From contig NZ_RHOR01000008.1 of the NCBI RefSeq assembly GCF_003946625.1, forward strand, positions 1 through 64,000: a stretch of DNA of 64,000 nt, read 5' to 3'. This DNA is from Companilactobacillus kedongensis. GTDB taxonomy: Bacteria > Bacillota > Bacilli > Lactobacillales > Lactobacillaceae. The notes under the pieces are model-generated. The model had not been told where the DNA came from. It searched no databases and saw nothing but the letters and a program-made list of their open reading frames with translations. Shown here in pieces: positions 1 to 64,000 of the stretch (its first letter is position 1; each line of letters starts with the position of its first letter). The translations under genes and the position numbers were made by a program.

Positions 1-1
1 C

Positions 2-73
2 TTTAATTTTTTAATGTTTGGCTTCGACACCTTCATTTTAAAACTATTGGGGGCTTTTTCGTATAACTATTAA
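2..73 (+). CDS. Possible C-terminal tail of a gene cut by the window edge
   Basis: One frame is open from the window edge to a TAA at 71-73, giving about 23 residues that are hydrophobic and aromatic (ending KLLGAFSYNY). An intrinsic terminator pointing rightward starts 3 bp after the stop, as expected for the end of a real gene. The family cannot be named from so little. It could also be a chance open frame. Confidence 0.4.
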   Translation, partial: FNFLMFGFDTFILKLLGAFSYNY

Positions 74-75
74 CG

Positions 76-104
76 CCCACCCGCATAGCGGGTGGTTTTT
101 TGTT
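76..104 (+). terminator. Intrinsic terminator, rightward
   Basis: CCACCCGC at 77-84 and GCGGGTGG at 88-95 form a GC-rich stem with a 3-base loop, followed by TTTTTTGTTT. It would end a transcript entering from the left edge. Confidence 0.8.
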
Positions 105-144
105 TCGCACGCTTACGCGCACTCAACTGGGCCTAAAGGCATAA

Positions 145-173
145 TAAAAAAAGCCTCCAGAAATTCTGGAGGC
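145..173 (-). terminator. Terminator of the dlt operon
   Basis: GCCTCCAG at 153-160 pairs with CTGGAGGC at 166-173. On the minus strand the stem is followed by a run of eight T. It lies about 80 bp after the dltD stop. Confidence 0.85.
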
Positions 174-252
174 TTCGGATACGTTGCTTGAGGGGAAACA
201 CGGTATCCAGTTATTGCGGGTTTTACTTCCCTTACCTGCCAGGCTTGGGAAG

Positions 253-1512
253 TTAAAACTTCGTATTATTGGCCCATGTATCCGTGAAGAAGTAATTATT
301 CATTGGGTGATGATCGATTTGACTTGGATCAGCATTCTTATCCTTATAGAAATTCTTCAAATGTTTATCCAACATTAGCCAACCACGCCATCCCATATGG
401 ATAGTATCTTCAGCAATGTAATTTTTATTCTTAACATCAGTTAGATCAACGATGTCATTAAATCCTTGTGACTTCAACTGATAAGTTATCTTCTTATCAA
501 AGTTGATCAAGGCACTCTCTGGCATCCCAGTATACTTGACCCACTTAGGGTTAACTGGCTGAATAACAAACATTACTTGTACATGATTTTGCTTAAACAT
601 ATACAGCAAGGCTTGAAAATCATTATATTCAGGAGAATGCAGATAATCGGCATGCGTATGAGAGTCTTTATATTTATAAATTTGTTTTATCAATTGTCTC
701 TTATAAAATGAATCGCCGATTTGTAGATCATTTTCACGAGAGTGACTCTTGGCCATCTTACCTGCCAATTTGTTTAATTTCTTATAATCATAATCATCAG
801 GTAATTTTGAAGATGCCTTATCAATTTTTTCTTGATGATCATTCATAAAGGCCGTTCCAAATAAATTGTCTTGGCTTTTAAGACTCATTCTGGTGAAGTG
901 CTTAATGTAAAAACGTTGTAGCTTAGTAATTTTTTGACCATTGGCAATTCTTTGAAGGGCTTGATTTTCAATTGGTCCTTCTTTGATATCTAAATCAATG
1001 GCACGACGAGCAACGTATTCATTCATTTCCTTATTCCCATGATCAGCGTTTAAAATGAATCCACTTAATTGCAATGGTGATAAGAAATATTTAAAAGCAT
1101 CTGATGGAACACCCTTTTTAGTAAACCACTGTGGTGAAATAATAAAGACAGCTTTTTTATCTTTTAAATTCGACATCCCATTAACATTAAAGGCTTGGGT
1201 TAAAGAGGCTGTTCCGGGATTTCCCAGTAAGAAGGGTTTATTTTTCCAGTGATACTTTTGTGCCATGGAAGATGGATGGAATGGATCCATTCTGGAAAGT
1301 TCAGATGATCCAATAATAGGAATGTAGTTTTCTTTTTCAGCCGCATTCTTTACATCCTCTCCCTTTAAAACTCTAATATCTAGAGAGGTAGACGCCTGAT
1401 CTATTTTTGTCGGTGTGATTGTCTTAAATTTGATCGGTGTCCACAAAAGCAATAACAAGGCGACAGCTGCAACTATTACAGGTCCAAAAGTCATCCACAA
1501 CTTTTTTTTCAT
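253..1512 (-). CDS. dltD: D-alanyl-lipoteichoic acid transfer protein DltD
   Basis: DltD acts outside the membrane at the last step of D-alanylation of teichoic acids. One N-terminal membrane segment (about residues 8-25) anchors an extracellular SGNH-like domain. The catalytic serine region is IIGSSELS (residues 66-73), and the partner Asp and His sit in DTIHMGWRGW (D369, H372). The length of 419 residues is normal for the family. It is the last gene of dltXABCD, 3 bp after dltC, and a terminator follows. The modification lowers surface negative charge and gives tolerance to cationic peptides (family knowledge). Confidence 0.95.
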   Translation of the reverse strand: MKKKLWMTFGPVIVAAVALLLLLWTPIKFKTITPTKIDQASTSLDIRVLKGEDVKNAAEKENYIPIIGSSELSRMDPFHPSSMAQKYHWKNKPFLLGNPGTASLTQAFNVNGMSNLKDKKAVFIISPQWFTKKGVPSDAFKYFLSPLQLSGFILNADHGNKEMNEYVARRAIDLDIKEGPIENQALQRIANGQKITKLQRFYIKHFTRMSLKSQDNLFGTAFMNDHQEKIDKASSKLPDDYDYKKLNKLAGKMAKSHSRENDLQIGDSFYKRQLIKQIYKYKDSHTHADYLHSPEYNDFQALLYMFKQNHVQVMFVIQPVNPKWVKYTGMPESALINFDKKITYQLKSQGFNDIVDLTDVKNKNYIAEDTIHMGWRGWLMLDKHLKNFYKDKNADPSQIDHHPMNNYFFTDTWANNTKF

Positions 1513-1515
1513 AGT

Positions 1516-1755
1516 TTATTCCAATTCTGCTACACGTGCGGAAATTTTGTTGACAGTTGACCATTGTGAACGATCAAACTCTGATACGGGAACTTGAATA
1601 CCGAATTCATCCTGTAATGTTACTAGTACTTCGACTGTTGCCATTGAGTCTAAAATTCCATCAGCGAATAGATCTTCATCTGGGTCGCTGCCGACATTAT
1701 CCAATCCTGTTACATCTTGTAAAATACTAATGATTTTTTCTTCTTTTGTGTCCAT
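1516..1755 (-). CDS. dltC: D-alanyl carrier protein DltC
   Basis: This is an acyl-carrier-like protein of 79 residues. The phosphopantetheine-bearing serine is S37 in the ILDSMATVEV motif. DltA loads D-alanine on the prosthetic thiol, and the DltB/DltD membrane machinery takes it over. GGAGAA upstream supports the start. Gene order and the tight 3-bp gap to dltD fit one transcript. Confidence 0.96.
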   Translation of the reverse strand: MDTKEEKIISILQDVTGLDNVGSDPDEDLFADGILDSMATVEVLVTLQDEFGIQVPVSEFDRSQWSTVNKISARVAELE

Positions 1756-1770
1756 AATTGTTCTCCTTTA

Positions 1771-2988
1771 TTAGAACCATAATTTATCTAAAAATCCTGA
1801 GAAAATCAGAAAACTGAAGCAAACTACGTGGAAAGTTAAAACAATTGCGAATGCTTTAGTAAATTTGTTACTTGGAACCTGTTTACGATGCTTCTTTTTA
1901 AATCTCAACCAAGCATCATTTGTGATCATAGCTGTGGCGTGAAAAATACCATAAACGATGTAGTACCAAGTTTCACCATGCCAGAATCCCATGATTAGAA
2001 ACAATGTAATATAACCAATGTTGGCCATCGTTATTCTGCTTTTGATCAATTTCTTTTTCATCATAAAGAACATCAAACGCATATAGATGAAATCTCTGAA
2101 CCAGAAAGATAAAGTCATATGCCATCTATTCCAGAAATCTTTAATGTTAACTGACTGGAATGGACGCTTGAAGTTCATTGGTGTATTCACACCCATGAAA
2201 TTACTGATTGCGACGGCAAAGAGTGAATATCCTGCAAAGTCAAAGAACAAGTACATACTGTAAACATACATGTAGGCCAATAAAGCCCATGATAATCCTA
2301 GTGGAGTTTCACCTCTATACGATAGTGCCAAGATTGAAACCTTTGGCAACAACAATGTACCGAAGAAATAACCAATGATAAATTTATAAACTAGTCCGAG
2401 CATCAACTTATTAGTTCCGCCCTTTAACATTTCCATATATTTATCACGACTAGGAATATTTAAAACATCTTTTTGAAAACGTGGGAATCGATCGATCGGT
2501 CCAGAAGAAATTGTTGGGAAGAAGAGAATAAATCTCAAAAAGTCAGTTACCTTAATTTCTTTAATGGCCCCGTCACGAATTTCCATAATCATCTCAACTG
2601 ATTTAAAGGTTAAATAACTGATACCTAAAAATCCGAATAGTGAGATCGTTGCGTTATGTAATAGGGGATTTATTTTGACAAATACCAACGGTACAATTGC
2701 CAAAATAACTGATAAAGTAAAGATCCAGAAACTATTTTTATTGTTTTTATTGGTTCGATATTTCAAATATGAGAATACAACCAACATCTCTAATAGAATA
2801 TAGAAAATCAGCGAAATACCCTGTAAAGACTTATCTCCGAAGAAAGTAATCGACAAAATGATCAATGTTGCAATGGATTCATACCATCTAAAGCGTTTGC
2901 CGAAATACAATCCGATCATGATTGGAAGAAGTAATACGATCAGATAAAGAAAGTAAGCTGGGCTGCTGTATGGTGTAATATTATGCAT
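1771..2988 (-). CDS. dltB: D-alanyl transfer O-acyltransferase DltB (MBOAT family)
   Basis: This 405-residue polytopic membrane protein belongs to the MBOAT family. The invariant MBOAT histidine is H337 in MGFWHGETWYY, and the cytosolic re-entrant region FWNRWHMTLSFWFRDF precedes it. DltB accepts D-alanyl-DltC inside and passes the D-alanyl group across the membrane towards DltD. The start overlaps the end of dltA by 8 bp, indicating translational coupling. Confidence 0.96.
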   Translation of the reverse strand: MHNITPYSSPAYFLYLIVLLLPIMIGLYFGKRFRWYESIATLIILSITFFGDKSLQGISLIFYILLEMLVVFSYLKYRTNKNNKNSFWIFTLSVILAIVPLVFVKINPLLHNATISLFGFLGISYLTFKSVEMIMEIRDGAIKEIKVTDFLRFILFFPTISSGPIDRFPRFQKDVLNIPSRDKYMEMLKGGTNKLMLGLVYKFIIGYFFGTLLLPKVSILALSYRGETPLGLSWALLAYMYVYSMYLFFDFAGYSLFAVAISNFMGVNTPMNFKRPFQSVNIKDFWNRWHMTLSFWFRDFIYMRLMFFMMKKKLIKSRITMANIGYITLFLIMGFWHGETWYYIVYGIFHATAMITNDAWLRFKKKHRKQVPSNKFTKAFAIVLTFHVVCFSFLIFSGFLDKLWF

Positions 2989-4501
2989 TAACTTTGCCCA
3001 TCAAAGCCTTACGATCAATTTTTCCATTACTACTGATCGGTAATGTTTCAACAAATTCCAATACGTTTGGAATCATGTAATCCATTGTTGTCTTCTTCAA
3101 TTCTTCTTTGATCTGGAGATTAAGTTGTTGTTGGTTGAGTTCTTTGAACTCATTCTCTAAAACAATGTGAGCAATGATCTTGCTGACTTGTTTCTTATTG
3201 TTGTAAAGCGGCACAGTGCAGGATTGCTTAACTTGCGAAAGATTACCCAGTAGTGAGTCGATCTCTTCAAGTTCGATCCGATAACCGTGCATTTTAATTT
3301 GAAAATCAGTCCGGCCTTTGTAGAAAAGCATTCCGTCTCCAGATTCACTGACCATATCGCCCGTATGATAGTAAATTCTGTCATCGATCTCTTCAAAAGC
3401 ACGTTCTGTTTGTTGTGGATTATTTAAATATCCTTTGGATACATCAGGCCCACTGACTAATAATTCACCAGTTTGATAACCATTGGCCTCATTCACCGCA
3501 TTGTCTAAGAAATGATGCATATTACCTTTTATATAACCAATTGGTAAACGATCATATTTAACTAAAAATTCTGGAGTGATCTGAACTGAAGTTATCGCAA
3601 CAGTATTCTCAGTTGGTCCGTATGTATTGTAAAGCTTAGCTTTAGGAAATCTCTTGAGTAATTTCTGAGCTGTAGCATGAGTTAATTCTTCACCACAGAA
3701 AATGAATTTATGAAGATTTTGAACGTTTTCGTGATTGAAGTTTCTAAACAAAAGACACATTTCAAAGAATGATGGTGTTGAGATCCATGTATCAAAGTTT
3801 GAATTTAAAATGGCATTTTCTAGTTTTCCAAAATTCTTTGTTGTATCTTTATCGACTATATCTAGTGTCGAGCCACTCACAAGACCTGGATAGATATCAA
3901 AGACTGATAGGTCAAATGAGAATGGTGCTTGCAACATGAGTTCATGATTATTGTCATAATCAAATTCTGCACAAGCCCAATCGACAAAGTCGAGTAAATT
4001 GTGAGTAGTAATTTGAACACCTTTAGGAGTACCAGTAGTTCCAGAAGTAAAGATGATATAAAAATTATCTTTATCACCGATGCTTAATGCAGAGTCATAG
4101 ATATTGTTATCAGAGTGCATTGCTTCTTCTATCTCTGCTTTAGAAACCATCGGAGTGTCGATATTGAAATCCTCAACTTCACTCCAATTCAGAACTAATG
4201 CTGGATGTGCAACTGAATTAATTTGAATGATTCTCGATGGGTCAGAGGCGTCATCAACAGGAATGTATGGATGTCCAGCTTTAATAGCACCCAGGAACAT
4301 AACCAACATTTCAAATTGTTGACCACCATAGATTATGATGGGACTTTTCTTTGGTAAAAATTTGCCCTGCAATAAATTAGCGATTCGATCTGATTCTTGG
4401 ATCAATTCTTGATAAGTTCTTTGTTCTGAACCGTTTTGGTAACAGATACCTTTAGGATCTCTTACCGCAGATTCAGTAATTCTTTCGATTATTTCATTCA
4501 T
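2981..4501 (-). CDS. dltA: D-alanine--[D-alanyl-carrier protein] ligase DltA
   Basis: This 506-residue enzyme of the ANL adenylating superfamily activates D-alanine with ATP and loads it on DltC in the cytosol. The P-loop-like A3 motif FTSGTTGTPKG is at residues 151-161. YHTGDMV and the C-terminal catalytic lysine in SSNGKIDRKAL are both present. AAGAAGGGGAAACAC precedes the ATG. It follows dltX and overlaps dltB. Confidence 0.97.
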   Translation of the reverse strand: MNEIIERITESAVRDPKGICYQNGSEQRTYQELIQESDRIANLLQGKFLPKKSPIIIYGGQQFEMLVMFLGAIKAGHPYIPVDDASDPSRIIQINSVAHPALVLNWSEVEDFNIDTPMVSKAEIEEAMHSDNNIYDSALSIGDKDNFYIIFTSGTTGTPKGVQITTHNLLDFVDWACAEFDYDNNHELMLQAPFSFDLSVFDIYPGLVSGSTLDIVDKDTTKNFGKLENAILNSNFDTWISTPSFFEMCLLFRNFNHENVQNLHKFIFCGEELTHATAQKLLKRFPKAKLYNTYGPTENTVAITSVQITPEFLVKYDRLPIGYIKGNMHHFLDNAVNEANGYQTGELLVSGPDVSKGYLNNPQQTERAFEEIDDRIYYHTGDMVSESGDGMLFYKGRTDFQIKMHGYRIELEEIDSLLGNLSQVKQSCTVPLYNNKKQVSKIIAHIVLENEFKELNQQQLNLQIKEELKKTTMDYMIPNVLEFVETLPISSNGKIDRKALMGKVNA

Positions 4502-4521
4502 GTGTTTCCCCTTCTTTCTAG

Positions 4522-4671
4522 CTAGAACTCGTTATAAATAAATTTGGCGCTACCTACCCCGCTGTATCCGTAGATATATAGGAGCAATAGGAAAATGAAG
4601 AAATAGGCAACGGTTTTGATAACGAAAATCGTAGCTGGCTTTTTTAAAAAAATAAACAAATTATTTTTCAT
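4522..4671 (-). CDS. dltX: Teichoic acid D-Ala incorporation-associated protein DltX
   Basis: I translated this 49-residue ORF by hand: it starts MKNNLFIFLKKP, has one membrane helix (about residues 13-34), and ends in FIYNEF, the C-terminal motif characteristic of the DltX family. It lies 20 bp upstream of dltA in the same direction, which is the usual position. AAAGGTG upstream of the ATG serves as ribosome binding site. DltX is an essential membrane partner of the D-alanylation machinery in species where it was tested (family knowledge). Confidence 0.93.
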   Translation of the reverse strand: MKNNLFIFLKKPATIFVIKTVAYFFIFLLLLYIYGYSGVGSAKFIYNEF

Positions 4672-4803
4672 AATCTACACCTTTCGGAAGAATCTCTTTC
4701 GACAAACTACCCAATCATTCAAAAACACTGTGTTCAATCAAAGTAAATTAGTACAATCTGGCAGTGATTAATATTTATTTACTTGATTTATAATCATTAT
4801 AAT

Positions 4804-4837
4804 AAAAAGGCCTCTTATAAAAGAGGCCTTTTTTGTA
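4804..4837. terminator. Bidirectional intrinsic terminator
   Basis: AAAAAGGCCTCTT and AAGAGGCCTTTTTT flank a short AT loop, so either strand ends in a T run. It lies about 130 bp upstream of dltX, where no protein gene needs it. It may insulate dlt or end an unannotated RNA. Confidence 0.8.
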
Positions 4838-4888
4838 AACAAAATTTGCGGTTTTTGACGCATTCTTAGTCTCTCTAGGGATTTTATT

Positions 4889-4910
4889 GTTATTTGTTTA
4901 AACAAATAAC
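4889..4910. promoter_or_regulatory. Perfect 22-bp palindrome with TGTTTAAACA-like core
   Basis: GTTATTTGTTT is followed directly by its reverse complement AAACAAATAAC. The centre resembles the TGTTTAAACA sites next to the two PTS genes in this window. Its target gene is not obvious, because dltX begins about 220 bp to the left and is separated from it by a terminator. Confidence 0.5.
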
Positions 4911-5269
4911 TTTAGTATTATTTAATTGAGGTACTTCTTGTTACATCCTCACTTCTATTCAGATACCTAAATCCCCAGTTCAATTTAATCAGAATGCTTA
5001 ATTTGATCTTGATTAATGTCGTGTCACAAACTAATACTCACCTCTAGGTGATATTCCCCAGTCTGCTAACCTCGACAAGAACAATTCTATCCAATTACCA
5101 TCTAATTACAAGCTTGTTGACAATACGGCAACCCCATGAAATCAGCATTTTCAATACTTTTTTACTATTTTCAGCAAATGCTTTTCGCTGTTAAACGTTA
5201 TTAATAAAGAACTTTGGTCCAATTATTGATCTCTTTGAACCAGCAACTATGCGAAGCTAAATTTAACGC

Positions 5270-5303
5270 AAAAAAAGAGGACACGTTTTCCGTCCGTGTC
5301 CTC
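5270..5303 (-). terminator. Terminator of the fucose operon
   Basis: GAGGACACG at 5277-5285 pairs with CGTGTCCTC at 5295-5303. The minus-strand transcript continues into seven T. It lies about 30 bp after the fucU stop. Confidence 0.88.
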
Positions 5304-5332
5304 ATATGTAGAAAGCAACTTATGCAAATTTA

Positions 5333-5764
5333 TTAATCTTTAGGAATAACTACACCCTTTTTAAGGATCAGGTTTCCATATAGAGCTGTTTCACCAGTTT
5401 GAATAATTGCGAAACACCCTTTGGAATACTCGTAGAAATTCTGTCTTTCAATGGTTTTAATATTGTATTTTGGAAAAGCGTCTCCGATATCCTTCTTGTA
5501 TGTGTCCCAAATATCTGGACGAGGATCTCCTTTTACAGTTTCCATTAGAATGGCTTGATAGTCTGAATATGTATCAAGTGGCATCAACTTGAGGATTCCT
5601 TCCAATAGCGTTGGAACTCCTAGCCCATCGGCACGAATAACACGATCGTTATTTGTCAAAGCAGGATAGTTTCCATCAGCTAAGAGGATCTCATCTCCGT
5701 GTCCCATTTCCATAAGACATTTAACTAACTCTGGAGATAATTCCTTAGGAATATTGTTTAACAT
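5333..5764 (-). CDS. fucU: L-fucose mutarotase (RbsD/FucU family)
   Basis: This 143-residue cytosolic protein interconverts the alpha and beta anomers of L-fucose so that the isomerase gets its preferred form. The N-terminal GHGDEILLADGNYP (H22, D30) is the signature of the RbsD/FucU fold. Its length is usual for FucU. A strong AAAAGGAGG precedes the ATG. It is the last gene of fucI-kinase-transporter-fucU, 3 bp after the transporter. Confidence 0.92.
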   Translation of the reverse strand: MLNNIPKELSPELVKCLMEMGHGDEILLADGNYPALTNNDRVIRADGLGVPTLLEGILKLMPLDTYSDYQAILMETVKGDPRPDIWDTYKKDIGDAFPKYNIKTIERQNFYEYSKGCFAIIQTGETALYGNLILKKGVVIPKD

Positions 5765-5767
5765 ATT

Positions 5768-7108
5768 TTAAGCCTCCTTTTGTTCCCAATAAGATTCAAT
5801 TTCTTCCAATGACTTACCTTTTGTCTCAAGAACATATTTATGAATGTACCAAACGGCAAATAGTGATAAGGCAGCGAAGAAGTAGAAAATATTAATTCCG
5901 ATTGCTTCCAAAATGATAGGGAAAACTAATGAGAATAAGGCATTGAATAAATATTGTGTAAAGGTGATAACACCCATTCCCAAGGCTCTAGCCTTTAGAG
6001 GAAGAATTTCTGGAACATATGACCAGAAAACAGGTCCTAAACCAAAACCAAACATAAATACATATAGGAAGATCGAAATGACGGCGATGGTAGCATTATT
6101 TGACCAAATACACATGGCAATGGCAGGTAATACTTGACCACCCAAACTAATTTCAAGTAATTTCTTACGACCTAAACGGTCAATAAATGGTAGTGATACT
6201 AAGGTTGAAATAACCAAAGCTGCACCAACACCAAAGTCAGCAATGATACTTGCATGTGCTAATCCCAAATTATGGAAAATCTCTGGTGCATAGTAAACGG
6301 CAGCATTGATACCTGTAAATACTTGGAAAGCTGTTAAGACGAATAACAAAGTCAATACTGGTCTAAACTTGCCGAATAATTCACCTAAACCGGCTTCTTT
6401 AGTTTTTAAACTGTTTTGAACATCTTTAATTTCATCTTCAACTTCTTGATCTGTAACACGAACTTTTTTAAGGACCTTTCTAGCTTTATCAATTTGTCCA
6501 TCTCTGATAAGCCAACGTGGACTTTGAGGACTGCACATCATACCAACTGTAAAGATGACAGCTGGAACAACTCCAAGTCCTAATGTCCAACGCCATGCAT
6601 CGTTTGCTAAGTTATAAGCACCAACACCATAGGCACCTAAGATACCGATGTTAACACTTAGTTGGTAAAGCGATGACATTAAACCACGAATGTTTTTAGG
6701 AGCTAATTCTGATAAATAAATCAATCCATACATATTAGCAATACCTGCAGCAACACCCAGTACCAATCTAGCAAACATTAAGAATGCCGTTGATCCAGCA
6801 ATTGCTGACATAATACTACCAACAATAAAGACAATACCTCCGACGATTAAAACATTACGCCGTTCAATTTTCTTTTCGAGAGCTGTAAAGACAACGATTG
6901 ATGGTAAAGCACCAAATAGAAGGAAACTTACAACCAATCCTTTTTCCGCAGCGTTCAAGCCGAATGCATTAGTGATTGATGGAAGTGCCAAAGAGATAGC
7001 ACCTGAATCATAACCATAAAGTAATCCGGCAAACCCGCCTAAGATAGCAAAGACATAAACTATGGGTGCAGTTTTCATCTTCTTTTCTGTATCTTGGACT
7101 TCTTCCAT
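5768..7108 (-). CDS. Sugar:H+ symporter, MFS sugar porter family
   Basis: This 446-residue protein has 12 predicted membrane helices. It shows sugar-porter motifs: SPQSPRWLI after helix 6 and DRLGRKK in the loop between helices 8 and 9. Its position between fucU and the kinase suggests that it imports L-fucose or a related 6-deoxysugar by proton symport. It does not look like FucP of enteric bacteria, which belongs to another MFS family, so the substrate is inferred from context only. GGGGGGTC upstream supports the start. Confidence 0.85.
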   Translation of the reverse strand: MEEVQDTEKKMKTAPIVYVFAILGGFAGLLYGYDSGAISLALPSITNAFGLNAAEKGLVVSFLLFGALPSIVVFTALEKKIERRNVLIVGGIVFIVGSIMSAIAGSTAFLMFARLVLGVAAGIANMYGLIYLSELAPKNIRGLMSSLYQLSVNIGILGAYGVGAYNLANDAWRWTLGLGVVPAVIFTVGMMCSPQSPRWLIRDGQIDKARKVLKKVRVTDQEVEDEIKDVQNSLKTKEAGLGELFGKFRPVLTLLFVLTAFQVFTGINAAVYYAPEIFHNLGLAHASIIADFGVGAALVISTLVSLPFIDRLGRKKLLEISLGGQVLPAIAMCIWSNNATIAVISIFLYVFMFGFGLGPVFWSYVPEILPLKARALGMGVITFTQYLFNALFSLVFPIILEAIGINIFYFFAALSLFAVWYIHKYVLETKGKSLEEIESYWEQKEA

Positions 7109-7120
7109 GATTTGACCCCC

Positions 7121-8623
7121 CTAACTAGCAATTTCTTTCTTCAAAATTTTGGTAAAACCGTCGATTCTACTATTCAATTCATCTGAATCCATAGCTTGTG
7201 GGGTTATTATTCTAGTGTCAAAAGAACTCTTAACAATACTTAAACGCTCAGCATCGTCTTTGAAATATCCAAGTGCTTTATATTGAGCTAGTACATTACC
7301 TGTAACACTGGCCTCAGTTGGTCCTGTTTGAATTTCTTTCTTACAGAAGTTAGCCGTTAATTGTACAAGTAATCTATTTTTGATCCCACCTCCAAACATA
7401 TAAATTCGTTTAATTTCTTCATTAGTAATACTTTCAAGATTGTTGATCGTATCGCGATAGCTTAGAGCTAAACTTTCGAATACGATTTGTAGCAATTCGC
7501 CACGGGAATTTGGAAGTTTTTGATCAGTTTCTTTTAAGAACTTCATGATTTTTTCTTCCATATTACTTGGAGTGGCAAATAATGGATCATTTGGATTTAT
7601 ATAACTACCGATATGTTCAGCACTTTCAGCTTCGTCAACCATCTTACTGAATTCAACCATTTCACCTTCGAATGACCATTCCTTTTGAAGCTCCTGAACT
7701 ATCCAAAGTCCAGTGATGTTTTGGAGTAGACGATTTCCACCGTCAAAGCATCCCTCATTAGTTAAACCGGCTTCAAAGGCTTGTTCAGTTACAACTGGTT
7801 TATCAGTCTGCTGACCAACGATCGACCATGTACCACAGCTGATAAAGGCAACATTTTTAGCTTCTTGACTTGAAATAGGCAATGAATAAACTGCAGCGCC
7901 TGTATCGTGTCCAATTCCATTGATAACTTTAATGTCAGAATCCAAATGTACTTCTTTGGCAATATCCGGCAATACACTACCTAGAACATGTCCACCACGT
8001 TGTATTTCTCCGAACCATTCTTTCTTAAAACCTAAACGGTTAAAGACATCATCGCTTAATTCACGACTGGCTCCATCTAGAAGCCCACTTGTTGAAGCAA
8101 TTGTAAATTCATTAGACTTAACTCCGCTGAAGAAGTATTCTACCAAGTTCGGCATGAACATGATATTTGCGACTTCATCTTTTAGATATGAATGTAAGTT
8201 CATATCAGCGAATAATTGGAAGTTAGAATTAATTAAATTAGGTTGTACACCAGTTAAAGCAAACAATTCTTTAGGCGTAAGTTTTTCATAAAGTTTATTT
8301 TCAAACTCTTCTGTTCGTGTATCACGATAACTATGAGGAGTTAAAAGCATCTTCCCATCATGACCTACTAATCCATAATCGACACCCCAAGTATCAACAC
8401 TTAAACTATCGATTTTTTTAAGATCACGTTGGGCGATCATCAAGCCGTATTTGATTTCTTGGAATATTTTTAGATAATCCCAATATAGTGAATCGGTCAA
8501 TTCTATCGGTTGATTAGAAAAACGGAACTGTTCTTTCAGTTCCATTTTTCCATCTTCTAAAGATGCTGAAATTATTCTTCCTGAACTTGCACCTAAATCA
8601 ACCGCGATTACATTTCGTTTCAT
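7121..8623 (-). CDS. fucK: FGGY sugar kinase, probable L-fuculokinase (rhamnulokinase-like)
   Basis: The enzyme should phosphorylate L-fuculose at O1 with ATP. The N-terminal phosphate-binding motif is VDLGASSGR, followed by SVDTWGVDYGL and the C-terminal FGGGIKNRLLVQ, all typical of FGGY kinases. The sequence resembles RhaB more than enteric FucK, yet it sits next to fucI and fucU. I chose the ATG at 8623 (MKRNVI) because GGATG lies 8 bases upstream; an in-frame ATG 15 bp earlier has no ribosome binding site. Gap to fucI is 20 bp. Confidence 0.88.
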   Translation of the reverse strand: MKRNVIAVDLGASSGRIISASLEDGKMELKEQFRFSNQPIELTDSLYWDYLKIFQEIKYGLMIAQRDLKKIDSLSVDTWGVDYGLVGHDGKMLLTPHSYRDTRTEEFENKLYEKLTPKELFALTGVQPNLINSNFQLFADMNLHSYLKDEVANIMFMPNLVEYFFSGVKSNEFTIASTSGLLDGASRELSDDVFNRLGFKKEWFGEIQRGGHVLGSVLPDIAKEVHLDSDIKVINGIGHDTGAAVYSLPISSQEAKNVAFISCGTWSIVGQQTDKPVVTEQAFEAGLTNEGCFDGGNRLLQNITGLWIVQELQKEWSFEGEMVEFSKMVDEAESAEHIGSYINPNDPLFATPSNMEEKIMKFLKETDQKLPNSRGELLQIVFESLALSYRDTINNLESITNEEIKRIYMFGGGIKNRLLVQLTANFCKKEIQTGPTEASVTGNVLAQYKALGYFKDDAERLSIVKSSFDTRIITPQAMDSDELNSRIDGFTKILKKEIAS

Positions 8624-8643
8624 TAGATACACATCCATTCATA

Positions 8644-10431
8644 TTAGTCGTATAGTGGTCCAAATGCTTTACATGCATTAAAGTCTGCAGCTTCAAGATT
8701 AGCTGTACCAAGTGAAGCCCATGAACGTGGTCTGAAGATCTTGTCTTCGTCAACGTTATGCATATTGACTGGTATACGTAGAACAGATGCTAATGTGATA
8801 AGGTCGGCACCAATGTGACCGTAACTGATTGCACCGTGGTTTGCACCCCAGTTGTTCATTACGTCATATACTGACTTGAATGCGCCTTTACCAGTTAGTT
8901 TTGGAACGAAGAATGTTGAAGGCCAGCCCGGATCAGTACGTTTGTTGACAGCATCAAAGACATTTTCTGGTAAGTCAACAGCATATCCTTCAGCGATTTG
9001 TAATTCTGGTCCAACACCCTTAACAAGGTTGATACGTGACATTGTTACAGGCATACCTTCTGGTCCACCCTTTGTAACATAGTTACTTGAGAAACCACCG
9101 CCACGGAAGTAGCCGATATTTGCAGGGATCCAACGTGTATCTTTAAGGTTTGCTTTAGCTTCGTCTTCTTCTAGATCATAGAATGGTTTGATAGCTGGCT
9201 TGCCATCGATCTTCTCATCACCTGTAGCATCAAGTGTTTGAGCACCTGAGTTTGATAGGTGTAAGAATCCGTTCTTTGCAAGACCTGTTAACTTAGTTCC
9301 AGTAACTCTTTCAACAGCGTCTGCACTCCAGAATGTACGTACATCAGCAAAGATTTGAGGTGTATTTGTTAGTAAGTAGTTGAATAACATTGATGTTCCA
9401 TTCAAACTATCATTTTCAGTAGCAAATACGTGTGGTGCGTGAATTCCATTCCAGTCATATTGTGAATTCATCATTGTTTCCATGTAGTCACCATTAGGGA
9501 AGTGATCAGTCCATTGACGTTGACCTTGGAATCCAGCAGCGATTGCGTAGTGTCCTTCTGACTCTTCTTTGTAACCTAACTCTTCAAGAGTTGTGTTACC
9601 ATCCATCAAGTCTTTAGCAATCATGTACATCTTGACACATTTTTCTAGTTGAGCTTCTTTTTCTTCATCAGTAAATTTATTAGGATCATCTTCGTTATAT
9701 ACATCTGGTCCAACTGGTGTATATTCTTTAGCCCATGCAAGAGCCTTCTTGAATTCTTCTGGATCGTAGATCTTTTCGTCCCAACGACGAACGATTTCTG
9801 ACATATCTACGTATTCATTACGCATACCTAAGTAGTCTTGGAAGAAATCAGCATCTGTGATTGATCCACCAATACCCATGGCAACATTACCAATTGATAG
9901 GTAAGCTTTATTGTGCATAATACCTGTAGCGAAAGCAGCTTTAGCAAAGCGAATAATCTTTTCTGTGACGTCATCAGGGATTGACTTGTCATCTGCATCT
10001 TGTACATCTTTACCATAAATACCGAATGCTGGGATACCCTTTTGAGTATGTGCAGCAAGAACAGCAGCTAGGTAAACAGCACCTGGACGTTCTGTACCAT
10101 TAAAGCCCCAAATAGCATGAGGTAAGTTCTTGGACATGTCCATTGTTTCACTACCGTAGCACCAGCAAGGTGTAACAGTTAAAGTACCACAAACATTTTC
10201 TTTATCAAATTTTGCTTTTGCCATAGCAGCTTCATGTACGCCACCAATTGTTGTATCGGCAATAACAGTTTTAACAGGAGTTCCATCTGGATATTTCAAT
10301 GTGCTTTCAATCAACTTAGCAGCTGATTTGGCCATTTCCATTGTCTGATCTTCAAGTGATTCACGAATACCACGTCTACGGCCATCAATCGTAGGACGGA
10401 TACCCAATTTAGGAAATTCAGTTTTTAACAT
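8644..10431 (-). CDS. fucI: L-fucose isomerase
   Basis: FucI converts L-fucose to L-fuculose with Mn2+ as cofactor in the cytosol. The product from the ATG at 10431 has 595 residues, the normal size for the family, and begins MLKTEFPKLGIRPTIDGRR as FucI proteins do. GGAGG with a 9-base spacer selects this start over an in-frame ATG 36 bp upstream. It is the first gene of the operon. A cre-like box lies about 50 bp upstream and a GTTCA-N5-TGAAC inverted repeat about 125 bp upstream, pointing to catabolite repression and local control. Confidence 0.96.
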   Translation of the reverse strand: MLKTEFPKLGIRPTIDGRRRGIRESLEDQTMEMAKSAAKLIESTLKYPDGTPVKTVIADTTIGGVHEAAMAKAKFDKENVCGTLTVTPCWCYGSETMDMSKNLPHAIWGFNGTERPGAVYLAAVLAAHTQKGIPAFGIYGKDVQDADDKSIPDDVTEKIIRFAKAAFATGIMHNKAYLSIGNVAMGIGGSITDADFFQDYLGMRNEYVDMSEIVRRWDEKIYDPEEFKKALAWAKEYTPVGPDVYNEDDPNKFTDEEKEAQLEKCVKMYMIAKDLMDGNTTLEELGYKEESEGHYAIAAGFQGQRQWTDHFPNGDYMETMMNSQYDWNGIHAPHVFATENDSLNGTSMLFNYLLTNTPQIFADVRTFWSADAVERVTGTKLTGLAKNGFLHLSNSGAQTLDATGDEKIDGKPAIKPFYDLEEDEAKANLKDTRWIPANIGYFRGGGFSSNYVTKGGPEGMPVTMSRINLVKGVGPELQIAEGYAVDLPENVFDAVNKRTDPGWPSTFFVPKLTGKGAFKSVYDVMNNWGANHGAISYGHIGADLITLASVLRIPVNMHNVDEDKIFRPRSWASLGTANLEAADFNACKAFGPLYD

Positions 10432-10480
10432 AATGTAAACCCTCCAATTTTTGTGTTTGTACTTCATCCACGCCTAGAGT

Positions 10481-10495
10481 ATAAAACGCTTACAT
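10481..10495. promoter_or_regulatory. Candidate cre (CcpA) site upstream of fucI
   Basis: Minus-strand ATGTAAGCGTTTTAT matches the WTGNAANCGNWNNCW consensus at all but one position. It lies in the fucI leader or promoter, where CcpA binding would block expression on preferred sugars. Confidence 0.65.
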
Positions 10496-10555
10496 TACCT
10501 CAATCAATGAGTTCCAACACTTTTGAATAAAGTGCATAAATTAGTCAGATAAGCT

Positions 10556-10570
10556 GTTCATTTTTTGAAC
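10556..10570. promoter_or_regulatory. Inverted repeat GTTCA-N5-TGAAC upstream of fucI
   Basis: The half-site TGAAC is the same unit that recurs as direct repeats upstream of the DeoR-type regulator at 11381-11428. It is therefore a candidate operator for that regulator. Confidence 0.55.
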
Positions 10571-10605
10571 AAATTTTAACAGCTTATCCATACTAGTTCA
10601 TTTTT

Positions 10606-11361
10606 CTAATACACGATCTCCACATTTTGGTCCTCGACTGATTGTATGAATTCCTCTGATGGACATTTATCAGTTACGATCACATCAATATCCTCATGGC
10701 CGCACAGTCTATAGTAATCAACGCGGTCTATTTTAGTATGGTCACACAAAAGAATTGTCTTCTCAGCTTGCTTCAACATTTGCGACTTAACGGCTGACTG
10801 CTCATCACTAGCCATGTAGACGCCATTCTTATCAACGCCAGCACAAGAGATGATCGCAATATCAGCATGAAATCCTTCCATAAATTGTCTGGCAGAGTCT
10901 CCTACTATAGAACCGGAGAATGGACGCAACCTGCCACTGGCAATAAAAGTCTTGATCTTTGGATTGCCATTCAGACTCATAGCTAGATGTAAACCATTAG
11001 TGATAACGATCAAATTATTACGTTTACTTAAATAAGGCTCTAAATAAGAAGCAGTTGTACTGGAATCAATTATCAATGCCTGGTTATTACCTATAAAAGT
11101 ATCACAGACACTAGCAATGTATTTCTTGTCAGATAAATTCTCCCCAACACGTACTTGATAACCAAATTCAACATTATTGTCGCTAACTAATTCAACTTGT
11201 CCAAAATTTCTAGTAATTTTATGTTCATCTTCTAGAACAATCAAATCACGTCTTAAAGTAGAACGGCTCTCGTAGGTAAGGTCCTCTAAGATTTTCATAT
11301 CTACAATTTTCTTTTTACTCATTATTTCCATTATTTTATCTAATCGTTCTTTTCGATACAT
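10606..11361 (-). CDS. DeoR-family transcriptional regulator of the fucose genes
   Basis: The 251-residue protein has an N-terminal DeoR helix-turn-helix (about residues 1-57, including ESRSTLRRDLIVLE) and a C-terminal sugar-phosphate-sensing domain (IDSSTTASYLEPYL, ISCAGVDKNGVYMAS, LCDHTKID) typical of DeoR repressors. Effectors of this family are usually pathway sugar phosphates, here probably fuculose-1-phosphate (inference). ATG 11361 has GGAGG 8 bases upstream and was chosen over an earlier in-frame codon. It lies between the fuc operon and the divergent aldolase, so it is placed to control both. Confidence 0.88.
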   Translation of the reverse strand: MYRKERLDKIMEIMSKKKIVDMKILEDLTYESRSTLRRDLIVLEDEHKITRNFGQVELVSDNNVEFGYQVRVGENLSDKKYIASVCDTFIGNNQALIIDSSTTASYLEPYLSKRNNLIVITNGLHLAMSLNGNPKIKTFIASGRLRPFSGSIVGDSARQFMEGFHADIAIISCAGVDKNGVYMASDEQSAVKSQMLKQAEKTILLCDHTKIDRVDYYRLCGHEDIDVIVTDKCPSEEFIQSVEDQNVEIVY

Positions 11362-11380
11362 ATCTAATTCCTCCAATTTT

Positions 11381-11428
11381 TGAACTTTTTTGAACACCTA
11401 TGAACTGTATTACGGTTACCATCTGAAC
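11381..11428. promoter_or_regulatory. Array of TGAAC repeats between the regulator and the aldolase
   Basis: TGAAC occurs at 11381, 11391 and 11401, exactly 10 bp apart, and again at 11424. Repeats spaced by about one helical turn present the same face of DNA and are typical of a cooperative operator. The adjacent DeoR-type regulator is the likely ligand. Confidence 0.6.
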
Positions 11429-11474
11429 TTTATTCAATCTTTTTAACCAATGACTCTATTCTACTCCAGCAGGA

Positions 11475-11480
11475 TATAAT
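11475..11480 (+). promoter_or_regulatory. Candidate -10 box of the aldolase gene
   Basis: A perfect TATAAT lies 80 bp upstream of the aldolase start, just right of the TGAAC array. No good -35 is visible at the right distance, which would suit an activator-dependent or weak promoter. Confidence 0.4.
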
Positions 11481-11559
11481 GAGCACTGACATCAAGTATT
11501 GTATTTTATCCACATAAAATATATAGAAAATAATATTTCATTAGAAGGAGTCTTTTATT

Positions 11560-12333
11560 ATGAAAATGATGTTTCAAACAGAACGTGAAGATCTAGCTTA
11601 CACAGTTCGTAAAATGTTCGATAGAAAAGATACAAATATTGCCGGTGGTAACATGTCAGTTAAAGTCTTTGACCAAAACGACCACCCTTACATCTTAATG
11701 ACACCAACATTTATGTCAGAAACATACTTTGCTGAACTACATGCCGCACAAATTATGGTTATTGACGCCGAAACTTATGAAAAGATCGACGGTGTCGGTG
11801 ATGTAACTAGAGAAGTCAACATGCATGAAGAAGCCTATACTGCACATCCTGGAATCCGTTGTGTCTACCACTCACACGCTCCCAAGGCAATGTTCTGGGC
11901 AACTGCCGGAATGGATATGCCAAACGTTACTGAAGTAACACGTGAATTAGGTGAGATCAAATGTCTACCATACGCACCAGCATGTACACAAGAATTAGCT
12001 GATACTGTACACGAAGCTTTGACAAAGATCGGTGACAAAGCTATGGAAAATGTTTTCCTATTAAATAGTCACGGAATCTTAGTCACAGCTACCGACTTAC
12101 ACGTTGCTACAAGAGTTATGGAAACACTAGAATGGAATGCTGAGATTGCTTATCAACAAACAATCTTTATCAAGTTAGGTATTCTTCCTGATTATCAATC
12201 ATGTGGTAAAAATTACAAAGAACCAATGCCTAAAGGTGCTTTACCTGGAATCGCTATGCCACAGATCAATAAAGTTTCTACAGAGCACCCATTCCCTGAA
12301 CATATTCAAAGACCAGATGAGGATAAGTATTAG
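11560..12333 (+). CDS. fucA: Class II aldolase, probable L-fuculose-1-phosphate aldolase
   Basis: Zinc-dependent class II aldolases split L-fuculose-1-phosphate into dihydroxyacetone phosphate and L-lactaldehyde. The metal-ligand histidines are visible as YHSHAP (H104, H106) and LLNSHG (H171), with E90 in MHEEAY as likely acid/base; NIAGGNMSV is the usual phosphate-site segment. At 257 residues it is longer than E. coli FucA (215) and nearer to RhaD in size, so specificity for fuculose rather than rhamnulose phosphate is inferred from fucI/fucU. It is transcribed away from the regulator. GAAGGAG precedes the ATG. Confidence 0.85.
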   Translation: MKMMFQTEREDLAYTVRKMFDRKDTNIAGGNMSVKVFDQNDHPYILMTPTFMSETYFAELHAAQIMVIDAETYEKIDGVGDVTREVNMHEEAYTAHPGIRCVYHSHAPKAMFWATAGMDMPNVTEVTRELGEIKCLPYAPACTQELADTVHEALTKIGDKAMENVFLLNSHGILVTATDLHVATRVMETLEWNAEIAYQQTIFIKLGILPDYQSCGKNYKEPMPKGALPGIAMPQINKVSTEHPFPEHIQRPDEDKY

Positions 12334-12471
12334 AGAGCGAAACAAGACGGTTAGCTCTCGAGCATTACCTAGGATAAGGGCAATGGTGATTTATACCATT
12401 GCCCTTATTCGTAGTAAGCGGAAAGAGTTGTCTTGTGTAGCTCGTTTCTGCCGTCTCCGATTGAAAGAAAA
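12334..12471. repeat. Pair 1, left member: degenerate structured repeat
   Basis: This follows the aldolase stop directly. Outer arms with ACAAGAC and GTCTTGT pair and enclose a 13-bp hairpin (ATAAGGGCAATGG and its complement). Only one large hairpin is left instead of three, so it is either an eroded copy of the cloverleaf family or an unrelated palindrome. Its position opposite the well-formed copy at 12665 argues for the former. Confidence 0.45.
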
Positions 12472-12589
12472 TTTCCGACTCTATAGAATAAATATATTGA
12501 TGATTCTTTTATAGTCGTTAGATGGAATATTTCACTTAACTTCTATGGAAGGATCTTTTTATTTAGAAATATCATAAATTTTGAATACT

Positions 12590-12639
12590 AAATAGGAGTT
12601 GTATCGCACTTTAGAATTAGTGCGATACAACTCCTATTT
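12590..12639. terminator. Bidirectional terminator between convergent genes
   Basis: A perfect 21-bp stem (from AAATAGGAGTTG to CAACTCCTATTT) with an 8-base loop sits midway between the aldolase and the drug exporter. The flanking T and A runs are weak but present on both sides. Confidence 0.75.
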
Positions 12640-12664
12640 CTTATATTAAATTTTAGAACTCGCT

Positions 12665-12826
12665 TAGTCGGAAGGTCTGAGAATATTCACCTGCTATGAA
12701 AATGTCGTTATGGCTTTAGCCATTACAACATCGGGCGAGTTTGGAGACTTACCAGTCTTTGGTAAGACTTCAAACCTAGGGACCGGTCCGCATAGCAGGT
12801 GAATACTATCAGACCTGCAGACGGAC
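12665..12826 (-). repeat. Pair 1, right member: cloverleaf repeat
   Basis: Outer arms AGGTCTGA..TATTCACCTGCTATG and CATAGCAGGTGAATA..TCAGACCT pair over about 26 bp. Inside are a hairpin with stem ATGGCT/AGCCAT and one with stem CTTACC/GGTAAG, plus a short remnant of the third. Conserved CGGGCGA joins the first two hairpins and GGTCCGC precedes the closing arm. It lies just after the stop of the minus-strand exporter. Confidence 0.8.
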
Positions 12827-12834
12827 AACACACA

Positions 12835-14181
12835 TCAATTTAATTTTCTAGACCAAACGATTCCTAATAACGACAATACTGCAGTTCCAATCATTGTTGC
12901 CTGAAAACCACTTATAAAATTTGTCCTATAAAACTGATAAAAAATGATCACGGCAATAGTTGTTCCCAATGCGCCGCCTAATAAACGAAAAACATTATAA
13001 ATTCCAGAAGCCTTTCCAATCATCAACTTTGGAACAGATCCGATAACGGATTTTTGTAAAGCTGGTCCTGCCATTGATAAACCGACGCCCGCCAGCATTA
13101 GCGGTAAAACTATCCAAGAATAATTCTTGTGAACAAACAGTGTAATTAGAAAATAGCCAATTCCCTGAAACAACAAGCCCAATGTGGCTATCCAACGTTC
13201 TCCAAATTTATCGACCGCATGACCTGCAAAAGGCGCAACAATTACCAGCGTACCTGTCCATGGAAGAAGTTCTAAACCTGCGGTTAATGCTGTTCCTTGT
13301 TGATTTATCTGTAAATATTGTGGCAAAAAGAAAACAACTCCATACATGGAACCATATAGACAAGCGGTTGCTAGATTACCGCCAGTAAAGCTTTTTTCTC
13401 GAAAAAGATCCAGGGAGATCATCGGTGATTTCTCATAAGATTGACGATATACAAAACAGATACCACAACCTAAACTAATTACTCCAATTAATAATACCAA
13501 AATTAATTGTCCCATTTTTAAGTTGCTTGTCGTTGCAGAGAGTGTCCAAATAATTCCTGCTGACGCGACAATAATTAGCAAATTATCAACTAAATGTATC
13601 GGATCACTTTGTCCGTGACTCTCTGGTAAGTAATGTTTAGATAACAGAATAGACAAAATGCCAATTGGCACGTTGATCCAAAATATCCATTGCCAAGTAA
13701 GCTTTGCAACAATGAATCCACCTAGTGAAGGCCCCACAATTAATGCTAAACCACCAATACCGCTCCAGATACCCAGTGCTCGCCCACGTTGATCGGTCGG
13801 TAATGCATTAGTAAGAATCGCCATCGACATCGGCGTCATAACTGAAGCACCTAAACCTTCAATAATCCGAGCTAAAATTAGCCAGTCAATACCATTTGAT
13901 AAAGCACAAAGTACTGATCCTATGGTAAAAATCAAAATACCCAAATTGTATATTCTCAGGCGTCCAAAGCGCTCGCCCAAAGAAACACCTACCAATAAAA
14001 CTGCAGCGATTGTAATATTGTAAGCATTTAATGCCCACTGCAATGTACTCACTGAAATTTGAAATTCATTTCTAATTGCTGTAGAAGCTGTGGTCACGAT
14101 CATCGCATCCATCATGGCCATGAAAAATCCTAATGAAGTCAGTAAAAGTACCCATCTGGAACTAATTTCTTTGCCTGCCAT
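12835..14181 (-). CDS. MFS drug:H+ antiporter, DHA2 (EmrB/QacA) family
   Basis: A 448-residue integral membrane protein with about 14 hydrophobic segments, the DHA2 arrangement. The N-terminal MAMMDAMIVTTASTAI segment and RIIEGLGASVMTPMSMA (motif C region) are characteristic. It probably exports a lipophilic or cationic drug; the substrate is unknown. ATG 14181 is preceded by GGAGACGG and was chosen over an upstream in-frame codon that lies inside the operator. A 28-bp palindrome covers the promoter exit, and the ArsR regulator gene stands upstream. Confidence 0.88.
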   Translation of the reverse strand: MAGKEISSRWVLLLTSLGFFMAMMDAMIVTTASTAIRNEFQISVSTLQWALNAYNITIAAVLLVGVSLGERFGRLRIYNLGILIFTIGSVLCALSNGIDWLILARIIEGLGASVMTPMSMAILTNALPTDQRGRALGIWSGIGGLALIVGPSLGGFIVAKLTWQWIFWINVPIGILSILLSKHYLPESHGQSDPIHLVDNLLIIVASAGIIWTLSATTSNLKMGQLILVLLIGVISLGCGICFVYRQSYEKSPMISLDLFREKSFTGGNLATACLYGSMYGVVFFLPQYLQINQQGTALTAGLELLPWTGTLVIVAPFAGHAVDKFGERWIATLGLLFQGIGYFLITLFVHKNYSWIVLPLMLAGVGLSMAGPALQKSVIGSVPKLMIGKASGIYNVFRLLGGALGTTIAVIIFYQFYRTNFISGFQATMIGTAVLSLLGIVWSRKLN

Positions 14182-14202
14182 TTTCCGTCTCCTAGTATTA
14201 AT

Positions 14203-14230
14203 AAATAGTTCAAATATTTTTGAACTATTT
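14203..14230. promoter_or_regulatory. 28-bp perfect palindromic operator of the drug exporter
   Basis: AAATAGTTCAAA (14203-14214) and TTTGAACTATTT (14219-14230) flank TATT. TTCAAA/TTTGAA arms are typical of ArsR-family sites. It lies immediately downstream of the exporter -10, so binding of the adjacent ArsR protein would block transcription. Confidence 0.75.
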
Positions 14231-14231
14231 A

Positions 14232-14260
14232 AAGATAGCATTGACTAAATTCCCTGACAA
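14232..14260 (-). promoter_or_regulatory. Promoter of the drug exporter
   Basis: On the minus strand TTGTCA (14255-14260) and TATCTT (14232-14237) are separated by 17 bp. The palindromic operator begins one base beyond the -10. Confidence 0.6.
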
Positions 14261-14269
14261 GTGACAAAT

Positions 14270-14300
14270 AAAAAAAGAGAGGATCATAATGATCTTCTCT
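14270..14300 (-). terminator. Terminator of the ArsR regulator gene
   Basis: GAGAGGATCA and TGATCTTCTC pair around a small loop, and the minus strand runs into T after the stem. It separates the regulator transcript from the exporter promoter. Confidence 0.75.
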
Positions 14301-14316
14301 TCATTGGTCTAATTGC

Positions 14317-14604
14317 TTATAAGTTTTGCCAGAAATGGGTCAAATAGTAATCAAAAGTTGGCCGGTCTAATTTTACATATTTTTCTCGTGCAATTTTATG
14401 CACAGTGATCAATCCGGCCTCTTGCAGAATTTTAAAATGATATGAACCAGAAGTCTTACTAATATCCATAGCTTGACCAATTTCACCACAAGACTCTTCA
14501 TGATTCAGCTGATTCAGATACTTGATGATTTCTAAACGAATAGGATCGGCCAAGGCCTTAAATATCTTAATACTATCTTCAGATGTATAATTTTGTTTTG
14601 TCAT
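14317..14604 (-). CDS. ArsR-family transcriptional regulator
   Basis: This 95-residue protein is a single winged helix-turn-helix: FKALADPIRLEIIKYL, then a recognition helix around MDISKTSGSYHFKILQEAGLI and a wing ending KYVKLD. Cys residues of the classic metal site (ELCVCDL) are not present; the only Cys is in EESCGEIG. It may therefore sense a drug or redox change rather than a metal. It probably represses the downstream exporter through the 28-bp palindrome. Confidence 0.85.
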   Translation of the reverse strand: MTKQNYTSEDSIKIFKALADPIRLEIIKYLNQLNHEESCGEIGQAMDISKTSGSYHFKILQEAGLITVHKIAREKYVKLDRPTFDYYLTHFWQNL

Positions 14605-15022
14605 ATTGTTTACCCTATGAAAAATTAATTTTTAAGCAAGTATTTGTGAACGTATCAAGAATATAATTCATTTCTCCAAAAAGTACAAACTAATCTGTAA
14701 ACACTAGCAACATGAGATATGGAGTTATTTAAGTTTTTAGGAGAAAATATATATTATATTATCCCATATACCTCACATTTATAACGTTCTAAAACCTTAT
14801 AAATAGGCATTTATCAAAAAATCCCATTTTTTGAAAGAAACTCTTTCAAAAGTTGGGATATATAAAATGACTTATGGTTGTATAGTAATAACTGTAATAG
14901 ATGTTAACCCTCGAAATAAAAAAAGTAACATACACACACATTTAACAAGTAATATAAAAAGCCCACTGACCACACATCAGCAGGCTTCCCACACACACAA
15001 CACACACATATATTTAAGTATA
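14605..15022. other. Intergenic region with palindromes and CA-rich runs
   Basis: No ORF with a ribosome binding site was found. It holds a hairpin of TTTTGAAAGA and TCTTTCAAAA with a 3-base loop (14829-14851), extended by ATCCCA (14821-14826) and TGGGAT (14854-14859). Runs of CACACA at about 14930-14946 and 14990-15009 read as UG-rich RNA in the 3' UTR of the SLAP gene. The ArsR promoter lies at the left end. Confidence 0.5.
14959..14987 (-). terminator. Terminator of the SLAP protein gene, loop UGUGUGG
   Basis: AAGCC/GGCTT and CTGA/TCAG pair with a small internal mismatch, and the minus-strand loop is TGTGTGG; TTTTTATATT follows. The same seven-base loop occurs in a leader hairpin of the same gene. 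Confidence 0.8.
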
Positions 15023-15532
15023 TTACGAAATTGAAGATGTAACTTTTTGTTCAATGACATCGTACATTGAAACGTAAGCATCTGTAGAAATACGTACATA
15101 AGGTATTCCAGATTGGCTAGTTATAACAGAATCTGAGTACCATGAACTTCCAGGAGTAACAGATAAATCATCTCTCTCTTCGAAGTTATGATTATAAATA
15201 GGAACTGAATGATCTGAGGCTACTTTGATAACCTCGGGTCTTTTTTTGTATAAATAACTATCATCTGAACTTAAATATGCCCCTGTTGAAACTTCATAGT
15301 AATCTTTACCATTGATGTTAGTTACATTACCGACAGCCCATGTACTCTTAGCTGGTAAAGCAACGTCAATGTTGTCACCTGAATCATCATATAGTGTTGC
15401 CTGGTTTGATGAAACTTCTGCGGTGTAATTTTTGGCAGTGACTGAACCCGCCTGCGCTGTTGTTGCTGTTGCAAATGCTGATCCGATTCCCAAAACGGAA
15501 GCAGCTATGAATAACATAGATGTTTTTTTCAT
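15023..15532 (-). CDS. Small secreted SLAP-domain surface protein
   Basis: The 169-residue product from ATG 15532 starts MKKTSMLFIAASVLGIGSAFATATTAQA, a clear signal peptide cleaved near residue 28. The mature part has two SLAP-like repeats: TLYDDSGDNIDV..YYEVSTGAYLSS and VPIYNHNFEERDDL..IPYVRISTDAYVS. Such domains bind secondary cell-wall polymers non-covalently (family knowledge). GAGGG is 9 bases upstream of the start; an upstream in-frame extension contains no signal sequence and lies in the leader. The leader and 3' UTR carry hairpins sharing a UGUGUGG segment. Confidence 0.82.
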   Translation of the reverse strand: MKKTSMLFIAASVLGIGSAFATATTAQAGSVTAKNYTAEVSSNQATLYDDSGDNIDVALPAKSTWAVGNVTNINGKDYYEVSTGAYLSSDDSYLYKKRPEVIKVASDHSVPIYNHNFEERDDLSVTPGSSWYSDSVITSQSGIPYVRISTDAYVSMYDVIEQKVTSSIS

Positions 15533-15577
15533 GTTTAATACCCTCGACTTTATATTTAAATTACGAATAACATACAC

Positions 15578-15637
15578 AGAATAACCACACATTATTCTGC
15601 ACACACACAAGAGATCGACCACACATGTAAATCTCTT
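15578..15637 (-). promoter_or_regulatory. Leader hairpins of the SLAP gene with UGUGUGG loop segments
   Basis: On the minus strand AGAATAA-TGTGTGG-TTATTCT (15578-15598) is a perfect 7-bp stem with a 7-base loop. A second hairpin with arms AAGAGAT/ATCTCTT (15609-15637) holds the same TGTGTGG within its larger loop (15619-15625). Both lie in the 5' leader upstream of the ribosome binding site. Confidence 0.65.
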
Positions 15638-15686
15638 TTCACCACTTATATTACACACCCTAGAAGTAAAACACAATAAAAAATTC

Positions 15687-15717
15687 CATTTTTCGTAAGT
15701 CTGTCTTACGAAAAATG
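15687..15717. repeat. 13-bp perfect inverted repeat
   Basis: CATTTTTCGTAAG and CTTACGAAAAATG flank a 5-base loop. It lies between the rpsN terminator and the SLAP leader. It could be an operator or a weak terminator; no regulator is adjacent. Confidence 0.6.
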
Positions 15718-15798
15718 AAATAAAACGCGTGCATTATTGTGTTATGGGCATTCTGAAGTATTCTCAAAAAGTATTAAATTTTTTATATAAAACTAAAA

Positions 15799-15839
15799 AA
15801 AAGAGCAATTCAGCCAAAATATGGCTAAATTGCTCTTTT
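15799..15839 (-). terminator. Terminator of rpsN
   Basis: AAAAGAGCAATT-c-AGCC and GGCT-a-AATTGCTCTTTT form a long stem directly after the rpsN stop, with T on both sides. Confidence 0.85.
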
Positions 15840-15842
15840 CTA

Positions 15843-16112
15843 TTACCAACTTGCTTTTTTTACACCTGGAATTTGACCAGCATGTGCTAATGAACGGAAG
15901 TTCAAACGAGACATTTTGAACTTGCTCATATACCCTCTTGGTCTGCCATCGATCAAATCGCGAGAACGCAATCTTGTCGGTGAAGCATCCCTAGGAAGCT
16001 TACTTAACTCTTCATAATTTCCAGAAGCCTTTAGTTCTTGACGTAAATCGGCATACTTAGCGACTGTTTCTTGTAGTCGCTTTTCACGTTCGATTTTTGC
16101 TTTTCTTGCCAT
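15843..16112 (-). CDS. rpsN: 30S ribosomal protein S14, zinc-free form
   Basis: The 89-residue protein starts [14 protein letters not shown] and ends with [22 protein letters not shown], the conserved S14 C-terminus. The CxxC..CxxC pairs of the short zinc-binding form are absent. Firmicutes often carry such a stand-alone copy outside the S10/spc cluster and use it when zinc is scarce (family knowledge). I could not find a clear Zur box upstream. Confidence 0.95.
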
Positions 16113-16217
16113 ATCTATTTACCTATTCCTCTATATTTTGTGAGGAAGTCTCGCTAGTTAATTATCGAATCATGTATGACAATATCAAAGCTGTAATAAT
16201 ATAGCAAATAATTTATC

Positions 16218-16841
16218 TTATTTAATTTCGTACCTTAAAACTGTCTTTAATTTATCATCTGCAACTCTTCTAGCATCTGATAAATATATCTCACGGTGGA
16301 CCATAGAAACTCTTACCTTCCCAAGTTTTGAACATTCTTGATTCATAATTTCAAAGCTGGCTGGTTCATCATCATATTTTCCAATATGTAATATTTCCAT
16401 AACTTGCTTGGCAGGATAAGTTTTTTGTTCTAATTCTTCCATTAATGGATGATACTTTTTCTCTTTAACATTCTTTATAGCAATCTGAACAACTTCTTCT
16501 GGTACAAAATCAGGAATACGTATCATAATATCGTAGACGAATTCATTCTTATCCAGATGATCCATCTTTTGACCGGCATCAGTCAATGACCAAACTCCTT
16601 CTAAAGGAAAGACAACATAATCATCAAACTCAACTTCTTTGTCCTGACAATATTTACGATAAGCAGCTTTTATTCCATAAGAAATAGGATACAAAACTTG
16701 GATCCGTTCCTTAAACTCAGAACCGTTGGGATCTCCGATACCTTTTAATGAGATAAATCTTTGTTCTGGTATATCTAGAGCAATCGGTTTTTGCTTAGGT
16801 AAATAAAATTGCTTTTCTTGTTTACGCCATTCGTATTTCAT
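16218..16841 (-). CDS. GyrI-like small-molecule-binding domain protein
   Basis: The 207-residue cytosolic protein begins MKYEWRKQEKQFYLPKQKP and matches the GyrI-like/SOUL-type effector-binding fold in pattern (FISLKGIGDP, VFPLEGVW, YDIMIRIPDFV). Such proteins bind or hydrolyse small hydrophobic compounds; the exact role here is unknown. It follows treR by 9 bp in the same direction and may share its transcript. Confidence 0.72.
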   Translation of the reverse strand: MKYEWRKQEKQFYLPKQKPIALDIPEQRFISLKGIGDPNGSEFKERIQVLYPISYGIKAAYRKYCQDKEVEFDDYVVFPLEGVWSLTDAGQKMDHLDKNEFVYDIMIRIPDFVPEEVVQIAIKNVKEKKYHPLMEELEQKTYPAKQVMEILHIGKYDDEPASFEIMNQECSKLGKVRVSMVHREIYLSDARRVADDKLKTVLRYEIK

Positions 16842-16850
16842 GCTTTTCTC

Positions 16851-17582
16851 CTAGTAATACTGGAACCCTAACATTGAGAAGTTGTTAGGCACGTAACGAG
16901 TTTCTGTATATTCAAACAAACTTCCAGCATCGGTATACACAAATTTTGTCAATGAACCAACGCAGTTCATGTCACCTAATTCCAAAACTTCTCTGTCTCT
17001 TTGATCAGCTGAAACAACTGAAGAAAGTGAACGCTGAGCGGCAACTTTGAATAATTCATTATCACGAATATATTGATAAACAGAACCTTGAGCATCTTCT
17101 CTTGTAAATCCACTCAATGCATCGGCTCTAAAGTAACTATGATCGATTGCTAAGCCTTTACCATTAAATAAACGTAACCTTTCCAGATAGAATGCTTTAT
17201 CATGGATATTAAATGAGGTTAAGTTAGCAATTTTCTCGTCAACTTCAACTTCTTTAAAATTTAAGACATCAGTGTCCAGTTCTTGGATGAACTTGTTTTG
17301 TGGAAACGAACGTAATCCTTGGAATCCTTCGGAATTATTAGCCGAGAAAACCACTCGATTGCTGTGGACTGGTTCTAAAACTACCACTCCGCGTCCCTTT
17401 ACCGCATAAACAAGACCTTCTTCTTGCAACTGTTTTAAAGCACGTCGGACTGTATTACGAGTGACGTCAAAGCGGGCTGAAAGATCCTCTTCTCTAGGAA
17501 GTGAGGTCTTAGGTTGATATACATTAGTATGTATTTCCCTTTTCAACGTTTCGTAAATTTCTGTATATAACTTCTTTGGCAT
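16851..17582 (-). CDS. treR: GntR-family regulator, TreR-like
   Basis: The 243-residue protein has an N-terminal GntR winged helix (residues about 1-68; LPREEDLSARFDVTRNTVRRAL) and a C-terminal UTRA effector domain (LERLRLFNGKGLAIDHSYF, FEYTETRYVPNNFSML). The pattern resembles trehalose operon repressors, whose inducer is trehalose-6-phosphate. It is divergent from a PTS permease. Two TGTTTAAACA palindromes lie in the shared region, and the same motif precedes the second PTS gene at 46296-48281. That the effector is trehalose-6-phosphate is inferred. Confidence 0.78.
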   Translation of the reverse strand: MPKKLYTEIYETLKREIHTNVYQPKTSLPREEDLSARFDVTRNTVRRALKQLQEEGLVYAVKGRGVVVLEPVHSNRVVFSANNSEGFQGLRSFPQNKFIQELDTDVLNFKEVEVDEKIANLTSFNIHDKAFYLERLRLFNGKGLAIDHSYFRADALSGFTREDAQGSVYQYIRDNELFKVAAQRSLSSVVSADQRDREVLELGDMNCVGSLTKFVYTDAGSLFEYTETRYVPNNFSMLGFQYY

Positions 17583-17618
17583 CAGATTTTCCTCAACTTA
17601 GATTTTAAAAGAATTATT

Positions 17619-17652
17619 TGTTTAAACAGAACTATTATAATATGTTTAAACA
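17619..17652. promoter_or_regulatory. Twin TGTTTAAACA operators between treR and the PTS gene
   Basis: Perfect TGTTTAAACA palindromes lie at 17619-17628 and 17643-17652, 24 bp apart centre to centre. The right one is directly upstream of a TATAAT at 17659-17664 reading towards the PTS gene. TreR is the natural candidate ligand. Confidence 0.75.
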
Positions 17653-17669
17653 TGGTATTATAATAACAG

Positions 17670-17683
17670 TGAAACCGTTATCA
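17670..17683. promoter_or_regulatory. cre (CcpA) site of the PTS gene
   Basis: TGAAACCGTTATCA fits the core TGNAANCGNWNNCW consensus fully. It lies a few bases downstream of the candidate -10, a position where CcpA acts as a roadblock. Confidence 0.75.
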
Positions 17684-17770
17684 ATGAAACCCAAATTTTT
17701 CGACTTTTTAGAAAAATATACTTTTATTATAAACCATAAACTTAACCTTTATTGATACGGAGGGAATATT

Positions 17771-19636
17771 ATGCCTAAAATGACTGAATTAATTTTGTTG
17801 TCCCCGGTATCTGGAAATGTTATTCCTCTTACACAGGTAAATGATCCCGTTTTTTCTCAGGAATTAATGGGAAAAGGCTTTGGAGTAGAGCCTAATAATA
17901 ATAAAGTTTATGCCCCAGTCAGTGGAAAAATTGCTTATGTTGCTGAAACTCTGCATGCATTTGGAATTAAAACTGATGACGGTGCTGAAGTATTGGTCCA
18001 TATGGGTATCAATACTGTGGAACTGGCTGGAAAGCCTTTTAATTTAAAAATATCAGCGGATCAAACAGTTACTGCTGGAGAAGAAATCGGTACTATGGAT
18101 GTCGAACAGATAAAAGATTCTGGACGTCCGACTACTGTTATTGTTGCGATTACTAACACAGCTGACTATGTAAAAGATATTCATATCCAAACTGGCCAAA
18201 AAGAAGCCAAAAAAACTGCTGCAATTGTCATTCCTAACAAGCAAGAATCTCCAACTAAAGAAAAGGTCTCTTACTCCCAAATTGCCACAGATATTATAAA
18301 AAATGTTGGCGGCAAAGAAAACATCAATTCTCTGATTCACTGTATCACTAGACTGCGTTTCTACTTAAAGGATGAATCCTTAACAAATAAAGAGGAACTC
18401 AAAAAAATCCCCAAGGTTATTGACGTAGCTCGAGGCGGTGGTCAATATCAGGTAGTTATTGGACAAGAAGTAACTAATGTCTATGACGAAATCATTAAAC
18501 AGATCGGTAATGATTTGGCTGATGCACCAATTGAAGATTCACCCGCCAAGAAAGTGCCCTTTAATCAAGAAGTAAAACGAGAATTCTCACGTTTTCTAAG
18601 TGTTCTGACTGAATCTATTGCACCATTAGTAGGAATAATCGGTGGTGCCGGAATGTTCAAAGGTGTCCTGGCCATTTTAGTTCAGTTCGACCTACTCAAT
18701 AGAACAGGTGCAACCTACATGATGTTAAATTCCATCCCCAAAGGTGCTTTCTATTTCCTACCAGTTCTTCTGGGATATACATCTGCTAAAAGGCTTCATT
18801 CTAATCCAGTTATTTTAGCAGTCGTAGGTGCAATATTGGTCTACTTCTCAACTGTAGCAAGGTACTTACCATTTCCTACTATTGTAACTAATTATGTTTC
18901 TTCAATTTTTCCAATAATTTTCGCCGCCTGGTTTGCAAAACACTTAGAACGATTACTAAAAAAAATCATCCCAAATATATTACAGACTTTCTTCTTGCCA
19001 ATAATAGAAATAATTATTCTATTAGTAGTAATTGTTACAATCACCGGTCCTTTGATCCTCATTGCCAGCTACAAATTATCCGACGGCGTTAACAGTTTAT
19101 ACAATTTAAATCCAGGAATAGTTGGTCTAGTGGTTGATGGTTCATACCAATTCTTAATAACTTTAGGACTACATTGGATCATCATCCCCATTGTTTTAAA
19201 CGACCTCGCTACAAACGGACACAGTTATCTAAATGCTCTTCTATCGATCACTATGGTTGCTCAAGGTGGAGCTGTTTTGGCACTGGCACTTAGAACACAC
19301 GATAAAAAGACTCGCAACAAGACTCTCAAAGCCGCTACATCAGCATTCTGTGGCATAACAGAATCAGCAATGTATGGATTTATCCTTAAATATCAACGTG
19401 TCTTTATCCTATCTAATCTTGGTAGTGGTATCGGTGGTCTGATCTGTGGATTATTGCGCGTGAACAATTACGCATTAACCGGATCACTCGTTGGTGTTCT
19501 CTCATTCGTTGATCCACAAGCAGGTATAAATACCAATTTTCTAAATGCAATTATTGCACATCTAGCTACATTACTAATTACCTTTATTTTAGTTTACTTC
19601 TGGGGAATTAAAAAAAATCCAAATGATCAAAGGTGA
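17771..19636 (+). CDS. PTS permease EIIA-EIIB-EIIC, glucose/beta-glucoside superfamily
   Basis: The 621-residue protein carries three PTS domains in the order IIA-IIB-IIC. The IIA phosphohistidine is H77 in VLVHMGI, with partner H62. The IIB phosphocysteine is C191 in HCITRLRFYLK. About residues 265-615 form the membrane channel IIC. It imports and phosphorylates a sugar, plausibly trehalose or another glucoside, judged by the neighbouring TreR. GGAGGGAATATT precedes the ATG. No phosphotrehalase or trehalose-6-phosphate phosphorylase lies nearby. The last codons overlap the next gene. Confidence 0.88.
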   Translation: MPKMTELILLSPVSGNVIPLTQVNDPVFSQELMGKGFGVEPNNNKVYAPVSGKIAYVAETLHAFGIKTDDGAEVLVHMGINTVELAGKPFNLKISADQTVTAGEEIGTMDVEQIKDSGRPTTVIVAITNTADYVKDIHIQTGQKEAKKTAAIVIPNKQESPTKEKVSYSQIATDIIKNVGGKENINSLIHCITRLRFYLKDESLTNKEELKKIPKVIDVARGGGQYQVVIGQEVTNVYDEIIKQIGNDLADAPIEDSPAKKVPFNQEVKREFSRFLSVLTESIAPLVGIIGGAGMFKGVLAILVQFDLLNRTGATYMMLNSIPKGAFYFLPVLLGYTSAKRLHSNPVILAVVGAILVYFSTVARYLPFPTIVTNYVSSIFPIIFAAWFAKHLERLLKKIIPNILQTFFLPIIEIIILLVVIVTITGPLILIASYKLSDGVNSLYNLNPGIVGLVVDGSYQFLITLGLHWIIIPIVLNDLATNGHSYLNALLSITMVAQGGAVLALALRTHDKKTRNKTLKAATSAFCGITESAMYGFILKYQRVFILSNLGSGIGGLICGLLRVNNYALTGSLVGVLSFVDPQAGINTNFLNAIIAHLATLLITFILVYFWGIKKNPNDQR

Positions 19637-19641
19637 AAATT

Positions 19642-20757
19642 ATGATTACTACTGACACGTGGTTACAAGAATTTTCTGATTATAATAATATCTATAATAT
19701 TAATGAATCTGGTCATCAAGAAATCAATATTTTTAAACCCTTGGCCACTAAAAAAATCCGTCTGCTATTGAATAACCTTTATGACGATGTTCCTTTAAAA
19801 TTCACTCGACTGGCTTTACATAAAAAGGGACAATCAGATATTGTTGTTCATATTGACGGCAAAGATTCCTTTGAAATAGCACCTCACACTACTAAGTGGA
19901 CTGACTGGATCGACATTGACATTAAGGCTAACGACTACCTATCAATCGAAATTTATTCACCTAACAAAACGATCCATTCATTAGGCTCAAATTTGTCTGA
20001 ATCATTTACTAAAGTACATAATTTTACCGACAGGGATGACGGCTTCTTTTTTGGAGTCTCAGCAGTTCAAGCACAAGTAGACAAAAAGCCGATCAAAATT
20101 GCTTTTTTTGGCGACTCCTTAACAAATCAGGGTTTCTTCAGTGCCCCGCTTTCCAAAGAACTTACCTATATTAATCGTATTGTTACCGCAAACTATGGTA
20201 TTTCTGGGAATAGATTACTGCGTTCTGGCAGTGGAAAATCACAATGGGTCAAGAGTTTTGGTCCAGCAGGCGTTGAACGATTTGACGAAATGATCGATGA
20301 ATTTAAACCCGACATCGTTATTTTTATGGAAGGTGTTAACGACCTTTTACATCCTGGTGCCGGCAGTCCTATCTCCGAACTCCCTACGAGTAAAGAGCTA
20401 ATCGATGGTATTAATAAATTAAATCAGAAGTGTTCACAACAGAACATCATCTTTGTACCCATGACAGTTACACCGTTTCGGGGCAACATCAATAATGGTA
20501 TTTATGCTTGGAATGCTAAAAAAGAAGTCATTCGTCAAGAATTTAACAGATATATCATGCAGTCTTTCCCTTACGCTGTTGATTTAGCGCCTTTTGTCAG
20601 CGACGCATCACAAACACGTTTAGAATACGAGTTTGACAGTGGTGATCACATACATACCTCTAAATGTGGTGGAAAAAAGATTGCTAGATTTATTGAACGT
20701 AATCTAATTGACCGTGGTTTAGTCGCAGTCGTCAAAGCTAATAGAAATTTGGTGTAG
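19642..20757 (+). CDS. Cytosolic SGNH/GDSL-family esterase with N-terminal beta domain
   Basis: No signal peptide is present, so the enzyme should act in the cytosol. About residues 1-145 look like a beta-sandwich accessory domain. The SGNH domain follows with IAFFGDSLTNQG (block I, catalytic Ser), YGISGNRLL (block II Gly), EGVNDLLHPG (block III Asn) and GDHIHTSKCG (Asp/His of block V). AAAGGTG before ATG 19642 supports this start; a GTG 9 bp earlier overlaps the PTS stop. The tight coupling suggests that it deacylates a sugar brought in by the PTS (inference). Confidence 0.82.
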   Translation: MITTDTWLQEFSDYNNIYNINESGHQEINIFKPLATKKIRLLLNNLYDDVPLKFTRLALHKKGQSDIVVHIDGKDSFEIAPHTTKWTDWIDIDIKANDYLSIEIYSPNKTIHSLGSNLSESFTKVHNFTDRDDGFFFGVSAVQAQVDKKPIKIAFFGDSLTNQGFFSAPLSKELTYINRIVTANYGISGNRLLRSGSGKSQWVKSFGPAGVERFDEMIDEFKPDIVIFMEGVNDLLHPGAGSPISELPTSKELIDGINKLNQKCSQQNIIFVPMTVTPFRGNINNGIYAWNAKKEVIRQEFNRYIMQSFPYAVDLAPFVSDASQTRLEYEFDSGDHIHTSKCGGKKIARFIERNLIDRGLVAVVKANRNLV

Positions 20758-20760
20758 TCT

Positions 20761-20927
20761 GCCGCCTACGGTTACGATAACCTCATCTGCATTAAGACCG
20801 GTTCAAGCCACGGTCTTGAACCTTGATTCTGAGCTTTACTTCGTAAATCTCAGAATACGTCTAGGGTGTAAGAACGAAACGTTCTAACACCCTTTTTAAT
20901 GCTGATGTGGTTCTCATAACCTTCGGC
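20761..20927 (+). repeat. Pair 2, left member: cloverleaf repeat
   Basis: Arms GGTTA..CATC-t-GCATTA and TAATGC-t-GATG..AACC close the element. Inside are three hairpins: GGTTCAAG/CTTGAACC, TTCTGAG-c-TTTAC/GTAAA-t-CTCAGAA, and GGGTGT-a-AGAACG/CGTTCT-a-ACACCC. It begins just after the esterase stop. Confidence 0.85.
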
Positions 20928-20942
20928 TAATTTTAAAAAAAT

Positions 20943-20993
20943 AAAGGAGAGCTATTTATCACTTTATATTGAAGTGATAAATAGCTCTCCTTT
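20943..20993. terminator. Bidirectional terminator between convergent genes
   Basis: A perfect stem of about 22 bp (AAAGGAGAGCTATTTATC and complement) has a 6-base loop. The minus strand runs into TTTATTTTTTT. It lies between the two repeat copies. Confidence 0.8.
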
Positions 20994-21037
20994 AATTGAT
21001 TCGTACACTGTTTTATTCATAAATTTACTGAACATAA

Positions 21038-21207
21038 ATCGGAAGATATGAGAAATATTTTCTGGCAGTGAAAGTGTCGTTATGGCTTTAGACATTACAA
21101 CACCGGACGAGTTTGGAGACTTGCTTGCAAGGCCTCAAACTGAGGTTCCAGACCAAGGCTGGAACCGTTCCGCACGGCCATAAAGTATTTCTTATATCTG
21201 GAGACAG
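21038..21207 (-). repeat. Pair 2, right member: cloverleaf repeat
   Basis: Outer arms AGATATgAGAAATA and TATTTCTTATATCT pair; the three inner hairpins include TATGGCTTTAGACATTA, GTTTGgAG-a-CTTG/CAAG..CTCAAAC and GGTTCCAG/CTGGAACC with loop ACCAAGG. It follows the stop of the minus-strand nuclease gene. Confidence 0.82.
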
Positions 21208-21223
21208 CAAACAAAAAACACTA

Positions 21224-22063
21224 CTACCCTATCTGACTAGTTCCATCATTATAATTTAAAGTCACACCAGACTCGACATTAAAGATATAAACATTAAAGT
21301 GAACCGCATTATCGCCGATCGATTGTGCTTCCATCTGTACACCACGAGCTAACAACTCGTCATTACGAAATACTGGAGTAACTCGGTATCTGACGTAATG
21401 ACTACTACTTTGTTTCAAATAATAAGCTATATCCATCTCATGGGCCTGCATTTCTGGACTATTCAGAGAACGTGTTCCAGTGATCAGGTTTTTAGGATTA
21501 TTATTTTGACCGGTCAATTGATAACCGATCAAGTGGCTCCGATTATATAGCCAACCGGAAGTGATCTTTTTATTATGCCAACCAGTAGGATTCCAGTTAA
21601 GTCCCTCTCTTTTGGCTGTCGGCATCAATGAACTGTTAAGTAATGCGTTAGCGGCGGTTGGACGATTTTGGCTATCCAAATCACCATAAGATTGCCATGC
21701 TCCTTTGGCGGTCGATAAATCATCATCAGAGAATTCCGGTTGATTATTGTTCACAACGATTTCTTGTATTCCCGTGTATTCAAGATTGGACAAATTTTCT
21801 TTAGATGTATCTGAGCTATTATTACTAAATGTTCCTTGATCATTTTCACTCAAATAGTTCTGATTTTGCGTAATTTTATTTTGTAGTTCTTTAATATCAG
21901 ATTTTAATTTCTTATTTTGCTTAGCTAGCTTATCAGCCTTTTTCTGATATGAATAATCCTTAACTATTCTTGTTTTAGGAGCCGACTCAGTATTAGAGCT
22001 ACTGCATCCTGTCAAGGTGAATAAAAGTATCAGAGACATAAAAATATTGAATGATTTCTTCAT
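21224..22063 (-). CDS. DNA/RNA non-specific endonuclease lipoprotein (EndA/NucA-like)
   Basis: The N-terminus MKKSFNIFMSLILLFTLTGCSSS carries a lipobox (LTGC), so the protein is anchored outside the membrane. Residues about 40-68 are a lysine-rich coiled coil. The C-terminal domain has GWLYNRSHLIGYQLTGQ followed by NNPKNLITGT, matching the His-Asn metal-finger core of DNA-entry nucleases. It could degrade extracellular DNA for nutrition or take part in DNA uptake; no com genes are nearby. It lies 2 bp downstream of the next gene in an apparent two-gene operon. Confidence 0.82.
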   Translation of the reverse strand: MKKSFNIFMSLILLFTLTGCSSSNTESAPKTRIVKDYSYQKKADKLAKQNKKLKSDIKELQNKITQNQNYLSENDQGTFSNNSSDTSKENLSNLEYTGIQEIVVNNNQPEFSDDDLSTAKGAWQSYGDLDSQNRPTAANALLNSSLMPTAKREGLNWNPTGWHNKKITSGWLYNRSHLIGYQLTGQNNNPKNLITGTRSLNSPEMQAHEMDIAYYLKQSSSHYVRYRVTPVFRNDELLARGVQMEAQSIGDNAVHFNVYIFNVESGVTLNYNDGTSQIG

Positions 22064-22065
22064 GA

Positions 22066-22719
22066 TTATACCTTGGCCTTTCTATATCCGGCCGCAATAG
22101 CGTCTTGTTCGGATTGGAAATAAACAGCGTTAGATGAATTCATATTGTAACCTCTTTGACCAGGTACATGATAAATATGAGAGTTCTTATTTCCAACAAT
22201 TTGACCAGTATTCGATGTATTCATATCACCTTTGGCACCATCATTGGCATTTGCCGGTGCAGCTTGCTGACTTTGTTCTTGCTTCTTTGATTCTTCTTGT
22301 GCCTGTTTTTCAGCTTGCTTTTGTGCTTCTGCCTGCTTTTTTTGTTCCTTGGCAGCTGCTTCTTTTTCCTGATCTTTCTTAGCAACTAAATCGTCTTTTT
22401 TATCCTGCGTCTTATCAGACTGCTTAGTTAACTTATTCTTTTTGGCAACCAAGGCCGCATGTTCTTCTTTAGCTAATTTATACTTATCTTTTCCAATATA
22501 TTTTTTAATAACTTTGACATTATCATTGGAAGAAGATTTAACCTCATTAGTTTGGTTGCCCAATACGCCTAACAATAAGAACACAAACAGACTTACAAAA
22601 AATCTTTTCTTAAGTCCTTGCCTGCGCTTATTTCTCGAGCGTAAAAGCTTTACCCCATAATAAATTGTCGAAATCATAAAAATAATCCCGGCAAGTTTAA
22701 ATATAAAATTCATCCCCAT
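22066..22719 (-). CDS. Membrane-anchored coiled-coil protein with C-terminal sunset-like domain
   Basis: Two N-terminal hydrophobic segments (about residues 5-23 and 40-54) are followed by a long K/E/Q/A-rich coiled coil (about residues 75-150). The C-terminus GQIVGNKNSHIYHVPGQR..AVYFQSEQDAIAAGYRKAK matches the small sunset domain often found on secreted nucleases and surface proteins. Function is unknown; coupling to the nuclease gene suggests a partner or anchor for it. An alternative ATG lies two codons downstream. Confidence 0.65.
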   Translation of the reverse strand: MGMNFIFKLAGIIFMISTIYYGVKLLRSRNKRRQGLKKRFFVSLFVFLLLGVLGNQTNEVKSSSNDNVKVIKKYIGKDKYKLAKEEHAALVAKKNKLTKQSDKTQDKKDDLVAKKDQEKEAAAKEQKKQAEAQKQAEKQAQEESKKQEQSQQAAPANANDGAKGDMNTSNTGQIVGNKNSHIYHVPGQRGYNMNSSNAVYFQSEQDAIAAGYRKAKV

Positions 22720-22725
22720 ATTCTC

Positions 22726-23175
22726 CTATAATTTTAGTTGTGTCTTGTAATACCACTCGCCTATTATTTGAGCAATCATAAATCCAGTCGCAATTGAGCC
22801 GGCCACCATTGATACCTTTACCGTTAAGGCAATCGCTTGATTAAAATTCCCCAAAACTAAACTGCTGACAGCTTGATAGGCAGTTGCCCCTGGAACTAAT
22901 GGCACCAATCCGGGAATATTGAATAAGATAACCGGCATTCGTTTAATGTGGGAAAAAATTATTCCCCCGATACCAACACTGATACCGGCCACCAAATTAG
23001 CAAACATTCTTCCTGAACCAGCTTCAAATAAGACCCAATATGTCAGCCAACCTAAGGCTCCAGACCATCCTGCTAAATTCAGTGCCCTCTTGGGGATATT
23101 TATTATTAGTCCAAAACCAACCGTACCCACGTAACTTAGTACGACTTGAATTATTAATTTTACAAAATAGTTCAT
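22726..23175 (-). CDS. ThrE-type threonine/serine exporter, small subunit (DUF3815)
   Basis: The 149-residue hydrophobic protein has about four to five membrane helices and the motif FNIPGLVPLVPGATAYQAV typical of this half. With the next gene it forms a split ThrE transporter, which exports threonine and serine in the characterised relatives. The start lies 9 bp after the stop of the larger subunit. Confidence 0.85.
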   Translation of the reverse strand: MNYFVKLIIQVVLSYVGTVGFGLIINIPKRALNLAGWSGALGWLTYWVLFEAGSGRMFANLVAGISVGIGGIIFSHIKRMPVILFNIPGLVPLVPGATAYQAVSSLVLGNFNQAIALTVKVSMVAGSIATGFMIAQIIGEWYYKTQLKL

Positions 23176-23184
23176 AATATCCTC

Positions 23185-23949
23185 CTAAAAGTATCTGAAC
23201 AAAACAGCGATACCAACTGAAATTGCACAAGCACTCATTCCGGCCTCTAGAGCTCTTTCAAGCCCTGATAGTAAATGTCCGGCCAACATATCACGTAAAG
23301 CATTAGTAATGGCTACACCCGGCACTAGCGGCATGACAGCCCCAATTAGAATACTATTTAAATTATGTCCTAGTCCGAAGTGAACTCCTAACATCGCTAA
23401 TGCTCCTAAAATAAATGACCCCAAGAAGTCACTTATAAATCGGATCGAGGTTGTTCGTGTAACATAAAATGCCACTAAATATCCAATCGTACCTGTAACA
23501 CCCGCTAGCGGAATATCAAACCAGTCGTATTTTTGTGTGAAGACGATCATCATTGTCGCACTGACCAAAAATGCCCCCAGCAACTGCATCCACATTGGAT
23601 AGGTTGGCAAGTTCTTATCTAACTTTTCTAACTCGTCCTTTAACTCGTTTAAGGTCAGTTCTTTATTACCATAACGGCGTGACAGTGTATTGACTCGATC
23701 AACTTTTTCCATATCGATACCACGATGATTCACAGCTCCAAACTGAGTAACTGGCTGGCCCTTAATACTCATCATGACGCCCGTCAAAGTAGTAAATGAA
23801 GCACTATTTCTTTGGCCAGAATTATAAGCAATTCGTCTAACTGTATCTTCTACACGATACATTTCTGATCCACCCTCGATCATCAAACGTCCGGCTAAAA
23901 GACAAGTATCAACTACTTCATTCGCATCTACATTTTTATCCTCACTCAT
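23185..23949 (-). CDS. ThrE-type threonine/serine exporter, large subunit (DUF1212)
   Basis: The N-terminal cytosolic half (residues 1-115) has the family pattern LLAGRLMIEGGSEMYRVEDTVRRIA. The C-terminal half has about five helices with MPLVPGVAITNALRD. GAGGTG lies 6 bases before ATG 23949, so this start is preferred over a GTG 9 bp upstream that is part of the ribosome binding site. It is the upstream gene of the exporter pair. Confidence 0.87.
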   Translation of the reverse strand: MSEDKNVDANEVVDTCLLAGRLMIEGGSEMYRVEDTVRRIAYNSGQRNSASFTTLTGVMMSIKGQPVTQFGAVNHRGIDMEKVDRVNTLSRRYGNKELTLNELKDELEKLDKNLPTYPMWMQLLGAFLVSATMMIVFTQKYDWFDIPLAGVTGTIGYLVAFYVTRTTSIRFISDFLGSFILGALAMLGVHFGLGHNLNSILIGAVMPLVPGVAITNALRDMLAGHLLSGLERALEAGMSACAISVGIAVLFRYF

Positions 23950-24056
23950 TGGTGTCACCTCACTTCATTAAAATTAGTATAATTTGTGAATAGTAATACT
24001 TCAATCTTAAAGAAAGTAACATAACTAAAGCAACTAATTTTTAATAAAAATAAAAA

Positions 24057-24085
24057 TAGCCAGCATCTCTGCTGACTATCTGAAA
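24057..24085 (-). terminator. Terminator of the EamA transporter gene
   Basis: ATAG-c-CAGCA and TGCTG-a-CTAT form a stem, with TTTTTA on the minus strand. It lies just after the transporter stop. Confidence 0.75.
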
Positions 24086-24092
24086 CAACTAT

Positions 24093-25058
24093 TTAACTGT
24101 TAGGAGTCGTTCTTTTAACTAATGCAATAACACGGTAGGCAATATCTTCACCAACAAGAGTAATTGCTGAACCAGCTAAAATGATAACAATTCCGATAAT
24201 TGTACGAGGACTGATCTCCTCACCTAAAATAAATAACGATAGTATAGGTGCCAAAGCTGGTTTGATCAAGAAAATCAATGAAGCTTGAACGATACCGACT
24301 TTTTCCATTGATAAGAAATATAAACCAAAGGCAACACCTGTAACAAGGACAGAAATATATAGAATCAATGGCAATGTTTGTAATGATAATCCTTTAAAGA
24401 ATGGTACATTGACAAATTCACTGTATCTAGCTGGTAAGTTGCTGACCAAGCTCGTATGCGTCAGACCCATTAGAATGCCTAGTTCACCGGCACCAAACAA
24501 GAATGCCAAACAAGTCATCGACAAACCATTAATACCAATCTTGCCACCGTAGATACGAGACATAACTCCGTAAACACCAAAGATAATAGATGAAAGTAAG
24601 CCCAAGATAATACCCATTGGCTTGCTTAAATTGAATGGGTTAATAATAACCAATAACCCTACTAAAGTAAGAACCAGAGCAAATGTATTAGTACGAGTAA
24701 GTTTCTCACGTAAAAAAATGAATCCGATCATCAAACCAAATATTGGATTAGCACTTAGGATAATCGCAATAACTGAAGCCTTCGATATTTGAATTGAAAA
24801 TTGATATAAGGTCATGCTGACAACCACGATGACAAAACCAGTCAGCGCACATAATAATAGATCTCGTATCGCCAACTTAATATGATTCTGTCGCAAATGC
24901 ACGATTGTAAATGGTAAAAGTGCCAATCCACCGATCAAGAAACGAATAAAATTCAATTCAATCGGATTAAAATGCCCCCCGGCTATTTTCAATGCAATCT
25001 CCATAGAACTAAACAAGAACATTGGTATGACTATATATAGAATAGATTTTATCTTCAA
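24093..25058 (-). CDS. EamA/DMT-superfamily transporter
   Basis: This 321-residue protein has ten hydrophobic segments in two EamA repeats (about residues 5-140 and 155-300); the second has the typical IFLIKPALAPILSLFILGEEIS. The family exports metabolites or amino acids; the substrate here is unknown. The reading frame opens with a TTG at 25058 followed by KIKSILYI; AGGGG lies rather far upstream, so the start is uncertain. Confidence 0.82.
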   Translation of the reverse strand: MKIKSILYIVIPMFLFSSMEIALKIAGGHFNPIELNFIRFLIGGLALLPFTIVHLRQNHIKLAIRDLLLCALTGFVIVVVSMTLYQFSIQISKASVIAIILSANPIFGLMIGFIFLREKLTRTNTFALVLTLVGLLVIINPFNLSKPMGIILGLLSSIIFGVYGVMSRIYGGKIGINGLSMTCLAFLFGAGELGILMGLTHTSLVSNLPARYSEFVNVPFFKGLSLQTLPLILYISVLVTGVAFGLYFLSMEKVGIVQASLIFLIKPALAPILSLFILGEEISPRTIIGIVIILAGSAITLVGEDIAYRVIALVKRTTPNS

Positions 25059-25181
25059 AACTTTAATTACATCCCCTAATTTTTAGTAAGTAAACAATAA
25101 CAGTTTACTACTTTATAGGTAGTGAAATTAAGGGCAAATCTCAAATTCATTAGTGTATTCGGTTTCACAAGCGACAAAAAA

Positions 25182-25206
25182 AAGGACTCATAGCTTACGA
25201 GTCCTT
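25182..25206 (-). terminator. Terminator overlapping the end of a small gene
   Basis: AAGGACTC and GAGTCCTT pair, and the minus strand continues as a T run. The stem covers the last codons and stop of the small ORF. Confidence 0.8.
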
Positions 25207-25359
25207 GTCTCTTAGAATTTCAACTTTTTGAATCAAATTATCTAAAAGCGTATCGTCAATATTACTTTGTTCCAATAAATGGTCAATAGACCTATTTAAT
25301 CTATCGATCGATTTGCATTCTAAGAGTGAGTTAGAATCTTTTTGTTGCTTTGTAGACAC
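25195..25359 (-). CDS. Small acidic protein of unknown function under cre control
   Basis: The predicted product has about 54 residues, begins with a GTG (VSTKQQKDSNSLLECKS) and is hydrophilic and probably helical. GGTGGGTG lies 6 bases before this GTG. A promoter with a cre site stands about 40 bp upstream and a terminator overlaps the stop, so it is a self-contained transcription unit. I do not recognise the family. Confidence 0.6.
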   Translation of the reverse strand: MSTKQQKDSNSLLECKSIDRLNRSIDHLLEQSNIDDTLLDNLIQKVEILRDKDS

Positions 25360-25395
25360 AGTAATCACCCACCTAAACACAATTTGCACACCACA

Positions 25396-25445
25396 ATGTA
25401 AACGATTACATACACACTATACCTTTTTTGCGTAGGTTTTTACAA
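25396..25445 (-). promoter_or_regulatory. Promoter with a perfect cre box
   Basis: Minus-strand TTGTAA (25440-25445) and TATAGT (25416-25421) are 18 bp apart. ATGTAATCGTTTACAT (25396-25411) matches the cre consensus at every position and covers the expected transcription start. Confidence 0.75.
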
Positions 25446-25455
25446 ATTTTTTTTA

Positions 25456-25896
25456 CTATCTAACGACCATAACTGATATTGGAGCATATTTAGCCATATA
25501 AGCGGCCTGTGATCCAAAATACTTTTTTATACCCTTTTTAGAGTTGGAACCAACAATCAATAAGTCCGGATCAACATAGGGAATAACCTCTTTAACGATA
25601 GCTTCACCGGCTTCTCCTTCAGCCACATAGATCTCAACATTTTTGACCCCAGCATCAAGTGCCACTTGGCGATATTTTCTAACATGATCTTCCAAATCAC
25701 TGCGTTCACCGTGAACATAATCCTTGTCCAAGGCTTGGTAGACGTTCATATCTTCATCTTCCAAAATCGAAGTAATGATCAACGTAGATTTATCTTTCAA
25801 ACAATATCTTAAAGCATAACGAAAAGCTAGTTGAGCATCCTCAGAGTCATCGACTCCTACTAGTACCCGTTCAGATGAATGATCTTTTTTTGACAT
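25456..25896 (-). CDS. Universal stress protein UspA
   Basis: The 146-residue product from ATG 25896 has the Usp start RVLVGVDDSEDAQLAFRYAL and the ATP-binding GSNSKKGIKKYFGSQAAYMAKYAPISVMVVR end. GGAGGACTATATC sets the start, which removes 15 residues from the longest frame. It is strongly similar along its length to the second Usp at 52916-53356. The role in stress survival is known for the family but not specific. Confidence 0.92.
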   Translation of the reverse strand: MSKKDHSSERVLVGVDDSEDAQLAFRYALRYCLKDKSTLIITSILEDEDMNVYQALDKDYVHGERSDLEDHVRKYRQVALDAGVKNVEIYVAEGEAGEAIVKEVIPYVDPDLLIVGSNSKKGIKKYFGSQAAYMAKYAPISVMVVR

Positions 25897-26004
25897 GATA
25901 TAGTCCTCCTTATAACAAATCGAAGACGTCAATTTACTCATCTTTGCCCAACATTTTAGTACGTTTTTTTTGGTTGTAAAGAATTTTAGATTGTGGTGGT
26001 TGGT

Positions 26005-26175
26005 TGCCGTCTACAGTGATGGAAATATTCTCCTGCTATGCGGGACGGATCGAGCCAAGGTCTCGCTCTTCGGTTGGAAGCCTTGTAAACAAGTCTTCCA
26101 ACTCGCCCGATGGTGTAACGGCTGAAGCCGTAACGCCATTGCCATAGCTGGAGAATATTTCCATCACTTCCGACT
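26005..26175 (+). repeat. Pair 3, left member: cloverleaf repeat
   Basis: Arms GTGATGGAAATATTCTCC-t-GCTATG and CAT-a-GC-t-GGAGAATATTTCCATCAC pair over about 24 bp. Hairpins inside: GAG-CCAAGGT-CTC, GTTGGAAG..CTTG/CAAG..CTTCCAAC, and ATGG..GTAACGGC/GCCGTAACGCCAT. The reverse complement aligns well with the copy at 26343. It lies upstream of usp, not in a 3' UTR. Confidence 0.87.
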
Positions 26176-26276
26176 AATTTGGTATTAAAAATAAATCATG
26201 TAATTATAGAAAAAATTATACATATAAAGCATAGATTGGATTTAATAGCCTAATTTCCAAATACCGACACAATAAA

Positions 26277-26315
26277 AACCCCTCAATTTGAATTCAATAT
26301 TCAAACCAAGAGGTT
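26277..26315 (-). terminator. Terminator of the metal ATPase gene
   Basis: AACC-c-CTC..TGAAT and ATTCA..GAGGTT form a stem; the minus strand continues as TTTTTATT. The right-hand repeat copy lies between it and the ATPase stop, so the repeat would be transcribed as 3' UTR. Confidence 0.7.
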
Positions 26316-26342
26316 AACTTTAATTTCATAATAAACAAATCT

Positions 26343-26519
26343 AGTCGGAAGGACTGAGAATATTTACCAGCTATGAAAATGTTGTTATGGCTTTAGCCAT
26401 TACAACATCGGGCGAGTTTTAAGACTTGTCGAACTTTACAAGCCTTAAAACCGAGGCACCAGACCAAGGCTGGGACCGGTCCGCATAGCAGGTGAATATT
26501 CTCAGTCCTGGAGACGACC
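26343..26519 (-). repeat. Pair 3, right member: cloverleaf repeat (best-formed copy)
   Basis: AGGACTGAGAATATT and AATATTCTCAGTCCT pair perfectly, followed by an inner stretch with AGCTATG/CATAGC. An internal GGA/GGA loop and GTC/GAC pairs extend the base. Hairpins: GTtATGGCT/AGCCATtAC, TTTTAAG-CTTG/CAAG-CTTAAAA, and CCAG-ACCAAGG-CTGG. CGGGCGAG and GGTCCGC are the conserved linkers. Confidence 0.88.
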
Positions 26520-26531
26520 AGACAAACCCAA

Positions 26532-28433
26532 TTAAAACTTTTTCAATTGCAATCTAACTGCATTCAATACAGCAATGATCGTAACTCCGACATCAGCGAA
26601 AACCGCTTGCCACATACCAACGATCCCAACTGCACCTAACAATAGGAATAAAATTTTGATAACTAAAGCTAAAGTGATATTTTCGACAACTATTTCTCTA
26701 GTCTTTTTAGCAATATCCATTGCTTTAGCAATCTTTGAAGGTTCATCACTCATAATTACCATATCAGCGGCATCAACTGCGGCATCTGATCCAAGTCCAC
26801 CCATGGCAACACCAAGATCAGCTTGAGTTAATACCGGCGTATCATTGATCCCATCACCGACGAAGGCAACTTTACTGTCACTGTCAGCTCTTAATTTATC
26901 AACGATTTTAACTTTATCCTCTGGCAATAAATCTGTGTAAACTTTATCTAGATCAAGTTTATTAGCAATATCTTCACCGATAACTTTATTATCACCAGTT
27001 AGCATAACTGTCTTAATACCACGTTTCTTTAAACTGGCAATAGCATTTTTAGCATCAAATTTAGGACTATCGGCAATAACGATATTTCCTAAATATTGTT
27101 TATTTCTACTAATATATACGATCGTACCTACATCGCTAGCTTCATCAATATCAATGTCATTAGCTTTCATGGCTTTATAATTACCAGCAATTACAGATTG
27201 ACCGTCTATCACGGCACTAACACCATAGCCGGCAGTCTCTTTATAGTTTTCAATAGTTGAAGTTATCTCTTTATCAAAAGCTGTGACGATAGATTGGGCT
27301 ATCGGATGATTAGAGTTACTTTCAATAGCAGCTGCAATTTCTAATAATTCACTTTTTGAAATATTTTGAGGATTGACACTTGTTACAGAGAATTGACCTT
27401 TAGTTAATGTCCCTGTCTTGTCAAAGGCAATTGTGTTAACCTTGTTCAGTGATTCTAAGTAATTGCTACCTTTAACTAAGATACCTTGTTTTGAGGCAGC
27501 TCCGATTCCGCCAAAGAAGCTCAGTGGAACAGAAATAACTAAGGCACATGGACATGAGATAACTAGAAATACTAGTGCACGGTAAACCCAATTACTCCAC
27601 TCACCTTGGAAAAGTAGTGGTGGTACTAGTGCTAATAATAAGGCCATTGCTACAACGATCGGTGTATAGATCTTAGCAAATCTGGTAATGAACTTTTCTG
27701 TGTTAGCTTTACGTTTACTCGAGTTTTGAACTAAGTCCAAAATTTTAGCAACAGTTGAATCATCATAAATTTTAGTTACTTTAATCTGAAGAACTCCAGC
27801 TTGGTTGATCGAACCACTTAATGCATCGTCGCCGATCGTAATTTCACGCGGCATAGATTCTCCAGTTAAAGCGGACGTGTCGACACTTGATTGCCCAAGG
27901 ATAACTTTTCCATCAAGAGGAATTTTTTCGCCAGGCTTAACTAAGATCGTTTGACCAATTTTTACTTGATCAGGACGAACGACTAAAGTCTTGGCACCAT
28001 CTTTAATGGTTGCAAATTCCGGTTTAACGGATAATAATGCAGAGATAGAACGTTTAGAACGGTTAACGGCAATATCTTCAAACAGATCGCCAACTTTATA
28101 AAAGTACATAACCGCTACAGCTTCAGGGTATTGACCAATTATTAAAGCACCTATTGTGGCAATACTCATCAGAAAGTTCTCATCAAAGACCTCTCCTTTA
28201 AAGAGATTCTTGATGGCATTAACAACAATTTCTCCACCGATGATAGCGAAAGCAATTAAATAAAGCCCGATCGAAACTGAATCGGCAAATGAATCATTCA
28301 TAGCCAGCACTAGAAAAATTGCAGATAGAACTAACTTAATAATTGTCAATTTCGACTCTCTGGTCAGGGCATTCTTGATCGGATGATTTTTTTTGTCAGT
28401 TTGGTAATCTGATTCGACTTTGTATAATTTCAT
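26532..28433 (-). CDS. cadA: P1B-type heavy-metal ATPase (Cd/Zn/Co-exporting type)
   Basis: The 633-residue ATPase exports divalent soft metals at the expense of ATP. It has the metal-transport motif SCPCALVIS, the phosphorylation site DKTGTLT, the hinge GDGINDTPVL and TGES in the actuator domain. The N-terminal heavy-metal-binding domain common in CadA/ZntA is missing; the protein starts with a short charged tail. GGAGGATAACGCG before ATG 28433 sets the start; 18 upstream residues of the longest frame lie in the operator region. It is divergent from a CzrA-like repressor. Confidence 0.92.
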   Translation of the reverse strand: MKLYKVESDYQTDKKNHPIKNALTRESKLTIIKLVLSAIFLVLAMNDSFADSVSIGLYLIAFAIIGGEIVVNAIKNLFKGEVFDENFLMSIATIGALIIGQYPEAVAVMYFYKVGDLFEDIAVNRSKRSISALLSVKPEFATIKDGAKTLVVRPDQVKIGQTILVKPGEKIPLDGKVILGQSSVDTSALTGESMPREITIGDDALSGSINQAGVLQIKVTKIYDDSTVAKILDLVQNSSKRKANTEKFITRFAKIYTPIVVAMALLLALVPPLLFQGEWSNWVYRALVFLVISCPCALVISVPLSFFGGIGAASKQGILVKGSNYLESLNKVNTIAFDKTGTLTKGQFSVTSVNPQNISKSELLEIAAAIESNSNHPIAQSIVTAFDKEITSTIENYKETAGYGVSAVIDGQSVIAGNYKAMKANDIDIDEASDVGTIVYISRNKQYLGNIVIADSPKFDAKNAIASLKKRGIKTVMLTGDNKVIGEDIANKLDLDKVYTDLLPEDKVKIVDKLRADSDSKVAFVGDGINDTPVLTQADLGVAMGGLGSDAAVDAADMVIMSDEPSKIAKAMDIAKKTREIVVENITLALVIKILFLLLGAVGIVGMWQAVFADVGVTIIAVLNAVRLQLKKF

Positions 28434-28449
28434 CGCGTTATCCTCCTCG

Positions 28450-28486
28450 TGTAAAGCGTTTACATGAATATATGAGCAATCATTCA
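28450..28486. promoter_or_regulatory. Operator region between the metal ATPase and its ArsR/SmtB repressor
   Basis: TGAGCAATCATTCA (28473-28486) resembles ArsR/SmtB sites of the TGAAC..GTTCA type and sits in the divergent promoter region. A second inverted repeat, TGTAAA-GCG-TTTACA (28450-28464), looks like cre at first sight but has the CG one base out of register. Confidence 0.6.
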
Positions 28487-28551
28487 TACATCAATTATAA
28501 TATAATATTCGGTGGTAAACTTCAACCATCTAGAGTAAGAAAGGCGATTTT

Positions 28552-28911
28552 ATGACAGATAATAACTTCGAAAATGAACACATAAAATCTCTACACAATT
28601 TGAACAACGAAATACCCAATAATGACGAGCTAGAAGCCATGGTCAACGTCTTCAAAGCCTTCGGTGATATGACTAGAGTTAAGATCATATTGGCACTGTC
28701 ACAAACACCGTTAAGCGTTGGCGAAATAGCCGATTCACTAGAAATGAGTCAGTCTTCTATTTCACATCAATTGAGCTTGTTAAAACAATTGAATCTTGTT
28801 TCCAGTATGAGAAAAGGACGTAATATTCATTATCGCTTGAGTGATCAGCATATTATTACTATTTTTAATCAGACTAAGGAACATATTGTAGAAGATGAGA
28901 ATGATAATTAA
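28552..28911 (+). CDS. ArsR/SmtB-family metal-sensing repressor (CzrA/CadC-like)
   Basis: The 119-residue protein has the ArsR winged helix: VFKAFGDMTRVKIILAL, then LEMSQSSISHQLSLLKQLNLV and the wing RKGRNIHYRLSD. The C-terminal helix has DQHIITIFNQTKEHIVED, with Asp and His residues placed like the alpha-5 metal site of CzrA. It is transcribed away from the P1B ATPase and should derepress it when Zn, Cd or Co rises. Confidence 0.9.
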   Translation: MTDNNFENEHIKSLHNLNNEIPNNDELEAMVNVFKAFGDMTRVKIILALSQTPLSVGEIADSLEMSQSSISHQLSLLKQLNLVSSMRKGRNIHYRLSDQHIITIFNQTKEHIVEDENDN

Positions 28912-28998
28912 TTATTTTAAAATGGGGTAGCTTGATGGCTGGCCTATTTTTTTGTGCTAAATTCTGAAATTTGGTGGCTGGGTTACTGAAAGGTTTTT

Positions 28999-29168
28999 GC
29001 CTCCGGTTGGACGAAGTTTGTCTGCACTTGGACCGATCCCAGCCAAGGTCTGGCATCTCGATTTTGAACTTTGCTTTCGCAAATCTCAGAATCGTCCATG
29101 GCCTAAGAACAGAAAACCACTGTTCTAATGCCATTGTAAGTGCCGACAAACTTCGCCCAACCTCCGGC
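28999..29168 (+). repeat. Pair 4, left member: cloverleaf repeat
   Basis: Arms GGTTGG..CGAAGTTTGTC-t-GCACTT and AAGTGC-c-GACAAACTTCG..CCAACC pair over about 25 bp and are flanked by GCC-tcc / tcc-GGC. Hairpins: CCAG-CCAAGGT-CTGG, CGATTTTGA..TTTGC/GCAAA..TCAGAATCG and ATGGC..AGAACAG/CTGTTCT..GCCAT. It follows the czrA-like gene. Confidence 0.87.
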
Positions 29169-29206
29169 TATATTGATGAACTATATATTTTTAATACAAA
29201 CAAAAA

Positions 29207-29239
29207 AGCACGATCCCAACAAAGTGTCGAAATCATGCT
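29207..29239 (-). terminator. Terminator of the glpT-like gene
   Basis: AGCA-c-GAT and ATC-a-TGCT pair and the minus strand ends TTTTTTG. It lies beyond the right-hand repeat copy, which would be part of the 3' UTR. Confidence 0.65.
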
Positions 29240-29281
29240 ATCAAAATACATTATTCATTTTTCTATATACCACAAATATAA

Positions 29282-29451
29282 GCTGAAGATTACAAGTAAT
29301 GGAACCAGTTGTGCAAGTGACGTTAGAGGGCGATTTACCCTCTTACACCACTGACGATTTCGAGATTTGCGAAAGCAAAGCTCAAAATCGAGCCTTCAGA
29401 CCTTGGCTGAAGGCGACCACACAACAGGTGGAATTACTTGTAATTTTCAGC
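29282..29451 (-). repeat. Pair 4, right member: cloverleaf repeat
   Basis: Arms GCTGAaGATTACAAGTAAT and ATTACTTGTAATtTTCAGC pair. Hairpins: AGAGGG/CCCTCT, CGATTTcGAGATTTGC/GCAAA-g-CTC-a-AAATCG and GCCTTCAG-ACCTTGG-CTGAAGGC. The reverse complement resembles the copies at 36695 and 40439. Confidence 0.87.
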
Positions 29452-29470
29452 GACAACAACAACCAAAAAC

Positions 29471-30820
29471 CTATTTTTTAACAATTTCTTGTCCTCTAAG
29501 ATTCCAAGTCAATGCAAACAATCCCGCTGCAATCAGACAAGATGCCATTACAGTGATAAAGCCTGAATTCCAGCCCAGATGATCAACAATAACACCCATG
29601 ATTGCATTAGCGGCAACTGATCCGAATAAATAACCGAATAATCCTGTTAATCCGGCTGCAGTTCCTGCGGCCTTTTTAGGTACAGAATCTAAAGCTTGTA
29701 AACCGATCAACATAACTGGTCCGTAAATTAAGAAACCAATCATGAACAAGGCCGTATTGACCATCATAATATTTGTTGAACGCCAATACATAAAGACAAA
29801 GAAGGTTACCACTAACATAAATGAAAAACCTGCTGGGCCACGACGTCCTTTAAATAATTTATCAGAGACCCAACCTGCAAAGATCGTACCAGGAATACCG
29901 GCTATTTCATACAAGAAATATGATCCTGAACTGGAGGCCAATGAAATATGACGAACTTCTGTTAAATATGCTGGTGCCCAATTTTCAATTCCATATCTGA
30001 CAAAATAAACAAAAATATTTGCACAAGCAATAATCCAAACCCATTTATTATTCAAAACATATTTGAAAAGAATCTCTTTAGCAGATAACTCTTTCTCATA
30101 CATAATGTGTTCCTCATTGGGATAATCATCCTTATACTCCTCAATTGGAGGCAATCCTTGTGATTCAGGTGTATCACGAATTAGGATATAGGCAATAACG
30201 GCAATAACTATACCGACCAAAGCTGGAATAATAAAAGCTCCATTATATGCTTTCGTTCCCGGAATCTTTGAGGCAAAGAATGCTATACCGACGGCGGCTA
30301 ATGGTGCCATTGCTGCCCCACCAACATTGTGGGCCACATTCCAAACTGACGTCCAAGAACCACGCTCTGAAACTGAATACCAGTGCGTGATCACACGACC
30401 AGATGGCGGCCAGCCCATACCTTCAAACCAACCGATCAAAAATAATAGAATAAACATTGATGTGATAGATTTGGTTAAAATAGGAATAAATCCAAATGCC
30501 AAGTTGATCAAAGCTGTCAAAATCAATCCTAGAGGCAAAAAAATTCGAGCATTACTGCGATCTGAAATGATGCCCATAAAGAATTTACTGAATCCATAAG
30601 CTATCGAAACCGCCGAAAATGCAAACCCCAACTGAGTTTTAGAGAATCCCTCATTAATTAATTTAGGCATAACTATCGAAAAATTATTACGTAATAAATA
30701 ATATCCAGCATAGCCAATAAAAATACCAAAGAAAACCTGCCAACGTAATTTTTTATACGTTGGATCAATTTTAGATGATTCGACTTTTTTCTTAGCCACT
30801 GGAGGTGTTAAAAAGTTCAT
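29471..30820 (-). CDS. glpT: Organophosphate:phosphate antiporter, GlpT/UhpT family
   Basis: The 449-residue MFS protein has 12 helices. The segment FEGMGWPPSGRVITHWYSVSERG after helix 4 is the OPA-family signature, closest in form to the glycerol-3-phosphate transporter. It exchanges an organophosphate for phosphate; glycerol-3-phosphate is the best guess, hexose phosphate the alternative. GGGGAGGGATCAC precedes the ATG. A promoter with an embedded cre lies about 40 bp upstream. Confidence 0.84.
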   Translation of the reverse strand: MNFLTPPVAKKKVESSKIDPTYKKLRWQVFFGIFIGYAGYYLLRNNFSIVMPKLINEGFSKTQLGFAFSAVSIAYGFSKFFMGIISDRSNARIFLPLGLILTALINLAFGFIPILTKSITSMFILLFLIGWFEGMGWPPSGRVITHWYSVSERGSWTSVWNVAHNVGGAAMAPLAAVGIAFFASKIPGTKAYNGAFIIPALVGIVIAVIAYILIRDTPESQGLPPIEEYKDDYPNEEHIMYEKELSAKEILFKYVLNNKWVWIIACANIFVYFVRYGIENWAPAYLTEVRHISLASSSGSYFLYEIAGIPGTIFAGWVSDKLFKGRRGPAGFSFMLVVTFFVFMYWRSTNIMMVNTALFMIGFLIYGPVMLIGLQALDSVPKKAAGTAAGLTGLFGYLFGSVAANAIMGVIVDHLGWNSGFITVMASCLIAAGLFALTWNLRGQEIVKK

Positions 30821-30858
30821 GTGATCCCTCCCCGATTTAAAAGTTCACGAACCTTTCT

Positions 30859-30887
30859 ATAATATTCTGATAGCGTTTGCAGTGCAA
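30859..30887 (-). promoter_or_regulatory. Promoter of the glpT-like gene with cre in the spacer
   Basis: Minus-strand TTGCAC (30882-30887) and TATTAT (30859-30864) are 17 bp apart. TGCAAACGCTATCA (30868-30881) fits the core cre consensus and fills the spacer, so CcpA should exclude RNA polymerase. Confidence 0.72.
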
Positions 30888-30903
30888 CACTTTTCCAAAA
30901 TAA

Positions 30904-30924
30904 AAAGCCCTACATTAGGGCTTT
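30904..30924 (-). terminator. Terminator overlapping the end of the GT8 gene
   Basis: AAAGCCCTA-cat-TAGGGCTTT is a 9-bp stem that includes the stop codon of the glycosyltransferase; TTTTTA follows on the minus strand. Confidence 0.8.
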
Positions 30925-31716
30925 ATGCATATAATGTTTGTACAATCCAGCGTAACGACCACGATAATCACTCTTCCAAGGCTTATCACGCCCACAAAAA
31001 TGAAGTACCACAGTATGATCTATCACCCAATCAAGATCCCATTGTCCATCACCGATAGCAAAGTATAAAGCGCTCATTCGAGCATCAAAGTTATACAATT
31101 CATCAGGTATCTTCATGATTTGATGACCGTATAGCCCATTCAAAACATCTTGATCTGGTAAAAATAAGGTTAATTTGTTTTCTTCAATATATTTAAAAAT
31201 ATCTTCAGCTTTAACTGTCTGACGTATCTTAGGTAAGTTAAATAATAATACGCCAGAGTTATAATAACTTTCAGCCTCATAATTACCTAAGCGTACCTTG
31301 TTAAATGGTTCCGTCATATTACTCGACAAAGCCGAGTGACTGGCAGCCGCATAGAGATTATCACCGAGATCCAAATTATAAAGTCTACTTAGATCATTAA
31401 TAATCAAAATATCAGCGTCCAAATATAAAATTCGATCCAAATCTGGTAAATATTCTTGTGCCAATAATCGATAATAAATCGTAGCTGGATAGCGATCCGT
31501 TATTGGTGCATTTTTGAAACGCGCTCCATCTACAATGATAGGATGATACGTCATCCCATATTTCTTACAAAAAGTTTGGATCATCTTTGTTTCTTTTAAT
31601 TCATCCTTTTGAAGAACATATACTTCAAAACTACCTTCCGTATTCATTTTAATTGAATACAGTGTCGTCAGCATTTGTTTAACAACATTATCGTCGATCG
31701 CAAATAATAGATTCAT
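30910..31716 (-). CDS. Glycosyltransferase family 8
   Basis: The 268-residue protein has the GT8 (GT-A fold) layout: N-terminal LLFAIDDNVVKQMLTTLYSI, the metal-binding DxD in RILYLDADILI, YYNSGVLLFNL, and a C-terminal HFCGRDKPW. It transfers a hexose from a nucleotide sugar, probably to a cell-envelope glycan; acceptor unknown. It is monocistronic, with no other envelope gene adjacent. Confidence 0.88.
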   Translation of the reverse strand: MNLLFAIDDNVVKQMLTTLYSIKMNTEGSFEVYVLQKDELKETKMIQTFCKKYGMTYHPIIVDGARFKNAPITDRYPATIYYRLLAQEYLPDLDRILYLDADILIINDLSRLYNLDLGDNLYAAASHSALSSNMTEPFNKVRLGNYEAESYYNSGVLLFNLPKIRQTVKAEDIFKYIEENKLTLFLPDQDVLNGLYGHQIMKIPDELYNFDARMSALYFAIGDGQWDLDWVIDHTVVLHFCGRDKPWKSDYRGRYAGLYKHYMHKALM

Positions 31717-31752
31717 ATCATCCCACCTCTGAATTTAGTATAACAAACAAAA

Positions 31753-31774
31753 AAGCCACGACGAATCGTGACTT
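31753..31774 (-). terminator. Terminator of the FMN reductase gene
   Basis: AAG-c-CACGA and TCGTG-a-CTT form the stem, followed by TTTTTTG on the minus strand. Confidence 0.72.
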
Positions 31775-31782
31775 CACACACA

Positions 31783-32373
31783 TTATTTGTAAGGATTATC
31801 TTTTAAAACTTTAGCGTAGAAACTGATATCGTGGAAAGCTTCACCAAAACGTTTTTCAAAGTGTTGACTATTTTCTACATCTTGATTCAAAGTTCCGTCA
31901 GCTTCAAAGTTTGGCTCGGCGTTCCAAACAAGGACTGGCTTTGGTAGAACGATCATGTCCATAATTTGTAAAATTGGAACCATTGAAGCAGCGGCCAACA
32001 TACCGCCATCACTAAAACAACTGTAACTAAGGATTTGAACAGGTTTCTTACTTACTTGAGATCCCACCAGATCCAAAGCATTCTTAAATCCACCCGGAAT
32101 TGCATGATTGTATTCTGGAGTCATCATGATAAATCCATCTTGTTCATCAACAGCATTAAGCCATTTTTCTTCCATTTCAGTTGTATTCGATACTTTAGCC
32201 ATTAAAGGAATCTCCTCATGGTCATAAACTGGCAAAGGAAAATCGTGCAGATCCAACCACGTATATTTAACATCATCTGTATCTTTCATCATTGACTTAA
32301 GATGTTTAAAGATCTTACTTCCTAAAGCATCACCACGCACACTACCTAAAATAATTCCAATTTTTGTACTCAT
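31783..32373 (-). CDS. NADPH-dependent FMN reductase (flavodoxin-like)
   Basis: The 196-residue protein starts with IGIILGSVRGDALGSKI, the FMN-phosphate loop of the family, and has MMTPEYNHAIPGGFKNALD, the second flavin-binding segment. It reduces FMN, quinones or azo compounds with NADPH; the physiological substrate is not clear. It stands alone between terminators. Confidence 0.88.
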   Translation of the reverse strand: MSTKIGIILGSVRGDALGSKIFKHLKSMMKDTDDVKYTWLDLHDFPLPVYDHEEIPLMAKVSNTTEMEEKWLNAVDEQDGFIMMTPEYNHAIPGGFKNALDLVGSQVSKKPVQILSYSCFSDGGMLAAASMVPILQIMDMIVLPKPVLVWNAEPNFEADGTLNQDVENSQHFEKRFGEAFHDISFYAKVLKDNPYK

Positions 32374-32520
32374 TCAGTCACCCTCGACTATTCTTAAATT
32401 ATATAAATATAAATTCTTTTATTATATATAAAGATTAAGCGGGAATTTTGGATAAGTCAACCGTTATGCTCATGATATATTTTTTGATATGATTGATTCA
32501 CATTACTAAAGGAGAAATTA

Positions 32521-32931
32521 ATGATAAAACCAATTAATAAAGATACAACGCTGCTTTCACAAAAGTCAGCACCCACTACACCAAAAGACACTCAAGTTAT
32601 AATTGACCTAATAGATACACTAAAGTCACATAAAAAAGACTGTGTTGGCATGGCCGCCAATATGATCGGTATCAACAAACGCGTTATCGCCCTACAACTC
32701 GGAGATCTAGTTATGCCCCTGATAAATCCCAGTATCATCGGTAAGTCGGAGCCCTATGATGTAGAAGAAGGCTGCCTATCGTTGATTGGTGAAAGACCAG
32801 CTAAGAGATTTATGAAAATAACAGTAAGTTACTTAGATGCAGAATTTAACCCCCACAAACAAGCTTTTGAAGGATTCGCAGCTCAAATCATTCAACATGA
32901 AATGGATCATTTAGAAGGAATACTGATTTAA
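32521..32931 (+). CDS. Short peptide deformylase homologue
   Basis: The 136-residue protein keeps motif 2 (EEGCLSL) and motif 3 (QHEMDHLEGI), which supply the Cys and two His that bind the metal. Motif 1, usually GxGxAAxQ, reads CVGMAANM, so the Gln that stabilises the transition state is Met. It is shorter than main bacterial deformylases (about 170-190 residues). It may be a secondary deformylase or may act on another substrate. GGAGAAATTA precedes the ATG. Confidence 0.82.
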   Translation: MIKPINKDTTLLSQKSAPTTPKDTQVIIDLIDTLKSHKKDCVGMAANMIGINKRVIALQLGDLVMPLINPSIIGKSEPYDVEEGCLSLIGERPAKRFMKITVSYLDAEFNPHKQAFEGFAAQIIQHEMDHLEGILI

Positions 32932-32964
32932 AAAAGTCTTGGCAAAAATTGCCAAGACTTTTTA
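32931..32964 (+). terminator. Terminator of the deformylase gene
   Basis: AAAAAGTCTTGGCAA and TTGCCAAGACTTTTT flank a 3-base loop directly after the stop. Confidence 0.87.
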
Positions 32965-33006
32965 ATTGTTTTTACTATTTCTACAGAAAAAAGCTGGAGG
33001 AAACGA

Positions 33007-33444
33007 TTAATCGTTTCCGGAGTCAACCGGATCAACTATCCCATCAACCACACTCTCAATTGCAGCAACCAATGGACTATCCGCCTTAATACCAGTATCG
33101 GCAAATCGTTTTTCCCACCAATCAATGCGGATCTGTTGAACTTTTTCAACAATCTTTTTCCCAGTATCAGTCAACTTCAAAATTTTAGTCTTACCAACAC
33201 CATCTGACTTGCTAAGGTAATCAAGTTTTTGCATCTTATTGATTTCTCTAGTTGCTAAGCCTTTATCAACAACTAATAATCTAGCAACTTGGTTTTGACT
33301 AACTTCTTTATAATCACCGACGGACAGTAAAATACAGGCAGCTGTGGGATTGAGCTTTAATTCATCAAATTGTTCTTTTGTATCTTTATAGTATTTTCTG
33401 TGCAAGATCGAAATATCTTGGGCTAAGTATCCAATATTTTTCAT
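33007..33444 (-). CDS. MarR-family transcriptional regulator of the als operon
   Basis: The 145-residue product has the MarR winged helix (SQNQVARLLVVDKGLATREINKMQKLDYLSK, wing GKTKILKLTDTGKK). ATG 33444 has TTGGAGA upstream and is preferred over a TTG 15 bp earlier. It is divergent from alsS. Two perfect palindromes in the shared 100 bp overlap the -35 and -10 of the als promoter, so it most likely represses alsS-alsD and itself. Confidence 0.86.
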   Translation of the reverse strand: MKNIGYLAQDISILHRKYYKDTKEQFDELKLNPTAACILLSVGDYKEVSQNQVARLLVVDKGLATREINKMQKLDYLSKSDGVGKTKILKLTDTGKKIVEKVQQIRIDWWEKRFADTGIKADSPLVAAIESVVDGIVDPVDSGND

Positions 33445-33466
33445 TTTAAAATTCTCCAAGCTTTAT

Positions 33467-33512
33467 GTGTTGACAAATCAACACGAGCGATTTATGTTAT
33501 TAACAATAACAT
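33467..33512 (+). promoter_or_regulatory. als promoter with two palindromic operators
   Basis: TTGACA (33470-33475) and TATGTT (33493-33498) are 17 bp apart. GTGTTGA-CAAA-TCAACAC (33467-33484) covers the -35 and ATGTTATT-AAC-AATAACAT (33494-33512) covers the -10. The two palindromes differ in sequence, so they may bind different proteins. Confidence 0.78.
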
Positions 33513-33546
33513 CACTAACCGAGATACTCAAGGAGGATACACATCA

Positions 33547-35223
33547 ATGTCAACTGAAAAAAATGGTGCTGAGGCTTTATTCAATTCAATGGTCAACCAG
33601 GGGGTCAAGTATGTTTTCGGACTTCCAGGCGCTAAAGTAGATAAACTTTTCGATCTATTGGAATACAGCGACAATCCTAAAGCTCCTAAACTTATCATTA
33701 CACGCCACGAACAAAATGCAGCTTTTATCGCGTCAGGTATCGGCCGTCTAACTGGCAAACCTGGTGTAGTCGCAACAACATCAGGTCCTGGTGTTTCAAA
33801 CTTAGCTACTGGTTTGATCACAGCAACTTCTGAAGGTGATCCTGTTGTTGCTCTAGGTGGACAAGTTCCTCGTAATGATGTGGCCAGATTGACACATCAA
33901 AGTATTCCTAGTAAAGAGCTTCTAAATTCTGCTACAAAAGACAGTGTCGAAGTTCAAGATGCTAACAATATCTCTGAAACATTTGCCAATGCTTATCAAA
34001 CAGCCATGGCTCCAAAATCAGGTGCAACTTTCATTTCTTTGCCAAAGGATGTCTTAGATGACCCTGTTAACGGAGAGGAGATCAAAACACTTGCCCCTAT
34101 TCAACAAGGTGGTGCCGACAGCGACACTATCAATAAGATCATCAACAAGATCCAACATGCTAAATTACCAGTTATTTTGGCCGGTATGCGTTCATCTAGT
34201 GAAGAAGTAACTGAAGCAATTCATCACTTCTTGCACAAATTCTCTATTCCTGTTGTTGAAACTTTCCAAGGCGCTGGTGTTATCTCACGTGATCTTGAAA
34301 AGAACTACTACGGTCGTGTTGGTTTATTCAGAAACCAAATAGGTGATGCCATGCTTAAAGAAAGCGATCTAGTTATCGCCATTGGTTATGATCCCGTTGA
34401 ATACGAAGCTAGAATCTGGAACGTTGGCCGTACAGGTGAAATTATTAATTTGGACAGTATTGCCCCTGAAATTTCTAATGAATACCAACCTGATCTAGTT
34501 GTTCAAGCAGACATTGCCAAAACAATGAAAGATCTTGCTCACAATCTTCCTGCAGATATCGGTTTAAGTGATGACCTCAAAGAACATCTACACCAAATGC
34601 AAGTAAGTTTCGTTTCTCAAGATGAAGTTCCTGAAAAGACCTCTGGTAAAGGTCTACACCCACTATAAATCATCAATGCTTTACAAAATCAAGTTAATGA
34701 TGACACTACTGTTACAGTTGATGTTGGTAGTCATTACATCTGGATGGCTCGTCATTTCAGAAGTTACAAACCAAGACACCTACTATTTAGTAATGGTATG
34801 CAAACACTTGGCGTGGCCTTACCTTGGGCTATTGCCGCTGCTTTGGAACGACCAGAACAACCAATCGTTTCTGTTGCTGGTGATGGTGGATTCTTATTCT
34901 CAGGACAAGAACTAGAGACAGCCGTTCGTTTGAATTTAAATATCGTTCAATTAGTTTGGAACGACGGTTATTACGACATGGTTAAATTCCAAGAAGAAGC
35001 TAAATATGGCCGTCATTCTGGTGTTACTTTAGGTAATGTTGACTTTGCCAAATATGCTGAAAGTTTTGGTGCTACTGGTATGCACGCTGAAACTGCTGAT
35101 CAACTAAAAGACAGCCTAGAAAAAGCCTTCAAGACATCTGGTCCTGTTGTGATCGACATCCCTGTTGATTACAGTGATAACATCAAACTCGTTTCAACAT
35201 TGCTTGAAGACGTATTGAACTAA
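33547..35223 (+). pseudogene. alsS: Acetolactate synthase (catabolic AlsS) interrupted by one in-frame TAA
   Basis: The enzyme condenses two pyruvates to alpha-acetolactate with thiamine diphosphate. One continuous frame of 559 codons has family length (558 residues) but contains TAA at 34666-34668, after GKGLHPL. The first part holds the N-terminal Pyr domain (VFGLPGAKVDKLF, ITRHEQNAAF) and the central domain; the second holds the cofactor motif [19 protein letters not shown]. Reading continues with [20 protein letters not shown], so no frameshift is involved. A CAA-to-TAA change is the simplest lesion. The truncated protein would lack the cofactor domain and be inactive unless the stop is read through or is a sequence error. 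Confidence 0.88.
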
Positions 35224-35239
35224 TAGGAAGGAATTTATT

Positions 35240-35953
35240 ATGTCAAATACAAATATTCTTTATCAACATGGTACTTTAGCCTTACTAGTCCCTGGTCTAC
35301 TCGATGGAACTTTGACTATGAATGAACTATTGCAACATGGTGATACTGGTATCGGAACTGGTGAAGGACTAGATGGAGAACTGATCATTTTGGATGGCAC
35401 ACCCTATCAACTAGATGGTGATGGCAAAATCAATATCCTTGATGGAGATTTTACCATGCCCTTTGCCAATAGCCATTTTGCTGACTATGCCGAAATGATG
35501 GAAGTTGAAAATATCAATCGTGACGACCTACAATCGCAGATCAAAGAAGCAGCCAACAGTGCCAACACTTTCTTCTCTATTAAAATCACTGGTACTTTCA
35601 AAAATATAACTACTCGTGCCGTTAGAAAGTCATCTGCTCCATATGATTCACTTTCCAAAACAGCCGAGAAGCAAAATATGTTCAGTAAAGATAACGTAAC
35701 TGGTACTTTGATTAGTTATCACTCACCTAGTTTGTTTGACGGAGCCGCGGTTGGTGGTTTCCACAGTCATTTCTTATCTGATGACCGTAGTTTTGGTGGA
35801 CATATCCTAAATTTTGATTCAGTTACAGGATCAGTTTCATTTCAACAATTCGACACATTAGAACAACATCTACCTACTGATAATAAAGAATATATGAACC
35901 ATGATTTTTCAAAAGATAATATTATCGACGACGTCCACAACGCCGAAGGATAG
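35240..35953 (+). CDS. alsD: Alpha-acetolactate decarboxylase
   Basis: The 237-residue enzyme converts alpha-acetolactate to acetoin. It shows LYQHGTLALLVPGLLDGTLTM near the N-terminus, GTGEGLDGELIILDG, and the metal-binding GGFHSHFLSDDRSFGGH with three His. It is intact and lies 16 bp after alsS with its own GGAAGG site. With alsS broken, acetolactate would have to come from another source. Confidence 0.94.
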   Translation: MSNTNILYQHGTLALLVPGLLDGTLTMNELLQHGDTGIGTGEGLDGELIILDGTPYQLDGDGKINILDGDFTMPFANSHFADYAEMMEVENINRDDLQSQIKEAANSANTFFSIKITGTFKNITTRAVRKSSAPYDSLSKTAEKQNMFSKDNVTGTLISYHSPSLFDGAAVGGFHSHFLSDDRSFGGHILNFDSVTGSVSFQQFDTLEQHLPTDNKEYMNHDFSKDNIIDDVHNAEG

Positions 35954-35960
35954 TTTTGTA

Positions 35961-36004
35961 AAAGCCAGCAATCTTCGTTTTTGACGATTGCTGGCTTTTT
36001 TTCG
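35961..36004 (+). terminator. Terminator of the als operon
   Basis: AAAGCCAGCAATC and GATTGCTGGCTTT form a 13-bp stem followed by TTTTTTTC. Confidence 0.88.
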
Positions 36005-36080
36005 TAATTTATTTAATAAAGAGTCAAGTGGCACAATCATCAAATAAAAAATTAACTATAACTTTTAAATAAAGCTAATA

Positions 36081-36118
36081 GGATGCTCTACTGAAAAATC
36101 AGTAAAGCATCCCATTTT
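36081..36118. terminator. Stem-loop after the peroxidase gene
   Basis: GGATGCT..ACTGA and TCAGT..AGCATCC pair. The T-rich side is on the plus strand, so its strength for the minus-strand peroxidase transcript is doubtful. Confidence 0.55.
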
Positions 36119-36123
36119 TAATT

Positions 36124-36594
36124 CTATTTACCCAAGGCTTCAACAATATCCGGCTCAACCTTTTCAGGTTTAGTAACAGGTGCGTAACGTTTGATGATCT
36201 GACCATCACGTCCTAACAAGAATTTGGTAAAGTTCCATTTGATACGACCGTTACCAGCATTTTCCTTTAAGTAAGTGAATAATGGATCTTCATCTTCGCC
36301 ATTGACTTTAACTTGTTTAGTCATAGGGAAAGTCACACCGTAATGCATTTGACAGTACTCATTTGTTTCTTCATCAGAACCTAATTCCTGATGAAATTGA
36401 TTAGAAGGAAGGCCTAAAACTTCTAATCCCTGTTCATGATACTTATTATATAGTTTCTCAATACCCTCGAGCTGTGGAGCTAGACCGCATTTGCTAGCAG
36501 TATTAACGATTAAAACTACTTTGCCTTTGTAGCCGTTAAAATCGATCTTGTCACCATTCATCTCTACTTCTGAAAAATCATAAATAGTTGCCAT
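36124..36594 (-). CDS. Glutathione peroxidase-family thiol peroxidase
   Basis: The 156-residue protein uses a cysteine in NTASKCGLAPQ in place of selenocysteine, with the partner residues in LGLPSNQFHQELG and KWNFTKFL. Such bacterial enzymes usually use thioredoxin rather than glutathione to reduce hydroperoxides. GGAAGGA before ATG 36594 decides the start; an ATG three codons earlier overlaps the ribosome binding site. Confidence 0.92.
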   Translation of the reverse strand: MATIYDFSEVEMNGDKIDFNGYKGKVVLIVNTASKCGLAPQLEGIEKLYNKYHEQGLEVLGLPSNQFHQELGSDEETNEYCQMHYGVTFPMTKQVKVNGEDEDPLFTYLKENAGNGRIKWNFTKFLLGRDGQIIKRYAPVTKPEKVEPDIVEALGK

Positions 36595-36694
36595 TAGAAT
36601 CATTCCTTCCGTATTAATGTCATTATACGTTTAATATACATAAGTTATAATTATTTTGAATTTATTTAATTGCAATCTTTTTGCCGAGGGGTGT

Positions 36695-36870
36695 GCCGCT
36701 GGAGATTTTTAGTAATTCCACCTGTTATGCGACCGATTCGAGCCTTGGTCTCTCATCTCGATTATGAGCTTTGCTTACGCAAAGCTCATAATCGTCGGTG
36801 GAGTACGAACGGATAAACCATCCGTTCTACTCCACTTGCACAACTGGTTCCATTACTAAAGATCTCCAGC
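36695..36870 (+). repeat. Pair 5, left member: cloverleaf repeat
   Basis: Arms GGAGATttTTAGTAAT and ATTACTAAagaTCTCC close the element. Hairpins: GAG-CCTTGGT-CTC, a perfect CGATTATGAGCTTTGC/GCAAAGCTCATAATCG with a 4-base loop, and GGAGT-a-CGAACGGA/TCCGTTCTACTCC. It lies upstream of the peroxidase and of the surface protein, not in a 3' UTR. It is nearly identical to the copy at 40439 apart from the outer stem. Confidence 0.9.
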
Positions 36871-36954
36871 TAATGTGTATTATATATAAACTGAATTACA
36901 CAAAATTCAGTCATACACTGTACTATAAGCATCTTTTACACCATAAAACCTCAA

Positions 36955-37124
36955 GCCGGAGGCGATGAGAAATGTGATCAGCAGTGAAAATTCTGTTAGT
37001 GCGGCAACGCCGTGCTTACAGAATGGACGATTTCGAGATTTGCGACAGCAAAGCTCAAAATCGAGACGGGAGGCCTTGACTCACGTCGGCCCCACAGCAG
37101 ACCACATTTCTCATCGCCTCCGGC
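36955..37124 (-). repeat. Pair 5, right member: cloverleaf repeat
   Basis: The outer arm GCCGGAGGCGATGAGAAATG pairs perfectly with CATTTCTCATCGCCTCCGGC. Hairpins: TTCTGT..GCGG/CCG-t-GC..ACAGAA, CGATTTcGAGATTTGC/GCAAA-g-CTC-a-AAATCG and GGCC/GGCC. The core is identical to that of the copy at 40766 while the outer stem differs on both arms. Confidence 0.9.
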
Positions 37125-37248
37125 GTCCTCCACTCCACCACTAATCAATTTTGATAAATTTTCTTTCAAACTTTAGATAATTTAAATAAATATTTTTATG
37201 TTATTATCTAACTATGAAAATACTGTAGACCGCAGTGTTAACCCGTTT

Positions 37249-37285
37249 CTGTTTAAACAGAGCTCGTATACGGCCTAAGTACGAG
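37249..37285 (+). promoter_or_regulatory. CTGTTTAAACAG palindrome and leader hairpin of the surface protein
   Basis: CTGTTTAAACAG (37249-37260) has the same TGTTTAAACA core as the PTS operators. CTCGTA/TACGAG (37263-37268, 37280-37285) follows and could form a small hairpin just upstream of the ribosome binding site. Confidence 0.5.
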
Positions 37286-37299
37286 AGGGAGAATCATTT

Positions 37300-40200
37300 A
37301 TGAAACAACACCGAGGACTTTATTTAGGGATCAATAAGAATTCAAAACCTTTTAAAACAGATAAATTATGGCTAGCTGTCCCGATAGCTACTGCTTCCAT
37401 TGTTGCCGGCTTAGCTATCACAACACCTGTTAATGCCGCAACTACTGATCCTAATTCTACTGAACCTGAATCATCTGAAACTGATACAAGTAACCAAGTT
37501 ATTGACAATTCTTCAATGAATGCAAATACATCAAGCAACGCTGATGAAAATACAGATGATACTTCTGCTACACCTGAAGATAATAACCAAACTCCTATTA
37601 CACCAAAAACAACCACGTTACCAACTCCAACTATCCATACAAATAATCAAAGTGATGCCGTAAGCTATGCTTCTGCTGCCGCACCAAAAAATACCAACAT
37701 TGGTTCTGAAACAACACCAGAATCAAATGCTCAAGATACGGTCTCACAAACTCCAACGGCTAAACCGATTGATTCTATTCCACCTTTGGGTAATTTTTAT
37801 GTAAATGTCAGTTCCCAAAATAAATATGTTCCTTACGATTCTAATGGTTATGCTTCCGTTTTACCATACAGTTCAGAACATTGGATGGACAGTAACAATT
37901 ACAATCCCAATCAAGAACTATACAGTTTTTACATTGTTCTACCTACTGGCGTAACGTCAACAGTTGCTGATATGCAAGCCGGTGCTGACCAATATGTAAA
38001 AGATCTTGCTGCTAGGGGCTATATTCAAATAAGTAGTCTAACCGCATTTCAATTGAATAACACATCAGTAGAAACGGGTAACCGAGAAGTATTTTACTTT
38101 AGACCTGATGACAATGCGCATCTTCTCGGTACAGTCGATCCCAGTAAAGGATTCATAGGACAAACTAAAATGAGCGTTAAAATCCACACTCCAGCGGCAG
38201 ACACTGGCATAACCGGAGTTAATATCAATGCTCTGGAAGATGATGGAACAACTATTTTCCCATCCGGATCAGTTCCTTACAATGATGTTTTGTATGCTGG
38301 AATTGGTGATGGTACATATGATATCAATAACGGATATACAAACATCCCTTCCAGCTATTTTGGTAGTGACTGGCTTGATAAAAACGTCGCAGGAATCTCC
38401 GTTCATAATGGTGCAGCCCATCTTGACTATACTGATTTAAATGTTAATGATTTATACACTGTTTTCACTACTGGTACTGCAGGTGATAAAGAAACTGTCA
38501 TTTATCCAGATAGTTCTCCGCTTAATACTGGCCTTGCGGGTTCTTCATATAATATTAAAGACAAAGTTACTGCTGACATAAATGCCAACACAAAGATAAA
38601 CGAATTCAAAAAAAATTATTGGCTACCATCCTTAAAATATATGGGAACTGATAAGACCGTAACACCAAGTTCAACAAGTCTTGATTGGCCAGGAGATGTT
38701 TATTTAGAACCTACATCCCTAGTTTTATCTAGTAACTCTGCCGTAACTGGTAAAACCTATGTTTTTTGGTTAGACCATATTAAAACGACATTGGTTCCAA
38801 ATGATTCAACAATTGTCGCAGATCCTGATGCAAGTTTTGACCCTGATAACGATGTAACAATAACAGCACCAGGTGGAAATAGCATAAAGATTTCTGATAT
38901 GACTGGAGATAGTACTAAAATCACTACTCCTGGAACTTATACTTACAAGGATTCAGAAAATAATATTCTAACCGTTACATCCAAAGTAGATCCAACGAAA
39001 GTTGGAAACTACAATGTTAAATATGAATATATTGATGCACAAGGAAATAATTATTTTTCAAATGGTTCTACTGGAAGGGTTTCTTACTTAAATACAACCG
39101 TCCACGTAACAAATGCGAAAATAGCTGGAACTGATACAACCATAACTAAAAACACTCCTTGGAACGTTTCAGATGGTGTCTCTGTGAATGACGTAAATGG
39201 TAATCCATTGAACCCACAAGATACCCAAACGGCGTTCAGTAATACTGGCACTACTAATGTTATTACTACAAAAATAACGAAAAATAATCCAGATGGAACA
39301 AGTACTGACGAAACTAGCATTGATACTTCAACACCCGGAAACTATACCGTAGTTTACAGTTACACTGACTCTAATGGCGGCACCGTTCAGTCAGATCCCG
39401 TTACTGTAATTGTTGATGGCAGCCAGATTTCTGCCACAGATGAATCCATCTATCCAAACGGCGACTTATCCACTGCTGTAACAACTTTAAAAAATAGTAA
39501 TAGTGATGATGTTGACCCCAATACAGCTCTTAAAACAGGAACATTAACGGCAGTTGATCAAAATAATGATCCAATTGATACATCTGTACCCGGAACATAT
39601 ACTGTAACCTTTAAATATACTGATCCAACTTCTAAAAAAGTCGTCTCTTCAGATCCAGTAACGATTACTATTAAAAATAATTTGAGTGCTTTAACCACTG
39701 CACCTAAAACTATTAATACTGGGTCAACATGGGACCCTTCACAAAATATAACTGAACTTAAAGATACAGATGGCAATCCAGTTGTCGCTTCAGATGCACT
39801 AGGCAAAACTTTGACCACTACAATTACCGATAGTACTGGTAATCCTGTTGATGCAAGTACAATGACTACTCCAAAAACAGGCACATATACTATCAATTAT
39901 CAGTATACTGATGCAACTGGAAAAACATTGACTGCCACATCAATATTAACCGTCCAGAACCCTACTACTGGATCAAATTCCGGTTCTACCGGTTCAGGTG
40001 CAAACACTGATCCCAATAATAATTCTGGTTCGAATGGTTCCGGTACAAGTACTGATCCTGATAATGGGTCAAACGGATCAAGTACCGCAATAGATCCCAA
40101 TTCTAATGGAAATAATCCAAATACAAATTCAGGTTCAGACAATAATCAAACAACAGATGAATCCAACAATAGTGGTACAAGTCTTGTCGACAATTCATCT

Positions 40201-40428
40201 AAAGTAACTAACACTGCAACTCAAGAATCTGTTACTAAACCTGAAAACAATTCAGCAAATACTACTAATACAGTTAAATCTAATTCAGTTTCAATATCTG
40301 ACCCTACCCCTAATAAAGCAGGTCAATTCCCACAAACCGGCAATCAGTCAGCCTTTTGGGCTAGCGGTTTAGGGATGTTATTACTTGCTATTGGTGGTAT
40401 GTTTGGAATTAGACGTAAAAAGGAATAG
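37300..40428 (+). CDS. Cell-wall-anchored surface protein with Ig-like repeats and FPQTG sorting signal
   Basis: The 1042-residue protein has a signal peptide with cleavage near VNA-AT (residue 46), then an S/T/N-rich linker (about 47-160). A unique domain covers about 160-500 and several Ig-like, Rib-type repeats follow (about 500-880; each ends in a TPGTYTYKY- or VPGTYTVTFKYTD-like strand). A G/S/N/D-rich linker leads to the sortase motif FPQTG, a hydrophobic segment and RRKKE. It is probably an adhesin. It is flanked by near-identical repeat pairs at 36.7-37.1 and 40.4-40.9 kb. Confidence 0.9.
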   Translation: MKQHRGLYLGINKNSKPFKTDKLWLAVPIATASIVAGLAITTPVNAATTDPNSTEPESSETDTSNQVIDNSSMNANTSSNADENTDDTSATPEDNNQTPITPKTTTLPTPTIHTNNQSDAVSYASAAAPKNTNIGSETTPESNAQDTVSQTPTAKPIDSIPPLGNFYVNVSSQNKYVPYDSNGYASVLPYSSEHWMDSNNYNPNQELYSFYIVLPTGVTSTVADMQAGADQYVKDLAARGYIQISSLTAFQLNNTSVETGNREVFYFRPDDNAHLLGTVDPSKGFIGQTKMSVKIHTPAADTGITGVNINALEDDGTTIFPSGSVPYNDVLYAGIGDGTYDINNGYTNIPSSYFGSDWLDKNVAGISVHNGAAHLDYTDLNVNDLYTVFTTGTAGDKETVIYPDSSPLNTGLAGSSYNIKDKVTADINANTKINEFKKNYWLPSLKYMGTDKTVTPSSTSLDWPGDVYLEPTSLVLSSNSAVTGKTYVFWLDHIKTTLVPNDSTIVADPDASFDPDNDVTITAPGGNSIKISDMTGDSTKITTPGTYTYKDSENNILTVTSKVDPTKVGNYNVKYEYIDAQGNNYFSNGSTGRVSYLNTTVHVTNAKIAGTDTTITKNTPWNVSDGVSVNDVNGNPLNPQDTQTAFSNTGTTNVITTKITKNNPDGTSTDETSIDTSTPGNYTVVYSYTDSNGGTVQSDPVTVIVDGSQISATDESIYPNGDLSTAVTTLKNSNSDDVDPNTALKTGTLTAVDQNNDPIDTSVPGTYTVTFKYTDPTSKKVVSSDPVTITIKNNLSALTTAPKTINTGSTWDPSQNITELKDTDGNPVVASDALGKTLTTTITDSTGNPVDASTMTTPKTGTYTINYQYTDATGKTLTATSILTVQNPTTGSNSGSTGSGANTDPNNNSGSNGSGTSTDPDNGSNGSSTAIDPNSNGNNPNTNSGSDNNQTTDESNNSGTSLVDNSSKVTNTATQESVTKPENNSANTTNTVKSNSVSISDPTPNKAGQFPQTGNQSAFWASGLGMLLLAIGGMFGIRRKKE

Positions 40429-40438
40429 TTCGTTGGAT

Positions 40439-40615
40439 GCCGCTTCCGGTTTTTAGTAATTCCACCTGTTATGCGACCGATTCGAGCCTTGGTCTCTCAT
40501 CTCGATTATGAGTTTTGCTTACGCAAATCTCATAATCGTCGGTGGAGTAAGAACGGATAAAACCACCCGTTCAACTCCACTTGCACAACTGGTTCCATTA
40601 CTAAAAACCTCCAGC
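40439..40615 (+). repeat. Pair 6, left member: cloverleaf repeat
   Basis: It is nearly identical to the copy at 36695, but the base of the outer stem reads GGTTTTTAGTAAT / ATTACTAAAAACC instead of GGAGAT.../...ATCTCC. The change on one arm is matched on the other. It starts 10 bp after the surface-protein stop. Confidence 0.9.
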
Positions 40616-40635
40616 TAAATATAGATGTGATATAA

Positions 40636-40680
40636 AAAAATCTCACCATAGAGTTAATAAACTTTATGATGGGATTTTTA
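40636..40680 (+). terminator. Terminator of the surface protein gene
   Basis: AAAATC-tC-CCATA and TATG-..-GGGATTTT pair imperfectly and TTTTTA follows. It lies beyond the left repeat copy, so that copy would be transcribed. Confidence 0.65.
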
Positions 40681-40692
40681 TATGTCTAAATA

Positions 40693-40734
40693 CAAAAAAA
40701 TAGCCATATCCTGTAAAAAACAGAATACAGCTAT
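40693..40734 (-). terminator. Terminator of the ABC permease transcript
   Basis: ATAGC..CTGT and ACAG..GCTAT form a stem and the minus strand ends in a run of seven T. The right repeat copy lies between it and the permease stop. Confidence 0.68.
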
Positions 40735-40765
40735 AAAACTTTTATATAAATTATGGATAAATCAA

Positions 40766-40935
40766 GCCGGAGGAGATGATGAATTTGGCCAGTAGTGAAA
40801 ATTCTGTTAGTGCGGCAACGCCGTGCTTACAGAATGGACGATTTCGAGATTTGCGACAGCAAAGCTCAAAATCGAGACGATAGGCCAAGACTCGAGTCGG
40901 TCCCACAGCAGGCCGAATTCATCATCACCGTAGGC
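40766..40935 (-). repeat. Pair 6, right member: cloverleaf repeat
   Basis: Outer arms GATGATGAATT and AATTCATCATC pair perfectly, then GGCC/GGCC. The central 80 or so bases are identical to the copy at 36955 (TTCTGTTAGTGCGGCAACGC and on). It lies just after the permease stop. Confidence 0.9.
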
Positions 40936-40949
40936 AAAACAACACTATA

Positions 40950-41729
40950 CTATTCAGTAATAGTCTCAACCCAACGACCCATTAGATAAATACTTACCGC
41001 AGCTTCAATTGCGGCAACTACTAAGAATGCAGCAATATTTAAGAAGAATGTCAGAGTATCATTTGAGTTCCCGATAAATGCCATCGAACTTCCGATTTGT
41101 GTGTTTAAGAAACTAACAACACGAAGTACCAACCAAATAACTAGAATGTACATCACAACATTTAAAGCTTTGCGACCTGTACTTGGCAAAAAGTTTCCAG
41201 CTGAACGTCCAACTAGGTGGATCAAATTAATAGTTGTCCAACCTAGAGTCATCATTGATAATACGATCAATAACATGGATAGAGCACCTAATATCATACT
41301 TGAAGCACTGTAATTATTACCAGGATTCATCAATCTCATGTAAGTGTACATTTCTTGAACACTTTTCAAATTCATTGCTATAACGATTCCATAAAGAATG
41401 CATTCAACTAACATTACATAGAGAAATGAAACTACTGTTGAAGCTAAATTACCGAGATAAAATTTAATATCACTGATCGGTATCAGACGATAACTGTCTC
41501 GTGTAAAAGTCCGTTCTTGAAGGACTGACAAACGGACAAAGGCAAATATAAACACAATCGAGGACCAAGAAAATACAATGCTGGAAAAAGTTGCCGAACT
41601 TAATGTACCTGTAATTGCGATCCAAATAGATGTAACTGCAATGGCAATTAAATTGATCAATAGAATAAAATTCATTGCCTTAAATCTTTCACTGATTGTT
41701 ACTTTAAAAAATTTTCCAAAACTAGTCAT
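40950..41729 (-). CDS. ABC transporter permease, YtrC/D-like
   Basis: The 259-residue membrane protein from ATG 41729 has six hydrophobic segments and no known motif. GGGGG lies 8 bases upstream of this start. It overlaps the ATPase gene by 8 bp and must be its membrane partner. Such small ABC systems next to a YtrA-type GntR regulator often respond to cell-envelope stress or peptide antibiotics; the substrate is unknown. Confidence 0.8.
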   Translation of the reverse strand: MTSFGKFFKVTISERFKAMNFILLINLIAIAVTSIWIAITGTLSSATFSSIVFSWSSIVFIFAFVRLSVLQERTFTRDSYRLIPISDIKFYLGNLASTVVSFLYVMLVECILYGIVIAMNLKSVQEMYTYMRLMNPGNNYSASSMILGALSMLLIVLSMMTLGWTTINLIHLVGRSAGNFLPSTGRKALNVVMYILVIWLVLRVVSFLNTQIGSSMAFIGNSNDTLTFFLNIAAFLVVAAIEAAVSIYLMGRWVETITE

Positions 41730-42432
41730 CTTGATTGCCCCCTTCATATAAGCTTTCATAAAAGTCTTCGATACTTTGACCATCTTTCTCACGAATTTCG
41801 TCGGTCTTCTTGTGGCAGTTGATGGTTTGACCCTTAACAACAACGACTTCATCCAAAATTGGAGCAATCTCTGTCACATAGTGATCACTGATGATCATTG
41901 TGGAATCTTCTGACTTCCATTTAAGAATACTGCTGATGATTTTCTTACGGCTCATACTGTCAATACCACCGAATGGTTCATCCAATAAATATAAGTCAGC
42001 TTTACGAGCCAAAGTCAAAGTGATGATCAGTTTTTCCTTCATACCCTTTGATAATGCAGAAATTTTAGCAGTTTTATCTAATTGAGAAAACTCTAATAGT
42101 TCATTGAAACGTTCTTCATCAAAATCAGGATAAACATTCTTATAAAAATCACGTAGCTTCTCAATTCTCATTCCAGCTGGAAATCCACCTAAATGTTCAG
42201 TAAAACTTACGTAACTCTTTCTCTTAGTTGCCGTTGTAGCATCCTTAACGGTTATCTTGCCTTTTCCATGGGCACTACCAGTGATCAAGCGCATCAAGGT
42301 AGTTTTACCAGCACCATTCTCGCCTAGTAATCCGATGATTTTTCCACTGTCGATAGTTAGATTCACGTCATGTAGAATGGTTTTTAAACTATGGTTATAA
42401 TTTAAGTTTTCTATTTTTAATAGTTCACTCAT
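41722..42432 (-). CDS. ABC transporter ATP-binding protein
   Basis: The 236-residue ATPase has Walker A GLLGENGAGKTTL, the signature LSKGMKEKL in place of LSGGQ, Walker B DLYLLDEPFGG, and the switch His in MIISDHYV. The altered signature is common in this subfamily. ATG 42432 is preceded by GGAGTGAAATTG and overlaps the stop of the ytrA-like reading frame, showing an original three-gene operon. Confidence 0.9.
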   Translation of the reverse strand: MSELLKIENLNYNHSLKTILHDVNLTIDSGKIIGLLGENGAGKTTLMRLITGSAHGKGKITVKDATTATKRKSYVSFTEHLGGFPAGMRIEKLRDFYKNVYPDFDEERFNELLEFSQLDKTAKISALSKGMKEKLIITLTLARKADLYLLDEPFGGIDSMSRKKIISSILKWKSEDSTMIISDHYVTEIAPILDEVVVVKGQTINCHKKTDEIREKDGQSIEDFYESLYEGGNQDD

Positions 42433-42799
42433 CAATTTCACTCCTATTTTTCATATAATTTTTAAATTCAGTTATGATCTCATCGTCAGTTAAATTCAAT
42501 GCACGCAATTGTTGATAGGTCAAAGATATTTGTTCAATAACCAATTTATCTTTCAACTGTTTGATACTTTAAACATCTTCAGTAACAAAATTACCTTTGC
42601 CGCGTTGAGATTCAATTATTTTTTCATCCAACATTTCAGTTAAAGCACGCTGAACCGTATTAACATTCGCAGTTACGTCCACCGCCAATTGTCTGACTGA
42701 TGGTAATTTTACACCAGGAGCAAGCGTGCCTGTGACTATCTGATGATATAGATATTCTTTGATTTGATAATAGATAGGAACTTTGTCGTCAAAATTCAT
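42425..42799 (-). pseudogene. YtrA-type GntR regulator interrupted by one in-frame TAA
   Basis: The frame from ATG 42799 encodes a GntR winged helix (LPSVRQLAVDVTANVNTVQRALTEMLDEKI, then GKGNFVTEDV) and meets TAA at 42569-42571 after 76 residues. The same frame then continues for 48 more codons (SIKQLKDKLVIEQIS..LNLTDDEIITEFKNYMK) to a TGA overlapping the ATPase start. The full 124 residues match the usual YtrA size. Loss of the C-terminal dimerisation helices would probably abolish repression and leave the ABC genes constitutive (inference). Confidence 0.82.
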
Positions 42800-43028
42800 T
42801 TCCGTTCTCCCCTCTACTGTACTAGTTTACTAATACACTATATATCTATAACAACTTATTTGCAAAAAAATAAACCGCAAAAGCGATTATCTTCAGAATA
42901 TAAGGAAAATTTTCTATAAGTAAGTTCTCCACTTCTCGTAAATTAAATTTACCATTTTAGCGAAAATTAATAAATATTTTTATGTTATTGTAAAATTACT
43001 GATATACATTTGACGGGAGCAAACCAGC

Positions 43029-43194
43029 ATGAGGATAAATACTAAAGAAGCTTTTACATAGTACAAACACGAATAGTTCATCAAACACACAAACTACTCA
43101 AACTGGTAATCAATCTGCTTTCTGGGCGACTGGTTTAGGAATGTTTCTACTCGCTATTACTGAAGTATTTGGTTTCAGACGTCGTAAAGAATAA
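43029..43194 (+). pseudogene. Remnant of an LPXTG surface protein
   Basis: An ATG at 43029 opens a frame of ten codons only. In another frame, from about 43060, the sequence encodes STNTNSSSNTQTTQTGNQSA and then FWATGLGMFLLAITEVFGF before RRRKE and a stop. This is the C-terminal sorting signal of a paralogue of the 1042-residue protein, which has GNQSAFWASGLGMLLLAIGG. The upstream sequence ATAAATATTTTTATGTTATT is shared with that gene too. Almost the entire coding body has been deleted. Confidence 0.85.
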
Positions 43195-43205
43195 TAAGAT
43201 CTTTA

Positions 43206-43233
43206 AAGAAGTCCTTCGGGACTTCTTTTTTTA
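43206..43233 (+). terminator. Terminator of the lost surface protein gene
   Basis: AAGAAGTCC-TTCG-GGACTTCTT is a 9-bp stem with a UUCG tetraloop followed by TTTTTT. Confidence 0.88.
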
Positions 43234-43479
43234 TAAATTCATTTTTCTTGCATTTACTAAAGAACTATTTATTATTAAGGGAAATCAAAGGGCGTCATAT
43301 CAACGATTCAGACATTTTTTAACAAAAATCAAGAAATATGAATTATAAATATATGTATATTAAAAAGCTTAGTAAAAACTACATAATCTCGTTTTCGTAC
43401 ATATATTTTCACCCTCGGATTTTTAAAAGGAATTATTTAATTTCTATTCTTAAATAACCTAAATGGGTACAAGTTATGG

Positions 43480-44001
43480 GTGATGACAATGAGAACTAAA
43501 AAAAATTACAACCCTATGCAAAATTACATCCATGATGCTTTTTTTGAACAAGGTCATTGGTTATTAAAAATCAGACAGATAATACTCACTATTCTATCGT
43601 GGATAATTATGATCATTCCAATTTATTGGACACTATCCATGACAGTTTTCGTCAATAAAAATTTGAAAGGTCAACCATGGTCGGTACCTGAAGGACGAGC
43701 TCTTTTTCAATTCTTTGGAAGTTTTCTATCTAAAGCATTTCTGGTACTGGCAGTTATTACTATTGGTTTTACCTTATACAATAATTACTACACTAAGCAC
43801 CACGTAAAACGCCACGCAATTTATAATGAGAAAAAGCTCTTTGCACGTCGTGAGGCCATCAAGGATTTCTATACTTCTAAATTTGGAGAACGTGCTTATC
43901 GCCGTAATGAAATAAGATATTACGTAGTCACTCCTGAGAACAATTTTGAAATTAAGGCCATCGACAAAATCTACAGCAAATTTGAAGGTGCAAAATTATG
44001 A
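43480..44001 (+). CDS. Small membrane protein, PgaD-like partner of the glycosyltransferase
   Basis: The 173-residue protein has two membrane helices (about residues 32-55 and 85-105) and a basic cytosolic C-terminal domain. The layout resembles PgaD, which binds PgaC and helps c-di-GMP sensing in enteric bacteria; the sequence similarity is not clear enough to name it. It overlaps the synthase gene by 4 bp. Several start codons (GTG 43480, ATG 43483, ATG 43489) are possible and none has a good ribosome binding site. Confidence 0.65.
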   Translation: MMTMRTKKNYNPMQNYIHDAFFEQGHWLLKIRQIILTILSWIIMIIPIYWTLSMTVFVNKNLKGQPWSVPEGRALFQFFGSFLSKAFLVLAVITIGFTLYNNYYTKHHVKRHAIYNEKKLFARREAIKDFYTSKFGERAYRRNEIRYYVVTPENNFEIKAIDKIYSKFEGAKL

Positions 44002-45299
44002 TTAATACTGGGATCTCAAATTTCGATGCTGTGGCAAATTTCTTACTATTGATGTTAATTGCATATCCGATACTAGGATCTTTTTGTTGGCTCATCGGAA
44101 TGACATGCTATCAATTTCTCTATGCACACAGGATCACAAACTATAAAAAAATAGATAAAAAACATCAACCTTTCATCACGATCATGATCCCTGCACACAA
44201 TGAGGAAGTTATGATCGAAGATACAATAAACTATCTAATGAACGACTTGAATTATTCAAACTACGAGGTGCTTGTAACTGACGACGGCTCAACCGACAGC
44301 ACTCCTGAGATACTAAAACGATTGATGTTAAAATACAACAACCTTAAAGTTATTAGGATCGAAAAAAATCAGGGTAAAGCTCACGCCTTCAATATTGGAA
44401 TTGCCTTCACTAAAGGCGAATTCATCTTGAGTAATGATGCAGACTCTATACCTGAACCAGATGCACTTTGGAAATACATGAACTATTTCAATACATCTGA
44501 GGGACAAAATGTTGCGGCCGTGACTGCCAATATGGATGTCCAAAATCGTGATACGATCATTTGCAAATCTCAAACCGTAGAATTCTCAAGTATCGTTGGC
44601 ATCATAAAACGTAGTCAAGTTGGTGTTTTCGGTAATATGTACGCATACAGTGGTGCTAATACTATGTATCGTCGTAATGCTTTGATCGACGTTGGTTTAT
44701 TCAGACAAGATCGTGCAACTGAAGATATCAGTATTGCCTGGGACCACCAAATTAGCGGCTGGTCAACCGTCTTTGCACCAAATATTATTTTCTATATGAA
44801 TGTACCTGACAATCTGAAAAGTTTATATCATCAAAGAAAACGCTGGGCTAAAGGTGGTACTGAAGTTTGGCTATCAAATTTTTGGAAAATTGCCTTACAC
44901 CCATTTAAACGCACTCGGCAAATCGCCTTCTTAGTTGATCAAACTTTCAGTATCGTCTGGTCGTTCTTCTACTTCATCAGTTTAATGTTATTCATTGCTT
45001 CTTTGATCGGATTTATCTTTACAGGTAATCTGCAACAAGTGATTTTCCTATTTGCAATGTCATTTGTCTTTATAACCTTCGAAATGATTGCCGGAATAAT
45101 CCAATTAGGAGCGGCATTAATTGTTGATGAACGTGGGCGCAAATTCAAATATTTACTATTTATGCCGTTTTACTCACTGGTATATTGGCAAGTGAACTCA
45201 TTTTCCGTTGTTACAACCTTTATTCCCGCCATCAGAACTATTATGGGACACGGGCAAGGAACTTGGGAAAGTCCTAAACGTCATAGGAAAAATACGTAA
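43998..45299 (+). CDS. Family 2 glycosyltransferase, poly-N-acetylglucosamine synthase-like (PgaC/IcaA)
   Basis: The 433-residue processive glycosyltransferase has one N-terminal helix pair, a GT2 domain with VTDDGSTDST, SNDADSI, TEDISIAWDHQ and QRKRWAKGG (the D, D, TED and QxxRW motifs), and C-terminal helices. These are the marks of beta-glycan synthases such as IcaA/PgaC. It probably makes and exports a poly-GlcNAc-like exopolysaccharide for biofilm. No deacetylase gene of the IcaB/PgaB type is adjacent. Confidence 0.85.
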   Translation: MINTGISNFDAVANFLLLMLIAYPILGSFCWLIGMTCYQFLYAHRITNYKKIDKKHQPFITIMIPAHNEEVMIEDTINYLMNDLNYSNYEVLVTDDGSTDSTPEILKRLMLKYNNLKVIRIEKNQGKAHAFNIGIAFTKGEFILSNDADSIPEPDALWKYMNYFNTSEGQNVAAVTANMDVQNRDTIICKSQTVEFSSIVGIIKRSQVGVFGNMYAYSGANTMYRRNALIDVGLFRQDRATEDISIAWDHQISGWSTVFAPNIIFYMNVPDNLKSLYHQRKRWAKGGTEVWLSNFWKIALHPFKRTRQIAFLVDQTFSIVWSFFYFISLMLFIASLIGFIFTGNLQQVIFLFAMSFVFITFEMIAGIIQLGAALIVDERGRKFKYLLFMPFYSLVYWQVNSFSVVTTFIPAIRTIMGHGQGTWESPKRHRKNT

Positions 45300-45372
45300 T
45301 TTATATTTGAACAATTAAATTGACCAATGTAAGCAACTGATATACATTGAATATATATAAGAGGTGATCATT

Positions 45373-45603
45373 ATGAAATCCGTAAAGTTAAGAAAAGTGG
45401 GAAGTTCAAAAGTTCTAACCGTACCTAAAGAAATAAAAACTAAGTATGAAAATTTTGATGTATTCTCTGGGCGAGACGGAGCAATTGTTTTTTTGCCAAA
45501 ATCAAATAATCCATTCACAGACCCTGCTTTCATTAAAAAGAATAAAGGTGCACTTTCAGACGAGGATTTCATAAAAACTGACGTATTAAATAGTGAATTT
45601 TAA
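45373..45603 (+). CDS. MazE/AbrB-type antitoxin
   Basis: The 76-residue product begins MKSVKLRKVGSSKVLTVPKEI, the swapped-hairpin AbrB/MazE DNA-binding motif. GAGGTGATCATT before ATG 45373 decides the start; a GTG 9 bp upstream overlaps the ribosome binding site. The acidic C-terminus would wrap the toxin. The gene lies one base before a damaged mazF. Confidence 0.85.
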   Translation: MKSVKLRKVGSSKVLTVPKEIKTKYENFDVFSGRDGAIVFLPKSNNPFTDPAFIKKNKGALSDEDFIKTDVLNSEF

Positions 45604-45604
45604 T

Positions 45605-45956
45605 ATGAAAGATAAATATTACCCTAGTCAACAGGAAATTGTATGGGGTTGACTTTCAACCTTCAAAAAGCAATGAATTGCGCGGTCGACATCCCGCTGT
45701 TGTTATTAGCACGATCGGCTTTTCAATAATAACCGGACAAGCCGCCGTATCACCTATAACACATGCAGCTAACAACAACTTACGATCAATGTTTATCCCT
45801 ATAAAAAAGGATCATAAAATTAATGGGTTTATCAATCCACTCCAATTTCATACATTCAGTATTAATGGCAGAAACATAAAAAGCTCTGGTGAGTTCTTAG
45901 ATGATGCTTCTTTTGCGTATGTTATTCAAGCTCATAAACAAATTTTAGATATATAA
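45605..45956 (+). pseudogene. MazF-type toxin with a one-base frameshift
   Basis: ATG 45605 opens MKDKYYPSQQEIVW, then meets TGA at 45650-45652. Removing one G from the GGGG run at 45645-45648 restores EIVWVDFQPSKSNELRGRHPAVV, the expected MazF N-terminus, and the rest (SPITHAANNN, IKSSGEFLDD, then the stop at 45956) follows in one frame. A restart at TTG 45639 is conceivable but would lack the first beta strand of the ribonuclease fold. Either the toxin is dead or the run is a sequence error. Confidence 0.82.
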
Positions 45957-46003
45957 AAATAACTCTTAAATACACTATCATGTGTACCTAAGAGTTATTT
46001 TTT
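45957..46003. terminator. Bidirectional terminator between mazF and the XRE gene
   Basis: AAATAACTCTTA and TAAGAGTTATTT pair around a 20-base loop with T tracts on both strands. Confidence 0.78.
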
Positions 46004-46267
46004 CTACTTGTTAGAGACTAATGACATTTTAATCTCCATCCCTAATCCACGCGCATACCTGTTTAGTGTGACTAGTGTCGGCATTGAGTCCATACGTTCG
46101 ATCTTGGCTAATTGCGGCTGTTGCATGCCAATACGTTCTGCCAATTCTTTTTGCGTAACGCCTGACTTAATGCGACTTTTATGTAATTGTGATAAAGTCT
46201 CGACTACCTTCATTTCATCTTTAGAAATAAGTGTAGCGTCATCTTGTAAATCATCCCATACTATCAT
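46004..46267 (-). CDS. XRE-family helix-turn-helix protein
   Basis: The 87-residue protein has one HTH (VTQKELAERIGMQQPQLAKIER) and resembles HigA-type antitoxins. No toxin frame is next to it; the neighbouring gene upstream is a PTS permease 28 bp away. It may be an orphan antitoxin or a small regulator of the PTS transcript. Confidence 0.78.
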   Translation of the reverse strand: MIVWDDLQDDATLISKDEMKVVETLSQLHKSRIKSGVTQKELAERIGMQQPQLAKIERMDSMPTLVTLNRYARGLGMEIKMSLVSNK

Positions 46268-46295
46268 TAGTCTAACTCCTTTCGATTACTTAAAA

Positions 46296-48281
46296 CTATG
46301 CATCCTTAACAGCTGGCTCGCGACTGCCTAATCTTACTTTCTCAACAGCATGAACACTTTCTTCTAAGTCTTGTTCTTTAAATCCAAAGAAGTAAGTACA
46401 TGTGAATGACACGACTAAAGCAGCAGCTGATGCAATTAAGAATCCTGTAAAACTACTATCAATTCCTTTAGGATTAATAAATGAAGCAAATCCAATCAAT
46501 GATCCAGCAAAGCCCCACATATCAACATGCAATAACCCTGTGAGTAGTCCACCAACTGCACCACCGATATTGGCTGTCCAGAAAATACGACCGTATTTCA
46601 AGTTAATACCATACATTGCAGGTTCTGTAATTCCCGCAAAAGCTGAAATTGTTGCAGCACCAGCAATTTGTTTCATAGCGATGTTCTTCTTAGTCTTGAA
46701 AAATACTGCTAGAACGGCAGCACCTTGAGCGACCATTGTTGCTGAAACAATAGCATTTAAAGCACTATGTCCTGTTGTAGCAATCTGATTGGCAACAACT
46801 GGAATAACAGCCCAGTGTAATCCAAAAATTACTAAGCATTGATAGAAAGCACCAATAATTAATCCCGACAATGCTGGACTAAATTTCAATAATGCTACGA
46901 TACCTAAAGCTAAGTACGAACTCATCAAAGTAATGACAGGTCCAACGATAACTAAAATAACCGCACTAACTACAAAAACTTCGATCAAAGGACTAACTAT
47001 CATCCTAACTGTTGCAGGAATATGTCTCTTCAACCACGGTTCAACCATCGATGCCAACCATGCTGCAGCGATCATTGGGAAAATTGAATATGTATAATTT
47101 GCAACGTGGATCGGCATACCAAAGAAGTCAGCATTCATATTCATTTGAACGGAACTTGTCTTGGAAGCTAGTTGTACCAAAGTTGGATAGGCTAAAACAC
47201 CACCGATAACACCAACGATTATTTGGTTAGCCCCCAGACGTTTCGCAGCTGTGAACCCTACTAATATTGGTAAGAAATAAAAGACTGAGTCTCCCATTGC
47301 ATTGATGATCATGTAAGTTGAACTTGTATCTGACAACCATTTGGCAGATACGATCAAAGATAATAATCCCTTTAAAATACCGGCTGCAGCTAACAAACCA
47401 ATTACTGGCATCATACTAGCCGTTATAACGCCGATCAATGAGCTGAAGTAATATTTTGTCTTAGGCCAAATACCTTTAGGTGCTGGTTCTTTTTTAACTT
47501 TTGCTTCATTATCATTCGTACCAATACCAGGACCAAGTTGTGCAACCACTGCGCCAAAAACATCTTCAACAGCTGGTCCAATAACAACCTGATATTGACC
47601 TCCAGCTTTAGCGATATCTAAAACACCATTCAAGTTCTTAATAACTTCGTCATTTGCCTTGGATTCATCTTTTAGATAAAAGCGTACACGAGTTATACAG
47701 TGAATAACGTTATCGACGTTCTCCGCTCCACCAATATTTTTGATAATATCTGTTGCTAAAACGTCAAAATCAACTTTTTGATTACTAGGTGCCTGATCAA
47801 ACTCACCTTCACCTTGAGCCAATAAACTAACCGTTGCCGCCTGATCTCCAGATTGAATATCACCTGGATGAACGTCTATTTCTTTGAGGACCATTGCGGT
47901 ATTAGTAATTGCTACAATTACATCAGTTATCTTACCGGCATCTTTGATCATACCAATATCCATTGTGGCTATTTGTTGACCAGCCTCGACTGAATCCCCT
48001 TCTTTTACAAGAATATTAAAAGGTTCACCGTCCAATTCAACAGTATCAACACCCATGTGGATCAGAATTTCCATACCATTATCAGTGTCGATTCCGATAG
48101 CATGTTTAGTGCTGGCAATCAAAACGATCTTTCCAGAAACTGGTGAAACTATCCTGCTGTCATTGGGCAGAACACCGAATCCATCACCCATAGCCTTTTC
48201 GGAAAACATGGGATCATGAACTTTTGTAATATTTACAAGTTCCCCACTTACTGGAGAGAGCATATCCGTAGTGCTTTTCAT
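46296..48281 (-). CDS. PTS permease EIIA-EIIB-EIIC, glucose/beta-glucoside superfamily
   Basis: The 661-residue protein has the same domain order as the permease at 17771: IIA (phospho-His H75 in ILIHMGV, partner H60), IIB (Cys C195 in HCITRVRFYLKD), IIC from about 285 to 630. GGAGGTGTTCAACC precedes the ATG. Two TGTTTAAACA palindromes lie 50-110 bp upstream, so the TreR-like regulator at 16851 is a candidate regulator in trans. Substrate is probably trehalose or another glucoside. No hydrolase gene is adjacent. Confidence 0.88.
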   Translation of the reverse strand: MKSTTDMLSPVSGELVNITKVHDPMFSEKAMGDGFGVLPNDSRIVSPVSGKIVLIASTKHAIGIDTDNGMEILIHMGVDTVELDGEPFNILVKEGDSVEAGQQIATMDIGMIKDAGKITDVIVAITNTAMVLKEIDVHPGDIQSGDQAATVSLLAQGEGEFDQAPSNQKVDFDVLATDIIKNIGGAENVDNVIHCITRVRFYLKDESKANDEVIKNLNGVLDIAKAGGQYQVVIGPAVEDVFGAVVAQLGPGIGTNDNEAKVKKEPAPKGIWPKTKYYFSSLIGVITASMMPVIGLLAAAGILKGLLSLIVSAKWLSDTSSTYMIINAMGDSVFYFLPILVGFTAAKRLGANQIIVGVIGGVLAYPTLVQLASKTSSVQMNMNADFFGMPIHVANYTYSIFPMIAAAWLASMVEPWLKRHIPATVRMIVSPLIEVFVVSAVILVIVGPVITLMSSYLALGIVALLKFSPALSGLIIGAFYQCLVIFGLHWAVIPVVANQIATTGHSALNAIVSATMVAQGAAVLAVFFKTKKNIAMKQIAGAATISAFAGITEPAMYGINLKYGRIFWTANIGGAVGGLLTGLLHVDMWGFAGSLIGFASFINPKGIDSSFTGFLIASAAALVVSFTCTYFFGFKEQDLEESVHAVEKVRLGSREPAVKDA

Positions 48282-48331
48282 GGTTGAACACCTCCTAGCT
48301 CTTATTTACCTATAAGATACTATATTTAAAA

Positions 48332-48392
48332 GATGTTTAAACATCATATTTGGATAATTATTTTTATGAAATTTGTATTAGTTGTTTAAACA
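48332..48392. promoter_or_regulatory. Two TGTTTAAACA operators upstream of the second PTS gene
   Basis: GATGTTTAAACATC (48332-48345) and TTGTTTAAACAA (48382-48393) share the perfect 10-bp core, 49 bp apart. A minus-strand TATAGT lies between the first site and the gene. The right half of the second site is part of the 38-bp direct repeat. Confidence 0.72.
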
Positions 48393-48426
48393 AATAAAAA
48401 AGACCTCATATAAATGAGATCTTTAA
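48389..48426 (-). repeat. 38-bp direct repeat carrying a terminator, left copy
   Basis: It is identical to 49109-49146. The hairpin AGACCTCAT..ATGAGATCT followed on the minus strand by TTTTTTATTTG serves as terminator of the toxin gene. Confidence 0.85.
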
Positions 48427-48428
48427 AA

Positions 48429-48764
48429 CTATTTATTTGCATTATTAATAAAATCTGACAACCCTATTTGATCTGATTTCTGAAGATAACCAACGGATTT
48501 AATATTACTTAAATATTTAATATCAACCTCTATAGAAGATCCAATATCAACATATGATTGCATATCCAGACCGGATTTCTGCCAATCAATTATCGGATAG
48601 TACAGCTTTTTGATTCCTTCAGATTTATTTTTATATTTTGAAGTAATTCTATACAGATACACGGACTTATCATCTAATCCAACTATTAATACTGGCCTAC
48701 GCTTGCCGCCTTTGCTGGTAACATAATTAACGTAAACAATTGCTATATCATTTGCTTTTATCAT
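48429..48764 (-). CDS. PemK/MazF-type toxin of a toxin-antitoxin pair
   Basis: The 111-residue protein has the beta-barrel start IKANDIAIVYVNYVTSKGGKRRPVLIVG, as in PemK-like endoribonucleases, followed by YLYRITSKYKNKS. It overlaps the antitoxin gene by 17 bp, the classic coupled order antitoxin-toxin. The C-terminal half is less conserved, so activity is not certain. Confidence 0.78.
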   Translation of the reverse strand: MIKANDIAIVYVNYVTSKGGKRRPVLIVGLDDKSVYLYRITSKYKNKSEGIKKLYYPIIDWQKSGLDMQSYVDIGSSIEVDIKYLSNIKSVGYLQKSDQIGLSDFINNANK

Positions 48765-49041
48765 CGTCGTCTAACCATGCCAATAGTTCTTCTTTCGAAG
48801 TTATTTTTCTAAATTTACCTGAATCAATTTCCTCTTGAATGGTGTGGTTAAGACGTTCTGACGAAGTAGTTCTAGTCAATTTGAAAGGCATACCTTCACT
48901 AGCTACAACCTGTTTATAAAAGGCCGTAAGAGCTGTGGTAGTATTCAAACCTATATCACTAAAAACCTGATCTGCTTGTTCAACTAGCTGTTTATCAAGG
49001 TTAGCCTGAACACGCTTTTTCTCATGTGCTTTCATTTGCAT
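48748..49041 (-). CDS. RelB/DinJ-family antitoxin
   Basis: The 97-residue protein has the ribbon-helix-helix segment RVQANLDKQLVEQADQVFSDIGLNTTTALTAFYKQVV typical of RelB/DinJ, and an acidic C-terminus (EELLAWLDDDDKSK). GGAGGTCATAAGG precedes the ATG. RelB-type antitoxins usually pair with RelE/YafQ toxins; here the partner is PemK-like, a known but less common mix. Confidence 0.84.
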   Translation of the reverse strand: MQMKAHEKKRVQANLDKQLVEQADQVFSDIGLNTTTALTAFYKQVVASEGMPFKLTRTTSSERLNHTIQEEIDSGKFRKITSKEELLAWLDDDDKSK

Positions 49042-49108
49042 CCTTATGACCTCCTTTTAGGTATGATTATACTCACATTTGATTACATTATCATCGCTTA
49101 AGTATCAT

Positions 49109-49146
49109 AACAAATAAAAAAGACCTCATATAAATGAGATCTTTAA
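49109..49146 (-). repeat. 38-bp direct repeat carrying a terminator, right copy
   Basis: It matches 48389-48426 exactly at an offset of 720 bp. It includes the stop codon of the diguanylate cyclase at its left end on the minus strand and ends that transcript. Confidence 0.85.
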
Positions 49147-50273
49147 GCAAATGTTACTTGCATTCTTCCATTTCGTTTTGAATGATATAAATTTTGGTCA
49201 ACACGATTATAAAAGTCAATAGGTGATTTATCATCTGGACACATTTCTGAAACTCCGACTGAGATAGATATTCTAATACTGTCGTTGTTAGATTTAACTT
49301 CCATATTATTCACTGCCGCAAAAACTTGGTTGACGACGACTCGAGTTTCATCTACATCATAGCCGGGGAACACTATATTGAATTCCTCTCCACCAGTTCG
49401 ATAAAATTTAATTTCAGTATCATTAGCCGCTAAAACGGTTTTTACGACTGAGGATACCTGACGTAATACATGATCTCCCACTGAATGACCATAGGTATCA
49501 TTGATATTTTTAAAGTGGTCGATATCAAACATCATCATCGACAATGATTGATCATTTTGATTACTGTCTTCAAATAAATATTTGATATCGTCATTATATG
49601 CAGCAAAGTTTTCAGTTTTAGTCAAAGCATCGTGACTGGCAAATTGGGCCAATCGCAACTTAAGTTCACTATCATTAGATATCATTGTGACATACATATA
49701 TAGGAGAATTTCAAAAATGGTTAAATAGATCCATTCTTGCCAAAATGTTCCCCAAGAAAAGTTAAACTTCCACTTCATCCAGACCCATAACGGCCCACCA
49801 AATGAAATCGTCGTCAACAAGTATATCGGGAATGCATAACTATTATTATGAAATCTAACTCTAATGATATTTAGTGTCCAAAAGAAAAGCATCAAAGTTA
49901 TCGCATGTCCCCACGATTGCCAATAGCCCAGCGATTGATTAAAAACCATATAGACTAAAACAATAGGAAAGAAAGAATAATACGGTACATAAATATTTAA
50001 GAAATACGCACAAAAGGTAATTGCAATTAATTGAAAGTTCATAAATTGCCATGAATCGCTCTTTCCAACAACCAAGGTCTGAATACTGAATACAAATACC
50101 AACATATAGATAACTCCATACCAAGTACTTATAACATCATCCGAAAGATTGATCCTGCGATTATGGATCCATGACGCGATCCAATTAAATGTGACCCAAT
50201 ACAAGGTAAGAACGCCTAAGACAAAGAATACACTCGTCACGAATGGCGGCACTTGCCAGTTAGACCATGTCAT
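49143..50273 (-). CDS. Membrane-bound diguanylate cyclase (GGDEF domain)
   Basis: Six hydrophobic segments fill about residues 1-200 and could sense a membrane or small-molecule signal. The GGDEF domain (about 212-376) has DIDHFKNINDTYGHSVGDHVL and the active-site motif GGEEF, so it should make c-di-GMP from two GTP. No RxxD inhibitory site is obvious before the motif (the preceding sequence is KFYRTG). The PgaC-like synthase 4-5 kb away is a plausible output. No EAL gene was seen in the window. Confidence 0.9.
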   Translation of the reverse strand: MTWSNWQVPPFVTSVFFVLGVLTLYWVTFNWIASWIHNRRINLSDDVISTWYGVIYMLVFVFSIQTLVVGKSDSWQFMNFQLIAITFCAYFLNIYVPYYSFFPIVLVYMVFNQSLGYWQSWGHAITLMLFFWTLNIIRVRFHNNSYAFPIYLLTTISFGGPLWVWMKWKFNFSWGTFWQEWIYLTIFEILLYMYVTMISNDSELKLRLAQFASHDALTKTENFAAYNDDIKYLFEDSNQNDQSLSMMMFDIDHFKNINDTYGHSVGDHVLRQVSSVVKTVLAANDTEIKFYRTGGEEFNIVFPGYDVDETRVVVNQVFAAVNNMEVKSNNDSIRISISVGVSEMCPDDKSPIDFYNRVDQNLYHSKRNGRMQVTFA

Positions 50274-50491
50274 CTATCAAACCTTCCTTTGTATATTTAG
50301 TTTATTGCGAAATATTATATATACTATTTCGCACGACAAACCTTATGATAATCTACTTGATGATAGAAATAAAGTGTCGATTTTACCATTGAAAAAGCTT
50401 TTTAAATCACAAAAAATCATTATTTTATCCTTTTATAATCTAAATTTTAGTAATATTTTGGACTAGGTCGGTATTTAAAATAACCCCCTTT

Positions 50492-51238
50492 CTACTTTTG
50501 ATAAACAAATACTAACCGATTCTCAGTTGAATTGCTCTTCGAAAATTTCCAATCCGGGTGATTGAACTGCTCAATTTCTTTGATTTTTGTTAATTTATTT
50601 TCGGCCATAAAACGAACCATTTCTCCACGTGCCATTTTGGCTAGAGTAGCTTTTGTCTTTAATTTTCCATCGACCACACTGCCGAAAACGACAGTCACAA
50701 ATTTTTGCTCTGGTAATAAATATGGCGTGATCACTTTAGCGTATTCTTCAGACGACAGATTTACGATTGTTTCCGAATCAACGGTTAACGCATGATAGAT
50801 CTTCGAACCCCAGAAATCATACAGATTCTTGAATCCTGAAACTTTCAATCTAGATTGCATCTCTAAACGATACGGAACTACTCCATCAAACGGGCCTAAG
50901 ATCCCGTAAAACCCAGATAATATGCGCAAGTTTTTGCGTACATAATCCAGTGCCGGTTCAGTGAATAGATCTGGTGCCATATATTGATATTGGATTCCAC
51001 TAAAGGCAATCAAAGCTGGTGTTAAATGCTTATTCAAGTCCAAATCCTGTAATCGTTGATAATTTTCTTCGGCTAGTTTATCGCTACACTGCCAAAGTTT
51101 TTTAGCTTCTTTATAGGATAATTGTTTCATTTTATCTAAAATCGATTTAGTTTCGTCCATAAAATATGGCAATTTCTCGTAATTGAATGTATCTGTATCA
51201 ACAACCATTTTTTTAGCTGGTGCAATTATTATTTTCAT
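50492..51238 (-). CDS. yaaA: Peroxide stress protein YaaA (DUF328)
   Basis: The 248-residue protein begins MKIIIAPAKKM and has family segments AFSGIQYQYMAPDLFTEP, LRILSGFYGILGPFDGVVPYRLEM and NLSSEEYAK. In E. coli YaaA lowers free iron and protects DNA during peroxide stress. ATG 51238 was chosen over an upstream in-frame codon on family length; no strong ribosome binding site is visible. Confidence 0.92.
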   Translation of the reverse strand: MKIIIAPAKKMVVDTDTFNYEKLPYFMDETKSILDKMKQLSYKEAKKLWQCSDKLAEENYQRLQDLDLNKHLTPALIAFSGIQYQYMAPDLFTEPALDYVRKNLRILSGFYGILGPFDGVVPYRLEMQSRLKVSGFKNLYDFWGSKIYHALTVDSETIVNLSSEEYAKVITPYLLPEQKFVTVVFGSVVDGKLKTKATLAKMARGEMVRFMAENKLTKIKEIEQFNHPDWKFSKSNSTENRLVFVYQK

Positions 51239-51257
51239 AAATTTTATTCTAGACAAA

Positions 51258-51290
51258 AAAATAAGATCACACAACAGTGCGACCTTATTT
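51258..51290 (-). terminator. Terminator of mntH
   Basis: AATAAG-a-TC-CAC and GTG-GA-c-CTTATT pair and the minus strand ends in TTTTTTTG. It lies directly after the mntH stop. Confidence 0.78.
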
Positions 51291-51291
51291 T

Positions 51292-52875
51292 CTATTTTTC
51301 TGCAGCAAGTTTATCTTTTTTAAGTTGTGCTGCCAAGCGTTTATTTCCATGATGTAAATCTACTACGGTCCAAACCAATAAAGCCAATACGGCTAGGATC
51401 AACAAATATGCAATAGTTTTAGAAATATCTCCGTCTCCTGCGGTTGGATGATCTCCAAAGAATGCCAAAATTTGATCAGGCAAACTTATCAAATTCAAGA
51501 TAGTCAATCCAATTACTGACAGCCAGCCTAGAACCTTGATCCAAAGACTATTCTTAAATCTATGTCCCATCTCCATCTCACTGTCAGTCATCATTAATAA
51601 TGGCAACATTGAAAATGGCAAAGCAAAGGCCAAGAAAACCTGTGAATTGTTCATTAAATTGTTCAAAGCTGTATGTTCATCAATAGCACTCTTACCGCTA
51701 GTTAACATAACACAGATCAAAACTGGAATAACTGAGATTAATCGTGTTACCAATCTTCTCAACCAGAGAGGCATCTTCATATGAACGAAACCTTCCATAA
51801 TAACTTGTCCAGTCAATGTACCTGTAATAGTTGAGTTTTGACCAGATGCCAATAAGGCAACCGCAAAAAGCGTTGATAAAATACCTGATTTAGCAACACC
51901 GATCAAGATACCGTTACTTAAAGTAGAAGTATCTGATAAGGCTTCATACAATCCAAAGAATGATGGATCTTTAACAGCACCAGTCTTGAATACAGCAACA
52001 CCCATGATCAATAACAAAGCATTAACGAAAAATGCAGCCGTCAATTGAATGTTGGAATCCCATGCTGAAAATCTAACATTTTGAGCAACTGATTCTTCAT
52101 CATTGTGATCCACTTTACGAGTCTGTGAAATAGCTGAATGCAGATATAAGTTATGAGGCATAACAGTTGCTCCAATGATACCTAAAGCACCACTCAACGG
52201 TGTCATACCAGCAATTTTCTCACTAGTAGAAAATGTTCTAGTAGTTGGCAACAATCCCTTAAAGACACCATTCCAATCGGGATTTGATAAGGCAACTTGA
52301 TAAATAAATACAAATAAAATAACTAAAATAAGACAGACCACGATGGCTTCAATTTTTCTAAAGCCTATTTTGGTTAATAATAGCAATACTAAAACATCTA
52401 AAACGGTAATAAATACCGCAATCATTAATGGAATATGGAATAACAAATACAAAGCGATCGCCGCACCAATTACTTCAGCGATATCAGTCGCCATAATGGC
52501 AAGCTCTGTTAAAATCCATAAAACGATTCCTAATGCCTTACTCGTTCTGGCTCTAATGGCTTGCGCCAAGTCCATACTGCTTACAATCCCTAGTTTAGCT
52601 GCCATATATTGTAATAACATGGCAATTAAACTAGAAATTAGAATAACTGACATTAGTAAATACTGAAAATTCTGTCCACCGGTAATTGATGTTGACCAGT
52701 TACCTGGATCCATATAACCAACCGCAACTAATGCACCCGGTCCGGAATATGCTAATAACGTCTTAAAAAATCCTTTGTTCTTAGGTACTGAAACCGTGCC
52801 ATTGATCTCTTCTAGTGAAGGACCATTAGCATATTGAATCAGCTTATGCTTACGTGGCTCATTTTCCTTTGCCAT
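51292..52875 (-). CDS. mntH: NRAMP-family Mn2+/H+ symporter
   Basis: The 527-residue protein has 11-12 helices. The metal-site motifs are intact: MDPGNWSTS in helix 1 and MPHNLYLHS in helix 6. It imports Mn2+ (and Fe2+) with protons. Lactic acid bacteria rely on high Mn for oxidative protection. It is 40 bp downstream of usp and likely shares its promoter, which faces the DtxR-like regulator. Confidence 0.93.
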   Translation of the reverse strand: MAKENEPRKHKLIQYANGPSLEEINGTVSVPKNKGFFKTLLAYSGPGALVAVGYMDPGNWSTSITGGQNFQYLLMSVILISSLIAMLLQYMAAKLGIVSSMDLAQAIRARTSKALGIVLWILTELAIMATDIAEVIGAAIALYLLFHIPLMIAVFITVLDVLVLLLLTKIGFRKIEAIVVCLILVILFVFIYQVALSNPDWNGVFKGLLPTTRTFSTSEKIAGMTPLSGALGIIGATVMPHNLYLHSAISQTRKVDHNDEESVAQNVRFSAWDSNIQLTAAFFVNALLLIMGVAVFKTGAVKDPSFFGLYEALSDTSTLSNGILIGVAKSGILSTLFAVALLASGQNSTITGTLTGQVIMEGFVHMKMPLWLRRLVTRLISVIPVLICVMLTSGKSAIDEHTALNNLMNNSQVFLAFALPFSMLPLLMMTDSEMEMGHRFKNSLWIKVLGWLSVIGLTILNLISLPDQILAFFGDHPTAGDGDISKTIAYLLILAVLALLVWTVVDLHHGNKRLAAQLKKDKLAAEK

Positions 52876-52915
52876 AAATAATCTCCCTTTAGTACAAAAT
52901 TACGATATTCAATTA

Positions 52916-53356
52916 TCAACGAACGATCATGATTGATATTGGTGAATGCTTAGCCATATAGGCAGCTTGTGATCCAAAATATTTTCTAATGCCTTTTTTA
53001 GATAGCGAACCTATAACCAACAAGTCAGCTTCAGTATCAGGAATAACTTGCTTAACAATGGTTTCACCAGGATCACCTTCGGCGATAAACATTTCAACTT
53101 GTTTAACACCGGCATCTAAAGCAACTTGACGATATTCTTTAATATGTTCTTCGAGTTCTTTTCGTTCCCCATGAACGTAATCTTTGGTTAATGCTTGATA
53201 AACATTCATTTCATCATTTTCCAAAATTGAAGTAATGATCATTGTTGAATCATCATTGATACAACGTCTCATTGCATATCTAAATGCTAATTGTGCATCA
53301 TCAGAATCATCAACACCGACCAACACTCTCTTGAAAGTATTTTTATCTTTTGTCAT
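52916..53356 (-). CDS. Universal stress protein UspA, paralogue
   Basis: The 146-residue protein has RVLVGVDDSDDAQLAFRYAM and GSLSKKGIRKYFGSQAAYMAKHSPISIMIVR. It is a close paralogue of 25456-25896. AAAGGAGCAATTCAA precedes the ATG. Being first in an apparent usp-mntH operon, it may be co-induced by Mn limitation. Confidence 0.93.
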   Translation of the reverse strand: MTKDKNTFKRVLVGVDDSDDAQLAFRYAMRRCINDDSTMIITSILENDEMNVYQALTKDYVHGERKELEEHIKEYRQVALDAGVKQVEMFIAEGDPGETIVKQVIPDTEADLLVIGSLSKKGIRKYFGSQAAYMAKHSPISIMIVR

Positions 53357-53674
53357 TTGAATTGCTCCTTTCTACGATTCCCATTCTAGTACAAATTAAT
53401 GAACTGTAAAGTTTTTTTTAAGGATAACTAATAAAAAGATAAATACAATTTGACTTTATCAAGCAACTAAAGGTACGCCATATGCCAAAATAGTCATTTC
53501 ACTAATATTGCTTATATATCAATGTTCAGTTCGTAAATATATACAGTAATTAACTCATAATCTTAAAAATAATTTTTATATTAATCACAATAGTTAGACT
53601 AGCCTAATTTATACTGTTGACAGAATATCTGTAAAAAAATATGATGGAGCTATTAAAAAATAGGGTGATCAAAA
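53357..53674. other. Divergent regulatory region usp-mntH / DtxR-like gene
   Basis: No ORF with a ribosome binding site lies here. The right part has the DtxR-type box and the promoter of the regulator. The usp promoter, reading left, could not be pinned down; the segment is AT-rich. Confidence 0.6.
53594..53645 (+). promoter_or_regulatory. DtxR-type box and promoter of the metalloregulator
   Basis: TTAGACTAGCCTAA (53594-53607) matches the DtxR/IdeR-type inverted repeat TTAGGCTAGCCTAA except for one base. TTGACA (53617-53622) and TATGAT (53640-53645) with a 17-bp spacer form a strong promoter just downstream. Confidence 0.75.
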
Positions 53675-54337
53675 ATGAGTGATTTAGATTTTTTAAAACT
53701 AATATACGAACTAGGTGGTACTTTTCACGCTGTCAATAACGGCGATATAGCGAAGAAAGCGGACCTCAGCAACGCTTCTGTTACCGAACGCATAAAGAAT
53801 TTGGCCACTCATACGGACCTATTATCTTATAAGCGTTATTACGGTGTGATGTTAACCAAAAAGGGTATCAAAACCCTTGATTCCTATGTTCAACAACAGA
53901 GATTATTGGAAGTATGGCTAGTTCAAGAGATGAATTATTCACTTTTGGATTGCCACAAAGAAGCTGACATATTGTCAAACCAAGTTAGCAAACATTTCAT
54001 AGAAAATTTGAATAAATATCTCAATACTCCCAAATTATGTCCCCATGGAAATATCATCCCCAATAATGCAAAATCGATTACTGAAAAGCAAACTAATCTA
54101 GTGGACGGACTAAAAAAAGACCAAGAATATACAATTCAGAGTTTTTCTGAAGATGATTATATATTCGAGCTTTTAGAAAACGTTGATATTAGATTGAATG
54201 ACGCGATTAAAGTTATGAATGTCACTGACGACATCGTTGTAATTTTAAATTTGAGAACCAACAGTAAGCAATTATTACCTAAAACTCTTGCTGCAGCTAT
54301 TCGAGTAAAACAAAAAAAGTGTCCTATAATCAGCTGA
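53675..54337 (+). CDS. DtxR/MntR-family metal-dependent regulator
   Basis: The 220-residue protein has an N-terminal HTH (NNGDIAKKADLSNASVTERIKNLA), a dimerisation domain with metal-ligand candidates (LDCHKEADILS, CPHGNIIP) and a C-terminal SH3-like domain (about 150-220, DDYIFELLENVDIRLND). With Mn2+ bound it should repress mntH. It faces usp-mntH across a region with a DtxR-type box. AGGGTGATC precedes the ATG. Confidence 0.87.
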   Translation: MSDLDFLKLIYELGGTFHAVNNGDIAKKADLSNASVTERIKNLATHTDLLSYKRYYGVMLTKKGIKTLDSYVQQQRLLEVWLVQEMNYSLLDCHKEADILSNQVSKHFIENLNKYLNTPKLCPHGNIIPNNAKSITEKQTNLVDGLKKDQEYTIQSFSEDDYIFELLENVDIRLNDAIKVMNVTDDIVVILNLRTNSKQLLPKTLAAAIRVKQKKCPIIS

Positions 54338-54351
54338 TTATAGGACACTTT
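54316..54351. terminator. Bidirectional terminator after the metalloregulator
   Basis: A perfect 17-bp stem (AAAGTGTCCTATAATCA and its complement) with a 2-base centre overlaps the 3' end of the gene. A runs on the left serve hicA and the T run on the right serves the regulator. Confidence 0.82.
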
Positions 54352-54371
54352 CTAGTCACATTATTATCTCA

Positions 54372-54569
54372 TCAGGATTGTTTGATCCCAGCTTGCTTTA
54401 ATATCTTACTTTCAATGCCGTGTTCCAATTCCTTATCATGATGTATCGGAACCGGTACAGTCACATTAGTTGTTGGATTGTACATTTTCAAATGAGACCC
54501 CTTTTGTGACTTTTCCACAAAACCGTTATCTTTAAGCATTTTAACGATTTTTTGAGGTTTCATTGCCAT
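54372..54569 (-). CDS. hicA: HicA-type mRNA interferase toxin without hicB
   Basis: The 65-residue protein has the double-stranded-RNA-binding-like HicA fold: KPQKIVKMLKDNGFVEKSQKGSHLKMYNP with the catalytic His in KGSHLKM, and VPVPIHHDKELEHGIESKILKQAGI. HicB normally follows; here only 34 bp separate the stop from the next gene and no hicB frame is visible on either side. It may be an orphan, controlled elsewhere, or inactive. Confidence 0.88.
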   Translation of the reverse strand: MAMKPQKIVKMLKDNGFVEKSQKGSHLKMYNPTTNVTVPVPIHHDKELEHGIESKILKQAGIKQS

Positions 54570-54681
54570 TTCGATCTTCCTTAGATTTCCGCAATATATT
54601 TTTGATTGCGTTATTTGTGTGAAATCTAACTACCTTAAACTCTCACAGATGGCTAGTGTAACACAAAAATACGCCTCGTTA

Positions 54682-56313
54682 CTAAATATTGATTTTACTT
54701 AACTCGTCCATCATTGCGGGTCGACGGGCATACTCTACTCGCCAATCGTTCAAGATTTGTTGAACCATTGTATCTCCAGTTGGATAAGTTAGCATTTGCT
54801 TTAATATCTTAACTAACCTTCGATAATATTTTCTATCTCCAGTGTGTTGAGCCATATTATTAGCTACATCGGCATACTTCCTTAACAATTGATCTGGATA
54901 AAGTGGTTTTAATTTCTTTTCATATGTTTGAAGGCCCCACAATCCACTCTCCTTTAATACTGATTCTAAAAGAAGTTCATACAATTCATCTTCCGCATAT
55001 AGTTGTTGAACATCACTACGTTCAGGTAACTGCGCAAATAGTTTTTTACGCTGTTTTGGCCACTCCTCCGTTGAATATTGTTTTTCAAGCTCTCGATATA
55101 ATAATACATCGGCAGGACTATACTTTGTCAATAAGATCCATAATTCATGAAGATATTCATCTTTACGTCCTAATTTCTTATACAGATCCTTTAATCTTTT
55201 ACTAAAGTCACTAACGATTCCGGGATATTCATCAAATTGTTTTTTTCCATCTATCAATGTTTGAATTGCAACTTCATAATTTCCATTTCTAATACAAATA
55301 TCAATATAATACTTACATACTTTCGAATAATTACTATTTTCTGAACAAAATTTTTCAATTATATCAGCGGATACTTTTAACTTTTCCATAGTTTGAATAT
55401 GATAAATTGCCCATTTACCAGCTATGTATTCATTGATCCATTCATCTTTTTCCTGTTTATATTTAAGGAATTTTTGTTCTGTCCAATCTAACTCACTCTG
55501 TAAAAACTCTTTTTCATCAAAATCACTGAATAAAATTTCTTCAATAGAATCCTCAAAAACTTCCAATTTTACACCGTCTTGGGTATACCAATCAAACATG
55601 TGCCTTTTCAATTCAATATCGGACTTATCAAGTATTTCCAACCAAAATTGAGAACAATAATCAACCAATGCCACAGTTTCACCGCCTGAATCATCAATTT
55701 CAAGATATGAAAGTTTTGTAGCAATATAAGTAATAATATCAAATGCAGACCTCAACTGCCCCTCATCGATCCAGTTATCGATAGTACCATTCATAAAATC
55801 AACCAGATCTCTTTCAAAACGTTGTGCATCATTGTATTCAACAAAATCATATTCATTTTTATATTCGTCAAATATGGCATCTATTAACGATTTATAACTT
55901 TGTAAATCACTTACATCAAAAGTATCTTTCGACATCGTCATAAATTGATCAAATAATGACTTATCTTCAGATAATACTTCAATTAAGAAATCTCTAACTT
56001 GCTCTTCTGATGCTTCTGAGACGGAATTTTGAACTACATCAATTTTTTCTAAATTACTATCCTGTTCGTCAAATAACATCAATACCGCGGCCATATGTTT
56101 ACAAAGCTTATTTTCCGACGCATATGGACAGTCACATTCTGCACTTTCAAATTGTCCGTGATCAATAACAATGGAAACATTGTATGTTTTCGTCCCTACA
56201 ACTGTTGCCGTAATACGCTCAGATGTATTCTTAAAATTCTTTACTAAACCTTGTCTGTAATAGTCAAATCCTCGGTCAAGAATTCGCGGTTCAAATAAAT
56301 ATTTCCACTCCAT
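54682..56313 (-). CDS. SWIM zinc finger domain protein
   Basis: The 543-residue protein has an N-terminal SWIM motif, CDCPYASENKLCKHMAAVL (CxC..CxH), used for zinc and nucleic-acid or protein binding. The rest is alpha-helical and acidic, without known domains. Many Firmicutes have such proteins ahead of, or fused to, SNF2 helicases; no helicase is adjacent here. ATG 56313 has AAAAGGAG 7 bases upstream and replaces a longer frame that starts inside the terminator of the previous gene. Confidence 0.82.
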   Translation of the reverse strand: MEWKYLFEPRILDRGFDYYRQGLVKNFKNTSERITATVVGTKTYNVSIVIDHGQFESAECDCPYASENKLCKHMAAVLMLFDEQDSNLEKIDVVQNSVSEASEEQVRDFLIEVLSEDKSLFDQFMTMSKDTFDVSDLQSYKSLIDAIFDEYKNEYDFVEYNDAQRFERDLVDFMNGTIDNWIDEGQLRSAFDIITYIATKLSYLEIDDSGGETVALVDYCSQFWLEILDKSDIELKRHMFDWYTQDGVKLEVFEDSIEEILFSDFDEKEFLQSELDWTEQKFLKYKQEKDEWINEYIAGKWAIYHIQTMEKLKVSADIIEKFCSENSNYSKVCKYYIDICIRNGNYEVAIQTLIDGKKQFDEYPGIVSDFSKRLKDLYKKLGRKDEYLHELWILLTKYSPADVLLYRELEKQYSTEEWPKQRKKLFAQLPERSDVQQLYAEDELYELLLESVLKESGLWGLQTYEKKLKPLYPDQLLRKYADVANNMAQHTGDRKYYRRLVKILKQMLTYPTGDTMVQQILNDWRVEYARRPAMMDELSKINI

Positions 56314-56352
56314 ATGTGAACTCCTTTTGAAGCTATTTACCATTACTATATC

Positions 56353-56379
56353 AAAAAGATCCCACAATATGTGGGATCT
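56353..56379 (-). terminator. Terminator of the giant surface protein gene
   Basis: AGATCCCAC-aatat-GTGGGATCT is a perfect 9-bp stem, with TTTTTGATA following on the minus strand. Confidence 0.85.
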
Positions 56380-56384
56380 CAAAA

Positions 56385-59300
56385 CTAAAACTTACCTATT
56401 AAATTATCAGTTTTAATGAACTCATTAGTTGAAACACGATAATAAACAACTCCATCAATAACTACAACTTTATCTACTTTATATGATGCATCAGCAGGAA
56501 GTGTTACAGATTGTTGGACACCGCGTTCATCATAAACTGGTGTTGGTGAATCAGTTGTTACCGTATTTTTAGCATCTAAATATTCATAAACTTTTTCAAC
56601 TGGAACAAATTCATTAGTTGAGACACGATAATAGTTTTTACCGTTAATAACTGCGATACGATCAGTTCTCCACTCTGTACTTGGAGCCAAACTACGACTG
56701 ACCGTTGTACCTTCATAATTAATGAGCGTACCAGTTTCATTATTATAAACTCTGATCAAGGTTGGTCCTTGATAGAAATAAACATAGACATCGCTGGCTT
56801 TAACAAATTCATTGGTTGAAACACGATAATATAAAATATCATTTAAGGTGTATTCCTCATCACTACGCCAATCAGTATTGATTCCTAGTTGTCTATTGGT
56901 GATCAGTTTACCGTCTTTATCATAAAGTTTAACCATTTGTGTGGTGGTACCAACGGTTTGATTCTTCATTACTACCTTTGCAGTGTCATTATCAGGATAG
57001 TTAGGAACTAGCGGATCAGTGTGGTTTTTGACCTCATCACCATCACTCATTCCATCGCCATCGGTATCAGGATTCAATGGATCAGTGCCATCGTTCAACT
57101 CATCTTCACTATTCAATCCATCATCATCAGGATCAACTTGATAATGAACGATATCAGGATTTCCAGAATCATCTAGGGTAACAACTGTTGCGGCTCCGTC
57201 ACCATCTGGCAAAATTGTTTTATCGGTCTGTGGTTCAATGGTTTGTTGACTGACGGTATTGTCATCTTTTGATTCGACCGCCGTTCTCGTACCAGTAATT
57301 GGGTCATATGTATAAACTGTGCCAGTGCCATCAGTCCATTGTTTAGTAACTTTAACAATATTACCATCAGCATCCTTTTCAGTTATTGTGACGTTTCCGT
57401 CAGCATCAACATCTTTACCCAAAACCGTTAACTTACCTGGAACAACTGTGACATTATAATTCGAGTCAGCACTTGTTGCGGTGATATTATAGGTCCCAAC
57501 TGTTGAAGAATCTGGTTCATTATACTTTAAGTTTAGGTCTGAAATTACGTCCTTGTCGCCTATTCTAGAATTCTTAACTGTCGATTCATTCTTTGGATCG
57601 TCTGCGCCGGTATAAACAGTCTGGTCATCGACCAGAATAGTAATCGGACGCTTTGTCACGGTTAATATAGCTGGAGTTACCGTACCAAAATCATAATTAG
57701 GATTCTCAGACTTTAATCTGGCAATTGCGGCATCGGTTAATTTAATTCTGTAATCTCCACCAGCTTGCAAAGGAGTATTCACTTCATTTCCGCTAGGATC
57801 AGTAACTTCAAAATCACTCTGCTTAAATGTTGTTGAACCAACACTAACTGTATCGGTAAAGTTAGGAGTGTCTCCATAAACTACACTAGCAGGCTGAATT
57901 GTCGACTTTGCACCGGCTTTTTTGATCGTAAATGTACCGTTAATAACTGCGACAGTATAATTTTCACTATCGATATTACTACTACTGATTGTGTAACCTC
58001 CAGCATTTTCACCAGCTGTTCTCGTTAAGGTTACACCTAAAGCAGAAATATCATCTCCGGTAACAAGCACATTCTTTGAATCATCTGTTAAAGCTAACGC
58101 TGGATCTTCAGAACCATAAACTTTGCTATTATTTGCGGCTGTGACAGTTACAGGTTTCTTAGTAATAGATAATTTTCCTGTATCAACCTTAACAGCATAA
58201 TTTTGATTCAATTTTGATTTATCTGAATCAATACCAATGCTATATGTGCCGACATTTTCACCAGTATCACGTTTCAAGACAACGCCTAATTGATCTAATG
58301 TATCGCCATTTACCAAACCTGTGGCAGAATCACTCGTTAATGCAAAACTTGTAGGATCATCTGATCCATATTGTTTACTTGCATTATCAGCCGTCACTGT
58401 AATTGGACGTGCAACTACCGTGAGTTTAGCCGGCTTAGGGTCTGCAAAAGTATAGTTAGGATTGGCTGTATGTAATTTATCTACAGAACCTGGTTTTAAT
58501 TTAACACTATAATCTGTGCCAACTTGTAAATCAGAATCAACTACATTACCAGATGTATCAACAACTTCATAATCACTTTGTGCAAGTGGATTTGTAGTGC
58601 CGTTAATATTTATGAAACTATCAAACTTCGGATCATCACCATAAGAAACCTCAGTAGGCGCGATTGTGACTTCTGCTCCTGCTGGATTGATCGTAAATAT
58701 ACCGTCAGTAACTGTAATTTGATAATTCTTATTCAACGTGGAAGATGGATCTAGCTTGATCTTATAGGTCTTAGCTTCTTCACCATCCTCACGAATCAAT
58801 TTAACACCCAGATCTGTGAGCTGATCATTATTCTTCAAGCCAGCAGCTGAGTCATTTGTTAACTTGAATTCAGGATCAGTGTGTCCATATGTCTTTTCGC
58901 TATCAGCGGCTTTAACAGTAATTGGCAAAACATTAATAGTGAATATTCCAGGATTGACAGAAACCTTATAATTCTTATTCAATGTTGATGCTTCTGAATT
59001 CAAAGTAATTGAATAAGTTCCAACGTTTTCGCCAGTCTCTCGTTTTAGAACAATGCCTAATTGAGCCAAAGTATCATCATTGACTAAAACCTTTGCTGAA
59101 TCACTTGTTAAAGTAAATTTCGGATCAGGTTCACCATATTTCTTATCGGCATTGTCAGCTGTAACTACGATAGAGCGTGGAATTACAGTTAATTTATTAT
59201 CGTTATATGTCTTGAAATCATAATTGGTATTGGCAGCATTTAAATGAGCCAAAGCATCATCATTTAGTTTGATAGTATAATCTCCGCCAACTTGTAATTC

Positions 59301-62300
59301 CTTGGCAGTTACTGTATTACCGTCTGAATCAACGATCTTATAGTCACTGTCTAAAAGTGGATTTGTAGTGCCAGTAATTTTAGTATCGCTGGTAAATTCT
59401 GGATTATCACCATATGTCACAGTTGCAGGGTTAATTGTTACGTCAGCTTTAGCCTTAGTAATAGTAAAGCTACCATCTGTGACTTTTACATCATAATTTT
59501 TGCTATCAATTTTATCAGCGTCAATTACGTAACTTCCGGCATCTTCTCCAGCTGATCTCTTTAAAGTTACGCCTAAAGCAGAAATATCATCTCCGGTAAC
59601 AAGTACACTCTTTGAGTCATCAGCTAAAGCTAACGTTGGATCCTCAGCACCATAAATTTTACTGCTGTTTGCTGCGGTGACAGTTACAGGTTTCTTATTG
59701 ATCGTAAAGTTTCCGCTTGTAACTGTGATCGTGTAGTTTTTGTTCAGATTTGATTTATCGTTATCAATTTCAATAGGATACGTGCCAACATCTTTCCCGA
59801 CAGCCCGTTTCAAAACGACACCTAATTGATCTAATGTATCACCATTGACTAATTCTCTAGCTGAATCACTTGTTAATGTGAAACTATCAGGATCACTGTC
59901 ACCGTATGTTTTATCAGCATTAGCTGCTACAACCGTTATTGCTCGTGGATTTACAGTGAGTTTGGCACCTTCTGGTTCTGTGAAACTATAGTTGGTATTT
60001 GTTTTGTTTAAGTTATCAATAACACCCGATTTTAATTTAACAGTGTAATCTCCACCAACTTGTAATGGTGAAGTTACAACCTTGCCATCTTTATCGACAA
60101 TTTCAAAGTCACTCTGCTCTAGAGTAGCGTCACTAGTATCAATCGTATCGCTAAATTTTGGCGTATCGCCATAGATCATCGAAGTTGGATAAATTGTTAT
60201 AGTTACTGGTGCTTTAGTGATAGTAAATGTACCAGGAACAACTGTCACTTCATAATTTTGACTGTCAGTAGAAACACCGTTAATTGCATAATCACCAACA
60301 TTCTCACCGGCAACACGTGTCAAAGTGACACCTAATTTATCAATTGAATCGCCATTCATTAGTACACCCGCAGGAACAGGATCTAATGAAAATTCAGTTG
60401 GATCATCTGTTCCATAAACTTTCCCGCTGTCCGAAGCCTTAACTTCAACTGGTTTCTTAGCAATCATGAAAACTCCGGGTTCTACCGTAACAGTATAGTT
60501 ATCGCTAAATTTCGAAGATGTATCTTGATCAATAATATATTTACCAGCATTTTCACCAGCTACACGAACTAATTTAACGCCTATGCTGGCTAATGTATCA
60601 CCATTGACTAAGCCTTTTATCGACCCAGTTGTTGATCCATTTATGGCTGGTTCACTAGTATCACCATAAGTTTTACCAATATTTTGAGGAGCCTTGACGG
60701 TTAGTGGTCTAGGAGTGACCGTCAATTTGCCTGTATTAAAGGTGGTAATATTATAATTACTATTTTTCTTTAAATCAGCTTGTGCTTTATTTGTATAGCG
60801 TATTGAATAGTCTCCATCAACTTGTAATTGTGAAGCTGTAACTACTTTGTTTGCTGTATTATCAAATATTTCAAAATCATCAGTACCATTAGGTATCCCA
60901 TCCAGGTCGCCGCCAAATGCTGGTGTATCATCACCATAAACTACTGTTGCGTCATTAGTAGTGGCTGCAACATTCAAGGGTGTAATAGTCAAAACACCAG
61001 AGACATAAAGTCCGGCATTAGAATTTTTACTCCAACTCTTCAAATTAGCACGTCCAGAATCAGTCAACTTAAAGATATATTGACCAGCATCTTTAGGCGT
61101 GACTGGTGTGGTACCGGAACCTGAAGCACCAAAGGTAAAGTATTGATAGTTAGTAGGATCATCAAAGAAACCATTCATCTGCGTATCAGTAACCGTACCA
61201 AAATCTTTACCAAAACTGATTGTAGGGTGTCCTATATCAGCAGTTTTATATGGAACTTGCCATGAACTAAAGGTTGCCAAGCTATTCTGTGCATCTTGAT
61301 TAGTGGTCTTTAAAGCACCTAAATCATCCTGGAAGTTGACCAGTAGATTTTTAACTGCTTCCAAATCCGCATAACCTGTTTGACCGTCGTCAAAAATATC
61401 ATTCGCAACCGTTGCAGTTTTGGCACTTTCAAAGGCAACTTTAGCTTTACCATTGGTATCAGAAACTTCTGCATAAATATTAACAACAGATTGTAAAAGT
61501 TGATCCGCTGCAGATTTTTGGTCAGCAGTTAAACCAGATAGGCCTACAAATGAATCATACATAGTCTGTGCCTGTTGTTTATAATCATCAGCTTTAGTTT
61601 GGTTAGCTGTAGCCTGTTGTTCCCAATAATCTAACGTTGCCGTAGTTGGCAAAAGAATACTGCCACTAGCTTGAGGTTTAGCGCTATCCAATGAGTCAGT
61701 TGCTTTAGCATTACCAACATCTGACCAACGATAATCAGCACCATTAATGCCCGTTTTACCACCGCTAGTAATTGGATTACCTTCAGCATCTTTATAAGTC
61801 TGATTGCCTAAATCATCAGAAATTGATTGTCCAGTTCCGACTGTGACGTTATCTACAACTGTCTGACCATCAACCGTTGTACCTGTTCCTGTATAGTAAT
61901 GTCCAATTGGTTGAGATGTATTAGCTGTAGTATTTGAATCTGTAGAAGTATTACCTTGATCGATCGGCAAATTATCTTGTGCAATTGCACTACCATCAGT
62001 TGGAGCAGCTAATTTAACCGTTGTTGCTGTATAACCAGGGATTTGAACCAAAACCGATTTACCTGCCACTGCGACAACTGTTACAGGTTGTAAACCAGTG
62101 ATCGGTTGATTAGTTTTAGAATCGACTGGTGTTACTTTAGCTTTAAAAGCTAATCTAACTGGAACTGTCATATTCTGACTATTTGCATCAGTAACGGTAT
62201 AACTATAATACGTGCTATCCCCTATAGACTTATCTCCACCGATATAATGTACAGTCCCGTTGTTGTTAGTAACTACTTGGTCACTATCTATCAGATAAAT

Positions 62301-63647
62301 ATTACCTGCTGAATCAGCTGGAATAACAGCTACTAGTGAAGGATCAATATAATCGACTGCTACAGCACGAGCTGCTGCTGCTTGAGTTGAAAAAATCGAA
62401 ATCGTATCACCAATATTGGCAATAGCCTTTACATTTGTTTTATCCAATAAAGCACCCGTATCAGCGGAATCAACCAAATTTACAGTTAATGGAATTGTTT
62501 TAGGTGTATAGGTGAAGTTATCAATTTTCGCAGAATAATCATTCCAACTACCACCTGTTGAAGCAGAAATTGAAAGTGAATAACCTGTAGTAACATCTTC
62601 AATTTTACGACTGAAGCTTTGTCCTTTTAAAACAACAGTTAACATCTGTGTAGATGCATCATAGTTCATTGTAAAATCATTTACTGGACTAGAACTGCGT
62701 TGCAATCCGATATAAGTAGTTGATTTATAATCGCTAGAAATTGGACTCTGCAAATTACCATTAGAATCAGTAGTTCTCCAGCCAACATAGGGTGAAGTAG
62801 ATGGATCATTAAAATTGCCATTATGGTATTCATCAAAAATAAACCCAAAGGCATTACTCAAACCACCTAGTCCTAATTGTCCCCCTGAACCACCTTTGGT
62901 AGCTTCAGAAGGATCTCCAGGAGCAAAAATGAAGCCGACACTATCTGCACCATTATAAGATTTACTACCAATTCCTAAAGCACCTGACATATAGAAATTG
63001 TGACCAAAATCAATTTCATGTTCAAAGGATACATGAGAAGCTTGGTGGCCCTGCATACTAGTTGCAGTGCCTGACGATGAATAATTATTATGATAATCAT
63101 TGGTAGTTAATGAAATTGAACCATCCGATCCAATTGGCTGAGTAGAAATATTCTTGCTTGTATTGTAATCTTTATCACCGCTGTCTCTATTTTCAACGGT
63201 AGCAGTAAAGTGGCCCGCGACCTGATCAGATGTCAATTCTACTTGTGACGTATCTACTCCGACATTCACATTTTGATTTTGTGATAACACTGGATACTGA
63301 GTATTATTCGTAGTATCTTGTGTCACGTTATTTTGTTGTGTGCTCGTTTGTTGTGTAGTCGGCTGTTGCACGGTTGCTTGACTTAAAGCTACTCTCTGTG
63401 GAGTCGATTGAGTTGTTGAGTTACTTTCAGTCGGCGTTGGTGATTCGGACGCACTGCTCGACATAGCTGTTTGTGTATTAGCCACCGCGGCATGAACATC
63501 AACAGTACCAATACTTTCGGCAATTGCAAATGCAGAAAAACTGATCAATAAGCTGCCGAATATTCTTGTTTTGATTTTCCACCCAGTATGTCCCTTATAT
63601 AGTATGAATCTCTTCTTAACATCACCATTGGTTACTTTTTGTCCCAA
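56385..63647 (-). CDS. Giant surface protein: L-type lectin, MBG repeats, Ca-binding segment and SLAP anchor
   Basis: The 2420-residue protein starts at a TTG with AAAGGGG upstream. Its signal peptide is of the KxYKxGKxW kind (ILYKGHTGWKIKTRIFG), cleaved near residue 54. An L-type lectin-like domain (about 130-385; GADSVGFIFAPGDPS, GFIFDEYHNGNFNDP) follows, then a MucBP-like part and a helical part (about 670-800). Fourteen MBG-type repeats marked by YGD/YGxxDP cover about 890-2070. A thrombospondin-3-like acidic segment (DPDDDGLNSEDELNDGTDPL) precedes three SLAP repeats ending YYRVSTNEF. There is no LPXTG; attachment should be through SLAP. It is probably a glycan-binding adhesin. Confidence 0.9.
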   Translation of the reverse strand: MGQKVTNGDVKKRFILYKGHTGWKIKTRIFGSLLISFSAFAIAESIGTVDVHAAVANTQTAMSSSASESPTPTESNSTTQSTPQRVALSQATVQQPTTQQTSTQQNNVTQDTTNNTQYPVLSQNQNVNVGVDTSQVELTSDQVAGHFTATVENRDSGDKDYNTSKNISTQPIGSDGSISLTTNDYHNNYSSSGTATSMQGHQASHVSFEHEIDFGHNFYMSGALGIGSKSYNGADSVGFIFAPGDPSEATKGGSGGQLGLGGLSNAFGFIFDEYHNGNFNDPSTSPYVGWRTTDSNGNLQSPISSDYKSTTYIGLQRSSSPVNDFTMNYDASTQMLTVVLKGQSFSRKIEDVTTGYSLSISASTGGSWNDYSAKIDNFTYTPKTIPLTVNLVDSADTGALLDKTNVKAIANIGDTISIFSTQAAAARAVAVDYIDPSLVAVIPADSAGNIYLIDSDQVVTNNNGTVHYIGGDKSIGDSTYYSYTVTDANSQNMTVPVRLAFKAKVTPVDSKTNQPITGLQPVTVVAVAGKSVLVQIPGYTATTVKLAAPTDGSAIAQDNLPIDQGNTSTDSNTTANTSQPIGHYYTGTGTTVDGQTVVDNVTVGTGQSISDDLGNQTYKDAEGNPITSGGKTGINGADYRWSDVGNAKATDSLDSAKPQASGSILLPTTATLDYWEQQATANQTKADDYKQQAQTMYDSFVGLSGLTADQKSAADQLLQSVVNIYAEVSDTNGKAKVAFESAKTATVANDIFDDGQTGYADLEAVKNLLVNFQDDLGALKTTNQDAQNSLATFSSWQVPYKTADIGHPTISFGKDFGTVTDTQMNGFFDDPTNYQYFTFGASGSGTTPVTPKDAGQYIFKLTDSGRANLKSWSKNSNAGLYVSGVLTITPLNVAATTNDATVVYGDDTPAFGGDLDGIPNGTDDFEIFDNTANKVVTASQLQVDGDYSIRYTNKAQADLKKNSNYNITTFNTGKLTVTPRPLTVKAPQNIGKTYGDTSEPAINGSTTGSIKGLVNGDTLASIGVKLVRVAGENAGKYIIDQDTSSKFSDNYTVTVEPGVFMIAKKPVEVKASDSGKVYGTDDPTEFSLDPVPAGVLMNGDSIDKLGVTLTRVAGENVGDYAINGVSTDSQNYEVTVVPGTFTITKAPVTITIYPTSMIYGDTPKFSDTIDTSDATLEQSDFEIVDKDGKVVTSPLQVGGDYTVKLKSGVIDNLNKTNTNYSFTEPEGAKLTVNPRAITVVAANADKTYGDSDPDSFTLTSDSARELVNGDTLDQLGVVLKRAVGKDVGTYPIEIDNDKSNLNKNYTITVTSGNFTINKKPVTVTAANSSKIYGAEDPTLALADDSKSVLVTGDDISALGVTLKRSAGEDAGSYVIDADKIDSKNYDVKVTDGSFTITKAKADVTINPATVTYGDNPEFTSDTKITGTTNPLLDSDYKIVDSDGNTVTAKELQVGGDYTIKLNDDALAHLNAANTNYDFKTYNDNKLTVIPRSIVVTADNADKKYGEPDPKFTLTSDSAKVLVNDDTLAQLGIVLKRETGENVGTYSITLNSEASTLNKNYKVSVNPGIFTINVLPITVKAADSEKTYGHTDPEFKLTNDSAAGLKNNDQLTDLGVKLIREDGEEAKTYKIKLDPSSTLNKNYQITVTDGIFTINPAGAEVTIAPTEVSYGDDPKFDSFININGTTNPLAQSDYEVVDTSGNVVDSDLQVGTDYSVKLKPGSVDKLHTANPNYTFADPKPAKLTVVARPITVTADNASKQYGSDDPTSFALTSDSATGLVNGDTLDQLGVVLKRDTGENVGTYSIGIDSDKSKLNQNYAVKVDTGKLSITKKPVTVTAANNSKVYGSEDPALALTDDSKNVLVTGDDISALGVTLTRTAGENAGGYTISSSNIDSENYTVAVINGTFTIKKAGAKSTIQPASVVYGDTPNFTDTVSVGSTTFKQSDFEVTDPSGNEVNTPLQAGGDYRIKLTDAAIARLKSENPNYDFGTVTPAILTVTKRPITILVDDQTVYTGADDPKNESTVKNSRIGDKDVISDLNLKYNEPDSSTVGTYNITATSADSNYNVTVVPGKLTVLGKDVDADGNVTITEKDADGNIVKVTKQWTDGTGTVYTYDPITGTRTAVESKDDNTVSQQTIEPQTDKTILPDGDGAATVVTLDDSGNPDIVHYQVDPDDDGLNSEDELNDGTDPLNPDTDGDGMSDGDEVKNHTDPLVPNYPDNDTAKVVMKNQTVGTTTQMVKLYDKDGKLITNRQLGINTDWRSDEEYTLNDILYYRVSTNEFVKASDVYVYFYQGPTLIRVYNNETGTLINYEGTTVSRSLAPSTEWRTDRIAVINGKNYYRVSTNEFVPVEKVYEYLDAKNTVTTDSPTPVYDERGVQQSVTLPADASYKVDKVVVIDGVVYYRVSTNEFIKTDNLIGKF

Positions 63648-64000
63648 AGTTTAAATCCCCTTTTAGTTCAGCTAAAGTTGCTGACACAATATCTATTTTC
63701 CCTTAAATTAACTTTGATATTTTGATAATTTCTAATGCACATTTTTCCTGCAATTCAAATAACCAACTTTTCGGATGATGGAAAAGCAATTGTACTTTTT
63801 ACATTATCTAATCGGTTGTAAATCAAGGCTTTTTACCTTTTCATAAAAATATTTATGACAGTTATAATATAGTCCAGAGGCTTAAAATATTCAACGAGAT
63901 ATAGAAAGTAATACGATAATGTTGAAATATTGTGGTTTATTTTTTGAAGATGTTTAATCTTACCGTCCAAAATATCTAGTAATTCCTCCTGTTGAACAAT
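63648..64000. other. Upstream region of the giant surface protein
   Basis: It holds the promoter region of the giant gene and, at its right end, a possible coding tail. ATAAATATTTTTATG (63842-63856, minus strand) is also found upstream of the FPQTG protein and its remnant. No clear -35/-10 pair was assigned. Confidence 0.45.
63833..64000 (-). CDS. Possible C-terminal tail of a gene cut by the right edge
   Basis: The minus-strand frame that starts at base 64000 stays open for 55 codons to a TAA at 63833-63835. It reads like a helical and then hydrophobic tail (QQEELLDILDGKIKHLQK, then YYFLYLVEYFKPLDYIITVI). No terminator follows, and the AT-rich motif shared with other surface genes lies inside, so it may be chance. 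Confidence 0.3.
   Translation of the reverse strand: MVQQEELLDILDGKIKHLQKINHNISTLSYYFLYLVEYFKPLDYIITVINIFMKR

Follow-up and report, generated by a model that had tools for sequence, protein, structure and literature searches.

The repeats that we analysed in Companilactobacillus kedongensis are probably mobile DNA of a non-autonomous kind, whose basic unit is an inverted pair of cloverleaf-forming modules that follows a REPIN-like logic. Such pairs are dispersed as one piece, and their two ends differ in sequence and share the same fold. They are found in either orientation, whatever the direction of transcription, and copies decay through internal deletion of a cloverleaf. This suggests that a non-coding unit with cloverleaf ends spreads as mobile DNA. 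The proposed unit would consist of two modules of ~140-220 nt with the same cloverleaf fold, arranged around a non-coding spacer of ~65-460 nt; the right ends of the modules would point outward, with consensus GGAGACGGCA in Companilactobacillus.

Cloverleaf elements in the window and beyond

The window, i.e. the whole stretch of 64,000 nucleotides taken for analysis, covers positions 1 to 64,000 (forward strand) of contig NZ_RHOR01000008.1 of C. kedongensis assembly GCF_003946625.1. A preliminary description had listed eleven clear elements here. All eleven were recovered in full length (1-176 of 176, E 2e-30 to 4e-46) by covariance model R1, whose training set partly consisted of the window's own copies; the 19 R1 rows in the window are these elements and opposite-strand matches of eight of them. 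Support independent of R1 comes from one copy used as plain DNA query, which detected 58 places in its own genome. The fold consists of a long closing stem, an internal loop that is mostly GGA/GGA, and three hairpins. That each element has three hairpins, as originally proposed, holds true for ten of the eleven, because the element at 12665 lacks hairpin 3 (gap in the alignment).

Ten elements form five intact pairs, all inverted and with the minus copy first; element boundaries given here are those of R1 matches and spacers were delimited from the sequence. The first pair consists of a left member at 20761..20929 (minus strand, 141.8 bits), a spacer with terminator-like hairpin (20930..21035) and a right member at 21036..21208 (plus, 151.1 bits). 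In the second, the left member (26006..26176, minus, 174.7 bits) is missing in C. keshanensis, and the right one (26342..26518, plus, 182 bits), beyond the spacer 26177..26341, is also present there. The third comprises 28996..29170 (minus, 128.4 bits), replaced by a scar in C. keshanensis, the spacer 29171..29279 and 29280..29454 (plus, 134.6 bits). Both members of the fourth pair, 36695..36872 (minus, 121.9 bits; flanked by divergent genes) and 36953..37127 (plus, 137.8 bits), which enclose the spacer 36873..36952, carry internal deletions in C. keshanensis. In the fifth, the left member (40439..40617, minus, 135.3 bits) is missing in that species, cross-species comparison shows partly homologous sequence without intact cloverleaves in place of the spacer (40618..40763), and only the two termini of the right member (40764..40938, plus, 128.7 bits) are apparently retained, as judged by eye.

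The eleventh element (12665..12825, plus, 142.5 bits, E 9e-36) has lost its partner. An internally deleted scar at 12449..12483 (minus) retains both ends of the minus copy with the core deleted; its outer-end motif lies 216 nt to the left of 12665 and is oriented as expected of a partner, and these features, together with reading of the sequence, identify the scar as the decayed partner. A degenerate copy formerly placed at 12334 is neither this partner nor a member of the family. It is a different hairpin repeat (GAGCATTACCTAGGAT...CGTAGTAAGCGG), also found in C. tucceti and genome G008.

The fold is reflected in covariation. Among 42 copies, standard pairs occupy 95.5% of base-pair cells (76.3% when shuffled) and compensatory, double-sided changes occur at 49 of 59 base pairs (34.3 when shuffled); neither value was equalled in 500 shuffles, a control in which relatedness among copies is not preserved. 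Since the loop TT is common to 84 of 138 copies in genome G002, no rule on loop complementarity within pairs can be derived.

Scanning of genomes with the covariance model, recommended in the preliminary description, revealed a family extending far beyond the window, into several genera of the GTDB family. Strong matches were found in 14 of 36 Companilactobacillus genomes and in one other genus, clear matches in a third. The single-contig, element-rich assembly G002 has 138 copies in ~465 kb of sample chosen around copies; cloverleaves by themselves represent ~5% of the DNA in these sampled parts, yet no Rfam family covers them. Elements occur in tandem (64 of 109), convergent (24) and divergent (21) gene gaps. 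In other families of the order, eight genomes gave weak matches (best per genome 3e-9 to 6e-7); 10 of 12 loci from these families contain the hairpin-3 motif, and the best among those displayed vary in hairpin 1. Membership of these matches is a lead only. Plasmid and phage collections, each searched with one element, gave no match.

No match in the window reaches the Rfam 15 gathering threshold. With relaxed threshold, region 20601-41000 gave chance-like matches only, often to microRNA models and located on a spacer hairpin. In other genomes, 13 loci were compared with Rfam as well; three tRNAs and one plasmid RNA were detected there, and nothing matched the elements. No description of a cloverleaf family was found in the literature searched. 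Within the scope of Rfam and this literature, the family is undescribed, as initially supposed.

Dispersal, orientation and decay of inverted pairs

Polarity of the pairs, a rule that was not part of the preliminary description, is fixed: left ends face inward and right ends outward. Neighbouring copies within 300 bp in G002 are inverted in 35 of 36 cases (minus-plus 35, plus-plus 1, plus-minus 0, minus-minus 0), and within 600 bp the respective numbers are 37, 2, 1 and 2. Contrary to the rule, one neighbour in a G002 gene gap is reversed, at a distance of 300 bp. Six other genomes, two of them of the same genus, gave 27 minus-plus neighbours out of 29 within 600 bp (plus-plus 1, minus-minus 1, plus-minus 0; 75 of 78 matches used).

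Two observations concern the pair as a unit. In 96 G002 pairs of units with homologous spacers, which are not independent and include one spacer matched to itself, identity is 85% between corresponding ends (n=85) and 69% between crossed ends (n=55), against a background of 72%. In G198, a genome of the third genus, pair units of 630-755 bp and one triple of 935 bp recur with 82-92% identity and unrelated flanks. The two cloverleaves of these pair units are 49-63% identical, yet they have the same fold. No target duplication was seen in nine G198 copies.

Other origins of the pairs were also considered. Duplication of pairs with fixed left and right types was rejected on the basis of Mantel comparison (r -0.11 in G002, -0.14 in G009), contrary to which r is 0.68 (p 0.01) for seven pairs of G000; spacer linkage is a better test of the pair as a unit than this comparison of types. 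Local inverted duplication is disfavoured by identities of pair members versus other partners (0.686/0.712 in G002, 0.727/0.770 in G009), with the seven G000 pairs leaning toward it (0.663 vs 0.624, p 0.12). Two fixed end types in G002 found weak support: 17 pairs are mixed and 17 like, and 2 include a third type. A transposon with long terminal inverted repeats (TIRs) was rejected as well, since similarity between the outer flanks, measured in 58 pairs, does not exceed that of shuffled flanks. In the same 58 pairs, direct repeats at near-symmetric positions are slightly enriched: three exact 8-mers are near and four far (0.0040 vs 0.0014 per cell), and two of the three near ones represent one orthologous site.

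We wondered if the elements might act as structured RNA, with cloverleaf plus strands being transcribed and folding into a leader, a small RNA or a protector of the 3' end. On the plus strand, G-T pairs exceed A-C pairs (105 vs 39 for pairs predicted on both strands, 219 vs 123 in the union of both strands' predictions), and the plus strand is the stabler one in 80 of 102 copies, in 96 of 135 in G002 and in 24 of 25 in G302/G325. However, this stability bias is absent in G198 (10/24), near even in G021 (8/14) and reversed in G049 (0/3), and one conserved column is opposite, with 62 A-C cells. Elements occupy all three kinds of gene gaps, Rfam gave no match, and single copies in tandem gaps are random relative to transcription (16 vs 19). 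An RNA role is thus unlikely. Of the three options raised at the outset, mobile DNA is supported by dispersed units with unrelated flanks and by TIR-bounded forms; independence of orientation from transcription speaks against an mRNA element; and cruciform formation by the DNA would fit the mobile-DNA reading.

Comparison of relatives, including C. keshanensis, revealed no clean empty site. Cloverleaves are internally deleted or lost at several window sites in C. keshanensis, and differences resemble losses or messy changes; sites also differ among G002, G005, G001, G007, G008 and G015, where breakpoints are not clean. These losses bear on a host function, in which paired cruciforms at gene borders would serve as landmarks for binding of a nucleoid, gyrase or insulator protein. 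BIMEs, which bind gyrase, provide a model. Paired outward-facing geometry beside genes, high copy number and compensatory changes that preserve the fold are in agreement with such landmarks. Nevertheless, we consider them quite unlikely, given several sites lost or deleted in C. keshanensis, patchy occurrence among species of one genus and recurrence of units with unrelated flanks.

Single-cloverleaf copies may be half units, some of them captured by other insertion sequences. A partner-end motif is retained at 159-222 nt in 5 of 88 single copies, and in none in the opposite orientation (1 and 2, respectively, on the right side). Best-match identity in G002 is slightly higher in 65 singles (0.889) than in 70 pair members (0.863, p 0.003), the opposite of what is predicted if singles are dead halves.

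TIR-bounded forms and candidate enzymes

Some copies are bounded by TIRs. Of nine such units in G009, eight contain a cloverleaf and eight have direct repeats: three perfect 8-mers were scored, and four perfect 7-mers plus one near-perfect 7-mer were recognized by eye in the same output (the scripted score averaged 4.7 over 8 positions, against 3.1 after shuffling). Family fam1 of G002 has a different TIR, with a perfect 8 bp duplication (by eye) in one copy. TIR-bounded copies in both species are of the single-cloverleaf type. An insertion sequence with G009-type TIR in G019 carries DDE_Tnp_1 pieces, and TIRs together with target duplications in two species point to a DDE transposase for those units.

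Elements could be TIR MITEs of the usual kind, belonging to a DDE insertion sequence and carrying the cloverleaf as incidental passenger, for which the TIRs with 7-8 bp duplications of G009 and those of fam1 with one duplication can be adduced. We regard this as very improbable: the two TIRs are different, pair units display no clear TIR or duplication, and compensatory pairing is not expected of a passenger. Moreover, the G009 end pattern occurs at 294 sites in G009, and none of the other 35 genomes exceeds 16; other TIR versions are underrepresented in these counts because the pattern includes seven inner bases.

Y1 transposase was rejected as mover: PF01797 (Y1_Tnp) occurs in 7 of 14 strong-match genomes and in 11 of 22 others, G002 has none, and the search of the window's own genome for a Y1 transposase that could act in trans, as for an IS200/IS605-type element, gave only a 54-aa frame at a contig end. 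Repeats in the G002 sample reach 309 bp at most, and none of them is an autonomous copy, i.e. a repeated gene bounded by cloverleaves. The analysis yielded no enzyme for the pair form.

Under the mobile-DNA reading, each cloverleaf may be an end recognised by a recombinase, by analogy with REP doublets, thought to serve RAYT proteins. Recognition would concern folded DNA, single-stranded or extruded, and shape more than sequence. That the elements constitute a new class of transposable unit, recombinase-served, with ends recognised by shape and of sufficient age to have spread over several Lactobacillales families, is conceivable but doubtful. In this last reading, modules would be sequence-divergent, and at both ends the same cloverleaf fold would be formed by the strand that runs outward.

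The moving enzyme is a defined target, as it should be common to element-rich genomes across genera. Because the two ends of a unit keep one fold at only ~50-70% identity, the family lends itself to testing if recognition of a mobile element can depend on end shape as the sequence drifts. The elements may also account for part of intergenic variation between food-related species.

Comparison with known repeat families

Among the closest parallels are REPINs, i.e. REP doublets associated with RAYTs, in which an intergenic inverted doublet is the dispersing unit according to passages of Bertels and Rainey (2011, PMC3116915). The same passages describe a spacer within the doublet, singlets alongside and a fold predicted in single-stranded DNA or mRNA, all common to cloverleaf pairs. 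As in REPINs, the inverted doublet is over-represented here (35/36 in G002, 27/29 in six genomes). Unlike REPINs, built of short REP palindromes, the pairs are made of cloverleaf modules of ~177 nt, and the sequences at the two ends of a unit are not the same. They show no association with Y1/RAYT, and singles in G002 are not more diverged than doublets (0.889 versus 0.863). The REP tag is GTAG or CGTC; the left end of the cloverleaf reads TAG (by reading only).

EFAR elements are ~170 bp long, intergenic and modular, and their insertion is not known to involve target duplication. Their fold consists of two stem-loops in L shape, in contrast to the cloverleaf. Both are folded repeat families, EFAR/Efa-1 being compared by description only: Efa-1 of enterococci is a table row in PMC2267715, and EFAR is named as MITE in PMC3733652. 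Table rows of PMC2267715 also include bcr1 of the Bacillus cereus group (167 and 147 bp, folded), which a title cited there calls mobile-like. It resembles cloverleaves in size and folding; its host group differs, and those table rows do not speak of a unit made of an inverted pair. RUP, one of the TIR MITEs, is also named in PMC3733652. Unlike these, pairs including those of the window and of G198 display no clear TIR or duplication (58 pairs, nine G198 units); like them, some cloverleaf copies (G009, G002 fam1) have TIRs and target duplication.

Cloverleaf elements in the window and their fold

Folding, alignment and a covariance model (R1) confirm eleven repeats of about 160-180 bp in the window. 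R1, trained on 42 copies from eight genomes (11 of the 42 from the window itself), recovers all eleven at full length with E values from 2e-30 to 4e-46; eight further rows of this search are reverse-strand matches to the same copies. The three hairpins ascribed to each element in the preliminary description stand, except at 12665, which lacks hairpin 3. The supposed degenerate copy at 12334 is not a cloverleaf; the structure there is another hairpin repeat (12334-12447), with the layout GAGCATTACCTAGGAT - hairpin - CGTAGTAAGCGG. It was found also in C. tucceti (locus L011, about 11529), and locus L102 contains three occurrences of its first motif. The window further contains a 2420-codon open frame on the minus strand (56385-63647).

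Read in the direction TAG...GGCA, the cloverleaf has an outer stem, followed by an internal loop that is mostly GGA/GGA, then by a long stem that varies among copies and by three hairpins. Among the 42 copies, 95.5% of pairing cells pair, versus 76.3% after shuffling; if partners are displaced by one to three columns, pairing falls to 35-40%. Two-sided changes are present in 49 of 59 base pairs. Stems very different among copies are still paired, which shows that a fold has been kept.

On the plus strand, G-T is tolerated more than A-C (105 versus 39 where both strands predict the pair, 219 versus 123 for the union of predicted pairs). For G302 and G325 (genomes of another genus), this strand is the stabler one in 24 of 25 copies; the figure is 96 of 135 for G002 (a single-contig, element-rich Companilactobacillus genome), but only 10 of 24 for G198 and 7 of 9 for G137 (both outside the genus), 8 of 14 for G021 and 0 of 3 for G049.

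Polarity, dispersal and decay of pairs

Pairs run minus, spacer, plus along the DNA, and this polarity is near-invariant. Neighbours within 300 bp in G002 are -+ in 35 cases, ++ in one, and never +- or --; extension to 600 bp adds two -+, two --, one ++ and one +-, the last being the sole such case and located inside one convergent gap. Six other genomes gave, within 600 bp, 27 -+, one ++, one -- and no +-. The right end adjoins a gene in G002 (median 31 nt from stop, 93 nt from start) and the left end points to mid-gap (medians 260 and 374, respectively). Among G002 singles, i.e. copies without partner, the right end is nearer to the gene in 51 of 61. Since singles in tandem gaps split into 16 with right end toward the 3' end and 19 toward the 5' end, element orientation is independent of transcription.

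The pair is dispersed as one unit. Spacers are repeated in G002: of 138 left arms, 59 have homologous sequence at another place, against 13 right flanks. A control with AT-rich windows yielded 11 matches, versus 217 for arms. In units with matching spacers, corresponding cloverleaves score 85%, crossed ones 69% and background 72%. In G198, units of 630-755 bp (two cloverleaves and spacer) recur at 82-92% identity in unrelated flanks. Because the two ends within one such unit are 49-63% identical and an end's best match elsewhere averages 89%, this is one unit with two different ends and one fold. Target duplication was not seen in nine G198 copies (longest common flank string, mean 4.8 versus 4.9 shuffled).

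Copies decay by deletion. The named loci nearest to one window gene, all from Companilactobacillus, belong to C. keshanensis (98% protein identity), C. baiquanensis and C. tucceti (both 96%). C. keshanensis displays internal deletions at 36 kb; it has apparent scars at 29 kb and at 40 kb, neither copy at 20.7 kb and the right copy alone at 26 kb. A partner-end motif is kept 159-222 nt away, in partner orientation, in 5 of 88 singles (other orientation, 0); one of the five is the remnant at 12449-12483 in the window.

Single cloverleaves bounded by terminal inverted repeats

Many copies in G009 lie inside units bounded by the terminal inverted repeat CTAAAGGTTGAAAG. Of nine sampled units, eight hold a cloverleaf (these eight measure 234-329 bp, seven of them 302-329 bp) and eight, not the same ones, have 7-8 bp direct repeats, the 7-mers being read by eye. 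The end pattern of this TIR MITE has 294 sites in G009 (3.0 Mb), and none of the other 35 genomes has more than 16. An insertion sequence in G019 with the same terminal repeat carries broken DDE transposase frames. G002 has another family, which uses a different terminal repeat; one of its copies shows a perfect 8 bp duplication. Half units may have been taken up by DDE insertion sequences.

In G002, singles resemble one another slightly more closely than pair members do, so recent activity there may have been that of the single form; this disfavours a simple view in which the pair lives and the single is dead. A second family of repeats (about 130-160 bp), not tied to cloverleaves, is present at 9894-10049 of locus L095 and at comparable sites among G002 loci, each with about a dozen matches within the G002 sample; G005 and G008 have it as well.

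Host range and known relatives

Described from the window, the family extends over its own genome (2.27 Mb in 37 contigs): one copy matches 58 places in a DNA search, partial matches and matches to the second arm of a stem included. Plain DNA search matches 11 of 41 genomes, this one among them, all within one genus. With R1, 32 of 36 genus genomes match at E 1e-3, 14 of these below 1e-30; at most 76 candidates per genome were scored, so a count of 76 reads as at least 76. Diverged copies number at least 142 in G021 and at least 57 in G049 (1e-6). A scan of 295 genomes of the order under stricter filters, with a cut-off of 1e-6, gave 17 matching genomes: two belong to the genus, seven to five other genera of the same family and eight to other families. 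The best E values outside the genus are 5e-36 (G302) and 1e-32 (G325) in one genus, and 3e-21 (G198) and 4e-14 (G137) in another. Plasmid and phage collections gave no match with the one element tried in each.

The G002 sample (477,474 bases, about 12,000 counted twice, no element twice) holds 138 copies in 25 loci; cloverleaves make up about 5% of bases, a density biased upward because loci were picked around known copies.

Weak full-length model matches were observed in loci L223-L234 (G170, G036, G035, G158 and G146, from other families of the order). Of the 12 loci, 10 contain the hairpin-3 motif AGACC-NN-GGCT; a deeper family may therefore exist in Lactobacillales. Close to the weak match in L232, positions 1831-1899 match a Bacillus-plasmid RNA (RF01691, 43.3 bits).

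We propose that cloverleaf ends would be recognised as folded DNA by a putative recombinase. Y1/RAYT is not associated with the elements, being present in 7 of 14 strong-match genomes of the genus versus 11 of its 22 other genomes, and is absent from the single-contig genome G002. No description of these repeats in lactobacilli was found in the largely open-access literature covered. EFAR is perhaps close in kind to cloverleaf units. It is named in PMC3733652, and the Enterococcus faecalis family Efa-1 appears in a table row of PMC2267715. The closest system in logic is that of REPINs (PMC3116915).
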